Shown here: piece by piece, positions 1-33,967 of the stretch
Numbering within the stretch: position 1 is the first letter of the stretch
Layout: the number at the start of each line of letters is the position of its first letter
Source of the DNA: a virus
IMG/VR virus record: IMGVR_UViG_3300011013_003310
Coordinates: 1 to 33,967 of that record
Length of the DNA: 33,967 nucleotides
Strand: one strand, 5' to 3'
Position numbers and translations under genes: made by a program
Notes under the pieces: model-generated
Told to the model about the DNA's origin: nothing
Database searches by the model: none
What the model saw: the letters and a program-made list of their open reading frames with translations, nothing else

Positions 1-830
1 ATGCTAATGCAATTTGGGAAAAAGACGTACTTAACGGATTTTGAGCCTCTAAAAGAGAACCATTTAATAATTTTATTAAGCTTAAAAACAGCATTCAACG
101 CCGTCTCTATTTCTGCAACTCTATGCTTAGATTTTTTAATAACGTCTTCTTTGTGCAGCTTTCTTTCCTTTATCTCTTCTACCGCGCATTTTAAGGATTT
201 AGCTTTAAGAGCTATGAGTTTTGATCTGTGCTCAGTTACCTTTTTGCCTCTTTGCAAACAGGCTGGTTTTTCTTTTAAGGATTCTTTCGTCCAAACTTTT
301 CTTCCGTCTCCATCCCATCTAGGCATAGGCTTGCCCCCTTCTCTGCCGCCCTTATTCCATTTTGTCCCAATAGTCTTTTGGGTTGAAGTTGTAACTCTAT
401 AAAATAAAGTTCCTTTATTATTTGTAAAGATGTGAGGAACTATACCCACTTGACGAGCTATGTCGTCTGTCCTGTCCCTTTTAATCCATTCGAGTTGTTT
501 TATTTGTCCCACCTTTTTTGCCCTTTTATCTAGTTCTTTTTTGTCGATGAGCTTTAGATGCCCATTAGATTCAGAAATTATTCTTTTGAGATCTTTTTTA
601 AGTAGGTAGTTATTTTTATCTACCATAGTATCAAAAGACGGGGCGTAACGAATTTCGGTTTGCGGATCAGAAACAGATAAAACTAATCTGGCTTTGCCTT
701 TGAATTCCCCTTTCCCTTTTCTAATTCTATCGTAAAACCACCTCTTAACCTTTTTAACGGCTTTCTCTCTATTATCGCAGACGACTTTTTTAACCTGCTT
801 ATTATTATAATATGCGGTGTATTCTGTCAT
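1..830 (-). CDS. Lys-rich hypothetical protein (partial, runs off left edge)
   Basis: Open frame from an ATG at 830-828 through to the window edge with no stop, so at least 276 residues and C-terminally incomplete here. It begins MTEYTAYYNN and is very basic, with many KK and KR pairs. There is no signal peptide or membrane segment. A central stretch (about residues 120-150, containing TDDIARQVGIV) could be a helix-turn-helix, and the Lys-rich C-terminal part is probably helical. I recognise no family; a nucleic-acid-binding protein is a guess from charge alone. Its start lies one base after the stop of the lipoprotein gene, so the two are probably co-transcribed. Confidence 0.75.
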   Translation of the reverse strand, partial: MTEYTAYYNNKQVKKVVCDNREKAVKKVKRWFYDRIRKGKGEFKGKARLVLSVSDPQTEIRYAPSFDTMVDKNNYLLKKDLKRIISESNGHLKLIDKKELDKRAKKVGQIKQLEWIKRDRTDDIARQVGIVPHIFTNNKGTLFYRVTTSTQKTIGTKWNKGGREGGKPMPRWDGDGRKVWTKESLKEKPACLQRGKKVTEHRSKLIALKAKSLKCAVEEIKERKLHKEDVIKKSKHRVAEIETALNAVFKLNKIIKWFSFRGSKSVKYVFFPNCIS

Positions 831-831
831 G

Positions 832-1263
832 TTAATTAAATTCCCCAATTTTAAGGGAGTCGTACAATTTTTGAGCTTTTTGCTCAATATAAAGATCCTC
901 TACAAATGAAGACATGGCTGGGCCGTCTGAGGTATTGTAGTGATCGAATTTCATCTCCCTAGTCTTCCATATGATAGACATGACGTTATCTGCCCCTTGG
1001 TTTTCTTTGTCTAGCTTATATATGAATTGATCCTCAACTTGTATTTTTGTAATAAAAACCTCTTTATCAAACTTTTCACTAAGCATCACCGCTTTGAGAA
1101 TCGCAGCGTATAGTTGGGGATTGCTGGCTCCTAAATGATTCATCCAGCTTGTCCTTGCGCTTCTTTTGGAAACTTTTATTCCGTTTTCGAAAGCAATTGA
1201 GGGTTTGTTTGAGGCACACCCGAAAAAACAAGCAGAGAGAGCAACTAGAAGGACTTTTTTCAT
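832..1263 (-). CDS. Small predicted lipoprotein
   Basis: 143 residues. I start at the ATG at 1263-1261 because it places a normal lipoprotein signal at the N terminus: MKK, a hydrophobic run, then FFGCASN, with Cys as the lipidated residue. A longer frame from a TTG at 1302 would bury this signal behind 13 polar residues and is less likely. The mature part is soluble and matches no family I know. A phage lipoprotein could act in superinfection exclusion or lysis timing, but nothing in the sequence decides this. The gene follows tRNA-Leu on the same strand, 51 bases after the CCA end. Confidence 0.75.
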   Translation of the reverse strand: MKKVLLVALSACFFGCASNKPSIAFENGIKVSKRSARTSWMNHLGASNPQLYAAILKAVMLSEKFDKEVFITKIQVEDQFIYKLDKENQGADNVMSIIWKTREMKFDHYNTSDGPAMSSFVEDLYIEQKAQKLYDSLKIGEFN

Positions 1264-1314
1264 ATGGGCGACGATATTATTTTCTAAATAGATTATCGTC
1301 AAGGAAAAACTTTA

Positions 1315-1391
1315 TGGTAGGGAAAGCGGGACTCGAACCCGCACTTGATCGATTTTAAGTCGATTGCCTCTGCCAATTGGGCTACTTCCCC
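1315..1391 (-). tRNA. tRNA with UAA anticodon (Leu by codon), short variable loop
   Basis: 77 bases including an encoded CCA end. The acceptor stem is 7 bp with G-U pairs at 1-72 and 7-66. U8, A9, a D-arm GCCC/GGC, a 5-bp anticodon stem ATCGA/TCGAT with loop CTTAAAA, and a 5-bp T-arm with TTCGAGT are all present. The anticodon is UAA, reading UUA, and the discriminator is A73, as in Leu tRNAs. The variable region is only 5 bases, whereas bacterial tRNA-Leu normally has a long type II variable arm. The gene starts 4 bases after the stop of the sigma factor gene. Confidence 0.88.
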
Positions 1392-1395
1392 TTTT

Positions 1396-2244
1396 TTAGT
1401 CCAAATAAAAATTAGCAGTTTTAGAATATTCTTTTTTGAACTTCAATAAGGCCACTCGCTCTATTTGCCTTATCCTCTCTCTAGTTACGGAAAACATAAC
1501 ACCTATTTCCTCCAAGGTGTTTGGCTTGTCTCCATCTAGCCCAAAACGCTTTCTGATTATCTTCCTCTCTCTTGGGTCAAGCTCTTGTAAAGCTCTGTCT
1601 ATGACTTCAGTGGTGTTTTTTGTCGATAGGCATTTTAGAGGGTCATCGCTTCTTTCATCTTTTATAACTTCAGCGTAAGTGTCTCCATCATTGTCTTCGC
1701 TTATTTTACAATCAAGAGATATTATAGCCGAGGCTGCTTCTAGCATCTCTTTGACTTTTTTCTCTGTAATGTTTAAGAACTTAGATATTTCTTTTATTGA
1801 GGGTTTTTTGTCATGTTTTTCTTGATAAGCTTCGAAATATTTAAGGTAATTCAGGTATAGCTGTTTAAGGTAGCAAGGCATTCTTATAATAGAGCTATGA
1901 TTACTCAAAGCTCTCATTATTCTTTGCCTTATCCAGAAGCCAGCGTAGGTAGAAAATTTAGCGCCTTTCTCTGGGTCAAACCTATCGACTGCACTAACTA
2001 ATCCTATATTGCCTTCACTTATTAAATCTTCTAAATCTAGACCTAAGTTCTCGTATGACCTAGCAATTTTTATTACCAGTCTCAAGTTCGATGATATAAA
2101 AAGGTTTTTTGCTTCTTGTTTTTTAGATCCATTTGAATTTTTGATTAACTTAGCCAGATCTTTTTCCTCTTCGACTGTAAGAAGTTTAGGAAGTTTTTCT
2201 TCGTTGTAGAATCTATTGCTTGTTTTAGGTCTATCAGTAATCAC
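1396..2244 (-). CDS. Sigma-70 family RNA polymerase sigma factor
   Basis: 282 residues. Region 1.2 and the start of region 2 lie at about residues 15-75; region 2.3/2.4 includes FSTYAGFWIRQRIMRAL. Region 3 follows, and region 4 (about 215-275) carries the helix-turn-helix TLEEIGVMFSVTRERIRQIE. Length and domain order fit a group 2/3 (RpoS/SigA-like) factor rather than the shorter T4 gp55 late factor. It should direct host core polymerase to phage promoters. The start is GTG at 2244-2242, overlapping the TGA of the deaminase gene (GTGA) and preceded by a strong AAGGAGG. The GTGTAA elements listed separately are possible targets; that link is inference. Confidence 0.93.
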   Translation of the reverse strand: MITDRPKTSNRFYNEEKLPKLLTVEEEKDLAKLIKNSNGSKKQEAKNLFISSNLRLVIKIARSYENLGLDLEDLISEGNIGLVSAVDRFDPEKGAKFSTYAGFWIRQRIMRALSNHSSIIRMPCYLKQLYLNYLKYFEAYQEKHDKKPSIKEISKFLNITEKKVKEMLEAASAIISLDCKISEDNDGDTYAEVIKDERSDDPLKCLSTKNTTEVIDRALQELDPRERKIIRKRFGLDGDKPNTLEEIGVMFSVTRERIRQIERVALLKFKKEYSKTANFYLD

Positions 2245-2666
2245 TTCACCTCCTTAGAGTTGATTTTAATTAGTTCTATATTGTAAAAATCAAAAATCAA
2301 TTTAGCCTTTTCATCTCTTTTGTATTCCTCTGAATATATAACTTTAGGTATTTTATAAGCGGCTATTAACGTAGCGCAAGCGGAACATGGAAGTAGCGTA
2401 ACCGCTAATATCTTACATTCTCCAGCTTTAAAGAGGGATAAGCAATTAGCTTCAGCGTGTATCATGTAAGGTCTGCGTAGGTCTCTATCTTCCCAAAAGA
2501 CATCTGAGACTTCTTTACCAGAAGCTAGTCCATTATATCCTACTCCAAGAACCTTATTGCTATAATCAAGCGCACACGCACCGACTTTTTTATGAGGATC
2601 TTCACTCCTCAAAGACGCAGTACGAGCAAGTTCTATCGCATACTCTTCCCAAGAAAGGCGACTCAT
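2241..2666 (-). CDS. dCMP deaminase (cytidine/deoxycytidylate deaminase family)
   Basis: 141 residues. The zinc site is complete: HAE at residues 70-72 (His ligand, Glu proton shuttle) and PCSAC at 93-97 (two Cys ligands). The N-terminal part contains KKVGACALD and VGYNGLASG as in dCMP deaminases of the ComE/T4 Cd type. It would convert dCMP to dUMP for thymidylate synthesis. This fits the dUTPase, dNMP kinase and ribonucleotide reductase elsewhere in the window. No thymidylate synthase is visible here. The start overlaps the stop of the upstream membrane-protein gene by the ATGA arrangement. Confidence 0.92.
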   Translation of the reverse strand: MSRLSWEEYAIELARTASLRSEDPHKKVGACALDYSNKVLGVGYNGLASGKEVSDVFWEDRDLRRPYMIHAEANCLSLFKAGECKILAVTLLPCSACATLIAAYKIPKVIYSEEYKRDEKAKLIFDFYNIELIKINSKEVK

Positions 2667-2935
2667 TTGCTCTGGTTTCTAATATAGTAAATTAGAAGAG
2701 TCAAGTATAAAACATTTACTATAGAAACAAAAGCATAGGACAATTGAGTCCAGAAGAAATTAGTAGTTACAATAAAAAAATAAAAGGTCCAAAAATTCCA
2801 ACAAGAGAAAAATACAATACTCAACTTGCTAATTCCTTTTACATCTTTGTCTTTGCACAATTTAAAAAGATTTAAAATATAAAAGAAGCCAGCAATAAAT
2901 ATAAAAGAACTGTTGATTAAATCATAGGTCTCCAT
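2663..2935 (-). CDS. Small three-helix membrane protein, SemiSWEET/PQ-loop-like
   Basis: 90 residues with three hydrophobic segments at about 8-27, 38-58 and 66-86. The motif KDVKGISKLSIVFF at the start of the second helix, a Trp/Phe-rich second helix and the total length match bacterial SemiSWEETs, which dimerise into sugar uniporters. The canonical PQ dipeptide is not present (SK or LS at that place), so I call it SemiSWEET-like only. It lies between phosphomannomutase and dCMP deaminase, overlapping both neighbours by a few bases. A sugar-transport role beside a sugar-phosphate enzyme is attractive but unproven. Confidence 0.6.
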   Translation of the reverse strand: METYDLINSSFIFIAGFFYILNLFKLCKDKDVKGISKLSIVFFSCWNFWTFYFFIVTTNFFWTQLSYAFVSIVNVLYLTLLIYYIRNQSK

Positions 2936-3635
2936 TTTGCAAAATAGCGAAAGTATTTCTCCAATCTCCGACTTCGAATACTTTACCTTTATTTTCTAAA
3001 ACGTCAACAGATACGTCATGATCATTACCGCCCTCAAAGCACTTGTCTCCAAAAAACACGATGTCTTTAGTTTTGTTTTCTCTTATCCACTTGCTTGATA
3101 AAGTTTTGTTATTGCCTTTGGGCTGTATGTCTAAGCTTATTTGCCCACCAACTTTAGCTTCCAAGTCAGGAAATGTTTCCTCTACTTTTTTTGCTATCCC
3201 AGTTCTTTCTTTGGATTTTTCATCCCATTCATAGTAAGTATTTCTTTGCTCTAGCCCTATACTTCTACCTACTGTTGTAAAATTTAACATTCCAGTCCTG
3301 TATTCAAAAAAGGGAGCCTCACCAAGCACGGGAGATTTTGTGTTAATTTGGAATGAAGATAGCATTTCGATCAAAGTTTTTGGGGGGTCGAATTTATTTT
3401 CGTAAATTAATTCTTTATCAATAGACAGTTTGTTTCCCATGCTGGAGAAAATTCCTGAACACCTAGTAATTATACTTGATGGCATTTGTTCAAATATTTT
3501 CTTTTCATCGCTGCCAGAGACAAGATAAACAGACCTGTCTCTCATCCAGTCTAAAAAAAATGCCAGAAAGGATTGATCCATTTTCTGGCGAGGTGGAGTT
3601 AACGTATTATCTACGTCGAAAAGAAATGCTGTCAT
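2922..3635 (-). CDS. Eukaryotic-type phosphomannomutase (HAD superfamily)
   Basis: 237 residues aligning from end to end with the PMM1/PMM2 family: FDVDNTLTPPRQK at 6-18 (nucleophile Asp7 and acid/base Asp9), EYRTGMLN and VGRS at 111-125 (substrate-binding cap), VGGQISLDI at 162-170, FFGDK at 194-198 and GGNDHD at 202-207 (metal loop). The family interconverts mannose 6-phosphate and mannose 1-phosphate, feeding GDP-mannose; sucrose-phosphatase-like HADs are the nearest alternative but lack the GGQISLDI/GGND pair. Bacteria mostly use the unrelated alpha-D-phosphohexomutase instead. It overlaps the HExxH gene upstream and the SemiSWEET-like gene downstream. It could supply the plus-strand glycan operon. 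Confidence 0.88.
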   Translation of the reverse strand: MTAFLFDVDNTLTPPRQKMDQSFLAFFLDWMRDRSVYLVSGSDEKKIFEQMPSSIITRCSGIFSSMGNKLSIDKELIYENKFDPPKTLIEMLSSFQINTKSPVLGEAPFFEYRTGMLNFTTVGRSIGLEQRNTYYEWDEKSKERTGIAKKVEETFPDLEAKVGGQISLDIQPKGNNKTLSSKWIRENKTKDIVFFGDKCFEGGNDHDVSVDVLENKGKVFEVGDWRNTFAILQNGDL

Positions 3636-3940
3636 TTTACCTTACGCCATCCGCATTTGTTAAAAAGTAATCTGCTTAAGTTGTTAGCAAATTTAGTCAC
3701 TTTTGCTTCAGGCGCATCCCAAAAATATGCATGACAGACTTCGTGGATGCAAGTATTTAGTTCTGTTTGCTGGGTAAGTTGAGGATTTATATATATTTTA
3801 GGTTCATCCTCTTGAGGGTTTAGGCAAAGCCCATCTGCTTCGCCATATGCTTTATGGGGCTTACGAAAAAAAAGAGTATACTCTACACCATCATAATTAG
3901 TGAAGCTAAATGTCTTATTTTTTTCCTTTCTGCCCTTCAT
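3632..3940 (-). CDS. Small HExxH zinc-peptidase-like protein
   Basis: 102 residues with a zinc-metallopeptidase motif, HEVCHAYFW, at residues 66-74 (His66, Glu67, His70). A third ligand is not obvious; Asp75 or Glu78 just downstream are candidates. The N-terminal half is beta-rich (FTNYDGVEYTLFFRKPHK). The size and layout resemble the SprT-like or IrrE/ImmA-like minimal peptidase domains often found in phages. The substrate is unknown. It overlaps the upstream orphan gene by 26 bases and the phosphomannomutase gene by 4 bases. Confidence 0.7.
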   Translation of the reverse strand: MKGRKEKNKTFSFTNYDGVEYTLFFRKPHKAYGEADGLCLNPQEDEPKIYINPQLTQQTELNTCIHEVCHAYFWDAPEAKVTKFANNLSRLLFNKCGWRKVK

Positions 3941-4211
3941 GGTGCTCTTTTAGTTCGAGAATATCGCAACCAGTCCAAGTATAGGATGGTTGATGCTCTC
4001 TTACTATTTTTACACCTTTTTTCTCTACAAAGCGCAATTCACCAGAAACCCCTAATAATGTATCAATATCTTTGATAGCCACACAGGCGTGTCCGGTCTT
4101 ATTTTCGCCCTGTACTGTAAGTTTGAAGCAATTAGCGTTCCTCGGAGGAGTGGGAATTAGTATGTAATCTGGGTCTTTATCTGTCCCAAAGCCTACTTTA
4201 ATTTTTTTCAT
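3915..4211 (-). CDS. Hypothetical protein, 98 aa
   Basis: Beta-rich, soluble, with no signal peptide and a Lys/Glu/His-rich tail (LKEHHEGQKGKK). I recognise no family. It is supported as a gene by its place in the run of overlapping minus-strand genes: its start overlaps the previous stop by 14 bases, and its 3' end overlaps the start of the HExxH gene by 26 bases. Confidence 0.65.
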   Translation of the reverse strand: MKKIKVGFGTDKDPDYILIPTPPRNANCFKLTVQGENKTGHACVAIKDIDTLLGVSGELRFVEKKGVKIVREHQPSYTWTGCDILELKEHHEGQKGKK

Positions 4212-4494
4212 TAAACACCGTCTGTATAAGTTCTTTGTTTAGTTTATTTTGGTATTCTTTTCTTCTCTTTATTTCGTACTCGCCTTTTTTCGCTAGATAA
4301 AGCAAATTCGTTTTACTGTATTCAAGAGCATCTGTTATTACGCCGTCTTCGTCTATTTCTGGATCTTCTTTTAATAAAGAATCAAAGTAGTATAATTCTT
4401 CAATAGCTTTTTTACTTTCAACAGCAAACCACTCTAGAGTTGCATCAGATATTTGCAAATCCTTTTGAGTTTTCTGTATATCTGTATCACTCAT
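4198..4494 (-). CDS. Hypothetical protein, 98 aa, helical
   Basis: An acidic, probably all-helical protein beginning MSDTDIQKTQ, with heptad-like stretches at about residues 20-45 and 60-95. There is no Cys or metal motif and no membrane segment. No family is recognised. It overlaps the zinc-ribbon gene upstream by an ATGA junction, so translational coupling is likely. Confidence 0.65.
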   Translation of the reverse strand: MSDTDIQKTQKDLQISDATLEWFAVESKKAIEELYYFDSLLKEDPEIDEDGVITDALEYSKTNLLYLAKKGEYEIKRRKEYQNKLNKELIQTVFNEKN

Positions 4495-4805
4495 AAGTCG
4501 CCAAAGGGATCATCCTTCACTTGTTTAAACGGGCTTATTTCCATAAGGCTTTTCTTTTTGCCATTTATGAATTGTATTTGATATGGATTTTTTTTGCTCT
4601 TAGAGATTTTGTTTATATATTTAAAGAAGCAAGTGTGGCAAATTGTCTTGGGCTTAATATTATCTTTCTGTTTTATATCAAAGTATACAAGCTTCTTTCT
4701 ATCAAAAAGTATTTTGTAGTGAGGCTTAGTATATTCTAAGCCGCAACTACTGCAACAAATCTCCTTAGAGCATTTGTAAGGTCTTTTTACTGTGACCTGT
4801 ACCAT
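4491..4805 (-). CDS. Putative zinc-ribbon protein, 104 aa
   Basis: Contains two Cys pairs, CCSSCG at residues 17-22 and CHTC at about 57-60, spaced as in a zinc ribbon, with a basic, beta-rich segment between them. The C terminus is Lys-rich and then acidic. The function is unknown; such small ribbons in phages are often nucleic-acid binding or transcription-related. The start codon lies exactly 8 bases after a GTGTAA element (4814-4819) with no Shine-Dalgarno, so this may be the first, leaderless gene of its transcript. Confidence 0.68.
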   Translation of the reverse strand: MVQVTVKRPYKCSKEICCSSCGLEYTKPHYKILFDRKKLVYFDIKQKDNIKPKTICHTCFFKYINKISKSKKNPYQIQFINGKKKSLMEISPFKQVKDDPFGDL

Positions 4806-4813
4806 ACTTTAAT

Positions 4814-4819
4814 TTACAC
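4814..4819 (-). promoter_or_regulatory. GTGTAA element, 8 bases before the start at 4805
   Basis: On the minus strand the sequence reads TTTTAGAGTGTAAATTAAAGT and then ATG. The same hexamer at the same distance precedes three other minus-strand genes. No Shine-Dalgarno is present, so a -10-like element producing a leaderless message is the simplest reading. Confidence 0.5.
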
Positions 4820-4843
4820 TCTAAAAGGAGTTCTACAAAAATA

Positions 4844-5011
4844 TTATTTCACCTCCTTAATGAAAAAGTCTCCATTATTTTTCTTTTTTAAGTCTCTCAT
4901 GTATCGTTTAGCTTTTTTTAAACCTTCGTCGGTCATTTCAAAAGCTCCATAAGTAAAGTTTTGATCATTAGTTATAATGTAGCAACTTTTTTTACCTTTA
5001 ATTTTTGGCAT
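4844..5011 (-). CDS. Small basic hypothetical protein, 55 aa
   Basis: ATG at 5011-5009 to TAA at 4846-4844, beginning MPKIKGKKSCYI and ending FIKEVK. It is basic, with a helical second half (MTDEGLKKAKRYMRDLKKK). The start overlaps the stop of the upstream gene by 14 bases, which supports translation. Its last codons contain an AAGGAGGTG string, a perfect Shine-Dalgarno core, but no start codon lies at a usable distance, so this is probably chance. Function unknown. Confidence 0.6.
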   Translation of the reverse strand: MPKIKGKKSCYIITNDQNFTYGAFEMTDEGLKKAKRYMRDLKKKNNGDFFIKEVK

Positions 5012-5176
5012 CTGAATTTTCCTTTAGCATTTCTTTAACTAATTTTAAATGGTGAGTTATCCAGCCGTCACCATCAAGGGCTACATCTGAATTTTTACTG
5101 GACTCAATTTTATCGTCCGTAGAAGACTTTTCTATTATTTGATCTAACAATTCTAAAGCTTCATCAACTTTGCTCA
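4998..5176 (-). CDS. Small acidic hypothetical protein, 59 aa
   Basis: Starts at the ATG at 5176-5174 (MSKVDEALELLD). An in-frame TTG two codons earlier is possible but less likely. It has a helical N terminus, an acidic Ser/Asp middle and a second helix (HHLKLVKEMLKE). No family is recognised. It lies 33 bases after the oxygenase gene on the same strand. Confidence 0.6.
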
Positions 5177-5209
5177 TAAGCAAACATTAGTGAAACTCAA
5201 TCGAAATGT

Positions 5210-5842
5210 CTAGCCTTTTCTTGGAGAGTACTCGCCTTCCCTTACCCAAACTATGCCGATCCATTTAAATCCTTTTTCTACTGGTAGGGAGCAATGAAGG
5301 CTTTTTTCAATTGGCTTATTGTCTCTAAAATTATTCCAATAAACAGCCCTACCTTTCCTTGGGGCTATTTCAAAATTGTCCAATTTAGGAAACTGGGTTA
5401 CGCCACCTTCATAGGAATCATTTAGGTAAAATAAAACGCTAGAAACTCTTTGACCGCCTTTTGCTATATCAAGATCGTATCCTTCCCCGCCCTTTAAGAA
5501 GAAGTCGTAATGAGGAACATAGTGACCCCCTTCGGAGTATCTTACTATGTTTAAGTATTCTTGGTTTTCTACTGGCAAGCAGGTAATGTTAGAAACTATA
5601 GTCTCTATTTTTTCTATAGAGTTATATATTTTTTGTTGGGAATTATAATTTGATTTTAGTAAAAGACTTTCCTGAGCATACCTAGACTTCGTATCTTTTA
5701 TTGGCCCTTTTTCATAATCCAGAACAGTTACATCTTTTAACATAGACATAGCTTCCGCCCTTAAAAGAAGGCAATCTTCAATTGAAAGTATGCCATCGCA
5801 TACCCAAATGAAGTCGTCTACTTGAGAAAAATTATGCAGCAC
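5210..5842 (-). CDS. 2-oxoglutarate/Fe(II) oxygenase, prolyl 4-hydroxylase-like
   Basis: 210 residues. The double-stranded beta-helix core carries the Fe(II) ligands His111 and Asp113 (PHYD) and distal His183 (SLHC), plus the 2-oxoglutarate-binding Lys193 (KGFKW). GGQRVSSVLFYLND and EGGVTQFP are typical of the P4H alpha-subunit family. It would hydroxylate a protein side chain, or possibly another substrate; the target is unknown. Related oxygenases are common in marine T4-like phages. The start is a GTG at 5842-5840, since no ATG occurs before residue 33 and a stop lies just upstream. It begins 5 bases after the Cys-rich lipoprotein stop. Confidence 0.88.
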   Translation of the reverse strand: MLHNFSQVDDFIWVCDGILSIEDCLLLRAEAMSMLKDVTVLDYEKGPIKDTKSRYAQESLLLKSNYNSQQKIYNSIEKIETIVSNITCLPVENQEYLNIVRYSEGGHYVPHYDFFLKGGEGYDLDIAKGGQRVSSVLFYLNDSYEGGVTQFPKLDNFEIAPRKGRAVYWNNFRDNKPIEKSLHCSLPVEKGFKWIGIVWVREGEYSPRKG

Positions 5843-5847
5843 TGCGA

Positions 5848-5979
5848 TTATTTATCGCATATACATTCGCCTTTACAAGCGCAAACTTTATCGCAAGGAC
5901 AAGCAACACTGCCCGTACACGGCATACAAGCACAACCGACTAATGTCGCCCCCAAGATTGCAATTATTAAGTATTTCAT
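5848..5979 (-). CDS. Tiny cysteine-rich lipoprotein, 43 aa
   Basis: ATG at 5979-5977, TAA at 5850-5848. The N terminus MKYLIIAILGATLVGCAC is a short lipoprotein signal with lipobox LVGC, so Cys16 would be lipidated. The 28-residue mature part has nine Cys counting the lipidated one, in C-x-C and C-x-x-C pairs (CACMPC, CPC, CAC, CIC), suggesting several disulfides or metal binding in the envelope. It starts one base before the stop of the secreted protease gene and ends 5 bases before the oxygenase. No family is recognised; its shape resembles small envelope lipoproteins that are easily missed in annotation. Confidence 0.7.
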   Translation of the reverse strand: MKYLIIAILGATLVGCACMPCTGSVACPCDKVCACKGECICDK

Positions 5980-5980
5980 A

Positions 5981-6949
5981 TTAGTGTCTCTCCATTGTCT
6001 TTAGAAGTTGAGGCTTAGTTTTAAGGAAATCTGGGCGACCATCATTGTGCTTTTCGTATACTCTAAGCATAAATGGAAAAGCTTTTTTAGCGGCCTCTTT
6101 CTCTTCGTCCTCTACATCTTTTTTCTCTTTGGGAGTATTTTCTATGGGCATTTTCTTTAAGTCTTCTTCGTTAGGCATTTCGACTTTAGGATCTAAAGCC
6201 CACATAATTTTATGTTGTTCGCAATAATCAATAATTCTACGAACAGGCACAATAAGATTAAATCCTTCCCCAGCACCTCTGACAAGCATTCCTATATATT
6301 TAGCGTCATCCTTCAAATACACCCCACCCCCGGAACTTCCCGGAAAAGCTGTGCAAGTCGTTTGATCGAAAACATGTTTATTTAAAGACTTAATTAATCT
6401 TCCATGTTGAGAGTAGATACCGTCCGTCATGCTGTTTGCCCCCATTTGCCCAAGTAAGCTACCTACATGCAGCAAGTCTGTGCCAAGAGTTGGAATTTTA
6501 CCTTTATCTAAGTGAAAGGTAACGGTGTCATCTACAAAATTAAATTTTCTAATTCTTAGCAATGCTAAGTCATGACCGTCATCTGCATTACTGTACTTTA
6601 ATACTTCTGCATCCATTTGAAGTCTGCCTACGGTTCGTCCATTCTGACGAATCTCTTTAACGACCATAGGGTCTTTAAATTCGACAATGGTTTTCGGCGC
6701 ACCACCGACTACAGTTTTTCTTTCTTTTCTCAGGTTGTCTATAACGTGTGCCGCAGTCCAAACAAAATTTACTTTATTACCTTTTGAATCTTTTCGGGAG
6801 AAGATAACCCCTGAGCCTTCGCCATTAGACCACTGGCCTTCTGATCTGATAGTTACAGAAACATTTTGTAAGTGTTCTGCGGTAGAAAGTTTTTCTGCTC
6901 CAACCAAGAAACAAGCAGAAAGAAGAAGAGATAGTAGGATAGTTTTCAT
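5981..6949 (-). CDS. Secreted trypsin-like serine protease
   Basis: 322 residues. A signal peptide covers residues 1-18 (cleavage likely after VGA); a lipobox-like LSAC at 10-13 is an alternative but very close to the N terminus. The chymotrypsin-fold catalytic triad is His68 (WTAAHV), Asp127 (GHDLAL) and Ser206 (FPGSSGGG). No PDZ domain follows; the C-terminal 80 residues are charged (EEDLKK, EDEEKEAAKK). It probably acts in the periplasm or on the cell surface, on host or phage envelope proteins. It has its own likely start: a GTGTAA element 21 bases upstream and an AGAGGAAAAC Shine-Dalgarno. The Cys-rich lipoprotein gene begins at its stop. Confidence 0.9.
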   Translation of the reverse strand: MKTILLSLLLSACFLVGAEKLSTAEHLQNVSVTIRSEGQWSNGEGSGVIFSRKDSKGNKVNFVWTAAHVIDNLRKERKTVVGGAPKTIVEFKDPMVVKEIRQNGRTVGRLQMDAEVLKYSNADDGHDLALLRIRKFNFVDDTVTFHLDKGKIPTLGTDLLHVGSLLGQMGANSMTDGIYSQHGRLIKSLNKHVFDQTTCTAFPGSSGGGVYLKDDAKYIGMLVRGAGEGFNLIVPVRRIIDYCEQHKIMWALDPKVEMPNEEDLKKMPIENTPKEKKDVEDEEKEAAKKAFPFMLRVYEKHNDGRPDFLKTKPQLLKTMERH

Positions 6950-6970
6950 TGTAGTTTTCCTCTATCAAAT

Positions 6971-6976
6971 TTACAC
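6971..6976 (-). promoter_or_regulatory. GTGTAA element upstream of the protease gene
   Basis: The minus strand reads AAAAGGGGTGTAAATTTGATA, then an AGAGGA Shine-Dalgarno, with the ATG 21 bases after the hexamer. This gene has a Shine-Dalgarno and correspondingly a longer leader, unlike the copies at 8 bases. Confidence 0.45.
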
Positions 6977-7004
6977 CCCTTTTAGGGCGAAAAATAGCCA
7001 AAAA

Positions 7005-7439
7005 CTACTTTAATCCAGTATATTCTGAAGAAGATCTTATTTTTTCCCCAAGTCCGTCCACTATTTTAATGCCTAAATTGTGGCAAACTGGGCCTTCTGG
7101 GATCTCGTCGGAGGATCTGTCGCCGCCCTTGGCGAAAATATCTGGCCTTAAAAAGGCTAAACTCAGAGTTACTGTTTCGTCCACATCAAGCGCCTTGAAA
7201 ACATCGTCAACCATATTTAGGGAACTTACTATTTTTATCCTGTCCTCGACGGGCATAAACGATTTCCCCTTTTTCAGCTTGGCTTGTTTATCGTTATTGA
7301 CTACGACAATTAATTTATCTCCAAGAGCCCTAGCTTTCTCAAGGTACTCTATATGACCCACATGAATAGGATCAAAATATCCACTAGCCACAACAACAGT
7401 ATTTATCCCAAGGGGCTTAAAGTCTTGATCGTTTTTCAT
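7005..7439 (-). CDS. Cytidylyltransferase-fold nucleotidyltransferase, HldE C-terminal/TagD-like
   Basis: 144 residues from the ATG at 7439-7437. A longer frame would run backwards into tRNA-Val and gives the familiar tRNA artefact VRIPHRLP. Motifs: SGYFDPIHVGHIEYL (HxGH at 26-29, nucleotide binding), ALGDKLIVVVNND, PVEDRIKIVSSL, FAKGGDR, and a final RSSSEY (the ISSS-type motif). Overall order and the AKGGD segment resemble the adenylyltransferase half of HldE (D-beta-D-heptose 1-phosphate adenylyltransferase) more than glycerol-3-phosphate cytidylyltransferase, but TagD-like activity cannot be excluded. It could activate the heptose made by the enzymes at 32534-33967. It follows tRNA-Val with a 6-base gap. 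Confidence 0.85.
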   Translation of the reverse strand: MKNDQDFKPLGINTVVVASGYFDPIHVGHIEYLEKARALGDKLIVVVNNDKQAKLKKGKSFMPVEDRIKIVSSLNMVDDVFKALDVDETVTLSLAFLRPDIFAKGGDRSSDEIPEGPVCHNLGIKIVDGLGEKIRSSSEYTGLK

Positions 7440-7445
7440 TTTATT

Positions 7446-7520
7446 TGGTAGGCGGTGAGGGATTCGAACCCCCGACAACCTCGGTGTAAACGAGACACTC
7501 TACCACTGAGTTAACCGCCC
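7446..7520 (-). tRNA. tRNA-Val (UAC anticodon)
   Basis: 75 bases with encoded CCA. Acceptor GGGCGGT/ACCGCCT (G-U at 1-72), U8, A9, D-stem ACTC/GAGT, anticodon stem TCTCG/CGAGG around loop TTTACAC, T-arm GGGGG-TTCGAAT-CCCTC and A73. The anticodon is UAC, reading GUA. The 5' end overlaps the last 10 bases of the upstream gene's reading frame, and the 3' end is 6 bases from the next start codon. Confidence 0.93.
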
Positions 7521-7768
7521 AAATTATCCCTCCAAACTACAAGGCTCATAGCTATGTTTTTTGGATCTATTGCTTTTTTTATTAAAAGGTTAGAACACTT
7601 TTCTAGCTCATAGGCTAAATTGCAGCAATCTTCATTATTTTTTATTTTAGATTTTTGCAAAAGATTTACATAATCACTAAAGTTAGCAAACGCCACCTCC
7701 CAAGGAACTTGGGGGTCAGAAACGTTTTCCAAGAAAACTCTTTGGTACTCTAATGTTTCATTTTTCAC
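7511..7768 (-). CDS. Hypothetical protein, 85 aa
   Basis: Begins MKNETLEYQRVFLENV; contains a CCNLAYELEKCSN helix, and the rest is mostly helical and soluble. I recognise no family. It starts 2 bases after the dUTPase stop, and its own stop and last codons overlap the 5' end of tRNA-Val by 10 bases, so mRNA and tRNA maturation compete for the same precursor. Confidence 0.7.
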   Translation of the reverse strand: MKNETLEYQRVFLENVSDPQVPWEVAFANFSDYVNLLQKSKIKNNEDCCNLAYELEKCSNLLIKKAIDPKNIAMSLVVWRDNLGG

Positions 7769-7770
7769 TT

Positions 7771-8193
7771 TTATTCACCTGAGCTTCCAAACCCTCCGTC
7801 GCCCCTCTCACTTTCAGGTATATCTTCTGCATCAATAAACTCTGCATAGTGACAGGTTTCAAATATTATCTGAGCAATTCTATCGCCTTCTGATATGTCT
7901 ATGGGCTTATCCCCTAAGTTGATAAGAACAACTCCGATTTCTCCTCTGTAGCTACTATCAATCACTCCAGCCATAACGTCTAGACCTTTTTTTACTGCCA
8001 AGCCACTTCTTGGGGCGACTCTGCCATAGAAGCCAGCGGGAATAGCAAAAGCAAGCCCCGTTCTAACAACTCTTCTTTCACCTACTTTTATGTGGTGGTC
8101 TTCAATTGAAGACAAATCATAACCTGCATCAGCATAGTTAGCGGTTGTTGGTAGCTTGGCTTTTTCCGATAGTGTTTTTGTTATAATATCCAT
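7771..8193 (-). CDS. dut: Trimeric dUTPase
   Basis: 140 residues with all five dUTPase motifs: ADAGYDL (1), PRSGLAVKKG (2), GVIDSSYRGEIGVVLIN (3, with catalytic Asp and uracil-binding Tyr), GDRIAQIIF (4) and the C-terminal RGDGGFGSSGE arm (5). It hydrolyses dUTP to dUMP and diphosphate, keeping uracil out of DNA and supplying dUMP. It sits 2 bases after the HNH gene. A second, degenerate relative is at 11590-12006. Confidence 0.97.
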   Translation of the reverse strand: MDIITKTLSEKAKLPTTANYADAGYDLSSIEDHHIKVGERRVVRTGLAFAIPAGFYGRVAPRSGLAVKKGLDVMAGVIDSSYRGEIGVVLINLGDKPIDISEGDRIAQIIFETCHYAEFIDAEDIPESERGDGGFGSSGE

Positions 8194-8195
8194 TT

Positions 8196-8807
8196 TTACT
8201 TAGGCGGCGTTACTTTAAATCCATGATGTATTAAGACTTCGGCGCAAAGATCTACAAATTCTCCAGTAGACATATCAGCTTTTGCTACATTTGCATCTCT
8301 GCAAGCAAGACCAAGGTTATCTAATTCATTAGATCCGCCTTTGGAAACTGGGTGAATGTGGTCTAAATGGTACTCTTCTTTTTTTGCAAGGTCTACATTT
8401 CTACCCGTTAGGTAACATATTGGGTCTTCGCCAACTTTATTTAAGAAATCCTTAACCCCAAAATTTTTTTTGCATCTATTTCTTCTGATCCCGTCATTAG
8501 CTCTTGATTTATACATTTGAACCTTTCTCTGTTGAGGAGAATGTTTGTTTGTCTGCTTTTTCTTTTTTTCTTTTTTGAGTTTGTAAGATAAAGCGCGATC
8601 AACAGAATGGAAAAAGTTGCCTATCTTTCCGTACAAAATCCCTGCAACGGTTTTCCTCAAAATCTTGTTTCTCTTCATGATTTTAGGTTTCGTTGATGAA
8701 TTGCAGTAGTATGCAATTGTGGACTTTGAGCAATTTAATTTTTTAGCTATTTTGCTGTAAGAGAAACCTTTCTTTCTGAGTTTTAAAATTTGCTCTTTTA
8801 GTTTCAT
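8196..8807 (-). CDS. HNH endonuclease with N-terminal helix-turn-helix
   Basis: 203 residues. Residues 1-40 form a resolvase-like helix-turn-helix (KGFSYSKIAKKLNCSKSTIA). The middle is strongly basic (LKKEKKKKQ), and the HNH domain is C-terminal: CYLTGR at 131-136, HLDHIHPVSKGG at 147-158 and NLGLACRDAN at 164-173. The zinc-finger Cys pairs of some HNH enzymes are incomplete. It is probably a free-standing homing-type or nicking endonuclease. Its ATG lies 2 bases after the CCA end of tRNA-Arg, with no room for a Shine-Dalgarno outside the tRNA. Confidence 0.88.
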   Translation of the reverse strand: MKLKEQILKLRKKGFSYSKIAKKLNCSKSTIAYYCNSSTKPKIMKRNKILRKTVAGILYGKIGNFFHSVDRALSYKLKKEKKKKQTNKHSPQQRKVQMYKSRANDGIRRNRCKKNFGVKDFLNKVGEDPICYLTGRNVDLAKKEEYHLDHIHPVSKGGSNELDNLGLACRDANVAKADMSTGEFVDLCAEVLIHHGFKVTPPK

Positions 8808-8809
8808 AT

Positions 8810-8886
8810 TGGTACGCCCAGAGGGATTCGAACCCCCGACCCCAAGTTTAGAAGACTCGTGCTCTATCCAACTGAGCTATGGGCGC
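8810..8886 (-). tRNA. tRNA-Arg (UCU anticodon)
   Basis: 77 bases with encoded CCA. Acceptor GCGCCCA/TGGGCGT, U8, A9, D-stem GCTC/GAGC, anticodon stem CGAGT/ACTTG with loop CTTCTAA, T-arm GGGGG-TTCGAAT-CCCTC and A73. It reads AGA. It begins 5 bases after the dehydrogenase stop and ends 2 bases before the HNH start codon. Confidence 0.93.
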
Positions 8887-8891
8887 AAAAA

Positions 8892-9761
8892 TCAGACGAC
8901 TGCGCGGCCTTTATCTTGGAGCCAATCAAGGTCAGTTCTATCTACTGTATTGTTTCTTCTTATTGCCGCCTCTACTAAAATAGACGCACTGCTGTTTGAG
9001 TTCATTTGATGTTGAGCCGAGTTCATGTCTTTAGGAAAGCAAGTACCGCCGAAGCCACCTTTTCCATCTGGGCCGGGAACTTTAGTGTGACTTTCCCCAA
9101 CTCTCTCATCTAAAACTATAAGCTCTCTTGCAGATTCATAATTTACACCTACAGCTTCAGAAAACTTGCTCATTTCGTTGAAGAAAGAAACCTTGGTTGC
9201 AAGGAAGCAATTCCTAGCCAGCTTACAAAGTTCGGCAGTGCTAGTGTCTGAAGAATGAATCGATGGTGAATCTTTTATTTTCCCTTCCTTGTGAGAAGCT
9301 TTTAGTATCTGCTTCATTATTTGCGGGAAATTCTTATCTTTTAAATCTGAAGAACCAACTATCCAGTCTTTGTTTTCAAAAAAATCTTGCCTCCAATTTT
9401 TCTCAGTCAAAAACTCAGGCATAAAGTTTACCCCATGTTTTTTACAGAAGCCGACAGGGACAGTTGACCTAACTACAATGTATGGAGTGTCTTTAAGATC
9501 TTGAAGATCTTTGACCACTGACTCCACAATGTCGGTGTGACACTGACCATTATGTTTCATTGGAGTTGGGACGCATACAAATACAATATTGCAATGTCTC
9601 AACTGGCTGAACTCAAAACCTTGTGGGCGGCATTTGCTTGGATCTAAATCGTAAACCACTACTTCAGTTAGTGACGATTCAAGCAAGGCTGTGGCGCTGC
9701 CGACATAGCCTCCCCCTACAATCCCTATCCTTACTTTATCTATAGGCTTTAAGTACTGCAT
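8892..9761 (-). CDS. Short UDP-glucose/GDP-mannose dehydrogenase-family protein
   Basis: 289 residues against about 390-450 in the family. The N-terminal Rossmann domain (RIGIVGGGYVGSATALL, residues 11-27) and VCVPTP at 62-67 bind NAD, VRSTVPVG lies at 97-104, and the central helical domain ends with the catalytic loop GGFGGTCFPKDM (Cys241). The C-terminal UDP-binding domain is missing: the protein stops about 48 residues after the catalytic Cys. The enzyme oxidises UDP-glucose or a related NDP-sugar to the uronic acid. It could work as a shortened form, need a partner, or be decaying. The ATG follows a terminator-like hairpin by 5 bases. Confidence 0.85.
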   Translation of the reverse strand: MQYLKPIDKVRIGIVGGGYVGSATALLESSLTEVVVYDLDPSKCRPQGFEFSQLRHCNIVFVCVPTPMKHNGQCHTDIVESVVKDLQDLKDTPYIVVRSTVPVGFCKKHGVNFMPEFLTEKNWRQDFFENKDWIVGSSDLKDKNFPQIMKQILKASHKEGKIKDSPSIHSSDTSTAELCKLARNCFLATKVSFFNEMSKFSEAVGVNYESARELIVLDERVGESHTKVPGPDGKGGFGGTCFPKDMNSAQHQMNSNSSASILVEAAIRRNNTVDRTDLDWLQDKGRAVV

Positions 9762-9791
9762 AAATTTTAAAAACCCCCATTTTCATGGGGG
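9761..9791 (-). terminator. Intrinsic terminator-like hairpin directly before the dehydrogenase start
   Basis: On the minus strand, CCCCCAT (9791-9785) pairs with ATGGGGG (9780-9774) around a GAAA tetraloop, followed by TTTTTAAAATTT and then the ATG at 9761. It lies 6 bases after the stop of the Lys/Ala-rich gene. Confidence 0.8.
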
Positions 9792-9797
9792 AGTGTT

Positions 9798-10076
9798 TTA
9801 TTCACCGCTAGGCAGCGGCGGTACAACTTCATCAACCGTTTTTGTTGGTGTTGGAGCTTGCTCAGTCAAAATAGCATCTTGCAACTTGATAACTGAATGT
9901 ACCAAATACCCAGTAAAAAGAAAGTTGGCGGCAAGCAGCATTATTACAATCCGCTGGCGTAGGAAGCCAGACGTTGAGCAACTCTCCTGAGTTTTGCTAC
10001 ATCCTTTTTTCTTGGGTTCTGTTTTTTTAGAGGCCTTTTTTGGGGCTTTTTTCGCTGTTTTCTTTGCTGTTGGCAT
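9798..10076 (-). CDS. Lys/Ala-rich tail plus single-pass membrane protein, 92 aa
   Basis: Residues 1-27 are repeats of KK, KA and KKA (MPTAKKTAKKAPKKASKK), like the basic tails of histone H1-like proteins. A short Cys-containing linker follows, then one transmembrane helix at about 43-63 (IVIMLLAANFLFTGYLVHSV), and an acidic, Pro-rich end (DEVVPPLPSGE). The positive-inside rule puts the Lys-rich part in the cytoplasm. A protein tethering DNA to the membrane is an idea only. A TTGACT box with 17-base spacing to a weak TTAAAC lies upstream. Confidence 0.7.
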   Translation of the reverse strand: MPTAKKTAKKAPKKASKKTEPKKKGCSKTQESCSTSGFLRQRIVIMLLAANFLFTGYLVHSVIKLQDAILTEQAPTPTKTVDEVVPPLPSGE

Positions 10077-10085
10077 AGATTTTAG

Positions 10086-10114
10086 GTTTAAATTCAGGTT
10101 TTATAAAAGTCAAA
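10086..10114 (-). promoter_or_regulatory. Possible sigma-70 promoter for the Lys/Ala-rich gene
   Basis: The minus strand has TTGACT (10114-10109), 17 bases, then TTAAAC (10091-10086), 9 bases before the ATG at 10076. The -35 is good and the -10 is poor (3 of 6). Confidence 0.3.
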
Positions 10115-10115
10115 T

Positions 10116-10400
10116 TTATTTTTTTATAAAAGTAGAGTTTTCATAAATTGCATCAGCAAAATTCCTGACGGTTTTTATTTTTTCGAAATCAAATTTTTCG
10201 TTATTAATACTTATGGAATGAATCTCCTCCATGTCCATCATTAAATCAATAGCATCCAAGGAATCTAGGCTAAGTGTCGAGAGTTCCGTATCAAGATTTA
10301 TATTAGCGTCAGCCACGACAACTACATCCTCTATTGCCTCTATAACTATCTTATAAACTTCTTCTCTACCTTTGTGAACAGATATAGAATCGTAATCCAT
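10116..10400 (-). CDS. acpP: Acyl carrier protein
   Basis: 94 residues, acidic and helical, with the phosphopantetheine site LSLDSLDAIDLMMDMEE (residues 43-59; Ser47 modified). Helix III and the length fit a type II acyl carrier protein with a short extra C terminus (NSTFIKK). It carries acyl groups as thioesters in the cytoplasm. The holo-ACP synthase gene lies two genes upstream in the same transcript, so the phage appears to make and activate its own carrier. No ketosynthase or acyltransferase is visible, so the acyl chain's fate is unknown; lipid or glycan acylation, or a non-fatty-acid role as in aminoacyl carriers, are options. Confidence 0.9.
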   Translation of the reverse strand: MDYDSISVHKGREEVYKIVIEAIEDVVVVADANINLDTELSTLSLDSLDAIDLMMDMEEIHSISINNEKFDFEKIKTVRNFADAIYENSTFIKK

Positions 10401-10402
10401 TT

Positions 10403-10630
10403 TTATATCTCCAATTCAAATTTTACGCATAGCTCCTTGTAAAAATCTTTATGCTCATCTTTTACGTTGGGCCAACCAATTTTTAGCAAGTGCTGAACAA
10501 AGGCGAGTTTATAAAATGGCAAAATACTAATGTCAAACTTTATTTTGCTATTCGTTAAGTGAGTCATTAAGAAAACTATAACGCTAAGTTCTTCCTCGCT
10601 TAACGAGTTGATCTTATGCTTGTAAATCAT
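10403..10630 (-). CDS. Hypothetical protein between acpS and ACP genes, 75 aa
   Basis: Helical, soluble, no recognised family: begins MIYKHKINSLSEEELSVIVF. It overlaps the end of acpS by 17 bases and stops 2 bases before the ACP start, so the three genes form a unit. Involvement with the carrier protein is suggested only by position. Confidence 0.65.
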   Translation of the reverse strand: MIYKHKINSLSEEELSVIVFLMTHLTNSKIKFDISILPFYKLAFVQHLLKIGWPNVKDEHKDFYKELCVKFELEI

Positions 10631-10991
10631 TTCCTTCAGCTATGCATGTCGCCGCAGCGTAATCTTCTGAATGAGATATAGATAAAAAGAATTTAAGCTC
10701 ATAATGTATTTTTTGGTCTTTGAATAAAACGTAAGGCTTTCCTCTGGGACTGTTTATTATTTCTACATCCAAAAAATTAAACACCTTAAAACTTGTATCA
10801 GTTAACGACTTAATCGCCGCCTCTTTCGCGGCCCACTTGCCAGCAATACTTTCTTTAGAGTTGAGCTTATTGAGGCAGTAATCTTTTTCCCTCTCTGTTA
10901 GTACTTTATCTAGAAACTTTTCTCCGTGCTTGTCGAGCATCCTAGATACTTGGAGAATGCTTTGAACGTCTATTCCAAGCCCCGCTATCAT
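10614..10991 (-). CDS. acpS: Holo-acyl-carrier-protein synthase
   Basis: 125 residues. The two metal/CoA-binding motifs are present: GLGIDVQ at 4-10 (Asp8) and GKWAAKEAAIKSL at 51-63 (Glu57, Lys61). LSISHSEDYAAATCIAE near the C terminus is typical of AcpS. The enzyme moves 4'-phosphopantetheine from CoA to Ser of apo-ACP, acting as a trimer in the cytoplasm. Its start overlaps the upstream stop by 4 bases. The matching carrier is at 10116-10400. Confidence 0.93.
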   Translation of the reverse strand: MIAGLGIDVQSILQVSRMLDKHGEKFLDKVLTEREKDYCLNKLNSKESIAGKWAAKEAAIKSLTDTSFKVFNFLDVEIINSPRGKPYVLFKDQKIHYELKFFLSISHSEDYAAATCIAEGNDLQA

Positions 10992-11257
10992 AATTGTAAA
11001 ATTATTTGGTCTTCTTGAATTACATCTATTTCGCCAAGAAGTTTTTTTATGTCTTGCTTGTCTTTTTCTGAAAGCATAGCGTCAGCGCCAAATACGAAAT
11101 CTTTAAATTTTTGCACGTTTTGCTTCCTGTTGCATTTACAACAATTTTTAGCGGATTTCCTTAATAGCACCGCCTTTTTAATAAATGGTATTTCTTTAGT
11201 CGAGTCATCTTTTTCTAAAGAAGATATAAAGTCTCTATAGTCTATCTGTGTTCGCAT
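10988..11257 (-). CDS. Hypothetical protein, 89 aa
   Basis: Mostly helical, charged and soluble, with a central Cys cluster (KNCCKCNRKQ) that lacks a second pair, so a zinc ribbon is not evident. The C terminus is acidic (GEIDVIQEDQ). No family is recognised. The start has a GAGAGGA Shine-Dalgarno 6 bases upstream and overlaps the end of the membrane-protein gene; its stop overlaps the acpS start. Confidence 0.65.
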   Translation of the reverse strand: MRTQIDYRDFISSLEKDDSTKEIPFIKKAVLLRKSAKNCCKCNRKQNVQKFKDFVFGADAMLSEKDKQDIKKLLGEIDVIQEDQIILQL

Positions 11258-11600
11258 AAAAAATCCTCTCTACTAATAAATACACTATCAGAGAAGATAA
11301 AAACACGATTGGAAAATAATAAATACATTTAAATGTCAAACACGCTGCAATGCATAACCAAACGCACAAACAGGTAGGGCAAGTAACTAGGGCCACTACA
11401 AATGACCTACTTTTATATTTAACCCTTATAAAATCTAAGTATTCCAAGTCTTTATCTGGATCTTCTTTATCGTAAGCATCTATGTTGAACCAATACCCCA
11501 CGCCAAAGTATCTTAAATAATATTCAAAGGCATCGCTTTGAAACCAAATCAGCATAACAAACACAACCCAGCACGAGGCCATTACAATTTCATTTAACAT
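11235..11600 (-). CDS. Membrane protein with a CPTC motif, 121 aa
   Basis: Three hydrophobic segments at about 7-21, 68-90 and 92-111. A loop of about 45 acidic and aromatic residues separates the first two. The second begins with VTCPTCLCVW, resembling the C-x-x-C-x-x-x-W pattern of DUF1360-type phage membrane proteins, but I cannot confirm membership. A thiol or metal site at the membrane face is possible. It overlaps both neighbours. Confidence 0.65.
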   Translation of the reverse strand: MLNEIVMASCWVVFVMLIWFQSDAFEYYLRYFGVGYWFNIDAYDKEDPDKDLEYLDFIRVKYKSRSFVVALVTCPTCLCVWLCIAACLTFKCIYYFPIVFLSSLIVYLLVERIFYANTDRL

Positions 11601-12006
11601 TTTGAACCACCTTTTCTATTCTACTAAAAAATAACTTAGCTACGACATCTCCCTTGTCGAATACTAGGGTATTATGAGATCCAAAAAAAACAGAATTAGC
11701 CAACACAGATTTTTCTTTAATATATAAAAAATCAGGCAAGCAAACATTCATAAATACCCCATTGATATTTTCTCCGTTTTTGAAAAAATCTTTCAACACA
11801 TAAACACCCTTAGCCAAAAATAATTCTGGATGAGGGCATAAGTTCGCAATTACGTCTTCTGGCATTTCAAATGAAATACCGAAATCCACGACCTTTCTTT
11901 CGTATGGGTCTATCCTGAAATAACCGCTAGACAGTAAGTTGAAGACGTTGCCTTCTCTTACTGGCTCTACAAAAGAATCGTTCCGTTTTTTATAATCGAA
12001 AACCAT
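11590..12006 (-). CDS. Degenerate dUTPase-fold protein
   Basis: 138 residues. The layout follows trimeric dUTPase: FRIDPYERKVVDFGISFEMP corresponds to the segment between motifs 1 and 2, INGVFMNV to the end of motif 3, and KGDVVAKLFF to motif 4 (compare GDRIAQIIF in the dUTPase at 7771-8193). The catalytic Asp/Tyr of motif 3, the SGLA of motif 2 and the glycine-rich motif 5 are absent, so hydrolysis of dUTP is unlikely. It may be a regulatory or structural relative. The similarity was read by eye and needs profile or structure comparison. The ATG lies 7 bases after a terminator-like hairpin. Confidence 0.62.
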   Translation of the reverse strand: MVFDYKKRNDSFVEPVREGNVFNLLSSGYFRIDPYERKVVDFGISFEMPEDVIANLCPHPELFLAKGVYVLKDFFKNGENINGVFMNVCLPDFLYIKEKSVLANSVFFGSHNTLVFDKGDVVAKLFFSRIEKVVQNVK

Positions 12007-12033
12007 AAAAAACCCAGCAGGTTTCCCTGCTGG
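12007..12033 (-). terminator. Intrinsic terminator-like hairpin directly before the next start
   Basis: Minus strand: CCAGCAGG (12033-12026) pairs perfectly with CCTGCTGG (12021-12014) around a GAAA tetraloop, followed by GTTTTTT and then the ATG of the dUTPase-like gene at 12006. It follows the winged-helix gene stop by 8 bases. Confidence 0.82.
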
Positions 12034-12041
12034 TTACAGAA

Positions 12042-12320
12042 CTACCAAGAGGGTTTGGTCTCGGTCTTCTGAATTTTTTTGTAGGTGAACAATGGTCTGC
12101 CAGCTTGCTCCGAGACAGTTCCAACTCTTTCAATTTCTCCAGCTTCAAGAGCCTTTCTTATTTTTACCCTAATTGCAGTTGGGGTAAGCTCTTTTCCTGT
12201 AGATTGCTCGGTTTCTTTTAAAACGTCTCTTGCGGTAAACTCTTTCCCTTCTGGCCAATTAACATTGACTGATGGGCGACCTCTGGTTTTCTTTTTGATG
12301 TTTTCGTTGTTTTCTTTCAT
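12042..12320 (-). CDS. Winged-helix DNA-binding protein with AT-hook-like tail
   Basis: 92 residues. The N-terminal KKKTRGRPSVNVNWP has the AT-hook core RGRP in a basic setting. Residues 27-80 (TARDVLKETEQSTGKELT..., AIRVKIRKALEAGEIERVG..., AGRPLFTYKKI) have the helix-helix-helix-hairpin pattern of a small winged helix. It is probably a transcriptional regulator, perhaps of the divergent promoter region next to it. The start has no Shine-Dalgarno; a TATACT box ends 10 bases before the ATG, so the message may have almost no leader. Confidence 0.7.
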   Translation of the reverse strand: MKENNENIKKKTRGRPSVNVNWPEGKEFTARDVLKETEQSTGKELTPTAIRVKIRKALEAGEIERVGTVSEQAGRPLFTYKKIQKTETKPSW

Positions 12321-12330
12321 CGGCCCCGAC

Positions 12331-12357
12331 AGTATAAGGAAAAAAAATCAATTGCAA
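12331..12357 (-). promoter_or_regulatory. Possible promoter for the winged-helix gene
   Basis: Minus strand: TTGCAA (12357-12352), 15-base spacer, TATACT (12336-12331), then 10 bases to the ATG at 12320. The -10 is good; the spacer is 2 bases shorter than ideal. Confidence 0.4.
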
Positions 12358-12397
12358 GTTTATTTTGATTTTTAAGCCAAAACAGATAAAGTGTTTG

Positions 12398-12820
12398 GTG
12401 ACTGTTTTTGACGCTAGTTTAAGTTTATTTGAGTGGTTTAAGCAAAACGAATATTTTTGCATTAAAGAAAACTTTGTTTCTGTTTGCCCTATTTCTCTAG
12501 AAAAAGAAAAAGATCAGGCTGCTATCGAGGCTGCGCTACATGACATGGTTAGCGCCGAAATGCTTGTTGAGTCGGAGACTGAGCAAGGTAAAATTTGGAT
12601 CTTAAAAAGAAAATTAGATCAGCTAAATCAAAATGTAGAGTTAACTTACTCAACTACATCTGAGGTTGCGTTGATAGTTAATAGTTTCTGTGAGGTAGTT
12701 GGAATGGGTCAATACACTTGCGACCCCGCCGAAATAAAAGAGCAAGATATAAAATCTCTATGTTTTATAGCTCAAACACTGGCCTCAGAAAAAAACATTG
12801 ACGAAGATGGCGACGAATGA
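12398..12820 (+). CDS. Hypothetical protein, about 140 aa
   Basis: The start is uncertain: no ATG occurs in the first third. I prefer GTG at 12398 because a TTGATT/TAAAGT promoter-like pair (12365-12370 and 12387-12392, 16-base spacing) lies just upstream; TTG at 12365 or 12395 are alternatives. The protein is soluble, with a mixed N-terminal domain (SLFEWFKQNEYFCI), an acidic helical middle (EKEKDQAAIEAALHDMV), a segment LVESETEQGKIWILKRKL that looks like a winged-helix wing, and an acidic C terminus. Function unknown; a small regulator is possible. It is the only gene before the candidate RNA region. Confidence 0.65.
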   Translation: MTVFDASLSLFEWFKQNEYFCIKENFVSVCPISLEKEKDQAAIEAALHDMVSAEMLVESETEQGKIWILKRKLDQLNQNVELTYSTTSEVALIVNSFCEVVGMGQYTCDPAEIKEQDIKSLCFIAQTLASEKNIDEDGDE

Positions 12821-12829
12821 TAGCCATAT

Positions 12830-13193
12830 CAAAAAGGCGCAAATCCTTTTAAGCTCGCTGAGAGAAATCAGTAGAGTTTTCCTAAGATAACCGAAGAACA
12901 GTAGGGTGGGTTGGCTTGAGCCCGTATCAAAAGGTATAGCGACCTTGTTATGCGACAAGGTAAAGGACTCATAGTTAATTGCTATGGCAATGCCCCAGCG
13001 TGTTGTGGTAGATAAATGTAAGTAGAGTTTTTAAGCACAGTCCCTCTCGCCTCCCTAAACGGGTGGTAGTTTATCGCGGATTTTTCCGCTCGCATTTTGT
13101 CGCGCTCCCCACGCATTAAAATATAAAGGGGCTTCAAAGAAGATTTGCATTCCGACAAAATCAATATCCCCCTCTATGGGGGGGGTATTTTTT
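12830..13193 (+). ncRNA. Candidate structured non-coding RNA ending at a terminator
   Basis: No convincing reading frame exists between 12821 and 13270. The stretch contains a long-range pairing, GC(T)GAGAG (12857-12864) with CTCTCGC (13044-13050), local hairpins CCTTGT/ACAAGG (12943-12960), ATTGC/GCAAT (12978-12991) and GCGGA/TCCGC (13076-13089), a 9-bp inverted repeat ATTTTGTCG (13094-13102) / CGACAAAAT (13153-13161), and a rho-independent terminator at 13163-13193. AGTAGAGTTTT occurs twice (12870 and 13021). I could not match it to tmRNA, RNase P, SRP or 6S RNA. It may instead be a long 3' UTR of the gene before it. Confidence 0.45.
13163..13193 (+). terminator. Intrinsic terminator after the non-coding region
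   Basis: AATA-T-CCCCC (13163-13172) pairs with GGGGGGTATT (13180-13189) around a 7-base loop, followed by a T run to 13193. It is oriented for plus-strand transcription and insulates the promoter at 13235. Confidence 0.75.
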
Positions 13194-13234
13194 GTCTTAT
13201 TGCTTAAAGAAAAGTTCACATTCCACAAATAAAC

Positions 13235-13263
13235 TTGAAATAAAAAATTAAATTAACTATAAT
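13235..13263 (+). promoter_or_regulatory. Consensus sigma-70 promoter for the dNMP kinase gene
   Basis: TTGAAA (13235-13240), 17-base spacer, TATAAT (13258-13263), then only 7 bases to the ATG at 13271. Transcription should begin at or next to the A of the start codon, giving a leaderless message; there is no Shine-Dalgarno. Confidence 0.8.
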
Positions 13264-13270
13264 TATTCTT

Positions 13271-13924
13271 ATGGCTAAAAAGTTCTTCATAGGTATAGGA
13301 GGGGTTGCAGGATGTGGAAAAGATACTTTCTATAGGATTTCGAAAGAAATCCTCGAAGACGAATACCCCGAACTAAACGTCCAAAGACTTTCTTTGGCTG
13401 ACCATTTAAAAGACGATCTCAAAGATTTTATTGTAGAAAAACTTGATATTGACCCGACTGAATGCACTAGAACAGAGAAAGATAAGATTAGACCTCTGCT
13501 AGTTGCTTACGCAAAGGTTAAAAGAGAAACTTCCTACGGAAGATATTGGATTGAAAAAGTAGAAGATTATATAAAAACTTTATCTACTTCAAAAAAGACT
13601 TTATTTATAATAACCGACCTTAGATTTAGTTATTATGAAAAAGATGAAACTTACTGGGTTCAAGAACAGAAAAAGGGAGTAGTTATTCATTTGAGTAGAT
13701 TTGACAATGAAATAAACAGCGAGGGCGAGAAAATTAAAAACGTAATAGGGCCAGCTAACGAAGAAGAGCGTATGCATGACCCTTTAGTTAAGGTTAGGGC
13801 TGATTATAAGTTCCAATTCCCCACTCTCAACGTAAACGACGACCAATTTCTCAATAATTTAAAACCGAAAGTTAAAAGCGCTTTAAATAAAATTAAAAAA
13901 GACCACGGACATTTTTTTAAATGA
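13271..13924 (+). CDS. P-loop deoxynucleoside monophosphate kinase-like protein
   Basis: 217 residues. A Walker A loop, GVAGCGKDT, lies at residues 11-19. It is followed by RLSLADHLKDDLKDF (substrate-side helices), a lid-like TRTEKDKIRP...YGRYW segment, and IITDLRFSYYEKDE as the central strand. This arrangement and the GKDT loop resemble the phage dNMP kinase family of T4 gp1. It would phosphorylate dNMPs in the cytoplasm for DNA synthesis. It is first in its transcript, behind a consensus promoter. Another P-loop nucleotide kinase is possible. Confidence 0.82.
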   Translation: MAKKFFIGIGGVAGCGKDTFYRISKEILEDEYPELNVQRLSLADHLKDDLKDFIVEKLDIDPTECTRTEKDKIRPLLVAYAKVKRETSYGRYWIEKVEDYIKTLSTSKKTLFIITDLRFSYYEKDETYWVQEQKKGVVIHLSRFDNEINSEGEKIKNVIGPANEEERMHDPLVKVRADYKFQFPTLNVNDDQFLNNLKPKVKSALNKIKKDHGHFFK

Positions 13925-13970
13925 TTCAACTTGACTTCATTGTTAGCAACGTGGTAAATAGGTGCTGATT

Positions 13971-14252
13971 ATGTCAGACGACAACAATAAACAGCAAAAC
14001 GAATGGCAGAAGCGCGAACTCGGCGCTCTCTGGGTACGAGAAGGAAAGAGCGGGAAATACTTCTACGGTAAGATTGGCGAAAAAGACAATCAAGAAGAAG
14101 TCGTTATTTTTAGAAATAAGAATAAAAATAACGATAACCACCCCGATTTCATTATCTATAAATCCGAGGATCGTCAGACCAGTTCTACGACTGTCAAGAA
14201 ACAAGAAGAGCAAACCGTTGCAACCGACAACTCTGAAGAAGATTTGTTCTAA
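13971..14252 (+). CDS. Short conserved phage-type protein (DUF736-like)
   Basis: 93 residues from the ATG at 13971; a GTG 9 bases earlier is in frame but less likely. The core ELGALWVREGKSGKYFYGKI...VVIFRNKNK...HPDFIIYKSE is a beta-rich pattern seen in many small phage proteins and resembling DUF736. An acidic, Ser/Thr-rich tail ends EEDLF, like the acidic tips of single-stranded-DNA-binding proteins. Function is not established; an SSB-like role is a guess. It ends directly before the next ATG (TAAATG). Confidence 0.75.
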   Translation: MSDDNNKQQNEWQKRELGALWVREGKSGKYFYGKIGEKDNQEEVVIFRNKNKNNDNHPDFIIYKSEDRQTSSTTVKKQEEQTVATDNSEEDLF

Positions 14253-15329
14253 ATGAGCTTTGCACTTCATTTACCACTCAATTCCGTTTCCTTTGGTCAA
14301 GTATCTACTCATGTTTTGAGGGAGATACATAAGCGATCTCTTGAGCCCTGCTTATTTACCATTGGAAACGGGGTTGATCTTTCTTGCCAAAACATAGATC
14401 AAGAGTTTGGTGATTGGATACAAAAATGTATCAATAAATCTCTGACCGATCACGACAGGAAGCATCCCGTAATAAAACTTTGGCACTTAAATGGATCTCT
14501 TGAGTCAGTAAGTGAAAGACAAATATTGCTAACCTTCTACGAGTTGAACGACCCAACTCCGGTAGAGCAAAATATCGCAAAGAATCACACCACTGTTTTA
14601 ACGTCGAGGTACGCTCAAGAAGCATTTTCAAAGAGGGGTATAAAAACAGATTATGTTCCTTTAGCGTTTGACTCTTTCAACTTTAAGAAAACAGATAAAA
14701 AATATTTCACCGATGGAAGAATAACTTTCAATGTGGTGGGTAAAATTGAAAAAAGAAAACGTCACGAAAAATTAATTAGAGCTTGGGTTAAAAAATTCGG
14801 CAATGATAAAAAATATTTCTTGCAGTGCGCTGTATACAACCCGTTCTTAAAAGAGCAAGACAACAACGCGCTTATCAGTAGAGTCTTAGAGGGTAAGTCT
14901 TACTTTAATGTGAACTTTTTGGGTCACATGCAGAAAAATTCTGTCTACAATGATTTTTTAAATTCTGGAGATATAATCTTAGGAATGTCAGGTGGTGAAG
15001 GCTGGGGATTACCAGAGTTTCACTCAGTTGGTTTAGGTAAACATGCAGTTATCATGAATGCTCACTCCTATAAGGAATGGGCCAACAAGGATAACGCAGT
15101 GTTAGTTGATCCTAAAGAACAGATTGACTGTTATGATGGAATGTTCTTCCAACCAAATCAGCCATTTAATCAAGGACAAATTTTTGACTTCGATGAAGAT
15201 CAATTTATAGCTGCTTGCGAAGAGTCAATTAAAAGACTTGAAGCAAACAGAATTAATGAAGCTGGCTTAAAAATCCAAGAAGACTTCAAGATAGACAAAA
15301 CTGTTGACACTCTTCTCAACCTAATATAG
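14253..15329 (+). CDS. Glycosyltransferase, GT-B fold (GT4-like)
   Basis: 358 residues. The C-terminal Rossmann half has the GT4 signature: FNVVGKIEKRKRHEKLIRAW (sugar-nucleotide strand/helix) at about 157-180, then SGGEGWGLPEFHSVGLGKHAVI with Glu-x7-Glu-type spacing around 247-268. The N-terminal half begins LHLPLNSVSFGQVS. It probably moves a sugar from an NDP-sugar to a glycan or other acceptor in the cytoplasm. It lies 7 kb from the main glycan operon, among DNA-metabolism genes, so the acceptor might differ, for example DNA or a phage protein; that is speculation. Confidence 0.85.
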   Translation: MSFALHLPLNSVSFGQVSTHVLREIHKRSLEPCLFTIGNGVDLSCQNIDQEFGDWIQKCINKSLTDHDRKHPVIKLWHLNGSLESVSERQILLTFYELNDPTPVEQNIAKNHTTVLTSRYAQEAFSKRGIKTDYVPLAFDSFNFKKTDKKYFTDGRITFNVVGKIEKRKRHEKLIRAWVKKFGNDKKYFLQCAVYNPFLKEQDNNALISRVLEGKSYFNVNFLGHMQKNSVYNDFLNSGDIILGMSGGEGWGLPEFHSVGLGKHAVIMNAHSYKEWANKDNAVLVDPKEQIDCYDGMFFQPNQPFNQGQIFDFDEDQFIAACEESIKRLEANRINEAGLKIQEDFKIDKTVDTLLNLI

Positions 15330-15333
15330 TCTC

Positions 15334-15675
15334 ATGCCCTGTTACGTATTCGAGCACCCCAAAACTGGACAAACCATTGAGGTTATTCAGTCTGTAAAAG
15401 AGGAACACGTTTACGTTGATAAAGATGGAACTGAATGGAATAGGGTTTTTACAGTCCCTAACGCATCAGTAGACACCGCACCTCTCAGTGCAAACCAGTT
15501 TGTAGAAAAGACGAAACATCAAAAAGGTTCGATGGGGGATCTTTTTGATCAAGCTAGAGAGGCAAGCGACAAAAGAGCAAAACAAAACGGTGGCCAAGAC
15601 CCCGTTAAAAAAGACTATTACGAAAAGTGGAGCAAAGATCGAAACGGCAAGAGGCATCCGAACCAAGGGGGATAA
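15334..15675 (+). CDS. FmdB-like phage protein without zinc cysteines
   Basis: 113 residues. The N terminus MPCYVFEHPKTGQTIEVIQS, followed by WNRVFTVPNAS, has the layout of the FmdB regulatory-protein (CxxC-CxxC) family. The zinc-binding Cys pairs are replaced, leaving only Cys3. Similar Cys-less versions occur in marine phages. The C-terminal half is charged and disordered (DKRAKQNGGQDPVKKD). Function unknown. It starts 4 bases after the glycosyltransferase stop. Confidence 0.7.
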   Translation: MPCYVFEHPKTGQTIEVIQSVKEEHVYVDKDGTEWNRVFTVPNASVDTAPLSANQFVEKTKHQKGSMGDLFDQAREASDKRAKQNGGQDPVKKDYYEKWSKDRNGKRHPNQGG

Positions 15676-15741
15676 GTTCTTTAGGTTCAAGTCTAATACA
15701 CCTTTTTAATTCTTCTAAAAAGAAAATCTCCGATAAGGAAC

Positions 15742-15765
15742 TTTTTGTGAAAAACTTCACAAAAA
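15742..15765. repeat. Perfect 10-bp inverted repeat upstream of nrdA
   Basis: TTTTTGTGAA and TTCACAAAAA are separated by AAAC. It ends 21 bases before the nrdA start. It could be a weak bidirectional terminator or an operator. It does not fit the NrdR-box consensus as I know it. Confidence 0.55.
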
Positions 15766-15767
15766 AC

Positions 15768-15773
15768 CTGTAA
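15768..15773 (+). promoter_or_regulatory. CTGTAA, variant of the GTGTAA element before nrdA
   Basis: The sequence runs ACCTGTAAATTTTATTGTATC into the ATG, with the hexamer 13 bases before it. It differs from the other copies in the first base and distance, so this is the weakest member. Confidence 0.25.
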
Positions 15774-15786
15774 ATTTTATTGTATC

Positions 15787-18255
15787 ATGAATAAAGACTC
15801 TCAAGTAATACACGTTAAGAAGAGGAACGGAAGACTCCAAGAACTAAACATAGATAAAATAAACCATTGCGCTTCTTGGGCTTGTAATGAGCTAGAGAAT
15901 GTTTCTGCAAGCGAGGTAGTACTAGATGCCCATGTACAAATTTACGATAAAATAACCACCGATGACATAGATAAAGCTCTCATAATGAGTGCTAGGCAAA
16001 AAATTGAAAAAGAGCCTAATTATTCATATGTAGCAGCAAGACTTTTACTCTCTTCTATATGTAAAGAAGTCTTTGGTGAAAGCGTAGATAAAGATATATA
16101 TGACAACCAATACAAGCTCTCTTTTGTAAGAAACACAAAAAAACTAGTAAAGGAAGACATCCTAGACAAGAGGCTTCTTGATTTTGATCTTAAGATGCTC
16201 TCGGAACATATCGACTCTAATCGAGATTTAAACTTTAAATATCTCGGCCTACAAATATTAGCTGATCGATACCTTCACCACATAGATGGAAGAATAATGG
16301 AAACCCCTCAAGCCTTTTGGATGAGAGTATCTATGGGGTTAGCTATAAACGAAGAAAACAAAAATGAAAAAGCTATTGAGTTTTATGATACGTTGTCTCA
16401 GTTTTATCTGTGTTGCTCTACTCCTACCCTTTTTAATAGCGGTAGTACTCACAGTCAGCTTTCCAGTTGTTATCTTAATACTTTTGACGACTCAATTGAT
16501 GGAATTTTTGAAGGTCTGTGGCAAGAAGCTAGAAAGTCCAAGTTTGCTGGAGGGCTAGGTTTTGATGTCTCAAATTTCAGAGCAGCAAACTCTTATGTAA
16601 AAGGCACTAACGGTAAATCATCTGGATTAATTCCTTGGCTTAAAATATACAACGATACGCTTATTGCCGTGGATCAAGGAGGCAAAAGACCCGGAGCAGG
16701 TTGTGCTTACCTTGAGCCTTGGCATTTGGACATAGAAGATTTTCTTGATTTAAAAAAGAATACCGGAGACGAGCGCAGAAGATGTCACGATATGAATACT
16801 GCAAATTGGCTCCCAGATCTTTTCATTAGAAAAGTTCAATCAGATGAAGACTGGTACTTATTCTCTCCATCGGATACCCGTGATCTTCACGAGCTTTACG
16901 GAGACAAGTTTGATAAAAGATATAAAAAATACTGCAAACTTGCAGACAGCGGAGAACTTGAAAACCATAAAGTCATAAAAGCTAAAGATCTCTGGAAGAG
17001 AATGCTAAGAGTTCTTTTCGAAACTGGACACCCTTGGATGACTTTTAAGGATAACGCCAATTTCCGTTACTCTAACTCGCATGAAGGTGTAGTTCATAGC
17101 TCAAACCTATGCACTGAAATCTTTCTTCATACTAAACCTTCTAGATTTTTAGAAGGGGAAAAAACCGAAGTTGGCGAAACAGCAGTATGTAACCTAAGTT
17201 CTGTAAATTTAAAACAGCACATTAAAGACAACGGAGAGTTAGACTTTGATAGACTAGCTAAAACAATTGAGGTTCAAATGCGTATGCTTGACAACGTTAT
17301 TGACCTTAACTTCTACCCAACTCAAGAAGCTAAAAAATCGAACCTAAAACACAGACCAGTGGGGGCTGGAAGTATGGGTTGGGCTGATGTGTTTCACTCT
17401 TACAAGGTGAATTTCTCAAGCGACGATGCTGTGAAGTTTTCAGACGAGCTTTATGAGTTCATATCTTATCACTGCATACTTAACTCTGCCAAGCTATCTA
17501 AAGAGCGTGGAGCTTACTCCACATATGACGGGTCTCTTTGGAGCCAAGATATTCTACCAATTGACACATATAAAAGCCTCATGGATTACCTTGATCAAAA
17601 GCCGATACTCCATAGAGGTAAAAAGTTTTGTCCAGAAGTAGACTGGAAACAATTAAGAAGCCACATAAAAGATCATGGAATGCGTAATAGCAACACTATG
17701 GCAATTGCTCCAACTGCTACTATTTCATACATACAAGGATGCTCTCCCTGTATTGAGCCAGACTTCTCGGTCTTATTTGTTTATGAAAATAAAAGCGGCA
17801 ATTTAACTATTGTAAATGAATGGTTTATCAAAGAATGCAAAGAAAGAGGTATCTGGAATCAAGCGCTTATAGAAGCTATAAAATCTGTTGATGGAGATTT
17901 ATCTTTATTAAATGGAGATATCCCAGAGGACTTAAAACAAAGATACTCAACTTGCTTTGAAAGAGATCAGTTTAAGCTAATCGATTCAGCGGCGGCGAAA
18001 CAGAAGTGGATAGACATGGGTCAATCTTTGAACCTGTTCAACAAAGAAACCTCTTTAAAATACTTGAATGATTTATACATTCATGCGAGAAATAGAGGTC
18101 TAAAAAGCACATATTATCTAAGAAATTTATCTGCCAGCAAAATAGAAAAATCTACGAATACGCCAATGCAGGAAATAGAAAGCAAGCATGAGGCCATAGG
18201 AGAAATGGCTAAAGCTTGTAGTATACTAGATCCAACATGCGAAAGCTGTCAGTAA
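15787..18255 (+). CDS. nrdA: Ribonucleotide reductase class I, large subunit
   Basis: 822 residues. An ATP-cone occupies about residues 5-95 (VIHVKKRNGRLQELNIDK), so dATP feedback is likely retained. The ten-stranded barrel includes CSTPTLFNSGS and SSCYLNT (redox Cys), SNLCTEIF (Asn-x-Cys-x-Glu active site with the thiyl Cys) and AVCNLSSVNL (second redox Cys). MAIAPTATISYIQGCSP is the phosphate loop. The C terminus CESCQ is the shuttle Cys pair reduced by thioredoxin or glutaredoxin. It reduces NDPs to dNDPs in complex with the small subunit 15 bases downstream. Confidence 0.97.
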   Translation: MNKDSQVIHVKKRNGRLQELNIDKINHCASWACNELENVSASEVVLDAHVQIYDKITTDDIDKALIMSARQKIEKEPNYSYVAARLLLSSICKEVFGESVDKDIYDNQYKLSFVRNTKKLVKEDILDKRLLDFDLKMLSEHIDSNRDLNFKYLGLQILADRYLHHIDGRIMETPQAFWMRVSMGLAINEENKNEKAIEFYDTLSQFYLCCSTPTLFNSGSTHSQLSSCYLNTFDDSIDGIFEGLWQEARKSKFAGGLGFDVSNFRAANSYVKGTNGKSSGLIPWLKIYNDTLIAVDQGGKRPGAGCAYLEPWHLDIEDFLDLKKNTGDERRRCHDMNTANWLPDLFIRKVQSDEDWYLFSPSDTRDLHELYGDKFDKRYKKYCKLADSGELENHKVIKAKDLWKRMLRVLFETGHPWMTFKDNANFRYSNSHEGVVHSSNLCTEIFLHTKPSRFLEGEKTEVGETAVCNLSSVNLKQHIKDNGELDFDRLAKTIEVQMRMLDNVIDLNFYPTQEAKKSNLKHRPVGAGSMGWADVFHSYKVNFSSDDAVKFSDELYEFISYHCILNSAKLSKERGAYSTYDGSLWSQDILPIDTYKSLMDYLDQKPILHRGKKFCPEVDWKQLRSHIKDHGMRNSNTMAIAPTATISYIQGCSPCIEPDFSVLFVYENKSGNLTIVNEWFIKECKERGIWNQALIEAIKSVDGDLSLLNGDIPEDLKQRYSTCFERDQFKLIDSAAAKQKWIDMGQSLNLFNKETSLKYLNDLYIHARNRGLKSTYYLRNLSASKIEKSTNTPMQEIESKHEAIGEMAKACSILDPTCESCQ

Positions 18256-18270
18256 TACAAAGGATGGAAA

Positions 18271-19281
18271 ATGAGTAAAACAGGATTATTATTAGATGAA
18301 AACACGACGGGAGTTAATCAGATTCTCCCACATAAACACAAATTTGCTTGGGATCTTTTTCAAAAAGGCGTAGCAAATAATTGGTCGCCATCCGAAATTA
18401 ATATGTCGGATGATGTAAAACAATGGAAAGGAGACGATCTCTCTAAAGATGAAAAGCTACTCGTTAAAAGATGTCTTGGTTTTTTTGCTGGAAGTGAGTC
18501 CTTGGTTGGTAATAATTTATTACTTAATGTCGCAAAATGGATAACAGACGCTGAGTGTGGCCAGTACATAATGAGGCAAGCATACGAAGAGTCCCTACAC
18601 AACTGGACAGTCGTAACTTGCTGCGATAGCTACTCTTTAAAAATATCTGAGGTTTACGAAGCCTATGTCAACATACCTTCAATTAAGGCGAAGGATGATT
18701 TCCTAATGAGCATAACCTCTGACATCAACAGACAAGATTTCAGTACTAAGACTTTAGAGGGAAAAAGAGAGTTTCTGAGAAATTTGATTACCTATTATAT
18801 CGTTTGTGAGGGAACCTTTTTCTTTAGTGGATTCGCTATGCTTCTAGCCCTTGGCAGACAAAATAAACTGCCCGGACTTTCTGATCAAATTAGATATACT
18901 CTTAGAGACGAGAGCTTGCATATCCAATTTGGTACGTATTTAATAAATACGATTAAAGAACAGTATCCATCGGTGTGGACAAAAAAGTTCGAGGAAGAAA
19001 CCACTGAGCATATTAAAAAAGCCGTAGAGCTTGAAATTCAATATGCCCACGATGTTCTTCCACGAGGAATTCTTGGCTTAAACGCTGAGATGTTTGTTGA
19101 TTACATGCGATATATCGGCAACAGACGGCTTGAAGGAATTGGAATTGAGTTTTCTTTTGAGAACGCTCAGAACCCTTTCCCTTGGCTGTCAGAAGTAGTT
19201 GATACCGCAGCTATGACAAACTTCTTTGAGCGCAAGGTTAAAGATTATCAGAACTCTGGAGTTTTAGAGGATGATTTTTAG
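18271..19281 (+). CDS. nrdB: Ribonucleotide reductase class I, small (radical) subunit, class Ic-like
   Basis: 336 residues. Metal ligands are Glu76 (GSESLV), Glu107 and His110 (ESLH), Glu180 (CEGTFFF), Glu214 and His217 (RDESLH). Spacing equals that of the Chlamydia enzyme (31, 73, 34). The residue four after the first His ligand, tyrosine in standard R2 and Phe in Chlamydia, is Val114 (codon 18610-18612), and ligand 1 is Glu instead of Asp. Both point to a tyrosine-free, probably Mn/Fe class Ic cofactor. Trp38 and Asp213 of the radical-transfer path are kept. An AAAGGATGG Shine-Dalgarno precedes the ATG. Confidence 0.95.
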   Translation: MSKTGLLLDENTTGVNQILPHKHKFAWDLFQKGVANNWSPSEINMSDDVKQWKGDDLSKDEKLLVKRCLGFFAGSESLVGNNLLLNVAKWITDAECGQYIMRQAYEESLHNWTVVTCCDSYSLKISEVYEAYVNIPSIKAKDDFLMSITSDINRQDFSTKTLEGKREFLRNLITYYIVCEGTFFFSGFAMLLALGRQNKLPGLSDQIRYTLRDESLHIQFGTYLINTIKEQYPSVWTKKFEEETTEHIKKAVELEIQYAHDVLPRGILGLNAEMFVDYMRYIGNRRLEGIGIEFSFENAQNPFPWLSEVVDTAAMTNFFERKVKDYQNSGVLEDDF

Positions 19282-19467
19282 GAGAATCCCTAAGAATACA
19301 ATATTTAAAACAATAGAGAACCAAAGAAAGGCGGTAAGCAAAAACTTACCGTCTATTTTTTTCTTTATTTTAAAATATTCCGATTTTGAAATGACTTTTC
19401 TTTCAGCCATCTCAGACCCAGAAACATCCCAGCAATCACCATCCTTGCATATTAGCCATTTTTTCAT
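19264..19467 (-). CDS. Small C-terminally anchored membrane protein, 67 aa
   Basis: The N-terminal 40 residues are soluble and charged (MKKWLICKDGDCWDVSGSEM), with one hydrophobic helix at about 43-66 (LLTAFLWFSIVLNIVFLGILL). It overlaps the end of nrdB tail to tail by 18 bases. No family is recognised. It starts 2 bases after the stop of the next gene upstream. Confidence 0.6.
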   Translation of the reverse strand: MKKWLICKDGDCWDVSGSEMAERKVISKSEYFKIKKKIDGKFLLTAFLWFSIVLNIVFLGILLKIIL

Positions 19468-19469
19468 GT

Positions 19470-19673
19470 CTAATCCTCTTTTTCTGGTATGAAAAATTTA
19501 GTTCTTCTATCCCTAATGAACCCTTCACTCAATAGGTAATCCATTATGGATTGTATTTCTTTTTCTGCTATGCATTTAGAATTATTGTATATAAAAACCG
19601 TATCGTGTTTCCAATAACCGTCCTCACATAAGCAAACTTTTATTTTGTATCCATTTAAACTAAGAATTTGCAT
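19470..19673 (-). CDS. Hypothetical protein, 67 aa
   Basis: Soluble, mixed alpha/beta, beginning MQILSLNGYKIKVCLCEDG, with a helical middle (EKEIQSIMDYLLSEGF) and a basic end (RDRRTKFF). No family is recognised. The ATG lies exactly 8 bases after a GTGTAA element and has no Shine-Dalgarno. Confidence 0.62.
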   Translation of the reverse strand: MQILSLNGYKIKVCLCEDGYWKHDTVFIYNNSKCIAEKEIQSIMDYLLSEGFIRDRRTKFFIPEKED

Positions 19674-19681
19674 GTATTTAT

Positions 19682-19687
19682 TTACAC
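19682..19687 (-). promoter_or_regulatory. GTGTAA element, 8 bases before the start at 19673
   Basis: Minus strand GATAGTGTAAATAAATAC then ATG. The element overlaps the stop codon of the signal peptidase gene, so the downstream pair of genes could be expressed separately from it. Confidence 0.48.
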
Positions 19688-20172
19688 TATCGCTGATTAA
19701 CCAACATTGCGATTATGTGCTTCTCTTTGATAATGCCGTACCAAGTATGATTCCTGTTATCGCCAATAATGTAATACTCGTTATACTTTAACTTTATTTC
19801 CTTTGTATCTAAGTAATAAATACTATCTCTTGTAAGCATTATTCTTTCTTTATTTTTTTCTTCTAGTTTTCTTCCGTCTACATAAATAAATCCATTTTTT
19901 ATCATTATTCTTTCATTTGGAAGGCCAACCACCCTTTTTATTAAGTGATCTGAATTGTTATTAGGGTCATCGGTTACGATTACATCTCCCCTATCAGGCG
20001 AAACTATTTTGCAATAAATACTATTAACAAAAACCTTAGTTCCATCCTTTAAAGTCGGATTCATACTATCCCCATCTACCTCATAAAACTCAAAACCAGA
20101 GAAGAAAACAGCCCAAAAAAGCAGCAAAGCCCCCAATAGTCTTACTTTTTTATTTAATGTAAAAATACGCAT
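19687..20172 (-). CDS. lepB: Signal peptidase I-like protein
   Basis: 161 residues. An N-terminal hydrophobic helix at about 12-27 anchors it in the inner membrane. Family boxes: GDSMNPTL with nucleophile Ser36, HLIKRVVGLPNE with general-base Lys79, and YIIGDNRNHTW near the C terminus (usual GDNRxxSxDSR; the second half is altered). It would cleave signal peptides of secreted proteins. Possible clients in this window are the protease at 5981-6949 and other exported phage proteins; the lipoproteins would use signal peptidase II. The ATG is exactly 8 bases after a GTGTAA element. Confidence 0.88.
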   Translation of the reverse strand: MRIFTLNKKVRLLGALLLFWAVFFSGFEFYEVDGDSMNPTLKDGTKVFVNSIYCKIVSPDRGDVIVTDDPNNNSDHLIKRVVGLPNERIMIKNGFIYVDGRKLEEKNKERIMLTRDSIYYLDTKEIKLKYNEYYIIGDNRNHTWYGIIKEKHIIAMLVNQR

Positions 20173-20180
20173 ACATATGC

Positions 20181-20186
20181 TTACAC
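20181..20186 (-). promoter_or_regulatory. GTGTAA element, 8 bases before the signal peptidase start
   Basis: Minus strand GAAAAGTGTAAGCATATGT then ATG. It forms the left arm of a palindrome (TTACAC-TTTTC-GTGTAA) with the plus-strand copy at 20192. Confidence 0.5.
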
Positions 20187-20191
20187 TTTTC

Positions 20192-20197
20192 GTGTAA
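20192..20197 (+). promoter_or_regulatory. GTGTAA element for the plus-strand gene at 20226
   Basis: CTTTTCGTGTAAATATAAAC on the plus strand, 28 bases before the ATG, which has a strong Shine-Dalgarno. It is the right arm of the divergent palindrome. Confidence 0.48.
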
Positions 20198-20205
20198 ATA
20201 TAAAC

Positions 20206-20218
20206 GCCTCAAGGAGGC
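20206..20218 (+). promoter_or_regulatory. Shine-Dalgarno enclosed in a small hairpin
   Basis: GCCTC (20206-20210) can pair with GAGGC (20214-20218), covering the AAGGAGG ribosome-binding site of the gene starting at 20226. This may damp or regulate translation. Confidence 0.45.
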
Positions 20219-20225
20219 AATTGTT

Positions 20226-20540
20226 ATGAGACATAAGAACAAAAAAAGCAACTCCGAGATGTCATGGGCTAGTAAGATCGACGTTTGGATTAAATCCAAA
20301 TGGGGATCTATCTCAAAATGGATTGCGTCCAAGTCCCCTGAGATGAAACAGGTTAAAAACTGGATCATTAAGGGAAAAGACTGGATCATGAAAGCAGTAA
20401 AATGCCCAGATTGTAGACTAGGGGGAGTCTTGATCTTGTTTGGAGCCTTAGTTGCTACCAAAATGATCGACCCTTGGATGTCTGTAGCGATGTTAGCTTG
20501 GTTAAAAGCTGCATCATTAATAATCAAACCTCATAGATAA
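20226..20540 (+). CDS. Small Lys/Trp-rich membrane protein, 104 aa
   Basis: The N-terminal 60 residues are basic and Trp-rich with amphipathic repeats (WIKSKWGSISKWIASK, WIIKGKDWIMK). Then comes CPDCRLGG and one or two hydrophobic helices at about 65-100 (GGVLILFGALVATKMI, WMSVAMLAWLKAASLII). The amphipathic-plus-hydrophobic design would suit a holin or other membrane-active phage protein, but no family is recognised. It has a strong AAGGAGG and a terminator 13 bases after its stop. Confidence 0.68.
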   Translation: MRHKNKKSNSEMSWASKIDVWIKSKWGSISKWIASKSPEMKQVKNWIIKGKDWIMKAVKCPDCRLGGVLILFGALVATKMIDPWMSVAMLAWLKAASLIIKPHR

Positions 20541-20552
20541 AACCTAGTTTTT

Positions 20553-20580
20553 CCCCCTCTTTCCCAGAGGGGGTTTTTTT
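20553..20580 (+). terminator. Intrinsic terminator after the gene at 20226-20540
   Basis: CCCCCTCT (20553-20560) pairs with AGAGGGGG (20566-20573) around TTCCC, followed by seven T. The T run merges directly into the next GTGTAA element. Confidence 0.9.
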
Positions 20581-20586
20581 GTGTAA
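20581..20586 (+). promoter_or_regulatory. GTGTAA element for the plus-strand gene at 20609
   Basis: TTTTTTTGTGTAACTAATATT directly after the terminator T run, 22 bases before the ATG, with an AGAAGGAA Shine-Dalgarno between. A promoter is needed here because the terminator cuts off upstream transcription. Confidence 0.5.
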
Positions 20587-20608
20587 CTAATATTAGAAGG
20601 AAATACAT

Positions 20609-20902
20609 ATGGAGATTGATTTTCAATTTTTCTTTAACGTAGTAGTAGGTCTTTTAACCTTTTTTGTCGGTTGGGTCTTTAAGGTAACTTACGCAGCTAT
20701 AAAAGATATGCGAACGGAGTTAGAACACCTTAAAGAGATAACAGACCAAGAGCAGGACAAGCTATGGGCAGAACACAACAAACTAGCTCTTTCATTACCT
20801 GATAAATATATGGGTAAAGATGATTTCAGGGAGTTTGCCCAAGCAATTAATCATAGATTTGATAGATTAGAGCAAAAAATAGACAACCTAGGCTCTAAAT
20901 AA
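20609..20902 (+). CDS. Membrane-anchored coiled-coil phage protein, 97 aa
   Basis: An N-terminal hydrophobic helix at about 7-26 (FFFNVVVGLLTFFVGWVF), then a soluble helical part with heptads (DMRTELEHLKEITDQEQDKL, INHRFDRLEQKIDNLG) and LPDKYMGKDDFREF between. Proteins of this layout are very common in marine tailed phages and are thought to be lysis- or tail-associated, but the function is not settled. Its end overlaps the convergent gene by 8 bases. Confidence 0.75.
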   Translation: MEIDFQFFFNVVVGLLTFFVGWVFKVTYAAIKDMRTELEHLKEITDQEQDKLWAEHNKLALSLPDKYMGKDDFREFAQAINHRFDRLEQKIDNLGSK

Positions 20903-21215
20903 ACCTGTTCATACTTTTTATCTGCCCTAATATATTAAGGGTATTTTCACAGGCTATTCTATCGACTTTTATTGTCATGGGGTAATTTAACTCTTGATCT
21001 ATCCTTATGCCTTCTAGTCTATGCTCTGGATACACAAAATCGTCCACGTAATCAAACCATCCGTGAGATTTTAAAATAGAATAATATTGATCCACCTCTT
21101 CTTTTTTGGACTCAATAAGAATATCCATGTCCAATTCTGTCTTGGACATCATAGAAATATAGCGAAAGAAAAGACCGTCATTGCAAGTTAGGCTTGATAT
21201 GACAATCAAGTTCAT
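20895..21215 (-). CDS. Hypothetical protein, 106 aa
   Basis: Soluble alpha/beta protein beginning MNLIVISSLTCNDGL and containing TELDMDILIESKKEEVDQYY and LEGIRIDQELN, which faintly recalls a small nucleotidyltransferase or HAD-type fold, but no catalytic set can be assigned. A single gene on the minus strand between two plus-strand units, with a GTGTAA element exactly 8 bases before its ATG and no Shine-Dalgarno. Confidence 0.6.
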   Translation of the reverse strand: MNLIVISSLTCNDGLFFRYISMMSKTELDMDILIESKKEEVDQYYSILKSHGWFDYVDDFVYPEHRLEGIRIDQELNYPMTIKVDRIACENTLNILGQIKSMNRFI

Positions 21216-21223
21216 ATATAGTT

Positions 21224-21229
21224 TTACAC
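21224..21229 (-). promoter_or_regulatory. GTGTAA element, 8 bases before the start at 21215
   Basis: Minus strand CATTTTAAAGTGTAAAACTATAT then ATG. The upstream flank overlaps the first codon of the plus-strand glycan operon, so the two transcripts are divergent with overlapping 5' regions. Confidence 0.5.
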
Positions 21230-21235
21230 TTTAAA

Positions 21236-21997
21236 ATGACAGAGGAAAAAAATTATCAAATATCTTGCTTCACCTCTGTATTTAAGGGGGCTAAATGGAT
21301 TGAAGCATTTTTCGAAGACATCCTAAAGCAGTCGATTTTTGACGATGTAGAATTTGTAATTATAAACGCCAATTCCCCAGAAAAAGAACAAGAGGAAGAG
21401 GTAATATTAGACTACGAAAAAAAATATAAAAACATCAAATATATGACCCTCGAAAAAGATCCGGGGGTTTATGCTGTTTGGAACATAGGCATAGAGATGT
21501 CCCAAGGAGATTTTTTATCTAATTGGAATCTTGACGACAAAAGACACCCAGAGCACATAGAAGAGCACGTAAAATGCCTTAAATCCAACCCAGAGATTGA
21601 TTTAGCCTACGCACATGTGCTGATGACCTGCACGGAAAAAGATACTTTCGAATTTAATAATGCAGTAGCTGAATACAGAATGCCTGAGTTCTCATACGAA
21701 AACCTTCTAAAATACAATATGCCGCATAACTGCCCAGTATGGAGAAGAAGGCTTCATGACAACTATGGCCACTTCAAGACCGATATGGTTTCAGCAGCAG
21801 ACTTTGATCTTTGGCTAAGAGCAGCCTCCCAAGGAAGCTCGTTTAAAGGGATTGACCGAACTCTAGGTTTATACTATAAAAACCCAGAGGGAGTTTCCAC
21901 TAGAAAAGAAACACTTTCTGAGGCAGTTCAAGAAGTTAATGACCTGAGAGTTAAATACTCCGAAATGGCAGATTATAGAAATTTTATAATTAAATGA
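21236..21997 (+). CDS. Family 2 glycosyltransferase (GT-A fold)
   Basis: 253 residues. The GT2 pattern is clear: ISCFTSVFKGAKWIEAFFED at the N terminus, VEFVIINANSPEKE (nucleotide-binding strand), GVYAVWNIGIEMSQGDFLSNW, and the metal-binding NLDD at 98-101 in place of DxD. The acceptor helix region SAADFDLWLRAASQG resembles the catalytic-base region. It is the first gene of the glycan operon and overlaps the next by 4 bases. Donor and acceptor cannot be told from sequence. Confidence 0.88.
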   Translation: MTEEKNYQISCFTSVFKGAKWIEAFFEDILKQSIFDDVEFVIINANSPEKEQEEEVILDYEKKYKNIKYMTLEKDPGVYAVWNIGIEMSQGDFLSNWNLDDKRHPEHIEEHVKCLKSNPEIDLAYAHVLMTCTEKDTFEFNNAVAEYRMPEFSYENLLKYNMPHNCPVWRRRLHDNYGHFKTDMVSAADFDLWLRAASQGSSFKGIDRTLGLYYKNPEGVSTRKETLSEAVQEVNDLRVKYSEMADYRNFIIK

Positions 21998-22827
21998 TAC
22001 TTCCAGTATGCACAGTAGTAACGGAAAATTGCTATAAAGAATTTCTTCTGTTCAAGCACTCCATAGAGCTATTTCATGATTGCGAGTGGTATATTTCTTG
22101 CGATGAATTCGTAAAAAACTCGATAGAAGAATCTGAAAAAGTACACGCGCACTTACTTATAGAAAACGATGATTGTGATCATGTTGTTAATGATGAAAAA
22201 CAAAATGAGAACTTTACGAAATTAATATTAACCAAGTTTTCTATATGCTCCGAGGGAATGAAGCATCACCCATTTGTCTTATTGATAGACAATGACATGA
22301 TCTTTACCAATCCAATAGATGAAAACATATTAGAACTATTAGCAAACAAGAAGGTTGACGCTTGCGTATGCCCACATATGACGGACGGTTTTGGGGATGA
22401 GAAAGTAACCGGATACTTCAACTGCGGCATGGCTTTCATAAGTAATCAAGAGCTCATAAGACACTGGATGACCCTAACATCAAACCACAAGTCTTTGGGT
22501 TTGTATTATGAACAAAAACCTTTAGAGTTAGTTCTAAAATCTTTCTTGACATTAAATCTGCCAATGAATTACAACATTGGTTGGTGGAGATTCCTTACTG
22601 AGAGGACAAAGAAGAGAATTGAACTGTTGAATGTGCAAGACCAAAAATTGTTTTTTGGCCCGTTACCAGCAGTAAATTTTCATTTCCACACACTTAAAGA
22701 GTTAAAGTACCCAAACTTTGGGGAGGGCTTGCAGCAAATAGTTTTTGAGCACATGGAACAATCCTTTAACATGGAATACAGATCCATTTTAGAAAAAATG
22801 GAAGAATTAAAAAATGAAAATACATAG
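21994..22827 (+). CDS. Nucleotide-diphospho-sugar transferase-like protein
   Basis: 277 residues. HPFVLLIDNDMIFTNPI contains a DxD motif (Asp99-Asn-Asp101) on a hydrophobic strand, and TGYFNCGMAFI follows, both typical of GT-A families such as GT8/GT77-like transferases. The C-terminal part (AVNFHFHTLKELKYP) supplies His residues that often complete the metal site. No signal or membrane segment, so it acts in the cytoplasm. The end overlaps the next start by 14 bases. Confidence 0.75.
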   Translation: MILPVCTVVTENCYKEFLLFKHSIELFHDCEWYISCDEFVKNSIEESEKVHAHLLIENDDCDHVVNDEKQNENFTKLILTKFSICSEGMKHHPFVLLIDNDMIFTNPIDENILELLANKKVDACVCPHMTDGFGDEKVTGYFNCGMAFISNQELIRHWMTLTSNHKSLGLYYEQKPLELVLKSFLTLNLPMNYNIGWWRFLTERTKKRIELLNVQDQKLFFGPLPAVNFHFHTLKELKYPNFGEGLQQIVFEHMEQSFNMEYRSILEKMEELKNENT

Positions 22828-23605
22828 AGCGAAGACTTCATGGCAGGATTCCCTGCAAGAGCTAATTACAATGTGGGAAGAAAGTGGGCTTTGCGAATCA
22901 GTGCAGTCTAACGAAAGATGCACTTGGGCGAATGAATTAGGAGATGTCCTTCTTTACGAGCACGACAGGCTAACAAATTTACCAGTTGATTGGGAGCTAG
23001 GCCTTTTTGCTAATGAGGTTTATTCAGGGCCAAAATCAACGCCTTGGATATATTGGCCAAGGCATCCCAGAAAATTAGAGGCGTGTATCAATGAAGGTAT
23101 ATGGAATTACGACCAAAGAGATATATCCTCCATTTTCTTGGGTAAAGTAGAAAACCCAATTCAACACCAAAAAAGAACCAAAAAAGACTGGTCTGATTCC
23201 ATAGAGGTTTTCTCAATGCCAATAGAGCTCGGTATTTCTGGAAACCACAGATTATCTAATGAGGAATATTTGAGGCAAATTAGAAGAGCTAAGTTCGGGC
23301 TTTGTCTTTCTGGCCACGGCCCCAAATGTCAAAGAGAGATAGAGCTAATGGGACTAGGCACAGTACCTATTTTCACAGAAGGAGTAGACAATACTTACTT
23401 TGAGCCGCTACGAGAAAATTACCATTACTTTTACGCTGAATATCCAGAGCAAGTAGAAGACATAGTAAATAGCTGCTCCAAAGATCAATGGAGAGAAATG
23501 TCTGCTAATTGTGTAGACTGGTATTTTAGAAATTGCTCAAGAGAGGGCTCATTTGAATCTACTCAATACATAATTAATCATTTTAAAAATCACCCAAACG
23601 AATGA
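22814..23605 (+). CDS. Exostosin-like glycosyltransferase
   Basis: 263 residues. The segment EEYLRQIRRAKFGLCLSGHG followed by CQREIELMGLGTVPIFTEG (about 150-190) matches the conserved C-terminal pattern of exostosin/GT47-type GT-B enzymes (R-x-x-F-x-L-C-x-x-G ... R-x-x-E-x-x-x-x-G-x-x-P). The N-terminal part is Trp-rich. GT10-like enzymes share some of this layout and are an alternative. It overlaps the next gene by 4 bases. Confidence 0.68.
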   Translation: MKIHRAKTSWQDSLQELITMWEESGLCESVQSNERCTWANELGDVLLYEHDRLTNLPVDWELGLFANEVYSGPKSTPWIYWPRHPRKLEACINEGIWNYDQRDISSIFLGKVENPIQHQKRTKKDWSDSIEVFSMPIELGISGNHRLSNEEYLRQIRRAKFGLCLSGHGPKCQREIELMGLGTVPIFTEGVDNTYFEPLRENYHYFYAEYPEQVEDIVNSCSKDQWREMSANCVDWYFRNCSREGSFESTQYIINHFKNHPNE

Positions 23606-24534
23606 GTGAAAATATAAAATCTTACTTTGGGGAAAGGCCAGTGTACAGCGACCCTTATGGTCATGAATTAATTTCTTCTTGGGTAAAAGAGGGCAAAAGC
23701 TTTTCCTTTGGCCGTATAGGAATGTCTGAGATGATGCTTTTAGACGTATTTCTCCAGAACACCGAAAACCCAAACTTTAGTCAATGTAGACTTCATCCTA
23801 ACATACCTGTAAGTACTCAGTCTCGATACATGGGAGGCCTTTACCCGACAGAGTACAATATATTAAAAGATTTCTGTAATTATTACCTCTCAACGTTAAG
23901 TGAAGTAGATATGTTCGGCACTTGGACAAAATCTACACCCACGGGAGCCAATCTAGCAGAGGATAAGCTTTGCATAGATTACGTTAATAAAGATGCGATC
24001 ATTACCGAAATGTCTCCGTATGCAGCTTATCATTTTGACAATCCTTGGACTTTAGGCTTGGAAGGTAAAACTTTACTAATTGCTCATCCATTCCAGCAAT
24101 CAATTGAGAACCAAAAAGACAAACTTAATTTAGTTTGGTCCAATAAAAAACTTTTCCCCGATAATGTAAAAGTAAAATCCCTTAAAGTTCCCCTATATGA
24201 CTACCTCATAGAGCCAGAGTTTCCTGATTGGTTCTCCTCTCTTGAAGACATGAAAAAAAGAATGGAGTCAATTGATTTTGATGTACTTCTTGTTGGCGCT
24301 GGTTTTTGGGGAGTACCGCTTTCTGCTCATGCTAAAAAAATTGGAAAAGCAGGGATACATGCAGCAGGAGCAACTCAGTTATTTCCCGGCATAAGAGGGA
24401 GAAGATGGGATGAGAACGGTGAGATGGATGAGTATATGAATGAGCACTGGGTAAGACCCTTACCTGAAGAGACTCCAGATCCTAAGTTCGAAGACCATAA
24501 ACAATTTTTCCACGAAGGTGGATGCTATTGGTAA
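23602..24534 (+). CDS. GT-D-like putative glycosyltransferase
   Basis: 310 residues. The N-terminal FSFGRIGMSEMMLLDVFL resembles the opening R-x-G-D-x-E motif of GT-D (DUF1792) transferases, with Ser-Glu here. The C-terminal FDVLLVGAGFWGVPLSAHAK, then GIHAAGATQLFPGIRGRRW, is the conserved GAG...GxxxIxxGAxxQxxFG-type end of that group. The assignment is by eye and may be wrong. The C terminus HEGGCYW is unusual. It ends one base before the next start. Confidence 0.55.
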   Translation: MSENIKSYFGERPVYSDPYGHELISSWVKEGKSFSFGRIGMSEMMLLDVFLQNTENPNFSQCRLHPNIPVSTQSRYMGGLYPTEYNILKDFCNYYLSTLSEVDMFGTWTKSTPTGANLAEDKLCIDYVNKDAIITEMSPYAAYHFDNPWTLGLEGKTLLIAHPFQQSIENQKDKLNLVWSNKKLFPDNVKVKSLKVPLYDYLIEPEFPDWFSSLEDMKKRMESIDFDVLLVGAGFWGVPLSAHAKKIGKAGIHAAGATQLFPGIRGRRWDENGEMDEYMNEHWVRPLPEETPDPKFEDHKQFFHEGGCYW

Positions 24535-24535
24535 A

Positions 24536-25297
24536 ATGAAAAAAATATTCCTAGTAATCGCTAATTATAAAGACCACAAGCAAGAGTTCTTTGAAAATAA
24601 GATATCTCCGCTAAACGAAAAATATTGCGAGAAGCATGGCTTTGAATACATGTTCATCAAAGACACCCCTCCTCTTTTTAGGGAGAACCCAACTTGGTGG
24701 AAGTTTACTATCCTTCAAGAAATGATAAAAAACGGCGAATTAAAAGACGGGGATGTCTTTACTCACTTAGATGCAGATATGGTTATAGTTAAAAGTGACC
24801 AATCTTACGAAACTGAAAAGTCTTTTTCTTACTCTGTCGATAACGGCAACACTCACTGCATGGGTAACTATACAATCACAATAAATGATTGGTCTAAAAA
24901 CTTAGTGGAGAATATTCTCAGTGAAGATCTTTGGCAAAAAATGCGTAATGATGACCACTGGGAAAACTTCAGGGAGCAAGCTGCTTGGTACACACTTGCA
25001 GGAATACTGCCTCATAGCTGGAAACCATTTAAGGATATGCCTAACTACGGCTTTCATTCTAAAGTCACTAAAAATTTAGAATACTCAATAGACGAACTAA
25101 ACGAGCATGTAGAAGTCAGAGGCCCAGAATGGGATTGCACACTACTCGCTGAAGAAGCTAATGATGCAGTCAGTAGTATGCTTCAAAAATACAACATTAA
25201 CCGAAGCTTAAAAAAAGACACAATCATTAGACACTTTGCTGGCAATCAGCCTTGGAACGAAGAATACGTGAAAATGTCTGACCTGTACGAAGGATGA
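24536..25297 (+). CDS. GT34-like glycosyltransferase (GT-A)
   Basis: 253 residues from the ATG at 24536, one base after the previous stop; an in-frame ATG 18 bases earlier is less likely. IFLVIANYKDHKQEFF, then NPTWWKFTILQEM and the metal motif HLDADMVIV (Asp79-Ala-Asp81), fit the galactosyl/mannosyl transferase GMA12-MNN10-like pattern. The C-terminal TIIRHFAGNQPWNEEY carries the HFAGN box. Predicted cytoplasmic. It overlaps the next gene by 4 bases. Confidence 0.75.
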   Translation: MKKIFLVIANYKDHKQEFFENKISPLNEKYCEKHGFEYMFIKDTPPLFRENPTWWKFTILQEMIKNGELKDGDVFTHLDADMVIVKSDQSYETEKSFSYSVDNGNTHCMGNYTITINDWSKNLVENILSEDLWQKMRNDDHWENFREQAAWYTLAGILPHSWKPFKDMPNYGFHSKVTKNLEYSIDELNEHVEVRGPEWDCTLLAEEANDAVSSMLQKYNINRSLKKDTIIRHFAGNQPWNEEYVKMSDLYEG

Positions 25298-26250
25298 GAG
25301 TCTTATTTGTCCCAACAATAGATCCGAAAAGCCAAGGAGACCTTTTGGAGGTTTCCATATTGCACGGCCTAAGAGAAGTGCTTGGTGAAAATTGCGTTGA
25401 TTTCCCCAGAAAAAAAGTAATGTACCATGATTGGTCTTCTACTAAAAAAGAGGATCTTCACGGTAGGGGGTTTACTTTGTATAAAAAACCCATAAAGGAT
25501 CTTTCAAAAAAACAAAGAGAGCTTAAAGACTTTGACTATGTTATTTACGGGGTTTCAAACGCTTACGATCAGCAAGAAATTAAAGAGGTCAACGATTTAG
25601 TCTCCGAAGAAAATATCTGGCACTTAGATGGGCATGACTTATACGGTCACGCGCCACGCATGATAAATTTTCAAGGCGAAAATATAATAGGGGTTCAAAA
25701 AAACAACTCCTTTAAAAGAGAGCTTGTAGAAAACGTAAAAAATGTACACCCCACTGGATTTGGTATTCCTGAATATCAAATAAGAAAAATAGACTTCTCA
25801 AAAAAGACTCAACTTTATCAAAAAACTGCACCTGACAGCGCCTTGTTCAAAGAGGTACAAGACCTTGGGGGAGGAAGAGCTCATCACATTTTTACTGATG
25901 AAGACGACTATTATGAAGATCTTTCTAAGTCATGGATAGGATTAACATGCAAAAAAGGAGGATGGGACTGTCTGAGGCATTATGAAATAATTGCCGCTGG
26001 AACTTTACTACTATTTAAAGATTATGACCTAAAGCCTCAATTCTGCTCTCCTGCATTTATGCCGTGTTTGTCTTACTCAACGAAAGAAGAGCTAGATATT
26101 ATAACTAAACAGCTAGTAGTAGATAATCAGCCCTCCTCACTTTATTTATCTCTCATAGACCAGCAAAGGAAGTGGTTACTTAATAACGCCACTACCAAGT
26201 CTCGCGCCAATAACATCTTAAACATATTGCAAAGAGAATGGAAAAAATAA
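25294..26250 (+). CDS. Putative glycosyltransferase, GT-B-like
   Basis: 318 residues. It begins MRVLFVPTIDPKSQGDLLEV, as in GT-B N-terminal domains. Near the C terminus, SWIGLTCKKGGWDCLRHYEI and IAAGTLLLFKDYDL resemble the donor-site segment of CgeB-like and GT4-like proteins (R-x-x-E-x-x-A-x-G). The middle is not conserved with anything I recognise. Function is inferred mainly from this segment and the operon. It overlaps the next gene by 13 bases. Confidence 0.6.
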   Translation: MRVLFVPTIDPKSQGDLLEVSILHGLREVLGENCVDFPRKKVMYHDWSSTKKEDLHGRGFTLYKKPIKDLSKKQRELKDFDYVIYGVSNAYDQQEIKEVNDLVSEENIWHLDGHDLYGHAPRMINFQGENIIGVQKNNSFKRELVENVKNVHPTGFGIPEYQIRKIDFSKKTQLYQKTAPDSALFKEVQDLGGGRAHHIFTDEDDYYEDLSKSWIGLTCKKGGWDCLRHYEIIAAGTLLLFKDYDLKPQFCSPAFMPCLSYSTKEELDIITKQLVVDNQPSSLYLSLIDQQRKWLLNNATTKSRANNILNILQREWKK

Positions 26251-26993
26251 CCGAAATAACGATTTCACTACATTGCGGTTGTGATCAAAAAGTAGTCGAT
26301 AACCAAATGAAAATTTTGTCTCAGTTAGAAGACAAATATAAAGTTTATTGGAATAACAGGATAGATAGATTCCCCCATGCATACCCTAGCTATTCTGAAA
26401 TGTTGAATGAAGCAATCGCAACTTCTCCAACAGAATTTGTTATTGTGGTGAACGACAGGGTATTACCAACCGTACATCAAGCTCAAAAAATTATTACTCT
26501 TCTTGAAAATGGTTTCGCTTGCGCCATGCAGTGGAATGTTGGTTTCATGGGCCTATCAAAAGAATTAGTCAGAAAAATAGGATGGTGGGATCAAAGATAC
26601 ACAAACGGCGGATGGGAAGACAGAGATTGGGTTTTTCGAATGGTGTTAGAAGATTTAGCATTTTACGAAAGCCAAGAAAGTGATTATGATTTTAGTTGGA
26701 AGTCTCCATTGCAAGTTATGGATGGATGTGATGCATCTGAACCGCACTTTGTAAAAAAATGGAAGCTTATGAAGGACGAAGTTTGTAGGGTTGTCTCAGA
26801 AGAACAGTACTCAAAATGGGATGAGATGATAGGCGAACCAAGACCGGACATCTCTGAAAGCTGGAAATCTAACGAGTTCTCCGTATTAGGAATTAATGAC
26901 CAAGGTCAACGAGCAAGAGGATACGAAAAGCCAAATTCTGGGCCAGCTAATACAGCTTTCCTCTTCAACAGAAAGGTTGTTGATAAATGTTAA
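26238..26993 (+). CDS. Family 2-like glycosyltransferase
   Basis: 251 residues. EITISLHCGCDQKVVDNQMK leads into a GT-A fold. VIVVNDRV at 69-75 is the metal-binding strand (Asn-Asp in place of DxD), and NGGWEDRDWVFRM is the GT2 ED motif near the acceptor. The N terminus is short compared with the usual family. The first codons overlap the previous gene, and the last 7 bases overlap the start of the dehydratase-like gene. Confidence 0.78.
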   Translation: MEKITEITISLHCGCDQKVVDNQMKILSQLEDKYKVYWNNRIDRFPHAYPSYSEMLNEAIATSPTEFVIVVNDRVLPTVHQAQKIITLLENGFACAMQWNVGFMGLSKELVRKIGWWDQRYTNGGWEDRDWVFRMVLEDLAFYESQESDYDFSWKSPLQVMDGCDASEPHFVKKWKLMKDEVCRVVSEEQYSKWDEMIGEPRPDISESWKSNEFSVLGINDQGQRARGYEKPNSGPANTAFLFNRKVVDKC

Positions 26994-27997
26994 ATAAAAA
27001 AGTAATGATTATAGGGGGCAGTGGTTCTTTAGGAATGTCCCTTATCAAGAGGCTGGCCACTGATAATGAGCTATTTATCCTGTCTAGAGATGAATCTAAG
27101 CACTGGGCTTTAAAAAATAAATTTAAAGATATGAATCTTAAGTTGCAAGTGTGCGACATAAGAGATAAGGATAGGTTAAGTAAAACAATCTGTAGGGTTA
27201 ACCCAAACATTGTAATTATAGCAGCGGCGTTAAAGCATGTAGACGTATGCGAATTAAGCCCCGAAGAAAGCATAGCTACAAATCTGCAAGGTGTCTCTAA
27301 TGTGGTCTCCTCAGTAGAAGAGAATCTTACCGCATTGACTGATCTAGAAACTGTATTAATGGTTAGTACAGATAAAGCTTGCAGCCCAATTAATGTGTAT
27401 GGAATGTGTAAGTCTATATCCGAAAGGATAGTCTTAGAAAAATCTAGGCATATAGAGAATGTAAAATTTGTAGCCACAAGATATGGAAATGTCCTAGAAA
27501 CGAGAGGAAGCATAGTACCTCTTTTTATGCATCAAGCTAAAAATAATGAATTCATAACGGTCACTAGAGAAGACATGACTAGGTTTGTTATGACTTTAGA
27601 AGATAGCGTAGACCTAATTATTAATTGCATAAAAACCTCTAATACTGGCGAGACATATATACCTAAGCTGAAATCAATGAAGATTATAGATTTAGCTAAA
27701 ATCTTTGCTCAAAAATATAATAAAGAAATTAAAATATGCGGAATTAGATCTGGCGAAAAAATACATGAAGACTTGATAAATGAAACAGAGTCGCTAAGAA
27801 CGGTTGATGAAGGTGAAGTTTTTGTTGTTAAGCCAATTTACGAAACTAAAGTATACAATAGCGAAGTCTTTACATACGATAGCTCCGACACCTTGAACAT
27901 TGAGGAGCTAGAAGAGTACCTAACCAGTATCAATTTGTTCTCTAAAGACCCAGACGATTTTGCTCAAACAGTCAAACTAGACGATATGAGATCATGA
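26987..27997 (+). CDS. UDP-N-acetylhexosamine 4,6-dehydratase-like SDR (CapD/PseB family)
   Basis: 336 residues. Rossmann start VMIIGGSGSLGMSLIKRLA, then AAALKHVDVCELSPEE and the catalytic segment STDKACSPINVYGMCK (Thr/Asp/Lys with Tyr-x-x-x-Lys), RYGNVLETRGSIVPLF and the late GEKIHEDLI are all PseB/FlaA1-type. The family removes water from UDP-GlcNAc to form a 4-keto-6-deoxy sugar, sometimes with C5 inversion. A C4 aminotransferase would normally follow but is not visible in the window. It overlaps the formyltransferase-like gene by 4 bases. Confidence 0.88.
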   Translation: MLNKKVMIIGGSGSLGMSLIKRLATDNELFILSRDESKHWALKNKFKDMNLKLQVCDIRDKDRLSKTICRVNPNIVIIAAALKHVDVCELSPEESIATNLQGVSNVVSSVEENLTALTDLETVLMVSTDKACSPINVYGMCKSISERIVLEKSRHIENVKFVATRYGNVLETRGSIVPLFMHQAKNNEFITVTREDMTRFVMTLEDSVDLIINCIKTSNTGETYIPKLKSMKIIDLAKIFAQKYNKEIKICGIRSGEKIHEDLINETESLRTVDEGEVFVVKPIYETKVYNSEVFTYDSSDTLNIEELEEYLTSINLFSKDPDDFAQTVKLDDMRS

Positions 27998-28632
27998 ACG
28001 TATTATTTTGCGGCTATAGAGACTGGTCTAAAAATATATACAACGCCTTAAAGCAAAGCGAAGATATATCTTTTTGCGGTAGTTCTGAGGAGCTCTCTGA
28101 CATGGCTCCTTCTGATTTTGATTTAGTATTTTTTGTTGGGTGGAGTGAAATAATTGGCGCTGACTGGATAAATACAACTGAATGCATATGCTTGCATCCA
28201 TCTATGCTCCCTGAATACAGAGGAGGAAGCCCAATACAAAATCAGATTATTGAGGGCGAAAAATGGTCTGGAGTAACATTATTTAAAATGAACGAAGAGC
28301 TTGATAGTGGGGATATAATCGATCAAGCGCCGTTTAGTCTAGATGGAGATTTAATAGATATTTTTTCTAGAATAGAAACCTTGGGGGTAGCCTTAATCAA
28401 AAAGACTCTCACTTGCGGCGAGATTAAATATTCCCCTCAAGATCATTCAAAAGCGTCTTTTTTTAAAAGAAGAACTCCAAAGATGAGTGAAATTAAGGTG
28501 GATGATTTTAAGAACTTTACAGCAGAAGAATTACATAATAAGATAAGGTCTTTACAAGACCCGTACCCGAACGCTTTTATAAGTTGTAAACATAGCACAA
28601 AGCTTTTCTTGCAAAAAAGCAGGATAAAATAA
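27994..28632 (+). CDS. Formyltransferase-family protein (sugar N-formyltransferase-like)
   Basis: 212 residues. LHPSMLPEYRGGSPIQNQII at 67-86 and LDSGDII at 103-109 are the formyltransferase core. His68 and Asp104 match the catalytic pair of ArnA/Fmt with the same 36-residue spacing. The catalytic Asn two residues before the His is Cys66 here. The Fmt C-terminal tRNA-binding domain is missing, so an amino-sugar substrate fits better than Met-tRNA. It would use N10-formyl-tetrahydrofolate to formylate an amino sugar. It is next to a PIG-L deacetylase that could expose the amine. Confidence 0.82.
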   Translation: MNVLFCGYRDWSKNIYNALKQSEDISFCGSSEELSDMAPSDFDLVFFVGWSEIIGADWINTTECICLHPSMLPEYRGGSPIQNQIIEGEKWSGVTLFKMNEELDSGDIIDQAPFSLDGDLIDIFSRIETLGVALIKKTLTCGEIKYSPQDHSKASFFKRRTPKMSEIKVDDFKNFTAEELHNKIRSLQDPYPNAFISCKHSTKLFLQKSRIK

Positions 28633-28634
28633 TA

Positions 28635-29258
28635 ATGCAAAATAAACTTATTATATCGCCTCATGTTGACGACGAGGTTTTAGGTTGCGGTGGGGTATTG
28701 GACTCTACTTTTTCTATTTTGCACTTGGGCCTATCAGAGTCTCAAAATCACGGCAATTCAGTACTGACAAAGCAAGAAAGACTACTGGAGTTTCAGAAAG
28801 TCATAAGTCACCTATCGATAAAGTGGCACAAGCTCCTTGATCACCCTGTTAATAACTACAAGCAGCAAGACTTGATAGGAGATTTAGAAAAAACTATTAA
28901 TGAGCTAAAGCCTTCTGAAATTTATATTCCTCATCCTTCATACAATCAAGATCATAGAGCATGTTATGAAGCCTGTTTAATTGCCCTGAGACCTCACGAT
29001 ATAAATCATTTTACCCCAAAGGTTTTAATTTACGAACAACCACAAGTCTACCTATGGAATAATAACTATAGAGAATTCAAGCCAAACTACTTTAAACAAA
29101 TAGACATAGATAAAAAAATACTTCTATACTCAATGCTAGAATCTCAAGTTAGAGAATTTAGATCTCCAGAATGTATAAAATCTATGGCTAAAGTGAGAGG
29201 TAGTCAAATTAGAGCAGAATATGCCGAAGCTTTTGAAATCTTAAGAATTGTTGATTAA
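28635..29258 (+). CDS. PIG-L/LmbE family N-deacetylase
   Basis: 207 residues. ISPHVDDEVLGCGG at 7-20 provides the zinc ligands His10 and Asp13 and the base Asp12; IYIPHPSYNQDHRA provides the second His pair. The family removes N-acetyl groups from GlcNAc-type sugars. The 6-base reach to the formyltransferase-like gene suggests deacetylation followed by formylation of one sugar. The stop overlaps the next ATG (TAATG). Confidence 0.88.
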   Translation: MQNKLIISPHVDDEVLGCGGVLDSTFSILHLGLSESQNHGNSVLTKQERLLEFQKVISHLSIKWHKLLDHPVNNYKQQDLIGDLEKTINELKPSEIYIPHPSYNQDHRACYEACLIALRPHDINHFTPKVLIYEQPQVYLWNNNYREFKPNYFKQIDIDKKILLYSMLESQVREFRSPECIKSMAKVRGSQIRAEYAEAFEILRIVD

Positions 29259-30052
29259 TGAAATATTTTGTTTTTGGATCGAACGGGATGATGGGAAAGC
29301 ATTTTTGCTCCTTGGCAAAAGATGCAGTTGAGCTAACTAGAGAAGACTATAATATTCTTTCCAATAATGAAAAACTATTGCTCAACATGCTTGAGAAAGA
29401 AAAAGGCATAAGCAGTGAAGACGTAATCTTGAATTTTGCAGGAGCTATTAAACAAAGAAATTTCTCTTTGAAAGATTATGTTTTAATTAACTCGCTGTTC
29501 CCCCATCAACTAGAAGCAGCAGCCAAGAAAATAGGATGCAAGTTTATCCACCTTACCACTGATTGTGTTTACGACGGATTAAAAGGCTCTTATGTGGAAA
29601 CTGATGACCATAACTGCACAGATTGGTACGGAAAAAGTAAATCTCTAGGAGAGCCAGAGAACAGTTGCTGCATAAGAACTTCTATAATTGGTTTAGGTAG
29701 CAAAGATAATGTTTCGCTTCTCGATTGGTTTATTAACGAAGAAAAAGATAACCTATTTGGCTTCACCAACCATTTATGGAACGGAGTTACCTGCACTGAG
29801 CTTTCAGAGCTAATAATTAAATTAATTGATGAAGGTATTTTGTGGCAAGGAACAAGGCACGTATTTTCTAACCCTGTCTCAAAGTACGAATTACTGAGAC
29901 ATGTAAATGATGTTTTTAGCTTAAGAAAAAACTTACAAGAAAAAATATCTGAAGATACCTGCGATAGAACCCTATCGTCCATCCACGAACAGTCTTTCAC
30001 TGTCAAAAGTATAGAAGAACAGATAGAAGACCTCAAAAGTTCTTGCCTTTAA
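29258..30052 (+). CDS. RmlD-like NAD(P)-dependent sugar reductase (SDR)
   Basis: 264 residues. The Rossmann motif is YFVFGSNGMMGKHF. LTTDCVYDGLKGSYVETD and WYGKSKSLGE give the Thr and Tyr-x-x-x-Lys catalytic residues, and CCIRTSIIG follows as in dTDP-4-dehydrorhamnose reductases. It could reduce the 4-keto sugar made by the dehydratase at 26987-27997. The C terminus (SFTVKSIEEQIEDLK) also matches the family. The exact nucleotide sugar is unknown. Confidence 0.82.
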   Translation: MKYFVFGSNGMMGKHFCSLAKDAVELTREDYNILSNNEKLLLNMLEKEKGISSEDVILNFAGAIKQRNFSLKDYVLINSLFPHQLEAAAKKIGCKFIHLTTDCVYDGLKGSYVETDDHNCTDWYGKSKSLGEPENSCCIRTSIIGLGSKDNVSLLDWFINEEKDNLFGFTNHLWNGVTCTELSELIIKLIDEGILWQGTRHVFSNPVSKYELLRHVNDVFSLRKNLQEKISEDTCDRTLSSIHEQSFTVKSIEEQIEDLKSSCL

Positions 30053-30083
30053 TTTTTTAAAAATATAGAATCAGAGATTAAAA

Positions 30084-30773
30084 ATGAAAATTGACTCAAT
30101 AGACGTAGGGGAAAAAGCCAGAGAGAAATACCCAGAATGTTTTGGAGAAAATCCAAAATCTTTTAATGACGGACACCTTGGAGGGACAAACACATCTGGA
30201 GATCCATCTACATTTATCCACCCAAATGTATGGGGCCACCTTGTAAATAATTTTGGAGTCAAAAGTATTCTTGATATTGGTTGCGGGTTTGGCTTTGCGA
30301 TAAAGTTCATCAAAGATAACTTTGAAGGCGTAGACGTAGATGGCGTAGAGGGTAGCCCAAAAGTCGTGGACTTATGCTTATTTCCAGATAATATAACTCA
30401 ACATGACTACACAACGGGAGCATTTGTCCCAGATAAGACTTACGATTTAGGTTGGAGCACTGAATTTGTAGAGCATGTAGAAGAAAAGTACGCTTATAAT
30501 TTTATTGAGACCTTTAAAAAATGTAAGTACGTAGCCTTTACATTCGCTTCTATTGGGCAAGGAGGTCATCACCATGTAAATGAAAATACTCAAGAGTATT
30601 GGGTTGATAAAATGAGTGAATCAAATTTTGAGTTCTTAGAAAAAGAGACCCTTGAACTAAGAGATCTGGCCGTTAAAGATATGGAGCAATGCAGGGGGGC
30701 TTTTCCCGAACAATTCTTCATATTTCACTTTCAAGACAGGGGCATTCTGTTCAAAAATAATTCTCTTTCTTAA
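30084..30773 (+). CDS. SAM-dependent methyltransferase, class I
   Basis: 229 residues. SILDIGCGFGFAIKFI (about 56-71) is motif I, VDGVEGSPKVVDLCL is motif II with the acidic ribose-binding residue, and YDLGWSTEFVEHVEEKYA is the motif IV/post-motif region. The acceptor is unknown; sugar O-methylation or capping of the glycan fits the operon. It is the only gene here with a real gap upstream (31 bases). Its last base overlaps the next start (TAATG). Confidence 0.85.
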   Translation: MKIDSIDVGEKAREKYPECFGENPKSFNDGHLGGTNTSGDPSTFIHPNVWGHLVNNFGVKSILDIGCGFGFAIKFIKDNFEGVDVDGVEGSPKVVDLCLFPDNITQHDYTTGAFVPDKTYDLGWSTEFVEHVEEKYAYNFIETFKKCKYVAFTFASIGQGGHHHVNENTQEYWVDKMSESNFEFLEKETLELRDLAVKDMEQCRGAFPEQFFIFHFQDRGILFKNNSLS

Positions 30774-31858
30774 TGAAAAAAATAGCCTTCATAAAATTTG
30801 CAGGAATGGCTTCTGGAGGAGTTGAAAAATACCTTCAGACCATTGCCTGTTTATTACCGAAGGATGAATTTGAGATAGACTTTTTTTATACTAATGCTGC
30901 ACCATTCATAAACTCTTCTTTTGTCCACCCAGACAATGACAACAGAAGAATAAAGTTAATGGAAGACAGCGGTATTAATCTCATAAAAGTAAACGTAGAA
31001 GCTAAAATAGGAGATAAAGAACCTTACGAGTGGATAAATACTGATTTTTGGGATCTTTTTGATGAATCTAAATATTGCGCGGTGCAAACAGGAAGAGGGG
31101 GATATCCAGAATACCCATTTAACTTAATTAATGATGCTAAGATAATAGACAGCATACATTCATTTAGCGGAGAAGATAAACCGAACATAGAAAAGGCTAT
31201 TTTATTGTGTGAGTGGCAACTTGATAAATGGTCGAGCAGCGGAGGAAACAAAGACAAAGCAGTTGTAATTCCCGGACTTATTTCTGTACCAGAAAAAAGA
31301 AAATCAAACTTAAGGCAAAAACTAGGGATACCCGAAAATGCATTTGTATTCGGATTTCATCAAGGCAACAGAAGTGAAATATTTTCGCCCGTATCCTTAA
31401 TGGCCTACTCTAAAATAGCTCACGAGGATAACTATTTTTTAATTATGGGCGGAGCGGAGAACCACAGAGACTTCGCAAATAAGATGAGCAATCCAAACGT
31501 AAGGATACTAGATCACTCTAGCTCAGTAGAAGAAATACACGACTTCCTTTCTTCAATAGATGTTTTTGCACATGCAAGATCTGACGGTGAAGTCTGTTCT
31601 GCGGCCATAATAGAGGCTCTTTACCACGAAAAGCCCGTCATATCTCACCCAGCGCTTAATATGGGGCATAAAGAGCAGATAGAAGGTTGCGGTAAAATGG
31701 TCGAATCAGTTGATCAATACGCCTCTGAAATGGTCTGCATGGAAAAAAACAGAAACTACTATAACGGCCTGTCCCTTAAAGCGGGTGAGAAATATAAATC
31801 TAAATACAGTTACGACGTAGTAAAAGATAAAATCCTTAAAGTCTATAGAGATATATAA
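30773..31858 (+). CDS. Family 4 glycosyltransferase (GT-B)
   Basis: 361 residues. The N-terminal FAGMASGGVEKYLQTIA is the acceptor-side glycine loop of GT4. IPENAFVFGFHQGNRSEIF opens the donor domain, and FAHARSDGEVCSAAIIEALY, then EKPVISHPA, is the Glu-x7-Glu donor site. Retaining mechanism is expected for the family. It is followed by a methyltransferase after 4 bases. Confidence 0.9.
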   Translation: MKKIAFIKFAGMASGGVEKYLQTIACLLPKDEFEIDFFYTNAAPFINSSFVHPDNDNRRIKLMEDSGINLIKVNVEAKIGDKEPYEWINTDFWDLFDESKYCAVQTGRGGYPEYPFNLINDAKIIDSIHSFSGEDKPNIEKAILLCEWQLDKWSSSGGNKDKAVVIPGLISVPEKRKSNLRQKLGIPENAFVFGFHQGNRSEIFSPVSLMAYSKIAHEDNYFLIMGGAENHRDFANKMSNPNVRILDHSSSVEEIHDFLSSIDVFAHARSDGEVCSAAIIEALYHEKPVISHPALNMGHKEQIEGCGKMVESVDQYASEMVCMEKNRNYYNGLSLKAGEKYKSKYSYDVVKDKILKVYRDI

Positions 31859-31862
31859 TTAA

Positions 31863-32531
31863 ATGAACTTAGAGCAAAAAATTGATGAAATTGAAGTTAG
31901 ACTAAGAGCAGAGTCTGAAATCATTGCAGAGTGGGACGGACACGAAACACTTCACTCCAAGTGCTCTGACGAAGTTAAAGTTGATGGCCTATGGATGGAA
32001 TTCGGTGTTTTTACTGGCAGGTCTATAGAACAACTTTCAAGAAAATGCCCAACAAAAATTTACGGCTTCGACTCGTTTGAAGGCTTACCCGAACAATGGG
32101 ATAACGATAACCCTAAAGGCTGTTATAATTTAGGCGGTGAAATTCCTCCGGGATATATAATAGGAGAGAACCATTCGATGTTTGATTCTAATATGCCCAC
32201 AAATTACCTACCTTGGCCCGAAAACGTAGAGCTAGTAAAAGGGATGATTGAAGATACGCTACCGGAGTTCCTAAAATATAACCAAGAAACAGTAGCTTTT
32301 ATTCACATAGACACAGACCTCTACTCATCCGCTGTTACAATTTTAAATAATTTAAAAACAAGAATTAAGAAGGGTACAATTATACTTTTCGACGAAATTA
32401 ATGACTATCCTGACTATAGAGAACACGAAATTAAAGCTTTCGCAGAGTTCTTGATAGATACTGGTCTAGAATACACCCCCTTGATTCACCAAAACTTAGG
32501 GTACAGCCAAGGATGCTTTAGAATAGAATAA
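31863..32531 (+). CDS. TylF/MycF-like sugar O-methyltransferase
   Basis: 222 residues. LWMEFGVFTGRSIEQLS (SAM motif I), IYGFDSFEGLPEQWDNDN, VELVKGMIEDTLPEFL and VAFIHIDTDLYSSAVTIL, then IILFDEINDYP, are the conserved blocks of the TylF family. The acidic residues of IDTDLY and FDE bind the catalytic metal. Members O-methylate sugar hydroxyls in antibiotics and surface glycans. The start lies 4 bases after the glycosyltransferase stop. Confidence 0.88.
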   Translation: MNLEQKIDEIEVRLRAESEIIAEWDGHETLHSKCSDEVKVDGLWMEFGVFTGRSIEQLSRKCPTKIYGFDSFEGLPEQWDNDNPKGCYNLGGEIPPGYIIGENHSMFDSNMPTNYLPWPENVELVKGMIEDTLPEFLKYNQETVAFIHIDTDLYSSAVTILNNLKTRIKKGTIILFDEINDYPDYREHEIKAFAEFLIDTGLEYTPLIHQNLGYSQGCFRIE

Positions 32532-32533
32532 AA

Positions 32534-33121
32534 ATGCACCAACAACACATAACAAGCTACCTAGACGCAGTAAAAGAAATAGCTGAAAAAGTTAATAAGG
32601 AAGACATATGCTCTTTAATCAAAGAGATAGAATCCTTAAAGCGGTTTGGCGGTAGGCTATTTATCATAGGAGTTGGAGGAAGCGCAGGAAACGCCTCACA
32701 TGCTGTAAACGATTTCAGAAAAATAGTAGGCATAGAATCTTACGCCCCAACAGACAATGTTTCGGAACTTACAGCAAGAGCGAATGACGAAGGTTGGGAC
32801 ACAACCATATGGAAGTGGCTCGAAGTATCTAAACTGGGTCAGAACGATTCTATCCTAGTGTTTTCTGTAGGTGGAGGCTCAGATCATACATCTTACAACT
32901 TAGTTAAGGCTATGGAATACGCTAAATCCAAAGGTAGCAAAATTCTCTCTATCGTAAGCAGAGATGGAGGCAAATCAAAAGAGCTTTCAGATTGCTGTAT
33001 TTTAATACCAGTAATAGATCAAGAATCAATAACTCCCCACGCCGAAGAATGGCAGGGGATAATTTGGCATATGGTAGTAAGTTATTTTATGAGCGTAAAA
33101 GATGACAGATTTACAAATTAA
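32534..33121 (+). CDS. SIS-domain phosphosugar isomerase, GmhA-like
   Basis: 195 residues. FIIGVGGSAGNASHAVNDFR is the phosphate-binding SIS loop of phosphoheptose isomerase, and ARANDEGWDTTIWKWLE corresponds to the catalytic-acid region. VFSVGGGSDHTSYNLVKAME replaces the usual S-T-S-G-N-S loop, so specificity could differ. GmhA turns sedoheptulose 7-phosphate into D-glycero-D-manno-heptose 7-phosphate. It overlaps the transaldolase gene by 20 bases, and a heptose-kinase-like gene follows, which supports a heptose role. Confidence 0.85.
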   Translation: MHQQHITSYLDAVKEIAEKVNKEDICSLIKEIESLKRFGGRLFIIGVGGSAGNASHAVNDFRKIVGIESYAPTDNVSELTARANDEGWDTTIWKWLEVSKLGQNDSILVFSVGGGSDHTSYNLVKAMEYAKSKGSKILSIVSRDGGKSKELSDCCILIPVIDQESITPHAEEWQGIIWHMVVSYFMSVKDDRFTN

Positions 33122-33821
33122 AATATTTGCTGACGGCGCAGACATATCAGAAATGATAAAGTGCCATCAAGAAGGCATCGTATCTGGCTTTACAAGTAAC
33201 CCCACACTTATGAGGCAAGCTGGAGTCAAATCTTACGAAGGGTTTGCGAAAGAAGCTCTAGAGGCAATACCTGATGCCCCTATTTCATTCGAGGTATTTT
33301 CTGACGACTTTCCAGATATGCGTAGACAGGCATTAAAGTTAAACGCTATGGGAGAAAATGTTTACGTTAAGATTCCAATAACGAACACGAAGAGCGAATC
33401 AAGTATCCCCTTAATTAAAGAGCTTACCGAAGAAGGCGTTAAGGTGAATGTGACAGCCATAATGACTAGCGATCAAGTTGTCGATCTCTGCGATAAAGGG
33501 CTTTCAGCCAAAGTTCCAAATATTGTTTCTGTTTTTGCAGGTAGAATTTCTGACACTGGCAGGAATGCTAATGACACTATGCGTAAAGCGGTTCTAGAAG
33601 CTTCATATTATAAAATTAAAGACTCAACGGAGATATTATGGGCAAGTACAAGACAAGCTTACGACATAATTAATGCTCAATCATGCGGTTGTGATATTAT
33701 TACCGTTCCCACATCGATACTTAAAAAATTATGTTTATTCGGGAAAGACTTAAATGAGTATTCGCTAGAAACAGTAAAAATGTTCTATAAAGATGCAACT
33801 GAGGCTGGCTATGAATTATGA
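33102..33821 (+). CDS. Transaldolase (TalC/FSA-type)
   Basis: 239 residues. IFADGADISEM, GFTSNPTLMRQAG, the Schiff-base strand VYVKIPITN (Lys90) and VSVFAGRISDTGRN are the transaldolase/fructose-6-phosphate aldolase blocks; the short length fits the TalC subfamily used by cyanophages. It exchanges a dihydroxyacetone unit between fructose 6-phosphate, erythrose 4-phosphate and sedoheptulose 7-phosphate. Here, between a GmhA-like and a heptose-kinase-like gene, making sedoheptulose 7-phosphate for heptose is more plausible than the pentose-phosphate role proposed in cyanophages. The TGA overlaps the next ATG. Confidence 0.92.
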   Translation: MTDLQIKIFADGADISEMIKCHQEGIVSGFTSNPTLMRQAGVKSYEGFAKEALEAIPDAPISFEVFSDDFPDMRRQALKLNAMGENVYVKIPITNTKSESSIPLIKELTEEGVKVNVTAIMTSDQVVDLCDKGLSAKVPNIVSVFAGRISDTGRNANDTMRKAVLEASYYKIKDSTEILWASTRQAYDIINAQSCGCDIITVPTSILKKLCLFGKDLNEYSLETVKMFYKDATEAGYEL

Positions 33822-33967
33822 TCGTAACCCGATCACCATTTAGGATAACGCTTGGCGGCGGAGGAACAGATCTCCCATCGTTCTATGAAAAACATGGGGG
33901 ATTTGTTGTTTCTATGGCAATAAATAAATATATTTCCATCACACTAAAGAAAAATATCTTAGAGGAC
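33818..33967 (+). CDS. GHMP kinase, heptose-7-phosphate kinase-like (partial, runs off right edge)
   Basis: The first 50 codons from the ATG at 33818 are open to the edge. RSPFRITLGGGGTDLPSFYE followed by GGFVVSMAINKYISITL is the N-terminal pattern of D-glycero-D-manno-heptose 7-phosphate kinase (HddA) and related GHMP sugar kinases; the ATP-binding motif lies beyond the window. It would phosphorylate C1 of the heptose. The ATGA overlap suggests coupling to the transaldolase. Confidence 0.85.
   Translation, partial: MIVTRSPFRITLGGGGTDLPSFYEKHGGFVVSMAINKYISITLKKNILED

Follow-up and report, generated by a model that had tools for sequence, protein, structure and literature searches.

The window analysed here is the whole 33,967-nucleotide viral record IMGVR_UViG_3300011013_003310 of IMG/VR, and its relevant genes and features are collected in Table 1. 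The hexamer GTGTAA occurs 11 times in it against 13.7 expected, so that copy number is not raised and the signal is positional. Exactly four copies are followed by 8 bases and an ATG, all on the minus strand, whereas 100 dinucleotide shuffles gave a mean of 0.16 and none reached four. A preliminary description of this DNA had reported these four starts as lacking a Shine-Dalgarno, and both the coordinates and the absence (inspected by eye at each start) hold. The three leadered intergenic copies that it had placed 21 to 28 bases before genes with a Shine-Dalgarno each do have a Shine-Dalgarno-like stretch, and the copy that it had located inside a gene indeed lies within an open reading frame. 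Two of the boxes, at 20181..20186 (-) and 20192..20197 (+), form a divergent pair 5 bases apart.

Table 1. Coordinates of GTGTAA copies, associated genes and a sigma-70-like promoter in the window.
Feature	Position	Strand	Remarks
Sigma-70 family factor, type A (regions 2, 3, 4)	1396..2244	-	Starts with GTG after a strong Shine-Dalgarno, AAGGAGGTGA; final gene in the run that the 4814 box heads
GTGTAA copy	4010-4015	-	Within ORF; absent from the preliminary description
104-aa protein	4491..4805	-	Without PHROG match; message predicted to be leaderless; box at equal distance in the relatives in L005, L008, L104 and L108
GTGTAA-N8-ATG site	4803-4819	-	Box 4814..4819, ATG at 4805; heads overlapping-gene run 4805 to 1396, ending with the sigma-70 gene
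Leadered GTGTAA box	6971..6976	-	21 bases 5' of ATG at 6949 (trypsin-like protease); predicted leader opens with GAGGAAA (Shine-Dalgarno at +1)
GTGTAA copy	7484-7489	+	Inside tRNA-Val gene of opposite strand; absent from the preliminary description
GTGTAA copy	9143-9148		Within ORF
Sigma-70-like promoter TTGAAA-17-TATAAT	13235..13263	+	7 bases 5' of ATG at 13271
GTGTAA-N8-ATG site	19671-19687	-	Box 19682..19687, ATG at 19673 (67-aa ORF); conserved in L010
GTGTAA-N8-ATG site	20170-20186	-	Box 20181..20186, ATG at 20172 of signal-peptidase (S26) gene; conserved in L010
Leadered GTGTAA box	20192..20197	+	28 bases 5' of ATG at 20226; AAGGAGG in predicted leader
Leadered GTGTAA box	20581..20586	+	22 bases 5' of ATG at 20609; predicted leader opens AGAAGGA
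GTGTAA-N8-ATG site	21213-21229	-	Box 21224..21229, ATG at 21215 (106-aa protein); conserved in L010, L034 and L087
GTGTAA copy	27406-27411	+	Within ORF; absent from the preliminary description

Relatives of the window show the same preference for position. Among the first relatives gathered, GTGTAA ending 8 bases before ATG was the most position-specific of all hexamers. The genome-wide scan for enrichment at 8 bases that had been suggested earlier, when run on relatives, counted 70 GTGTAA-N8-ATG sites and 7 of the reversed pattern across 26 long records, of which 24 were positive, and 42 and 10 across 17 further records, of which 16 were positive. Across 7752 distinct starts, GTGTAA is found at 137, 60, 47, 58, 31 and 23 sites for gaps of 8, 9, 10, 11, 12 and 13 bases, compared with 27 for gaps 0 to 7 pooled and a clade-wide mean of about 11 at gaps other than 8. 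The same holds for protein families, with 59 at gap 8 and 0 to 6 at each of gaps 0 to 7. Such a sharp, one-sided edge is what would be expected from a limit set by the start site. A Shine-Dalgarno is missing from 136 of the 137 gap-8 sites, an absence that is partly automatic since the box itself sits in the Shine-Dalgarno position. The phage Peetri, chosen as a control (its small RNR subunit is 42.7% identical), has 3 GTGTAA copies within 45 bases of 257 starts and none at gap 8 in the 150 of its 200 kb that were covered.

Within the box, any substitution at positions 1 to 5 leaves 0 to 2 sites at gap 8, and at position 6 only GTGTAT (19 sites) holds up well. With the A of ATG as +1, the box spans -14 to -9; T(T/A)A, less strongly conserved, occupies -8 to -6, and position -1 is a pyrimidine. 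The position profile contains no -35 element, and the 78 gap-8 sites compared over -50 to -16 share no second strongly conserved element. The TTTT-rich flank of the preliminary description amounts to a mild A/T bias and nothing more. A pyrimidine-purine start signal tends to fall at box +8/+9 irrespective of the distance to ATG: a pyrimidine occupies +8 in 69% and a purine +9 in 85% of 124 sites with gaps of 14 to 26, and the figures are 57% and 82% for 150 sites with gaps of 10 to 13, although the signal is weaker at the single gaps 9 and 10 (0.40 and 0.33 versus a background of 0.23). Where sites with gaps of 17 to 26 have a Shine-Dalgarno-like tetramer, the first one begins at box +9 or +10 in 17 of 33.

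We read GTGTAA as the core of a phage late promoter at which a holoenzyme with a phage sigma would start 9 bases after the box, giving leaderless messages at gap 8, and put the probability of this reading at roughly 75%. Host RNA polymerase carrying the phage sigma would open the DNA at GTGTAA and begin at the purine 9 bases on. At gap 8 the A of ATG would itself be +1; gaps of 9 to 13 would give leaders of 1 to 5 bases, and gaps near 21 to 28 a short leader, often opening with a Shine-Dalgarno. The earlier proposal of a -10-like element with a start about one turn downstream, leaderless or leadered according to the gap, thus gains support from the relatives' sequences.

A second promoter class can be recognized in the same genomes. 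Class 1, TTGAC(A/T)-17-TAnnnT, begins 35 bases before ATG and so also looks leaderless; early genes would use this distinct, sigma-70-like promoter with the start likewise placed at ATG. The window's own sigma-70-like promoter matches more loosely than the TTGAC rule defining the class would require. After thinning to one per family (1426 families), only class 1 and GTGTAA stand out among hexamers, and no third class was found by this means. The two classes differ in the genes behind them, as judged from PHROG scans of hand-picked clusters (20 of 28 long GTGTAA clusters, 10 of 49 clusters of another set and 10 of 24 long class 1 clusters). Class 1 lies upstream of replication genes and others, namely RIIA, RIIB, DnaB helicase, ligase, endonuclease and clamp loader (six of the ten scanned). 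GTGTAA lies upstream of tail sheath, tail fibre, virion proteins and a portal-like protein. It is also found before PhoH, a kinase, a family labelled as ferredoxin and, in part of the relatives, nrdA, so the genes called late here may include middle ones. Of the 11 GTGTAA proteins with a name, only 4 belong to the virion. The two classes cluster significantly along the genome in only 4 of 11 records, on maps that leave out about 16 to 19 kb each of G001, G003, G005 and G008.

Sigma genes are common in this clade. Sigma region 2 (PF04542) was found in 23 of 27 records with types A, B and C pooled; in two of the four records without a Pfam sigma, the B profile finds one (G023 and G024, via L087 and L066). 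The long relatives encode two orphan sigma factors, B and C. Among the seven read-through records of at least 136 kb, C is present in seven, B in six and A in five, and each record has at least two phage sigma genes. When PF04542 was run on eight B and C proteins, six scored above the cut-off, one B fell below it and one B gave no match. Both types have a helix-turn-helix-like segment at the C-terminus in models and alignments, without a Pfam match for region 4. In Foldseek searches with the B and C models, that of C being built on 7 sequences, the matches listed are sigma factors (by title or length), with low TM-scores of 0.11 to 0.45 and high rmsd. A tblastn search of 50,697 phage records with one representative each of B and C found no match. 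In G001, a sigma region-2 match at 19.8 kb is counted under none of the three types.

The reader of GTGTAA is probably a phage-made sigma factor. The preliminary suggestion of a phage-modified polymerase specificity is made plausible by the frequency of phage sigma genes and by the second, sigma-70-like class. We propose from these patterns that transcription does start at the predicted position, with the timing set out above, and that an early-made phage sigma would read the box, B being favoured over C. All 54 resolved cases of sigma B (of 137 B cases) stand behind class 1, and 49 of the 50 resolved for sigma C (of 99 C cases) behind GTGTAA, counts that are not independent because contigs overlap. 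Presence alone favours C, as it occurs in all seven of the longest records; G005 (158 kb) has the motif and no assigned type B. Of 13 type A cases, 8 were resolved, 3 of them placing the gene behind class 1 and 5 behind GTGTAA. The window's own type A sigma is probably not the reader, since G001 and G002 have the motif and type A was not found there, and since the type A proteins inspected keep the sigma-70-like region 4 motif VTRERIRQIE or one close to it. Such a region 4 is expected to read TTGACA.

Among the alternatives, GTGTAA could be a host promoter, recognized by an alternative sigma factor of the host or by its sigma-70 together with an activator from the phage. The records in which Pfam finds no sigma would fit this, and T4 middle promoters use the activator route, according to the available part of one report (PMC5780444). 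The multiple sigma genes of the seven longest records argue against a host reader, as do the missing -35 and the T that occupies the box position equivalent to A(-11) of TATAAT, and we consider it unlikely. That A is a key base of the TATAAT element. GTGTAA might instead be the operator of a phage regulator overlapping an ordinary promoter, and divergent TTACAC-N14-17-GTGTAA pairs, of which there are 34 (28 after stricter duplicate removal) versus 1 convergent at the same spacings, would suit such a role. An operator would fix neither the distance to the start codon nor the initiator, and the 78 gap-8 sites show no further strong conservation over -50 to -16, which makes this quite improbable. 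Many of the divergent pairs at spacing 15 share similar flanks and may represent one conserved region. Still less probable is a role in the RNA, with GTGTAA binding the ribosome or otherwise signalling translation; its constant distance of 8 bases does resemble that of a Shine-Dalgarno in the same position, but the gap distribution is one-sided with a tail at 9 to 24, the initiator is fixed to the box rather than to ATG, some boxes have a separate Shine-Dalgarno downstream, and the hexamer does not match the usual anti-Shine-Dalgarno. Chance, for which only the ordinary frequency of the hexamer in the window speaks, has a negligible probability and is refuted by the shuffles, the position specificity among hexamers, the gap histogram and the 17 further records.

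Our best reading is of a sigma-switched, leaderless late promoter that is built like those of T4 without belonging to that system. T4 late promoters have, in the accessible parts of two reports, one 8-bp box lying about a turn upstream of the start, with no conserved -35 and a T at -13 (PMC2988020), and their consensus is TATAAATA (PMC3184105). GTGTAA is similar to the T4 gp55/gp33/gp45 system in being a box without a -35, about one turn before a start predicted from the initiator, and, with the A of ATG as +1, TGTAAT(T/A)A fills -13 to -6, the position of TATAAATA. However, the motif has an invariant G at -14 and -12 and departs from that consensus (GTGTA being invariant), and T4 late boxes lie 14 to 28 bases before ATG (12 of 12 in the 50 kb examined), giving leaders. 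The gp55 family (phrog_234) was found in none of 12 clade records, with T4 itself scoring 2.5e-70, and sigma B and C gave no profile match to gp55; a Pfam search for the T4 major capsid found none in 27 records and carries little weight, its positive control being silent too. In SPO1, an early phage sigma redirects host polymerase to a new promoter class, a switch like the one proposed here, but SPO1 promoters have -35 and -10 boxes and GTGTAA has no -35.

The late promoters of phiKZ (TATG) and AR9 (AACA-6N-TA/G) are, in the available text of one paper, likewise short boxes with a start a few bases on; AR9 leaders measure 26 to 491 nt, and phage transcripts are described there as often leaderless (PMC5312081). 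Unlike GTGTAA, these promoters are read by phage multisubunit RNA polymerases, and a cellular-type subunit (PF04998) was found in none of the 27 clade records versus 14 of 14 controls, a search that could miss very diverged phage subunits. The single-subunit T7-type polymerase (PF00940) was also found in none of the 27, with little weight as its positive control was silent too. Ma-LMM01, a freshwater phage of Microcystis, is comparable in its successive early, middle and late gene classes, but the accessible part of its description gives all promoters as host sigma-70-like, with no phage-specific motif (PMC5780444). Within titles and abstract openings, a coverage that excludes subscription journals, no description of GTGTAA as a phage promoter was found, nor did searches of the same scope on leaderless phage late genes, T4-like late promoters or phage-encoded sigma with marine reveal the motif.

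For a large phage group without a close cultured relative, DNA alone yields a consensus for the promoter, predictions of start sites and candidate sigmas, with which genes in hundreds of metagenomic contigs can be tentatively sorted into early and late. A broader view, to which we give even odds, is that a widespread lineage of large water phages has dropped the 5' leader in both classes for many genes next to a promoter, its host-type early and phage-sigma late promoters alike having +1 at the A of ATG, with the orphan B and C, of no described phage sigma family, making the switch. If leader loss in both classes is true, late translation would rely largely on leaderless initiation, which might give phage messages an advantage over those of the host, and leaderless messages for virion genes raise a testable question about how phages take over translation. 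A host scan of a genome collection pointed to two metagenome bins, labelled Woesebacteria (71% identity) and Gammaproteobacteria (45%), matches too weak to name a host. Of five window proteins compared with defence models, one gave weak matches.

In the window, GTGTAA followed by eight bases and ATG occurs four times, as the preliminary description had proposed, and none of 100 shuffles reached four; the distances it gave and its three copies with longer, Shine-Dalgarno-bearing leaders also check out against the sequence. The hexamer by itself is not enriched there. The genome-wide scan it called for was carried out on 26 whole long records and returned 70 GTGTAA-N8-ATG against 7 of the reversed pattern, and a second scan of 17 other whole long records returned 42 against 10.

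The window spans an entire IMG/VR virus record (33,967 bases), and since its relatives reach 200 kb it is most likely a piece of a larger phage genome. Its genes include those for ribonucleotide reductase (RNR), one member each of the dCMP-deaminase and sigma-70 families, and three tRNAs. The best matches to its small RNR subunit in a set of 50,697 annotated phage records are about 43% identical, so the window is without a close cultured relative; uncultured relatives are numerous in IMG/VR. These were collected through the small RNR subunit (80 contigs retained of 359) and through two phage sigma factors of the clade, sigma C (80 of at least 581) and sigma B (80 of 193). Coordinates are collected in the table; one ORF of the long plus-strand run was searched against PHROG, with no match.

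Boxes, sigma factors and other features of the window and of loci of its relatives (L numbers)
Feature	Location	Strand	Description
Gap-8 boxes	window 4814, 19682, 20181, 21224	minus	predicted leaderless
Leadered box	window 6971	minus	Shine-Dalgarno at start of predicted transcript
Leadered box	window 20192	plus	
Leadered box	window 20581	plus	Shine-Dalgarno at start of predicted transcript
Divergent box pair	window 20181-20197		spacing 5
Sigma type A	window 1396-2244	minus	full length; gene lies behind box at 4814
Sigma type B			about 200 aa
Sigma type C	L111:3796-4464, L121:14772-15554, L096:16215-16958		about 240 aa; cysteine-rich insert between two sigma parts (alignment)
Sigma type D			ECF-like
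ECF-like sigma, some relatives	L104:8353-8955, L102:2228-2827, L168:2123-2743		in L104, class 1 promoter at leaderless distance
Trypsin-like protease	window 5981-6949		weak match to LmuA defence model; leadered GTGTAA box upstream
4'-Phosphopantetheinyl transferase (PF01648)	window 10116-10991		nearby ORF resembles acyl carrier protein (our reading)
Signal peptidase (PF10502, S26)	window 19687-20172		phage-encoded; downstream of GTGTAA box
Extended gene run	window 21236-33821	plus	several resemble glycosyltransferases and sugar enzymes (by eye)

The positional signal extends across the clade. A first set of 90 sequences comprised 85 loci from relatives plus the window and four pieces of it, with 2717 distinct ATG starts. 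In this set GTGTAA with eight bases between box and ATG (gap 8) ranked first for position specificity among all hexamer/position pairs, at 58 against 2.1. Across all 7752 starts, the tally for successive gaps from 0 to 13 was 1, 0, 1, 1, 6, 1, 11, 6, 137, 60, 47, 58, 31 and 23. Counting each protein family once left 59 families with a gap-8 box, or 57 by another clustering. Independently of gene calling, ATG lies at offset 8 in 102 of 686 distinct GTGTAA sites, compared with 4 to 28 at the remaining offsets from 0 to 39. As controls, 150 kb of phage Peetri with 257 starts had three GTGTAA close to a start but no gap-8 case, and 50 kb of T4 had none near 86 starts. Judged from sequence, there is a strong case that GTGTAA is a real, clade-wide promoter-like element with leaderless geometry.

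The box also strongly appears to act like a promoter. Distances to ATG have a sharp lower limit at 8 and a tail above it, as would be expected if the ATG has to be part of the transcript. The box is strict, the peak being lost with any single change at positions 1-5, and the position profile contains no conserved -35 element upstream. A pyrimidine stands just 5' of ATG in 128 of 137 gap-8 starts (3848 of 7752 overall), and the pyrimidine-purine step tends to remain at the eighth and ninth bases after the box when ATG is more distant: at gaps 14-26 (124 sites) these are pyrimidine in 69% and purine in 85%. By single gap, the share of such steps was 0.20 at gap 26 (n=5), 0.33 at gap 10 (n=45) and highest at gap 18 (0.83, 12 sites), with a background of 0.23. 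The predicted transcript of leadered cases tends to start with the Shine-Dalgarno; among the 33 sites at gaps 17-26 having a Shine-Dalgarno-like tetramer, 17 have it starting at the ninth or tenth base after the box.

A second promoter class (class 1) has TTGACA or TTGACT peaking with its first T 35 bases before ATG. In 54 sites carrying TTGAC there, TAnnnT lies at -12 to -7 and the -1 base is a pyrimidine in 81%; as read from sequence, this spacing is sigma-70 promoter geometry with a predicted start at the A of ATG. Leaderless geometry is therefore not peculiar to the putative late class. Class 1 ranks slightly higher than GTGTAA in the deduplicated family ranking. Hexamers in a set thinned to 1426 protein families gave no further promoter-like class, the residue being a weaker TATAAT and a modest Shine-Dalgarno.

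The genes behind the two classes tend to differ. For a PHROGs scan we picked long genes to represent separate clusters; 11 of 30 genes behind GTGTAA (or GTGTAT) had a named function and 19 had none. The named genes include virion functions (tail sheath, tail fibre and two virion structural proteins, one through lower-ranked matches), as well as two proteases or ClpB-like ATPases, a kinase, PhoH twice, a ferredoxin-labelled family and a starvation-type regulator. One of the 19, a 683-aa protein, has a box at gaps 8-22 in 41 starts of the contigs collected via sigma C, and is similar to the portal of phage G (20.8% identity across half its length, E 2e-8). Of 10 class 1 genes, six were named (RIIA, RIIB, DnaB, DNA ligase, endonuclease and clamp loader) and none was structural. 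Class 1 precedes nrdB in eight starts, as well as one type A and one ECF-like sigma gene; nrdA has both classes. Small as the numbers are, the split is thus one of early replication versus virion and other genes, and GTGTAA is likely a late promoter. Genomic clustering of the two classes is significant in four of 11 records (G001, p 0.0005; G002, 0.0015; G006, 0.025; G007, 0.036) and not in the other seven (p 0.18-0.88).

A phage sigma factor likely reads the box. Pfam detects sigma region 2 in 23 of 27 records, with at most three copies each, and two of the four negative records (L066, L087) carry B by a B profile. A tblastn search with one B and one C protein against 50,697 phage records gave no match. 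Predicted folds of B and C (mean pLDDT 83 and 74, pTM 0.49 for both) have sigma factors as their listed PDB matches, at low TM-scores. The cysteine-rich insert of C is perhaps a metal site. The 80 sigma C-derived contigs are dense in GTGTAA (197 sites at gaps 8-20 near 1562 new starts) and sparse in TTGACA; sigma B-derived contigs show a strong TTGACA signal, and GTGTAA occurs in them at lower density.

Each sigma gene was assigned the nearest recognisable promoter upstream on the same strand, with gaps up to 25 permitted. The B gene lies behind class 1 in all 54 cases that could be resolved (the other 83 of 137 had no assignable promoter), and the C gene behind GTGTAA in 49 of 50 (49 of 99 had none); because the loci overlap, these counts are not independent. 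The simplest order is one in which host sigma-70 would produce B early, B would switch on the GTGTAA genes, C among them, and C would supply feedback or an additional step. The main alternative is that C itself reads GTGTAA, with feedback on its own gene; in its favour, C was found in all seven records of at least 136 kb that were read through, where B was found in six and A in five.

Several known systems can be compared with this arrangement. T4 late promoters, as described in PMC2988020, share a single box and the absence of a -35; when aligned with the A of ATG as +1, TGTAAT(T/A)A sits at the TATAAATA position. T4 differs in its late consensus and in the distance of its late boxes from ATG (14 to 28 bases in 50 kb of T4), and gp55 was not found in the 12 clade records searched, a T4 control having scored. 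Given its different consensus and the failure to find gp55, the arrangement does not qualify as a member of the T4-type systems, though it may function like one. In phiKZ and AR9, late promoters are used by phage polymerases, according to PMC5312081; a remark in that paper shows that leaderless phage transcripts are already known. No cellular-type RNA polymerase subunit was found in 27 records.

Boxes also occur back to back. Divergent pairs (TTACAC-N14-17-GTGTAA) number 34, with 19 at spacing 15, versus one convergent pair; stricter duplicate removal leaves 28, with 14 at spacing 15. In three loci of relatives (L200, L205 and L206) such pairs have a gap-8 ATG on each side, and in many spacing-15 pairs the flanks are alike.

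Follow-up and report, generated by a model that had tools for sequence, protein, structure and literature searches.

The gene pair at positions 15787–19281 of the window (the whole stretch analysed, 33,967 bases of IMG/VR virus record IMGVR_UViG_3300011013_003310, from an uncultivated virus infecting bacteria) probably encodes a class I ribonucleotide reductase (RNR) of class Ic type, with an oxidant held by the metal site, by homology Mn(IV)/Fe(III). We put the probability of this reading at about 0.72. Its parts are not equally firm: a radical at the usual tyrosine site is almost certainly absent, a metal-centred oxidant is very likely, and a Mn/Fe centre specifically is probable by analogy with the enzyme of Chlamydia trachomatis. 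The initial annotation had called the R2 gene class Ic-like. This assignment is upheld by the pairing of a Glu ligand with a non-Tyr radical site, by the sequence and fold match to C. trachomatis and by the phylogenetic tree; two arguments offered with it, the ligand spacing and the novelty of the valine, do not carry it.

The R2 protein and its R1 partner

The features of the gene pair are reported in table 1. The R2 (beta) subunit matches Pfam family PF00268 (E=1.5e-76) and scores 434.8 bits with the NCBIfam model NF005550, above its cut-off of 309. Its HMMER alignment with the R2c protein of C. trachomatis (1syy; E=5.9e-107, 361 bits) is ungapped across the ligand and radical-site region, so V114 corresponds to F127, E76 to E89, E107 to E120, E180 to E193 and E214 to E227 of that enzyme. 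The residue numbers and codon position first given for a valine at the place of the radical tyrosine, and for a glutamate as metal ligand 1, are thus as claimed, and the positions of the other ligands (E107, H110, E180, E214 and H217) agree as well. The electron-transfer residue D213 is present beside W38, Y209 and Y326, the last of which we take to be the C-terminal inter-subunit radical-transfer residue of class I RNRs. Throughout the clade of related viral R2 proteins described below, W38, Y209 and Y326 are invariant except in one truncated record.

Table 1. Coordinates of the RNR genes, of selected R2 codons and of the adjacent terminator candidate (Ct, C. trachomatis).
Feature	Position	Strand	Description	Basis
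NrdA-type R1 (alpha) subunit	15787–18255	+	822 aa, one ATP-cone	profile and alignment
NrdB-type R2 (beta) subunit, class Ic-like	18271–19281	+	336 aa, intact ORF	translation and profile matches
R2 codon 38	18382–18384	+	Trp, electron-relay residue (Ct W51, E. coli W48)	alignment; Ct role from PMC4118035
R2 codon 76	18496–18498	+	Glu, metal ligand 1 (Ct E89; Asp in Tyr-radical enzymes)	alignment
R2 codon 107	18589–18591	+	Glu, metal ligand (Ct E120)	alignment
R2 codon 110	18598–18600	+	His, metal ligand (Ct H123)	alignment
R2 codon 112	18604–18606	+	Trp; W112/T116 marks one phage sub-clade (other L112/Y116; Ct H125/Y129)	
R2 codon 114	18610–18612	+	GTC, Val; site of the radical Tyr (E. coli Y122, Ct F127)	alignment
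R2 codon 180	18808–18810	+	Glu, metal ligand (Ct E193)	alignment
R2 codon 209	18895–18897	+	Tyr, activation-relay residue (Ct Y222)	alignment; Ct role from PMC4118035
R2 codon 214	18910–18912	+	Glu, metal ligand (Ct E227)	alignment
R2 codon 217	18919–18921	+	His, metal ligand (Ct H230)	alignment
R2 codon 223	18937–18939	+	Tyr in the clade, Asp outside it	residue comparison
R2 codon 326	19246–19248	+	Tyr (Ct Y338, E. coli Y356)	alignment
Terminator-like hairpin followed by a T-run	19329–19354	+	3′ of the R2 gene	consensus scan only

Structure prediction, proposed at the outset as a check, gave an R2 model with a mean pLDDT of 78. Its top fold match is the Mn/Fe NrdB of C. trachomatis, and the structures of this protein (1syy, 4d8g and 4m1i) are the best PDB matches by both sequence and fold. 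A helix break before E76, at G74, was considered as a clade-specific opening of the metal site resembling that of class Id. The idea was dropped because the control model, a Phe-type R2 from another viral contig (L172), shows the same break.

The R1 (alpha) subunit passes the NCBIfam model NF005544 (1048, cut-off 965), and is nearest to the Pseudomonas aeruginosa-type R1 5im3. It carries the active-site residues N440, C442 and E444, the disulfide pair C228/C468, the tyrosines Y776 and Y777 and a C-terminal CxxC motif (818–821). Of the 116 clade loci whose upstream sequence covers 3.8 kb or more, 99 have an R1 gene there, in the same orientation as R2. Neither NrdI nor a glutaredoxin partner was found in any of 15 related contigs, which may be fragments. 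A gene for a peptidase of family S26 (signal peptidase; 19687–20172, − strand) is located downstream of R2, and such a gene is found close to R2 at 25 of 109 clade loci.

Conservation and phylogenetic position of the viral R2 clade

Short peptide patterns identified 359 relatives of the R2 protein among viral contigs. The clade considered here consists of 132 distinct proteins with at least about 68 per cent identity to the query, gathered by two query scans and a third scan from a cellular relative; 131 are from viral contigs and one is from a contig labelled Woesebacteria (L082/L255). The latter, Candidatus Woesebacteria MAG contig NZCP01000046.1, encodes a clade-type R2 with 71 per cent identity and Ile at the radical site. 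This contig is in all likelihood viral and joined the MAG through binning, and it is not counted as cellular evidence.

Residue 76 is Glu in all 132 proteins; residue 114 is Val in 106 of them and Ile in the remaining 26, and is never Tyr. At least 14 exchanges between Val and Ile can be placed on the clade tree, none of them to Tyr or Phe, so either aliphatic residue is tolerated at this position and aromatic ones are not. The codons GTC, GTT, GTG and GTA all occur for Val114 among the sampled relatives. The dN/dS ratio of R2 against close relatives is about 0.02–0.04 (pairs with measurable, unsaturated dS and enough differences), indicating strong purifying selection. A sequencing or assembly error at codon 114 of a normal Tyr-radical enzyme, named in the initial annotation as a refuting case, found no support: such an error is refuted by the Val or Ile of 132 distinct proteins from independent contigs, by the varied Val codons and by a ligand 1 that is Glu where a Tyr-radical enzyme has Asp. 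Val114 is real and conserved, neither chance nor artefact.

The clade is divided into two phage sub-clades, characterized by W112/T116 and L112/Y116; the tree needs just one change to separate them. The clade-fixed residues Y223, T210, F185, N111 and V115, are absent from the 50 other R2 proteins (R2c or class Ia) that were compared; at position 223, Tyr is found in 132 of 132 clade members against Asp in all 50 outside proteins.

The relation between ligand 1 and the radical site was analysed in 197 distinct R2 proteins in which both positions are readable, including phage, gammaproteobacterial, Patescibacteria and plasmid-borne haloarchaeal sequences among others. Glu is combined with Val, Ile or Phe in 143 of these and Asp with Tyr in 54, without exception. 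The ligand spacings (31, 73 and 34), put forward earlier as a class Ic trait, are indeed those of C. trachomatis; however, 26 of 36 Asp/Tyr proteins have them too, and they therefore carry no weight for class Ic.

In the maximum-likelihood tree, the phage clade joins the R2c proteins of C. trachomatis, haloarchaea and Patescibacteria. A second tree, built without the most divergent sequences and without the diagnostic columns 76, 112, 114 and 116, recovers this group with support of 99/95, set off from the Asp/Tyr proteins; the phage clade itself has support of 100/100. In the two trees the clade sits on a long branch of 1.7–1.8 changes per site. The R2 phylogeny suggested in the initial annotation thus places the protein with C. 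trachomatis R2c and outside the Asp/Tyr group.

The Phe-type R2 proteins of Saccharopolyspora erythraea (6y2n), Phyllobacterium and one phage (L172) sit among the Asp/Tyr enzymes in the trees. The Glu/non-Tyr state has therefore changed more than once, and R2c taken as a whole is not a single clade. The phage protein of this set, from viral contig IMGVR_UViG_3300017645_000005, is a canonical Glu/Phe R2c close to those of Phyllobacterium and S. erythraea; judged from its sequence, it is a separate viral acquisition of an R2 of predicted class Ic type.

Nature of the oxidant

The R2c protein of C. trachomatis holds its oxidizing equivalent as Mn(IV)/Fe(III) (PMC8463856, PMC11883743). By homology, the phage R2 would bind a dinuclear metal site through E76, E107, H110, E180, E214 and H217. 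With Val at residue 114, the usual site offers no tyrosine on which a radical could be kept; the oxidized metal cluster itself would most likely serve as the one-electron oxidant, presumably as Mn(IV)/Fe(III) arising from Mn(II)/Fe(II) and O2. In C. trachomatis, W51 and Y222 pass on the extra electron while the cofactor is activated (PMC4118035), and Y209 and W38 would relay it in the phage enzyme. During turnover, the oxidizing equivalent would travel from Y326 of R2 through Y777/Y776 of R1 to C442, which would start nucleotide reduction. The metals, their oxidation states, the activity and the radical path are in each case those predicted from homologous enzymes, and the resistance to reactive oxygen ascribed to the cofactor in the initial annotation would likewise be expected by homology. 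The identity of the metals cannot be read from the sequence: an N-terminal Glu ligand is shared by di-iron proteins and is not enough on its own to set the metal specificity (PMC4118035).

The features of class Ic that are present comprise the lack of a radical Tyr (V114), Glu as ligand 1 (partnered by Val or Ile, not Phe), placement with R2c and the residues W38, Y209 and Y326. Classes Ia and Ib combine a radical Tyr with an Asp ligand, where the phage protein has V114 and E76, and the NrdF model TIGR04171 gives 79.5 bits against a cut-off of 355. In class Ie, whose site is metal-free, Tyr carries a DOPA radical and three Glu ligands have been exchanged (VPK/QSK type); the phage R2 retains four Glu and two His and lacks the Tyr.

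The Ic-like scaffold might nevertheless carry a different metal oxidant, either a superoxide-activated dimanganese centre as in class Id or a di-iron centre acting directly. In class Id, too, ligand 1 is Glu and the oxidant is metal-based (PMC8463856), a recent preprint on viral RNRs (PMC12918982) leaves room for other metals, and some second-sphere residues are fixed in this clade alone. However, class Id enzymes keep the Tyr, which is V114 here, and a Lys four residues past the Glu, where the clade has Gly (G80) or Ala, and their R1 has no ATP-cone (PMC8463856), whereas the phage R1 has one. The class Id structure 6cwo matches at 54 bits, compared with 361 bits for C. trachomatis. The Tyr, the Lys and the ATP-cone all speak against class Id, and we regard a different metal on this scaffold as unlikely. 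A protein radical on another residue specific to the clade would fit the fixation of Y223, the first candidate, and of W112 in one sub-clade. Helix periodicity argues against both, since residue 223 is turned by about 240 degrees from H217 and residue 112 by about 200 degrees from H110, so that both side chains face away from the metal site; for W112, moreover, the other sub-clade has Leu. We consider such a radical quite improbable.

Loss of the radical Tyr is also seen in helper R2 proteins and in R2lox, and could mean that the phage R2 is not catalytic, whether as an inactive or auxiliary subunit or as an oxidase resembling R2lox. This seems very improbable: the six ligands, Tyr326 and an intact upstream R1 gene are all retained, the R1 gene is found at most clade loci, and dN/dS is low. 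In each of five large related contigs there is a single R2 match, which argues against an inactive helper of a second R2. The R2lox models give only 37–67 bits against cut-offs of 194–346. R2lox proteins are marked by a Tyr–Val cross-link and have neither a C-terminal Tyr nor an R1 partner, a pattern from which both Y326 and the adjacent R1 depart. There is, finally, a small but appreciable chance that the phage clade represents a new cofactor variant of class I, in which the aliphatic radical site and the fixed second-sphere residues (Y223, T210, N111, V115 and W112/T116 or L112/Y116) would jointly sustain a metal oxidant or protein radical unlike the Mn(IV)/Fe(III) centre of Chlamydia. The reading as a class Ic-type enzyme with a Mn(IV)/Fe(III) centre is the one we retain below.

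Known relatives, viral lineage and significance

A close, characterized counterpart is the R2c of C. trachomatis (1syy, 4d8f and 4m1i). The phage R2 shares with it about 50 per cent identity over 324 residues, six ligands with Glu as the first, the same spacing, the absence of the radical Tyr and the equivalents of W51, Y222 and Y338. It differs in having V114 for Phe127, T116 for Tyr129 and W112 for His125, in the clade-fixed Y223, T210, F185 and N111 and in its long branch. The haloarchaeal and Patescibacteria R2c proteins (L264, L268 and L256–L258), grouped with C. trachomatis and the phage clade, also combine the Glu ligand with the lack of Tyr, but have Phe at the radical site. The three Patescibacteria proteins (L256, L257 and L258) have, despite their Glu/Phe pairing, Phe at the position of the activation-relay residue Y222 as well. 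The NrdBz-type class Ia proteins of proteobacteria and some phages belong to the same NF005550 neighbourhood, with 43–49 per cent identity and mostly the same spacing, but in all 54 distinct sequences ligand 1 is Asp and the radical site is occupied by Tyr.

A bioRxiv preprint of February 2026 (PMC12918982) describes a virioplankton clade of viral RNRs nearest to NrdAz, whose beta subunit has Ile or Val in place of Tyr; it is named 'subclass Ic-like' and kept separate from Ic. According to the same preprint, the abundance of Ic-like phages falls as iron rises; it detected no link of their abundance to any single metal and leaves the cofactor undecided. Viral contigs, an R1 nearest NrdAz and an R2 with Ile or Val instead of Tyr are also what we observe, and the group holding the phage R2 appears, as matched by description, to be the one already reported there. 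Val114 does differ from the Phe of Chlamydia, as the initial annotation pointed out, but it is not unprecedented: besides the Ile/Val of PMC12918982, Leu, Ile and Val in R2c had been noted by Hogbom 2010, cited in PMC3824934. The placement of the beta subunit, the strict Glu/Asp pairing and the two sub-clades are absent from the accessible text of PMC12918982; they and the clade-fixed residues such as Y223 are new here.

The window shows no near-identity match among isolated phages, and its terminase matches theirs at only about 24–27 per cent identity. The Gp23 capsid family, searched for as a sign of T4-like origin, gave no match in the 15 related contigs, in a search run without a positive control. 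Around the RNR genes there is a nucleotide-metabolism set that includes a sigma-70-type factor, a dCMP deaminase and a dUTPase (1396–2244, 2241–2666 and 7771–8193, − strand) and a dNMP kinase-like protein (13271–13924, + strand). The window also carries a phage-borne phosphomannomutase of the eukaryotic PMM family (2922–3635, − strand; PF03332, 98 bits) and a UDP-glucose dehydrogenase-like gene of 289 aa (8892–9761, − strand), which begins within the NAD-binding domain profile (from position 73 on) and stops after the central domain. A long sugar-modification cluster (21236–33821, + strand) encodes glycosyltransferases, a Polysacc_synt_2 epimerase, a formyltransferase, a PIG-L deacetylase, an RmlD-like protein, methyltransferases, a SIS domain protein and a transaldolase.

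If the class Ic-type reading is correct, a large uncultivated phage lineage builds its DNA precursors with an enzyme that is free of a tyrosyl radical and needs one iron per site. This would be an advantage where iron is scarce, or where reductants or oxidants attack tyrosyl radicals. The clade would also provide a natural test set for what is required of the radical-site residue when the metal carries the oxidizing equivalent.
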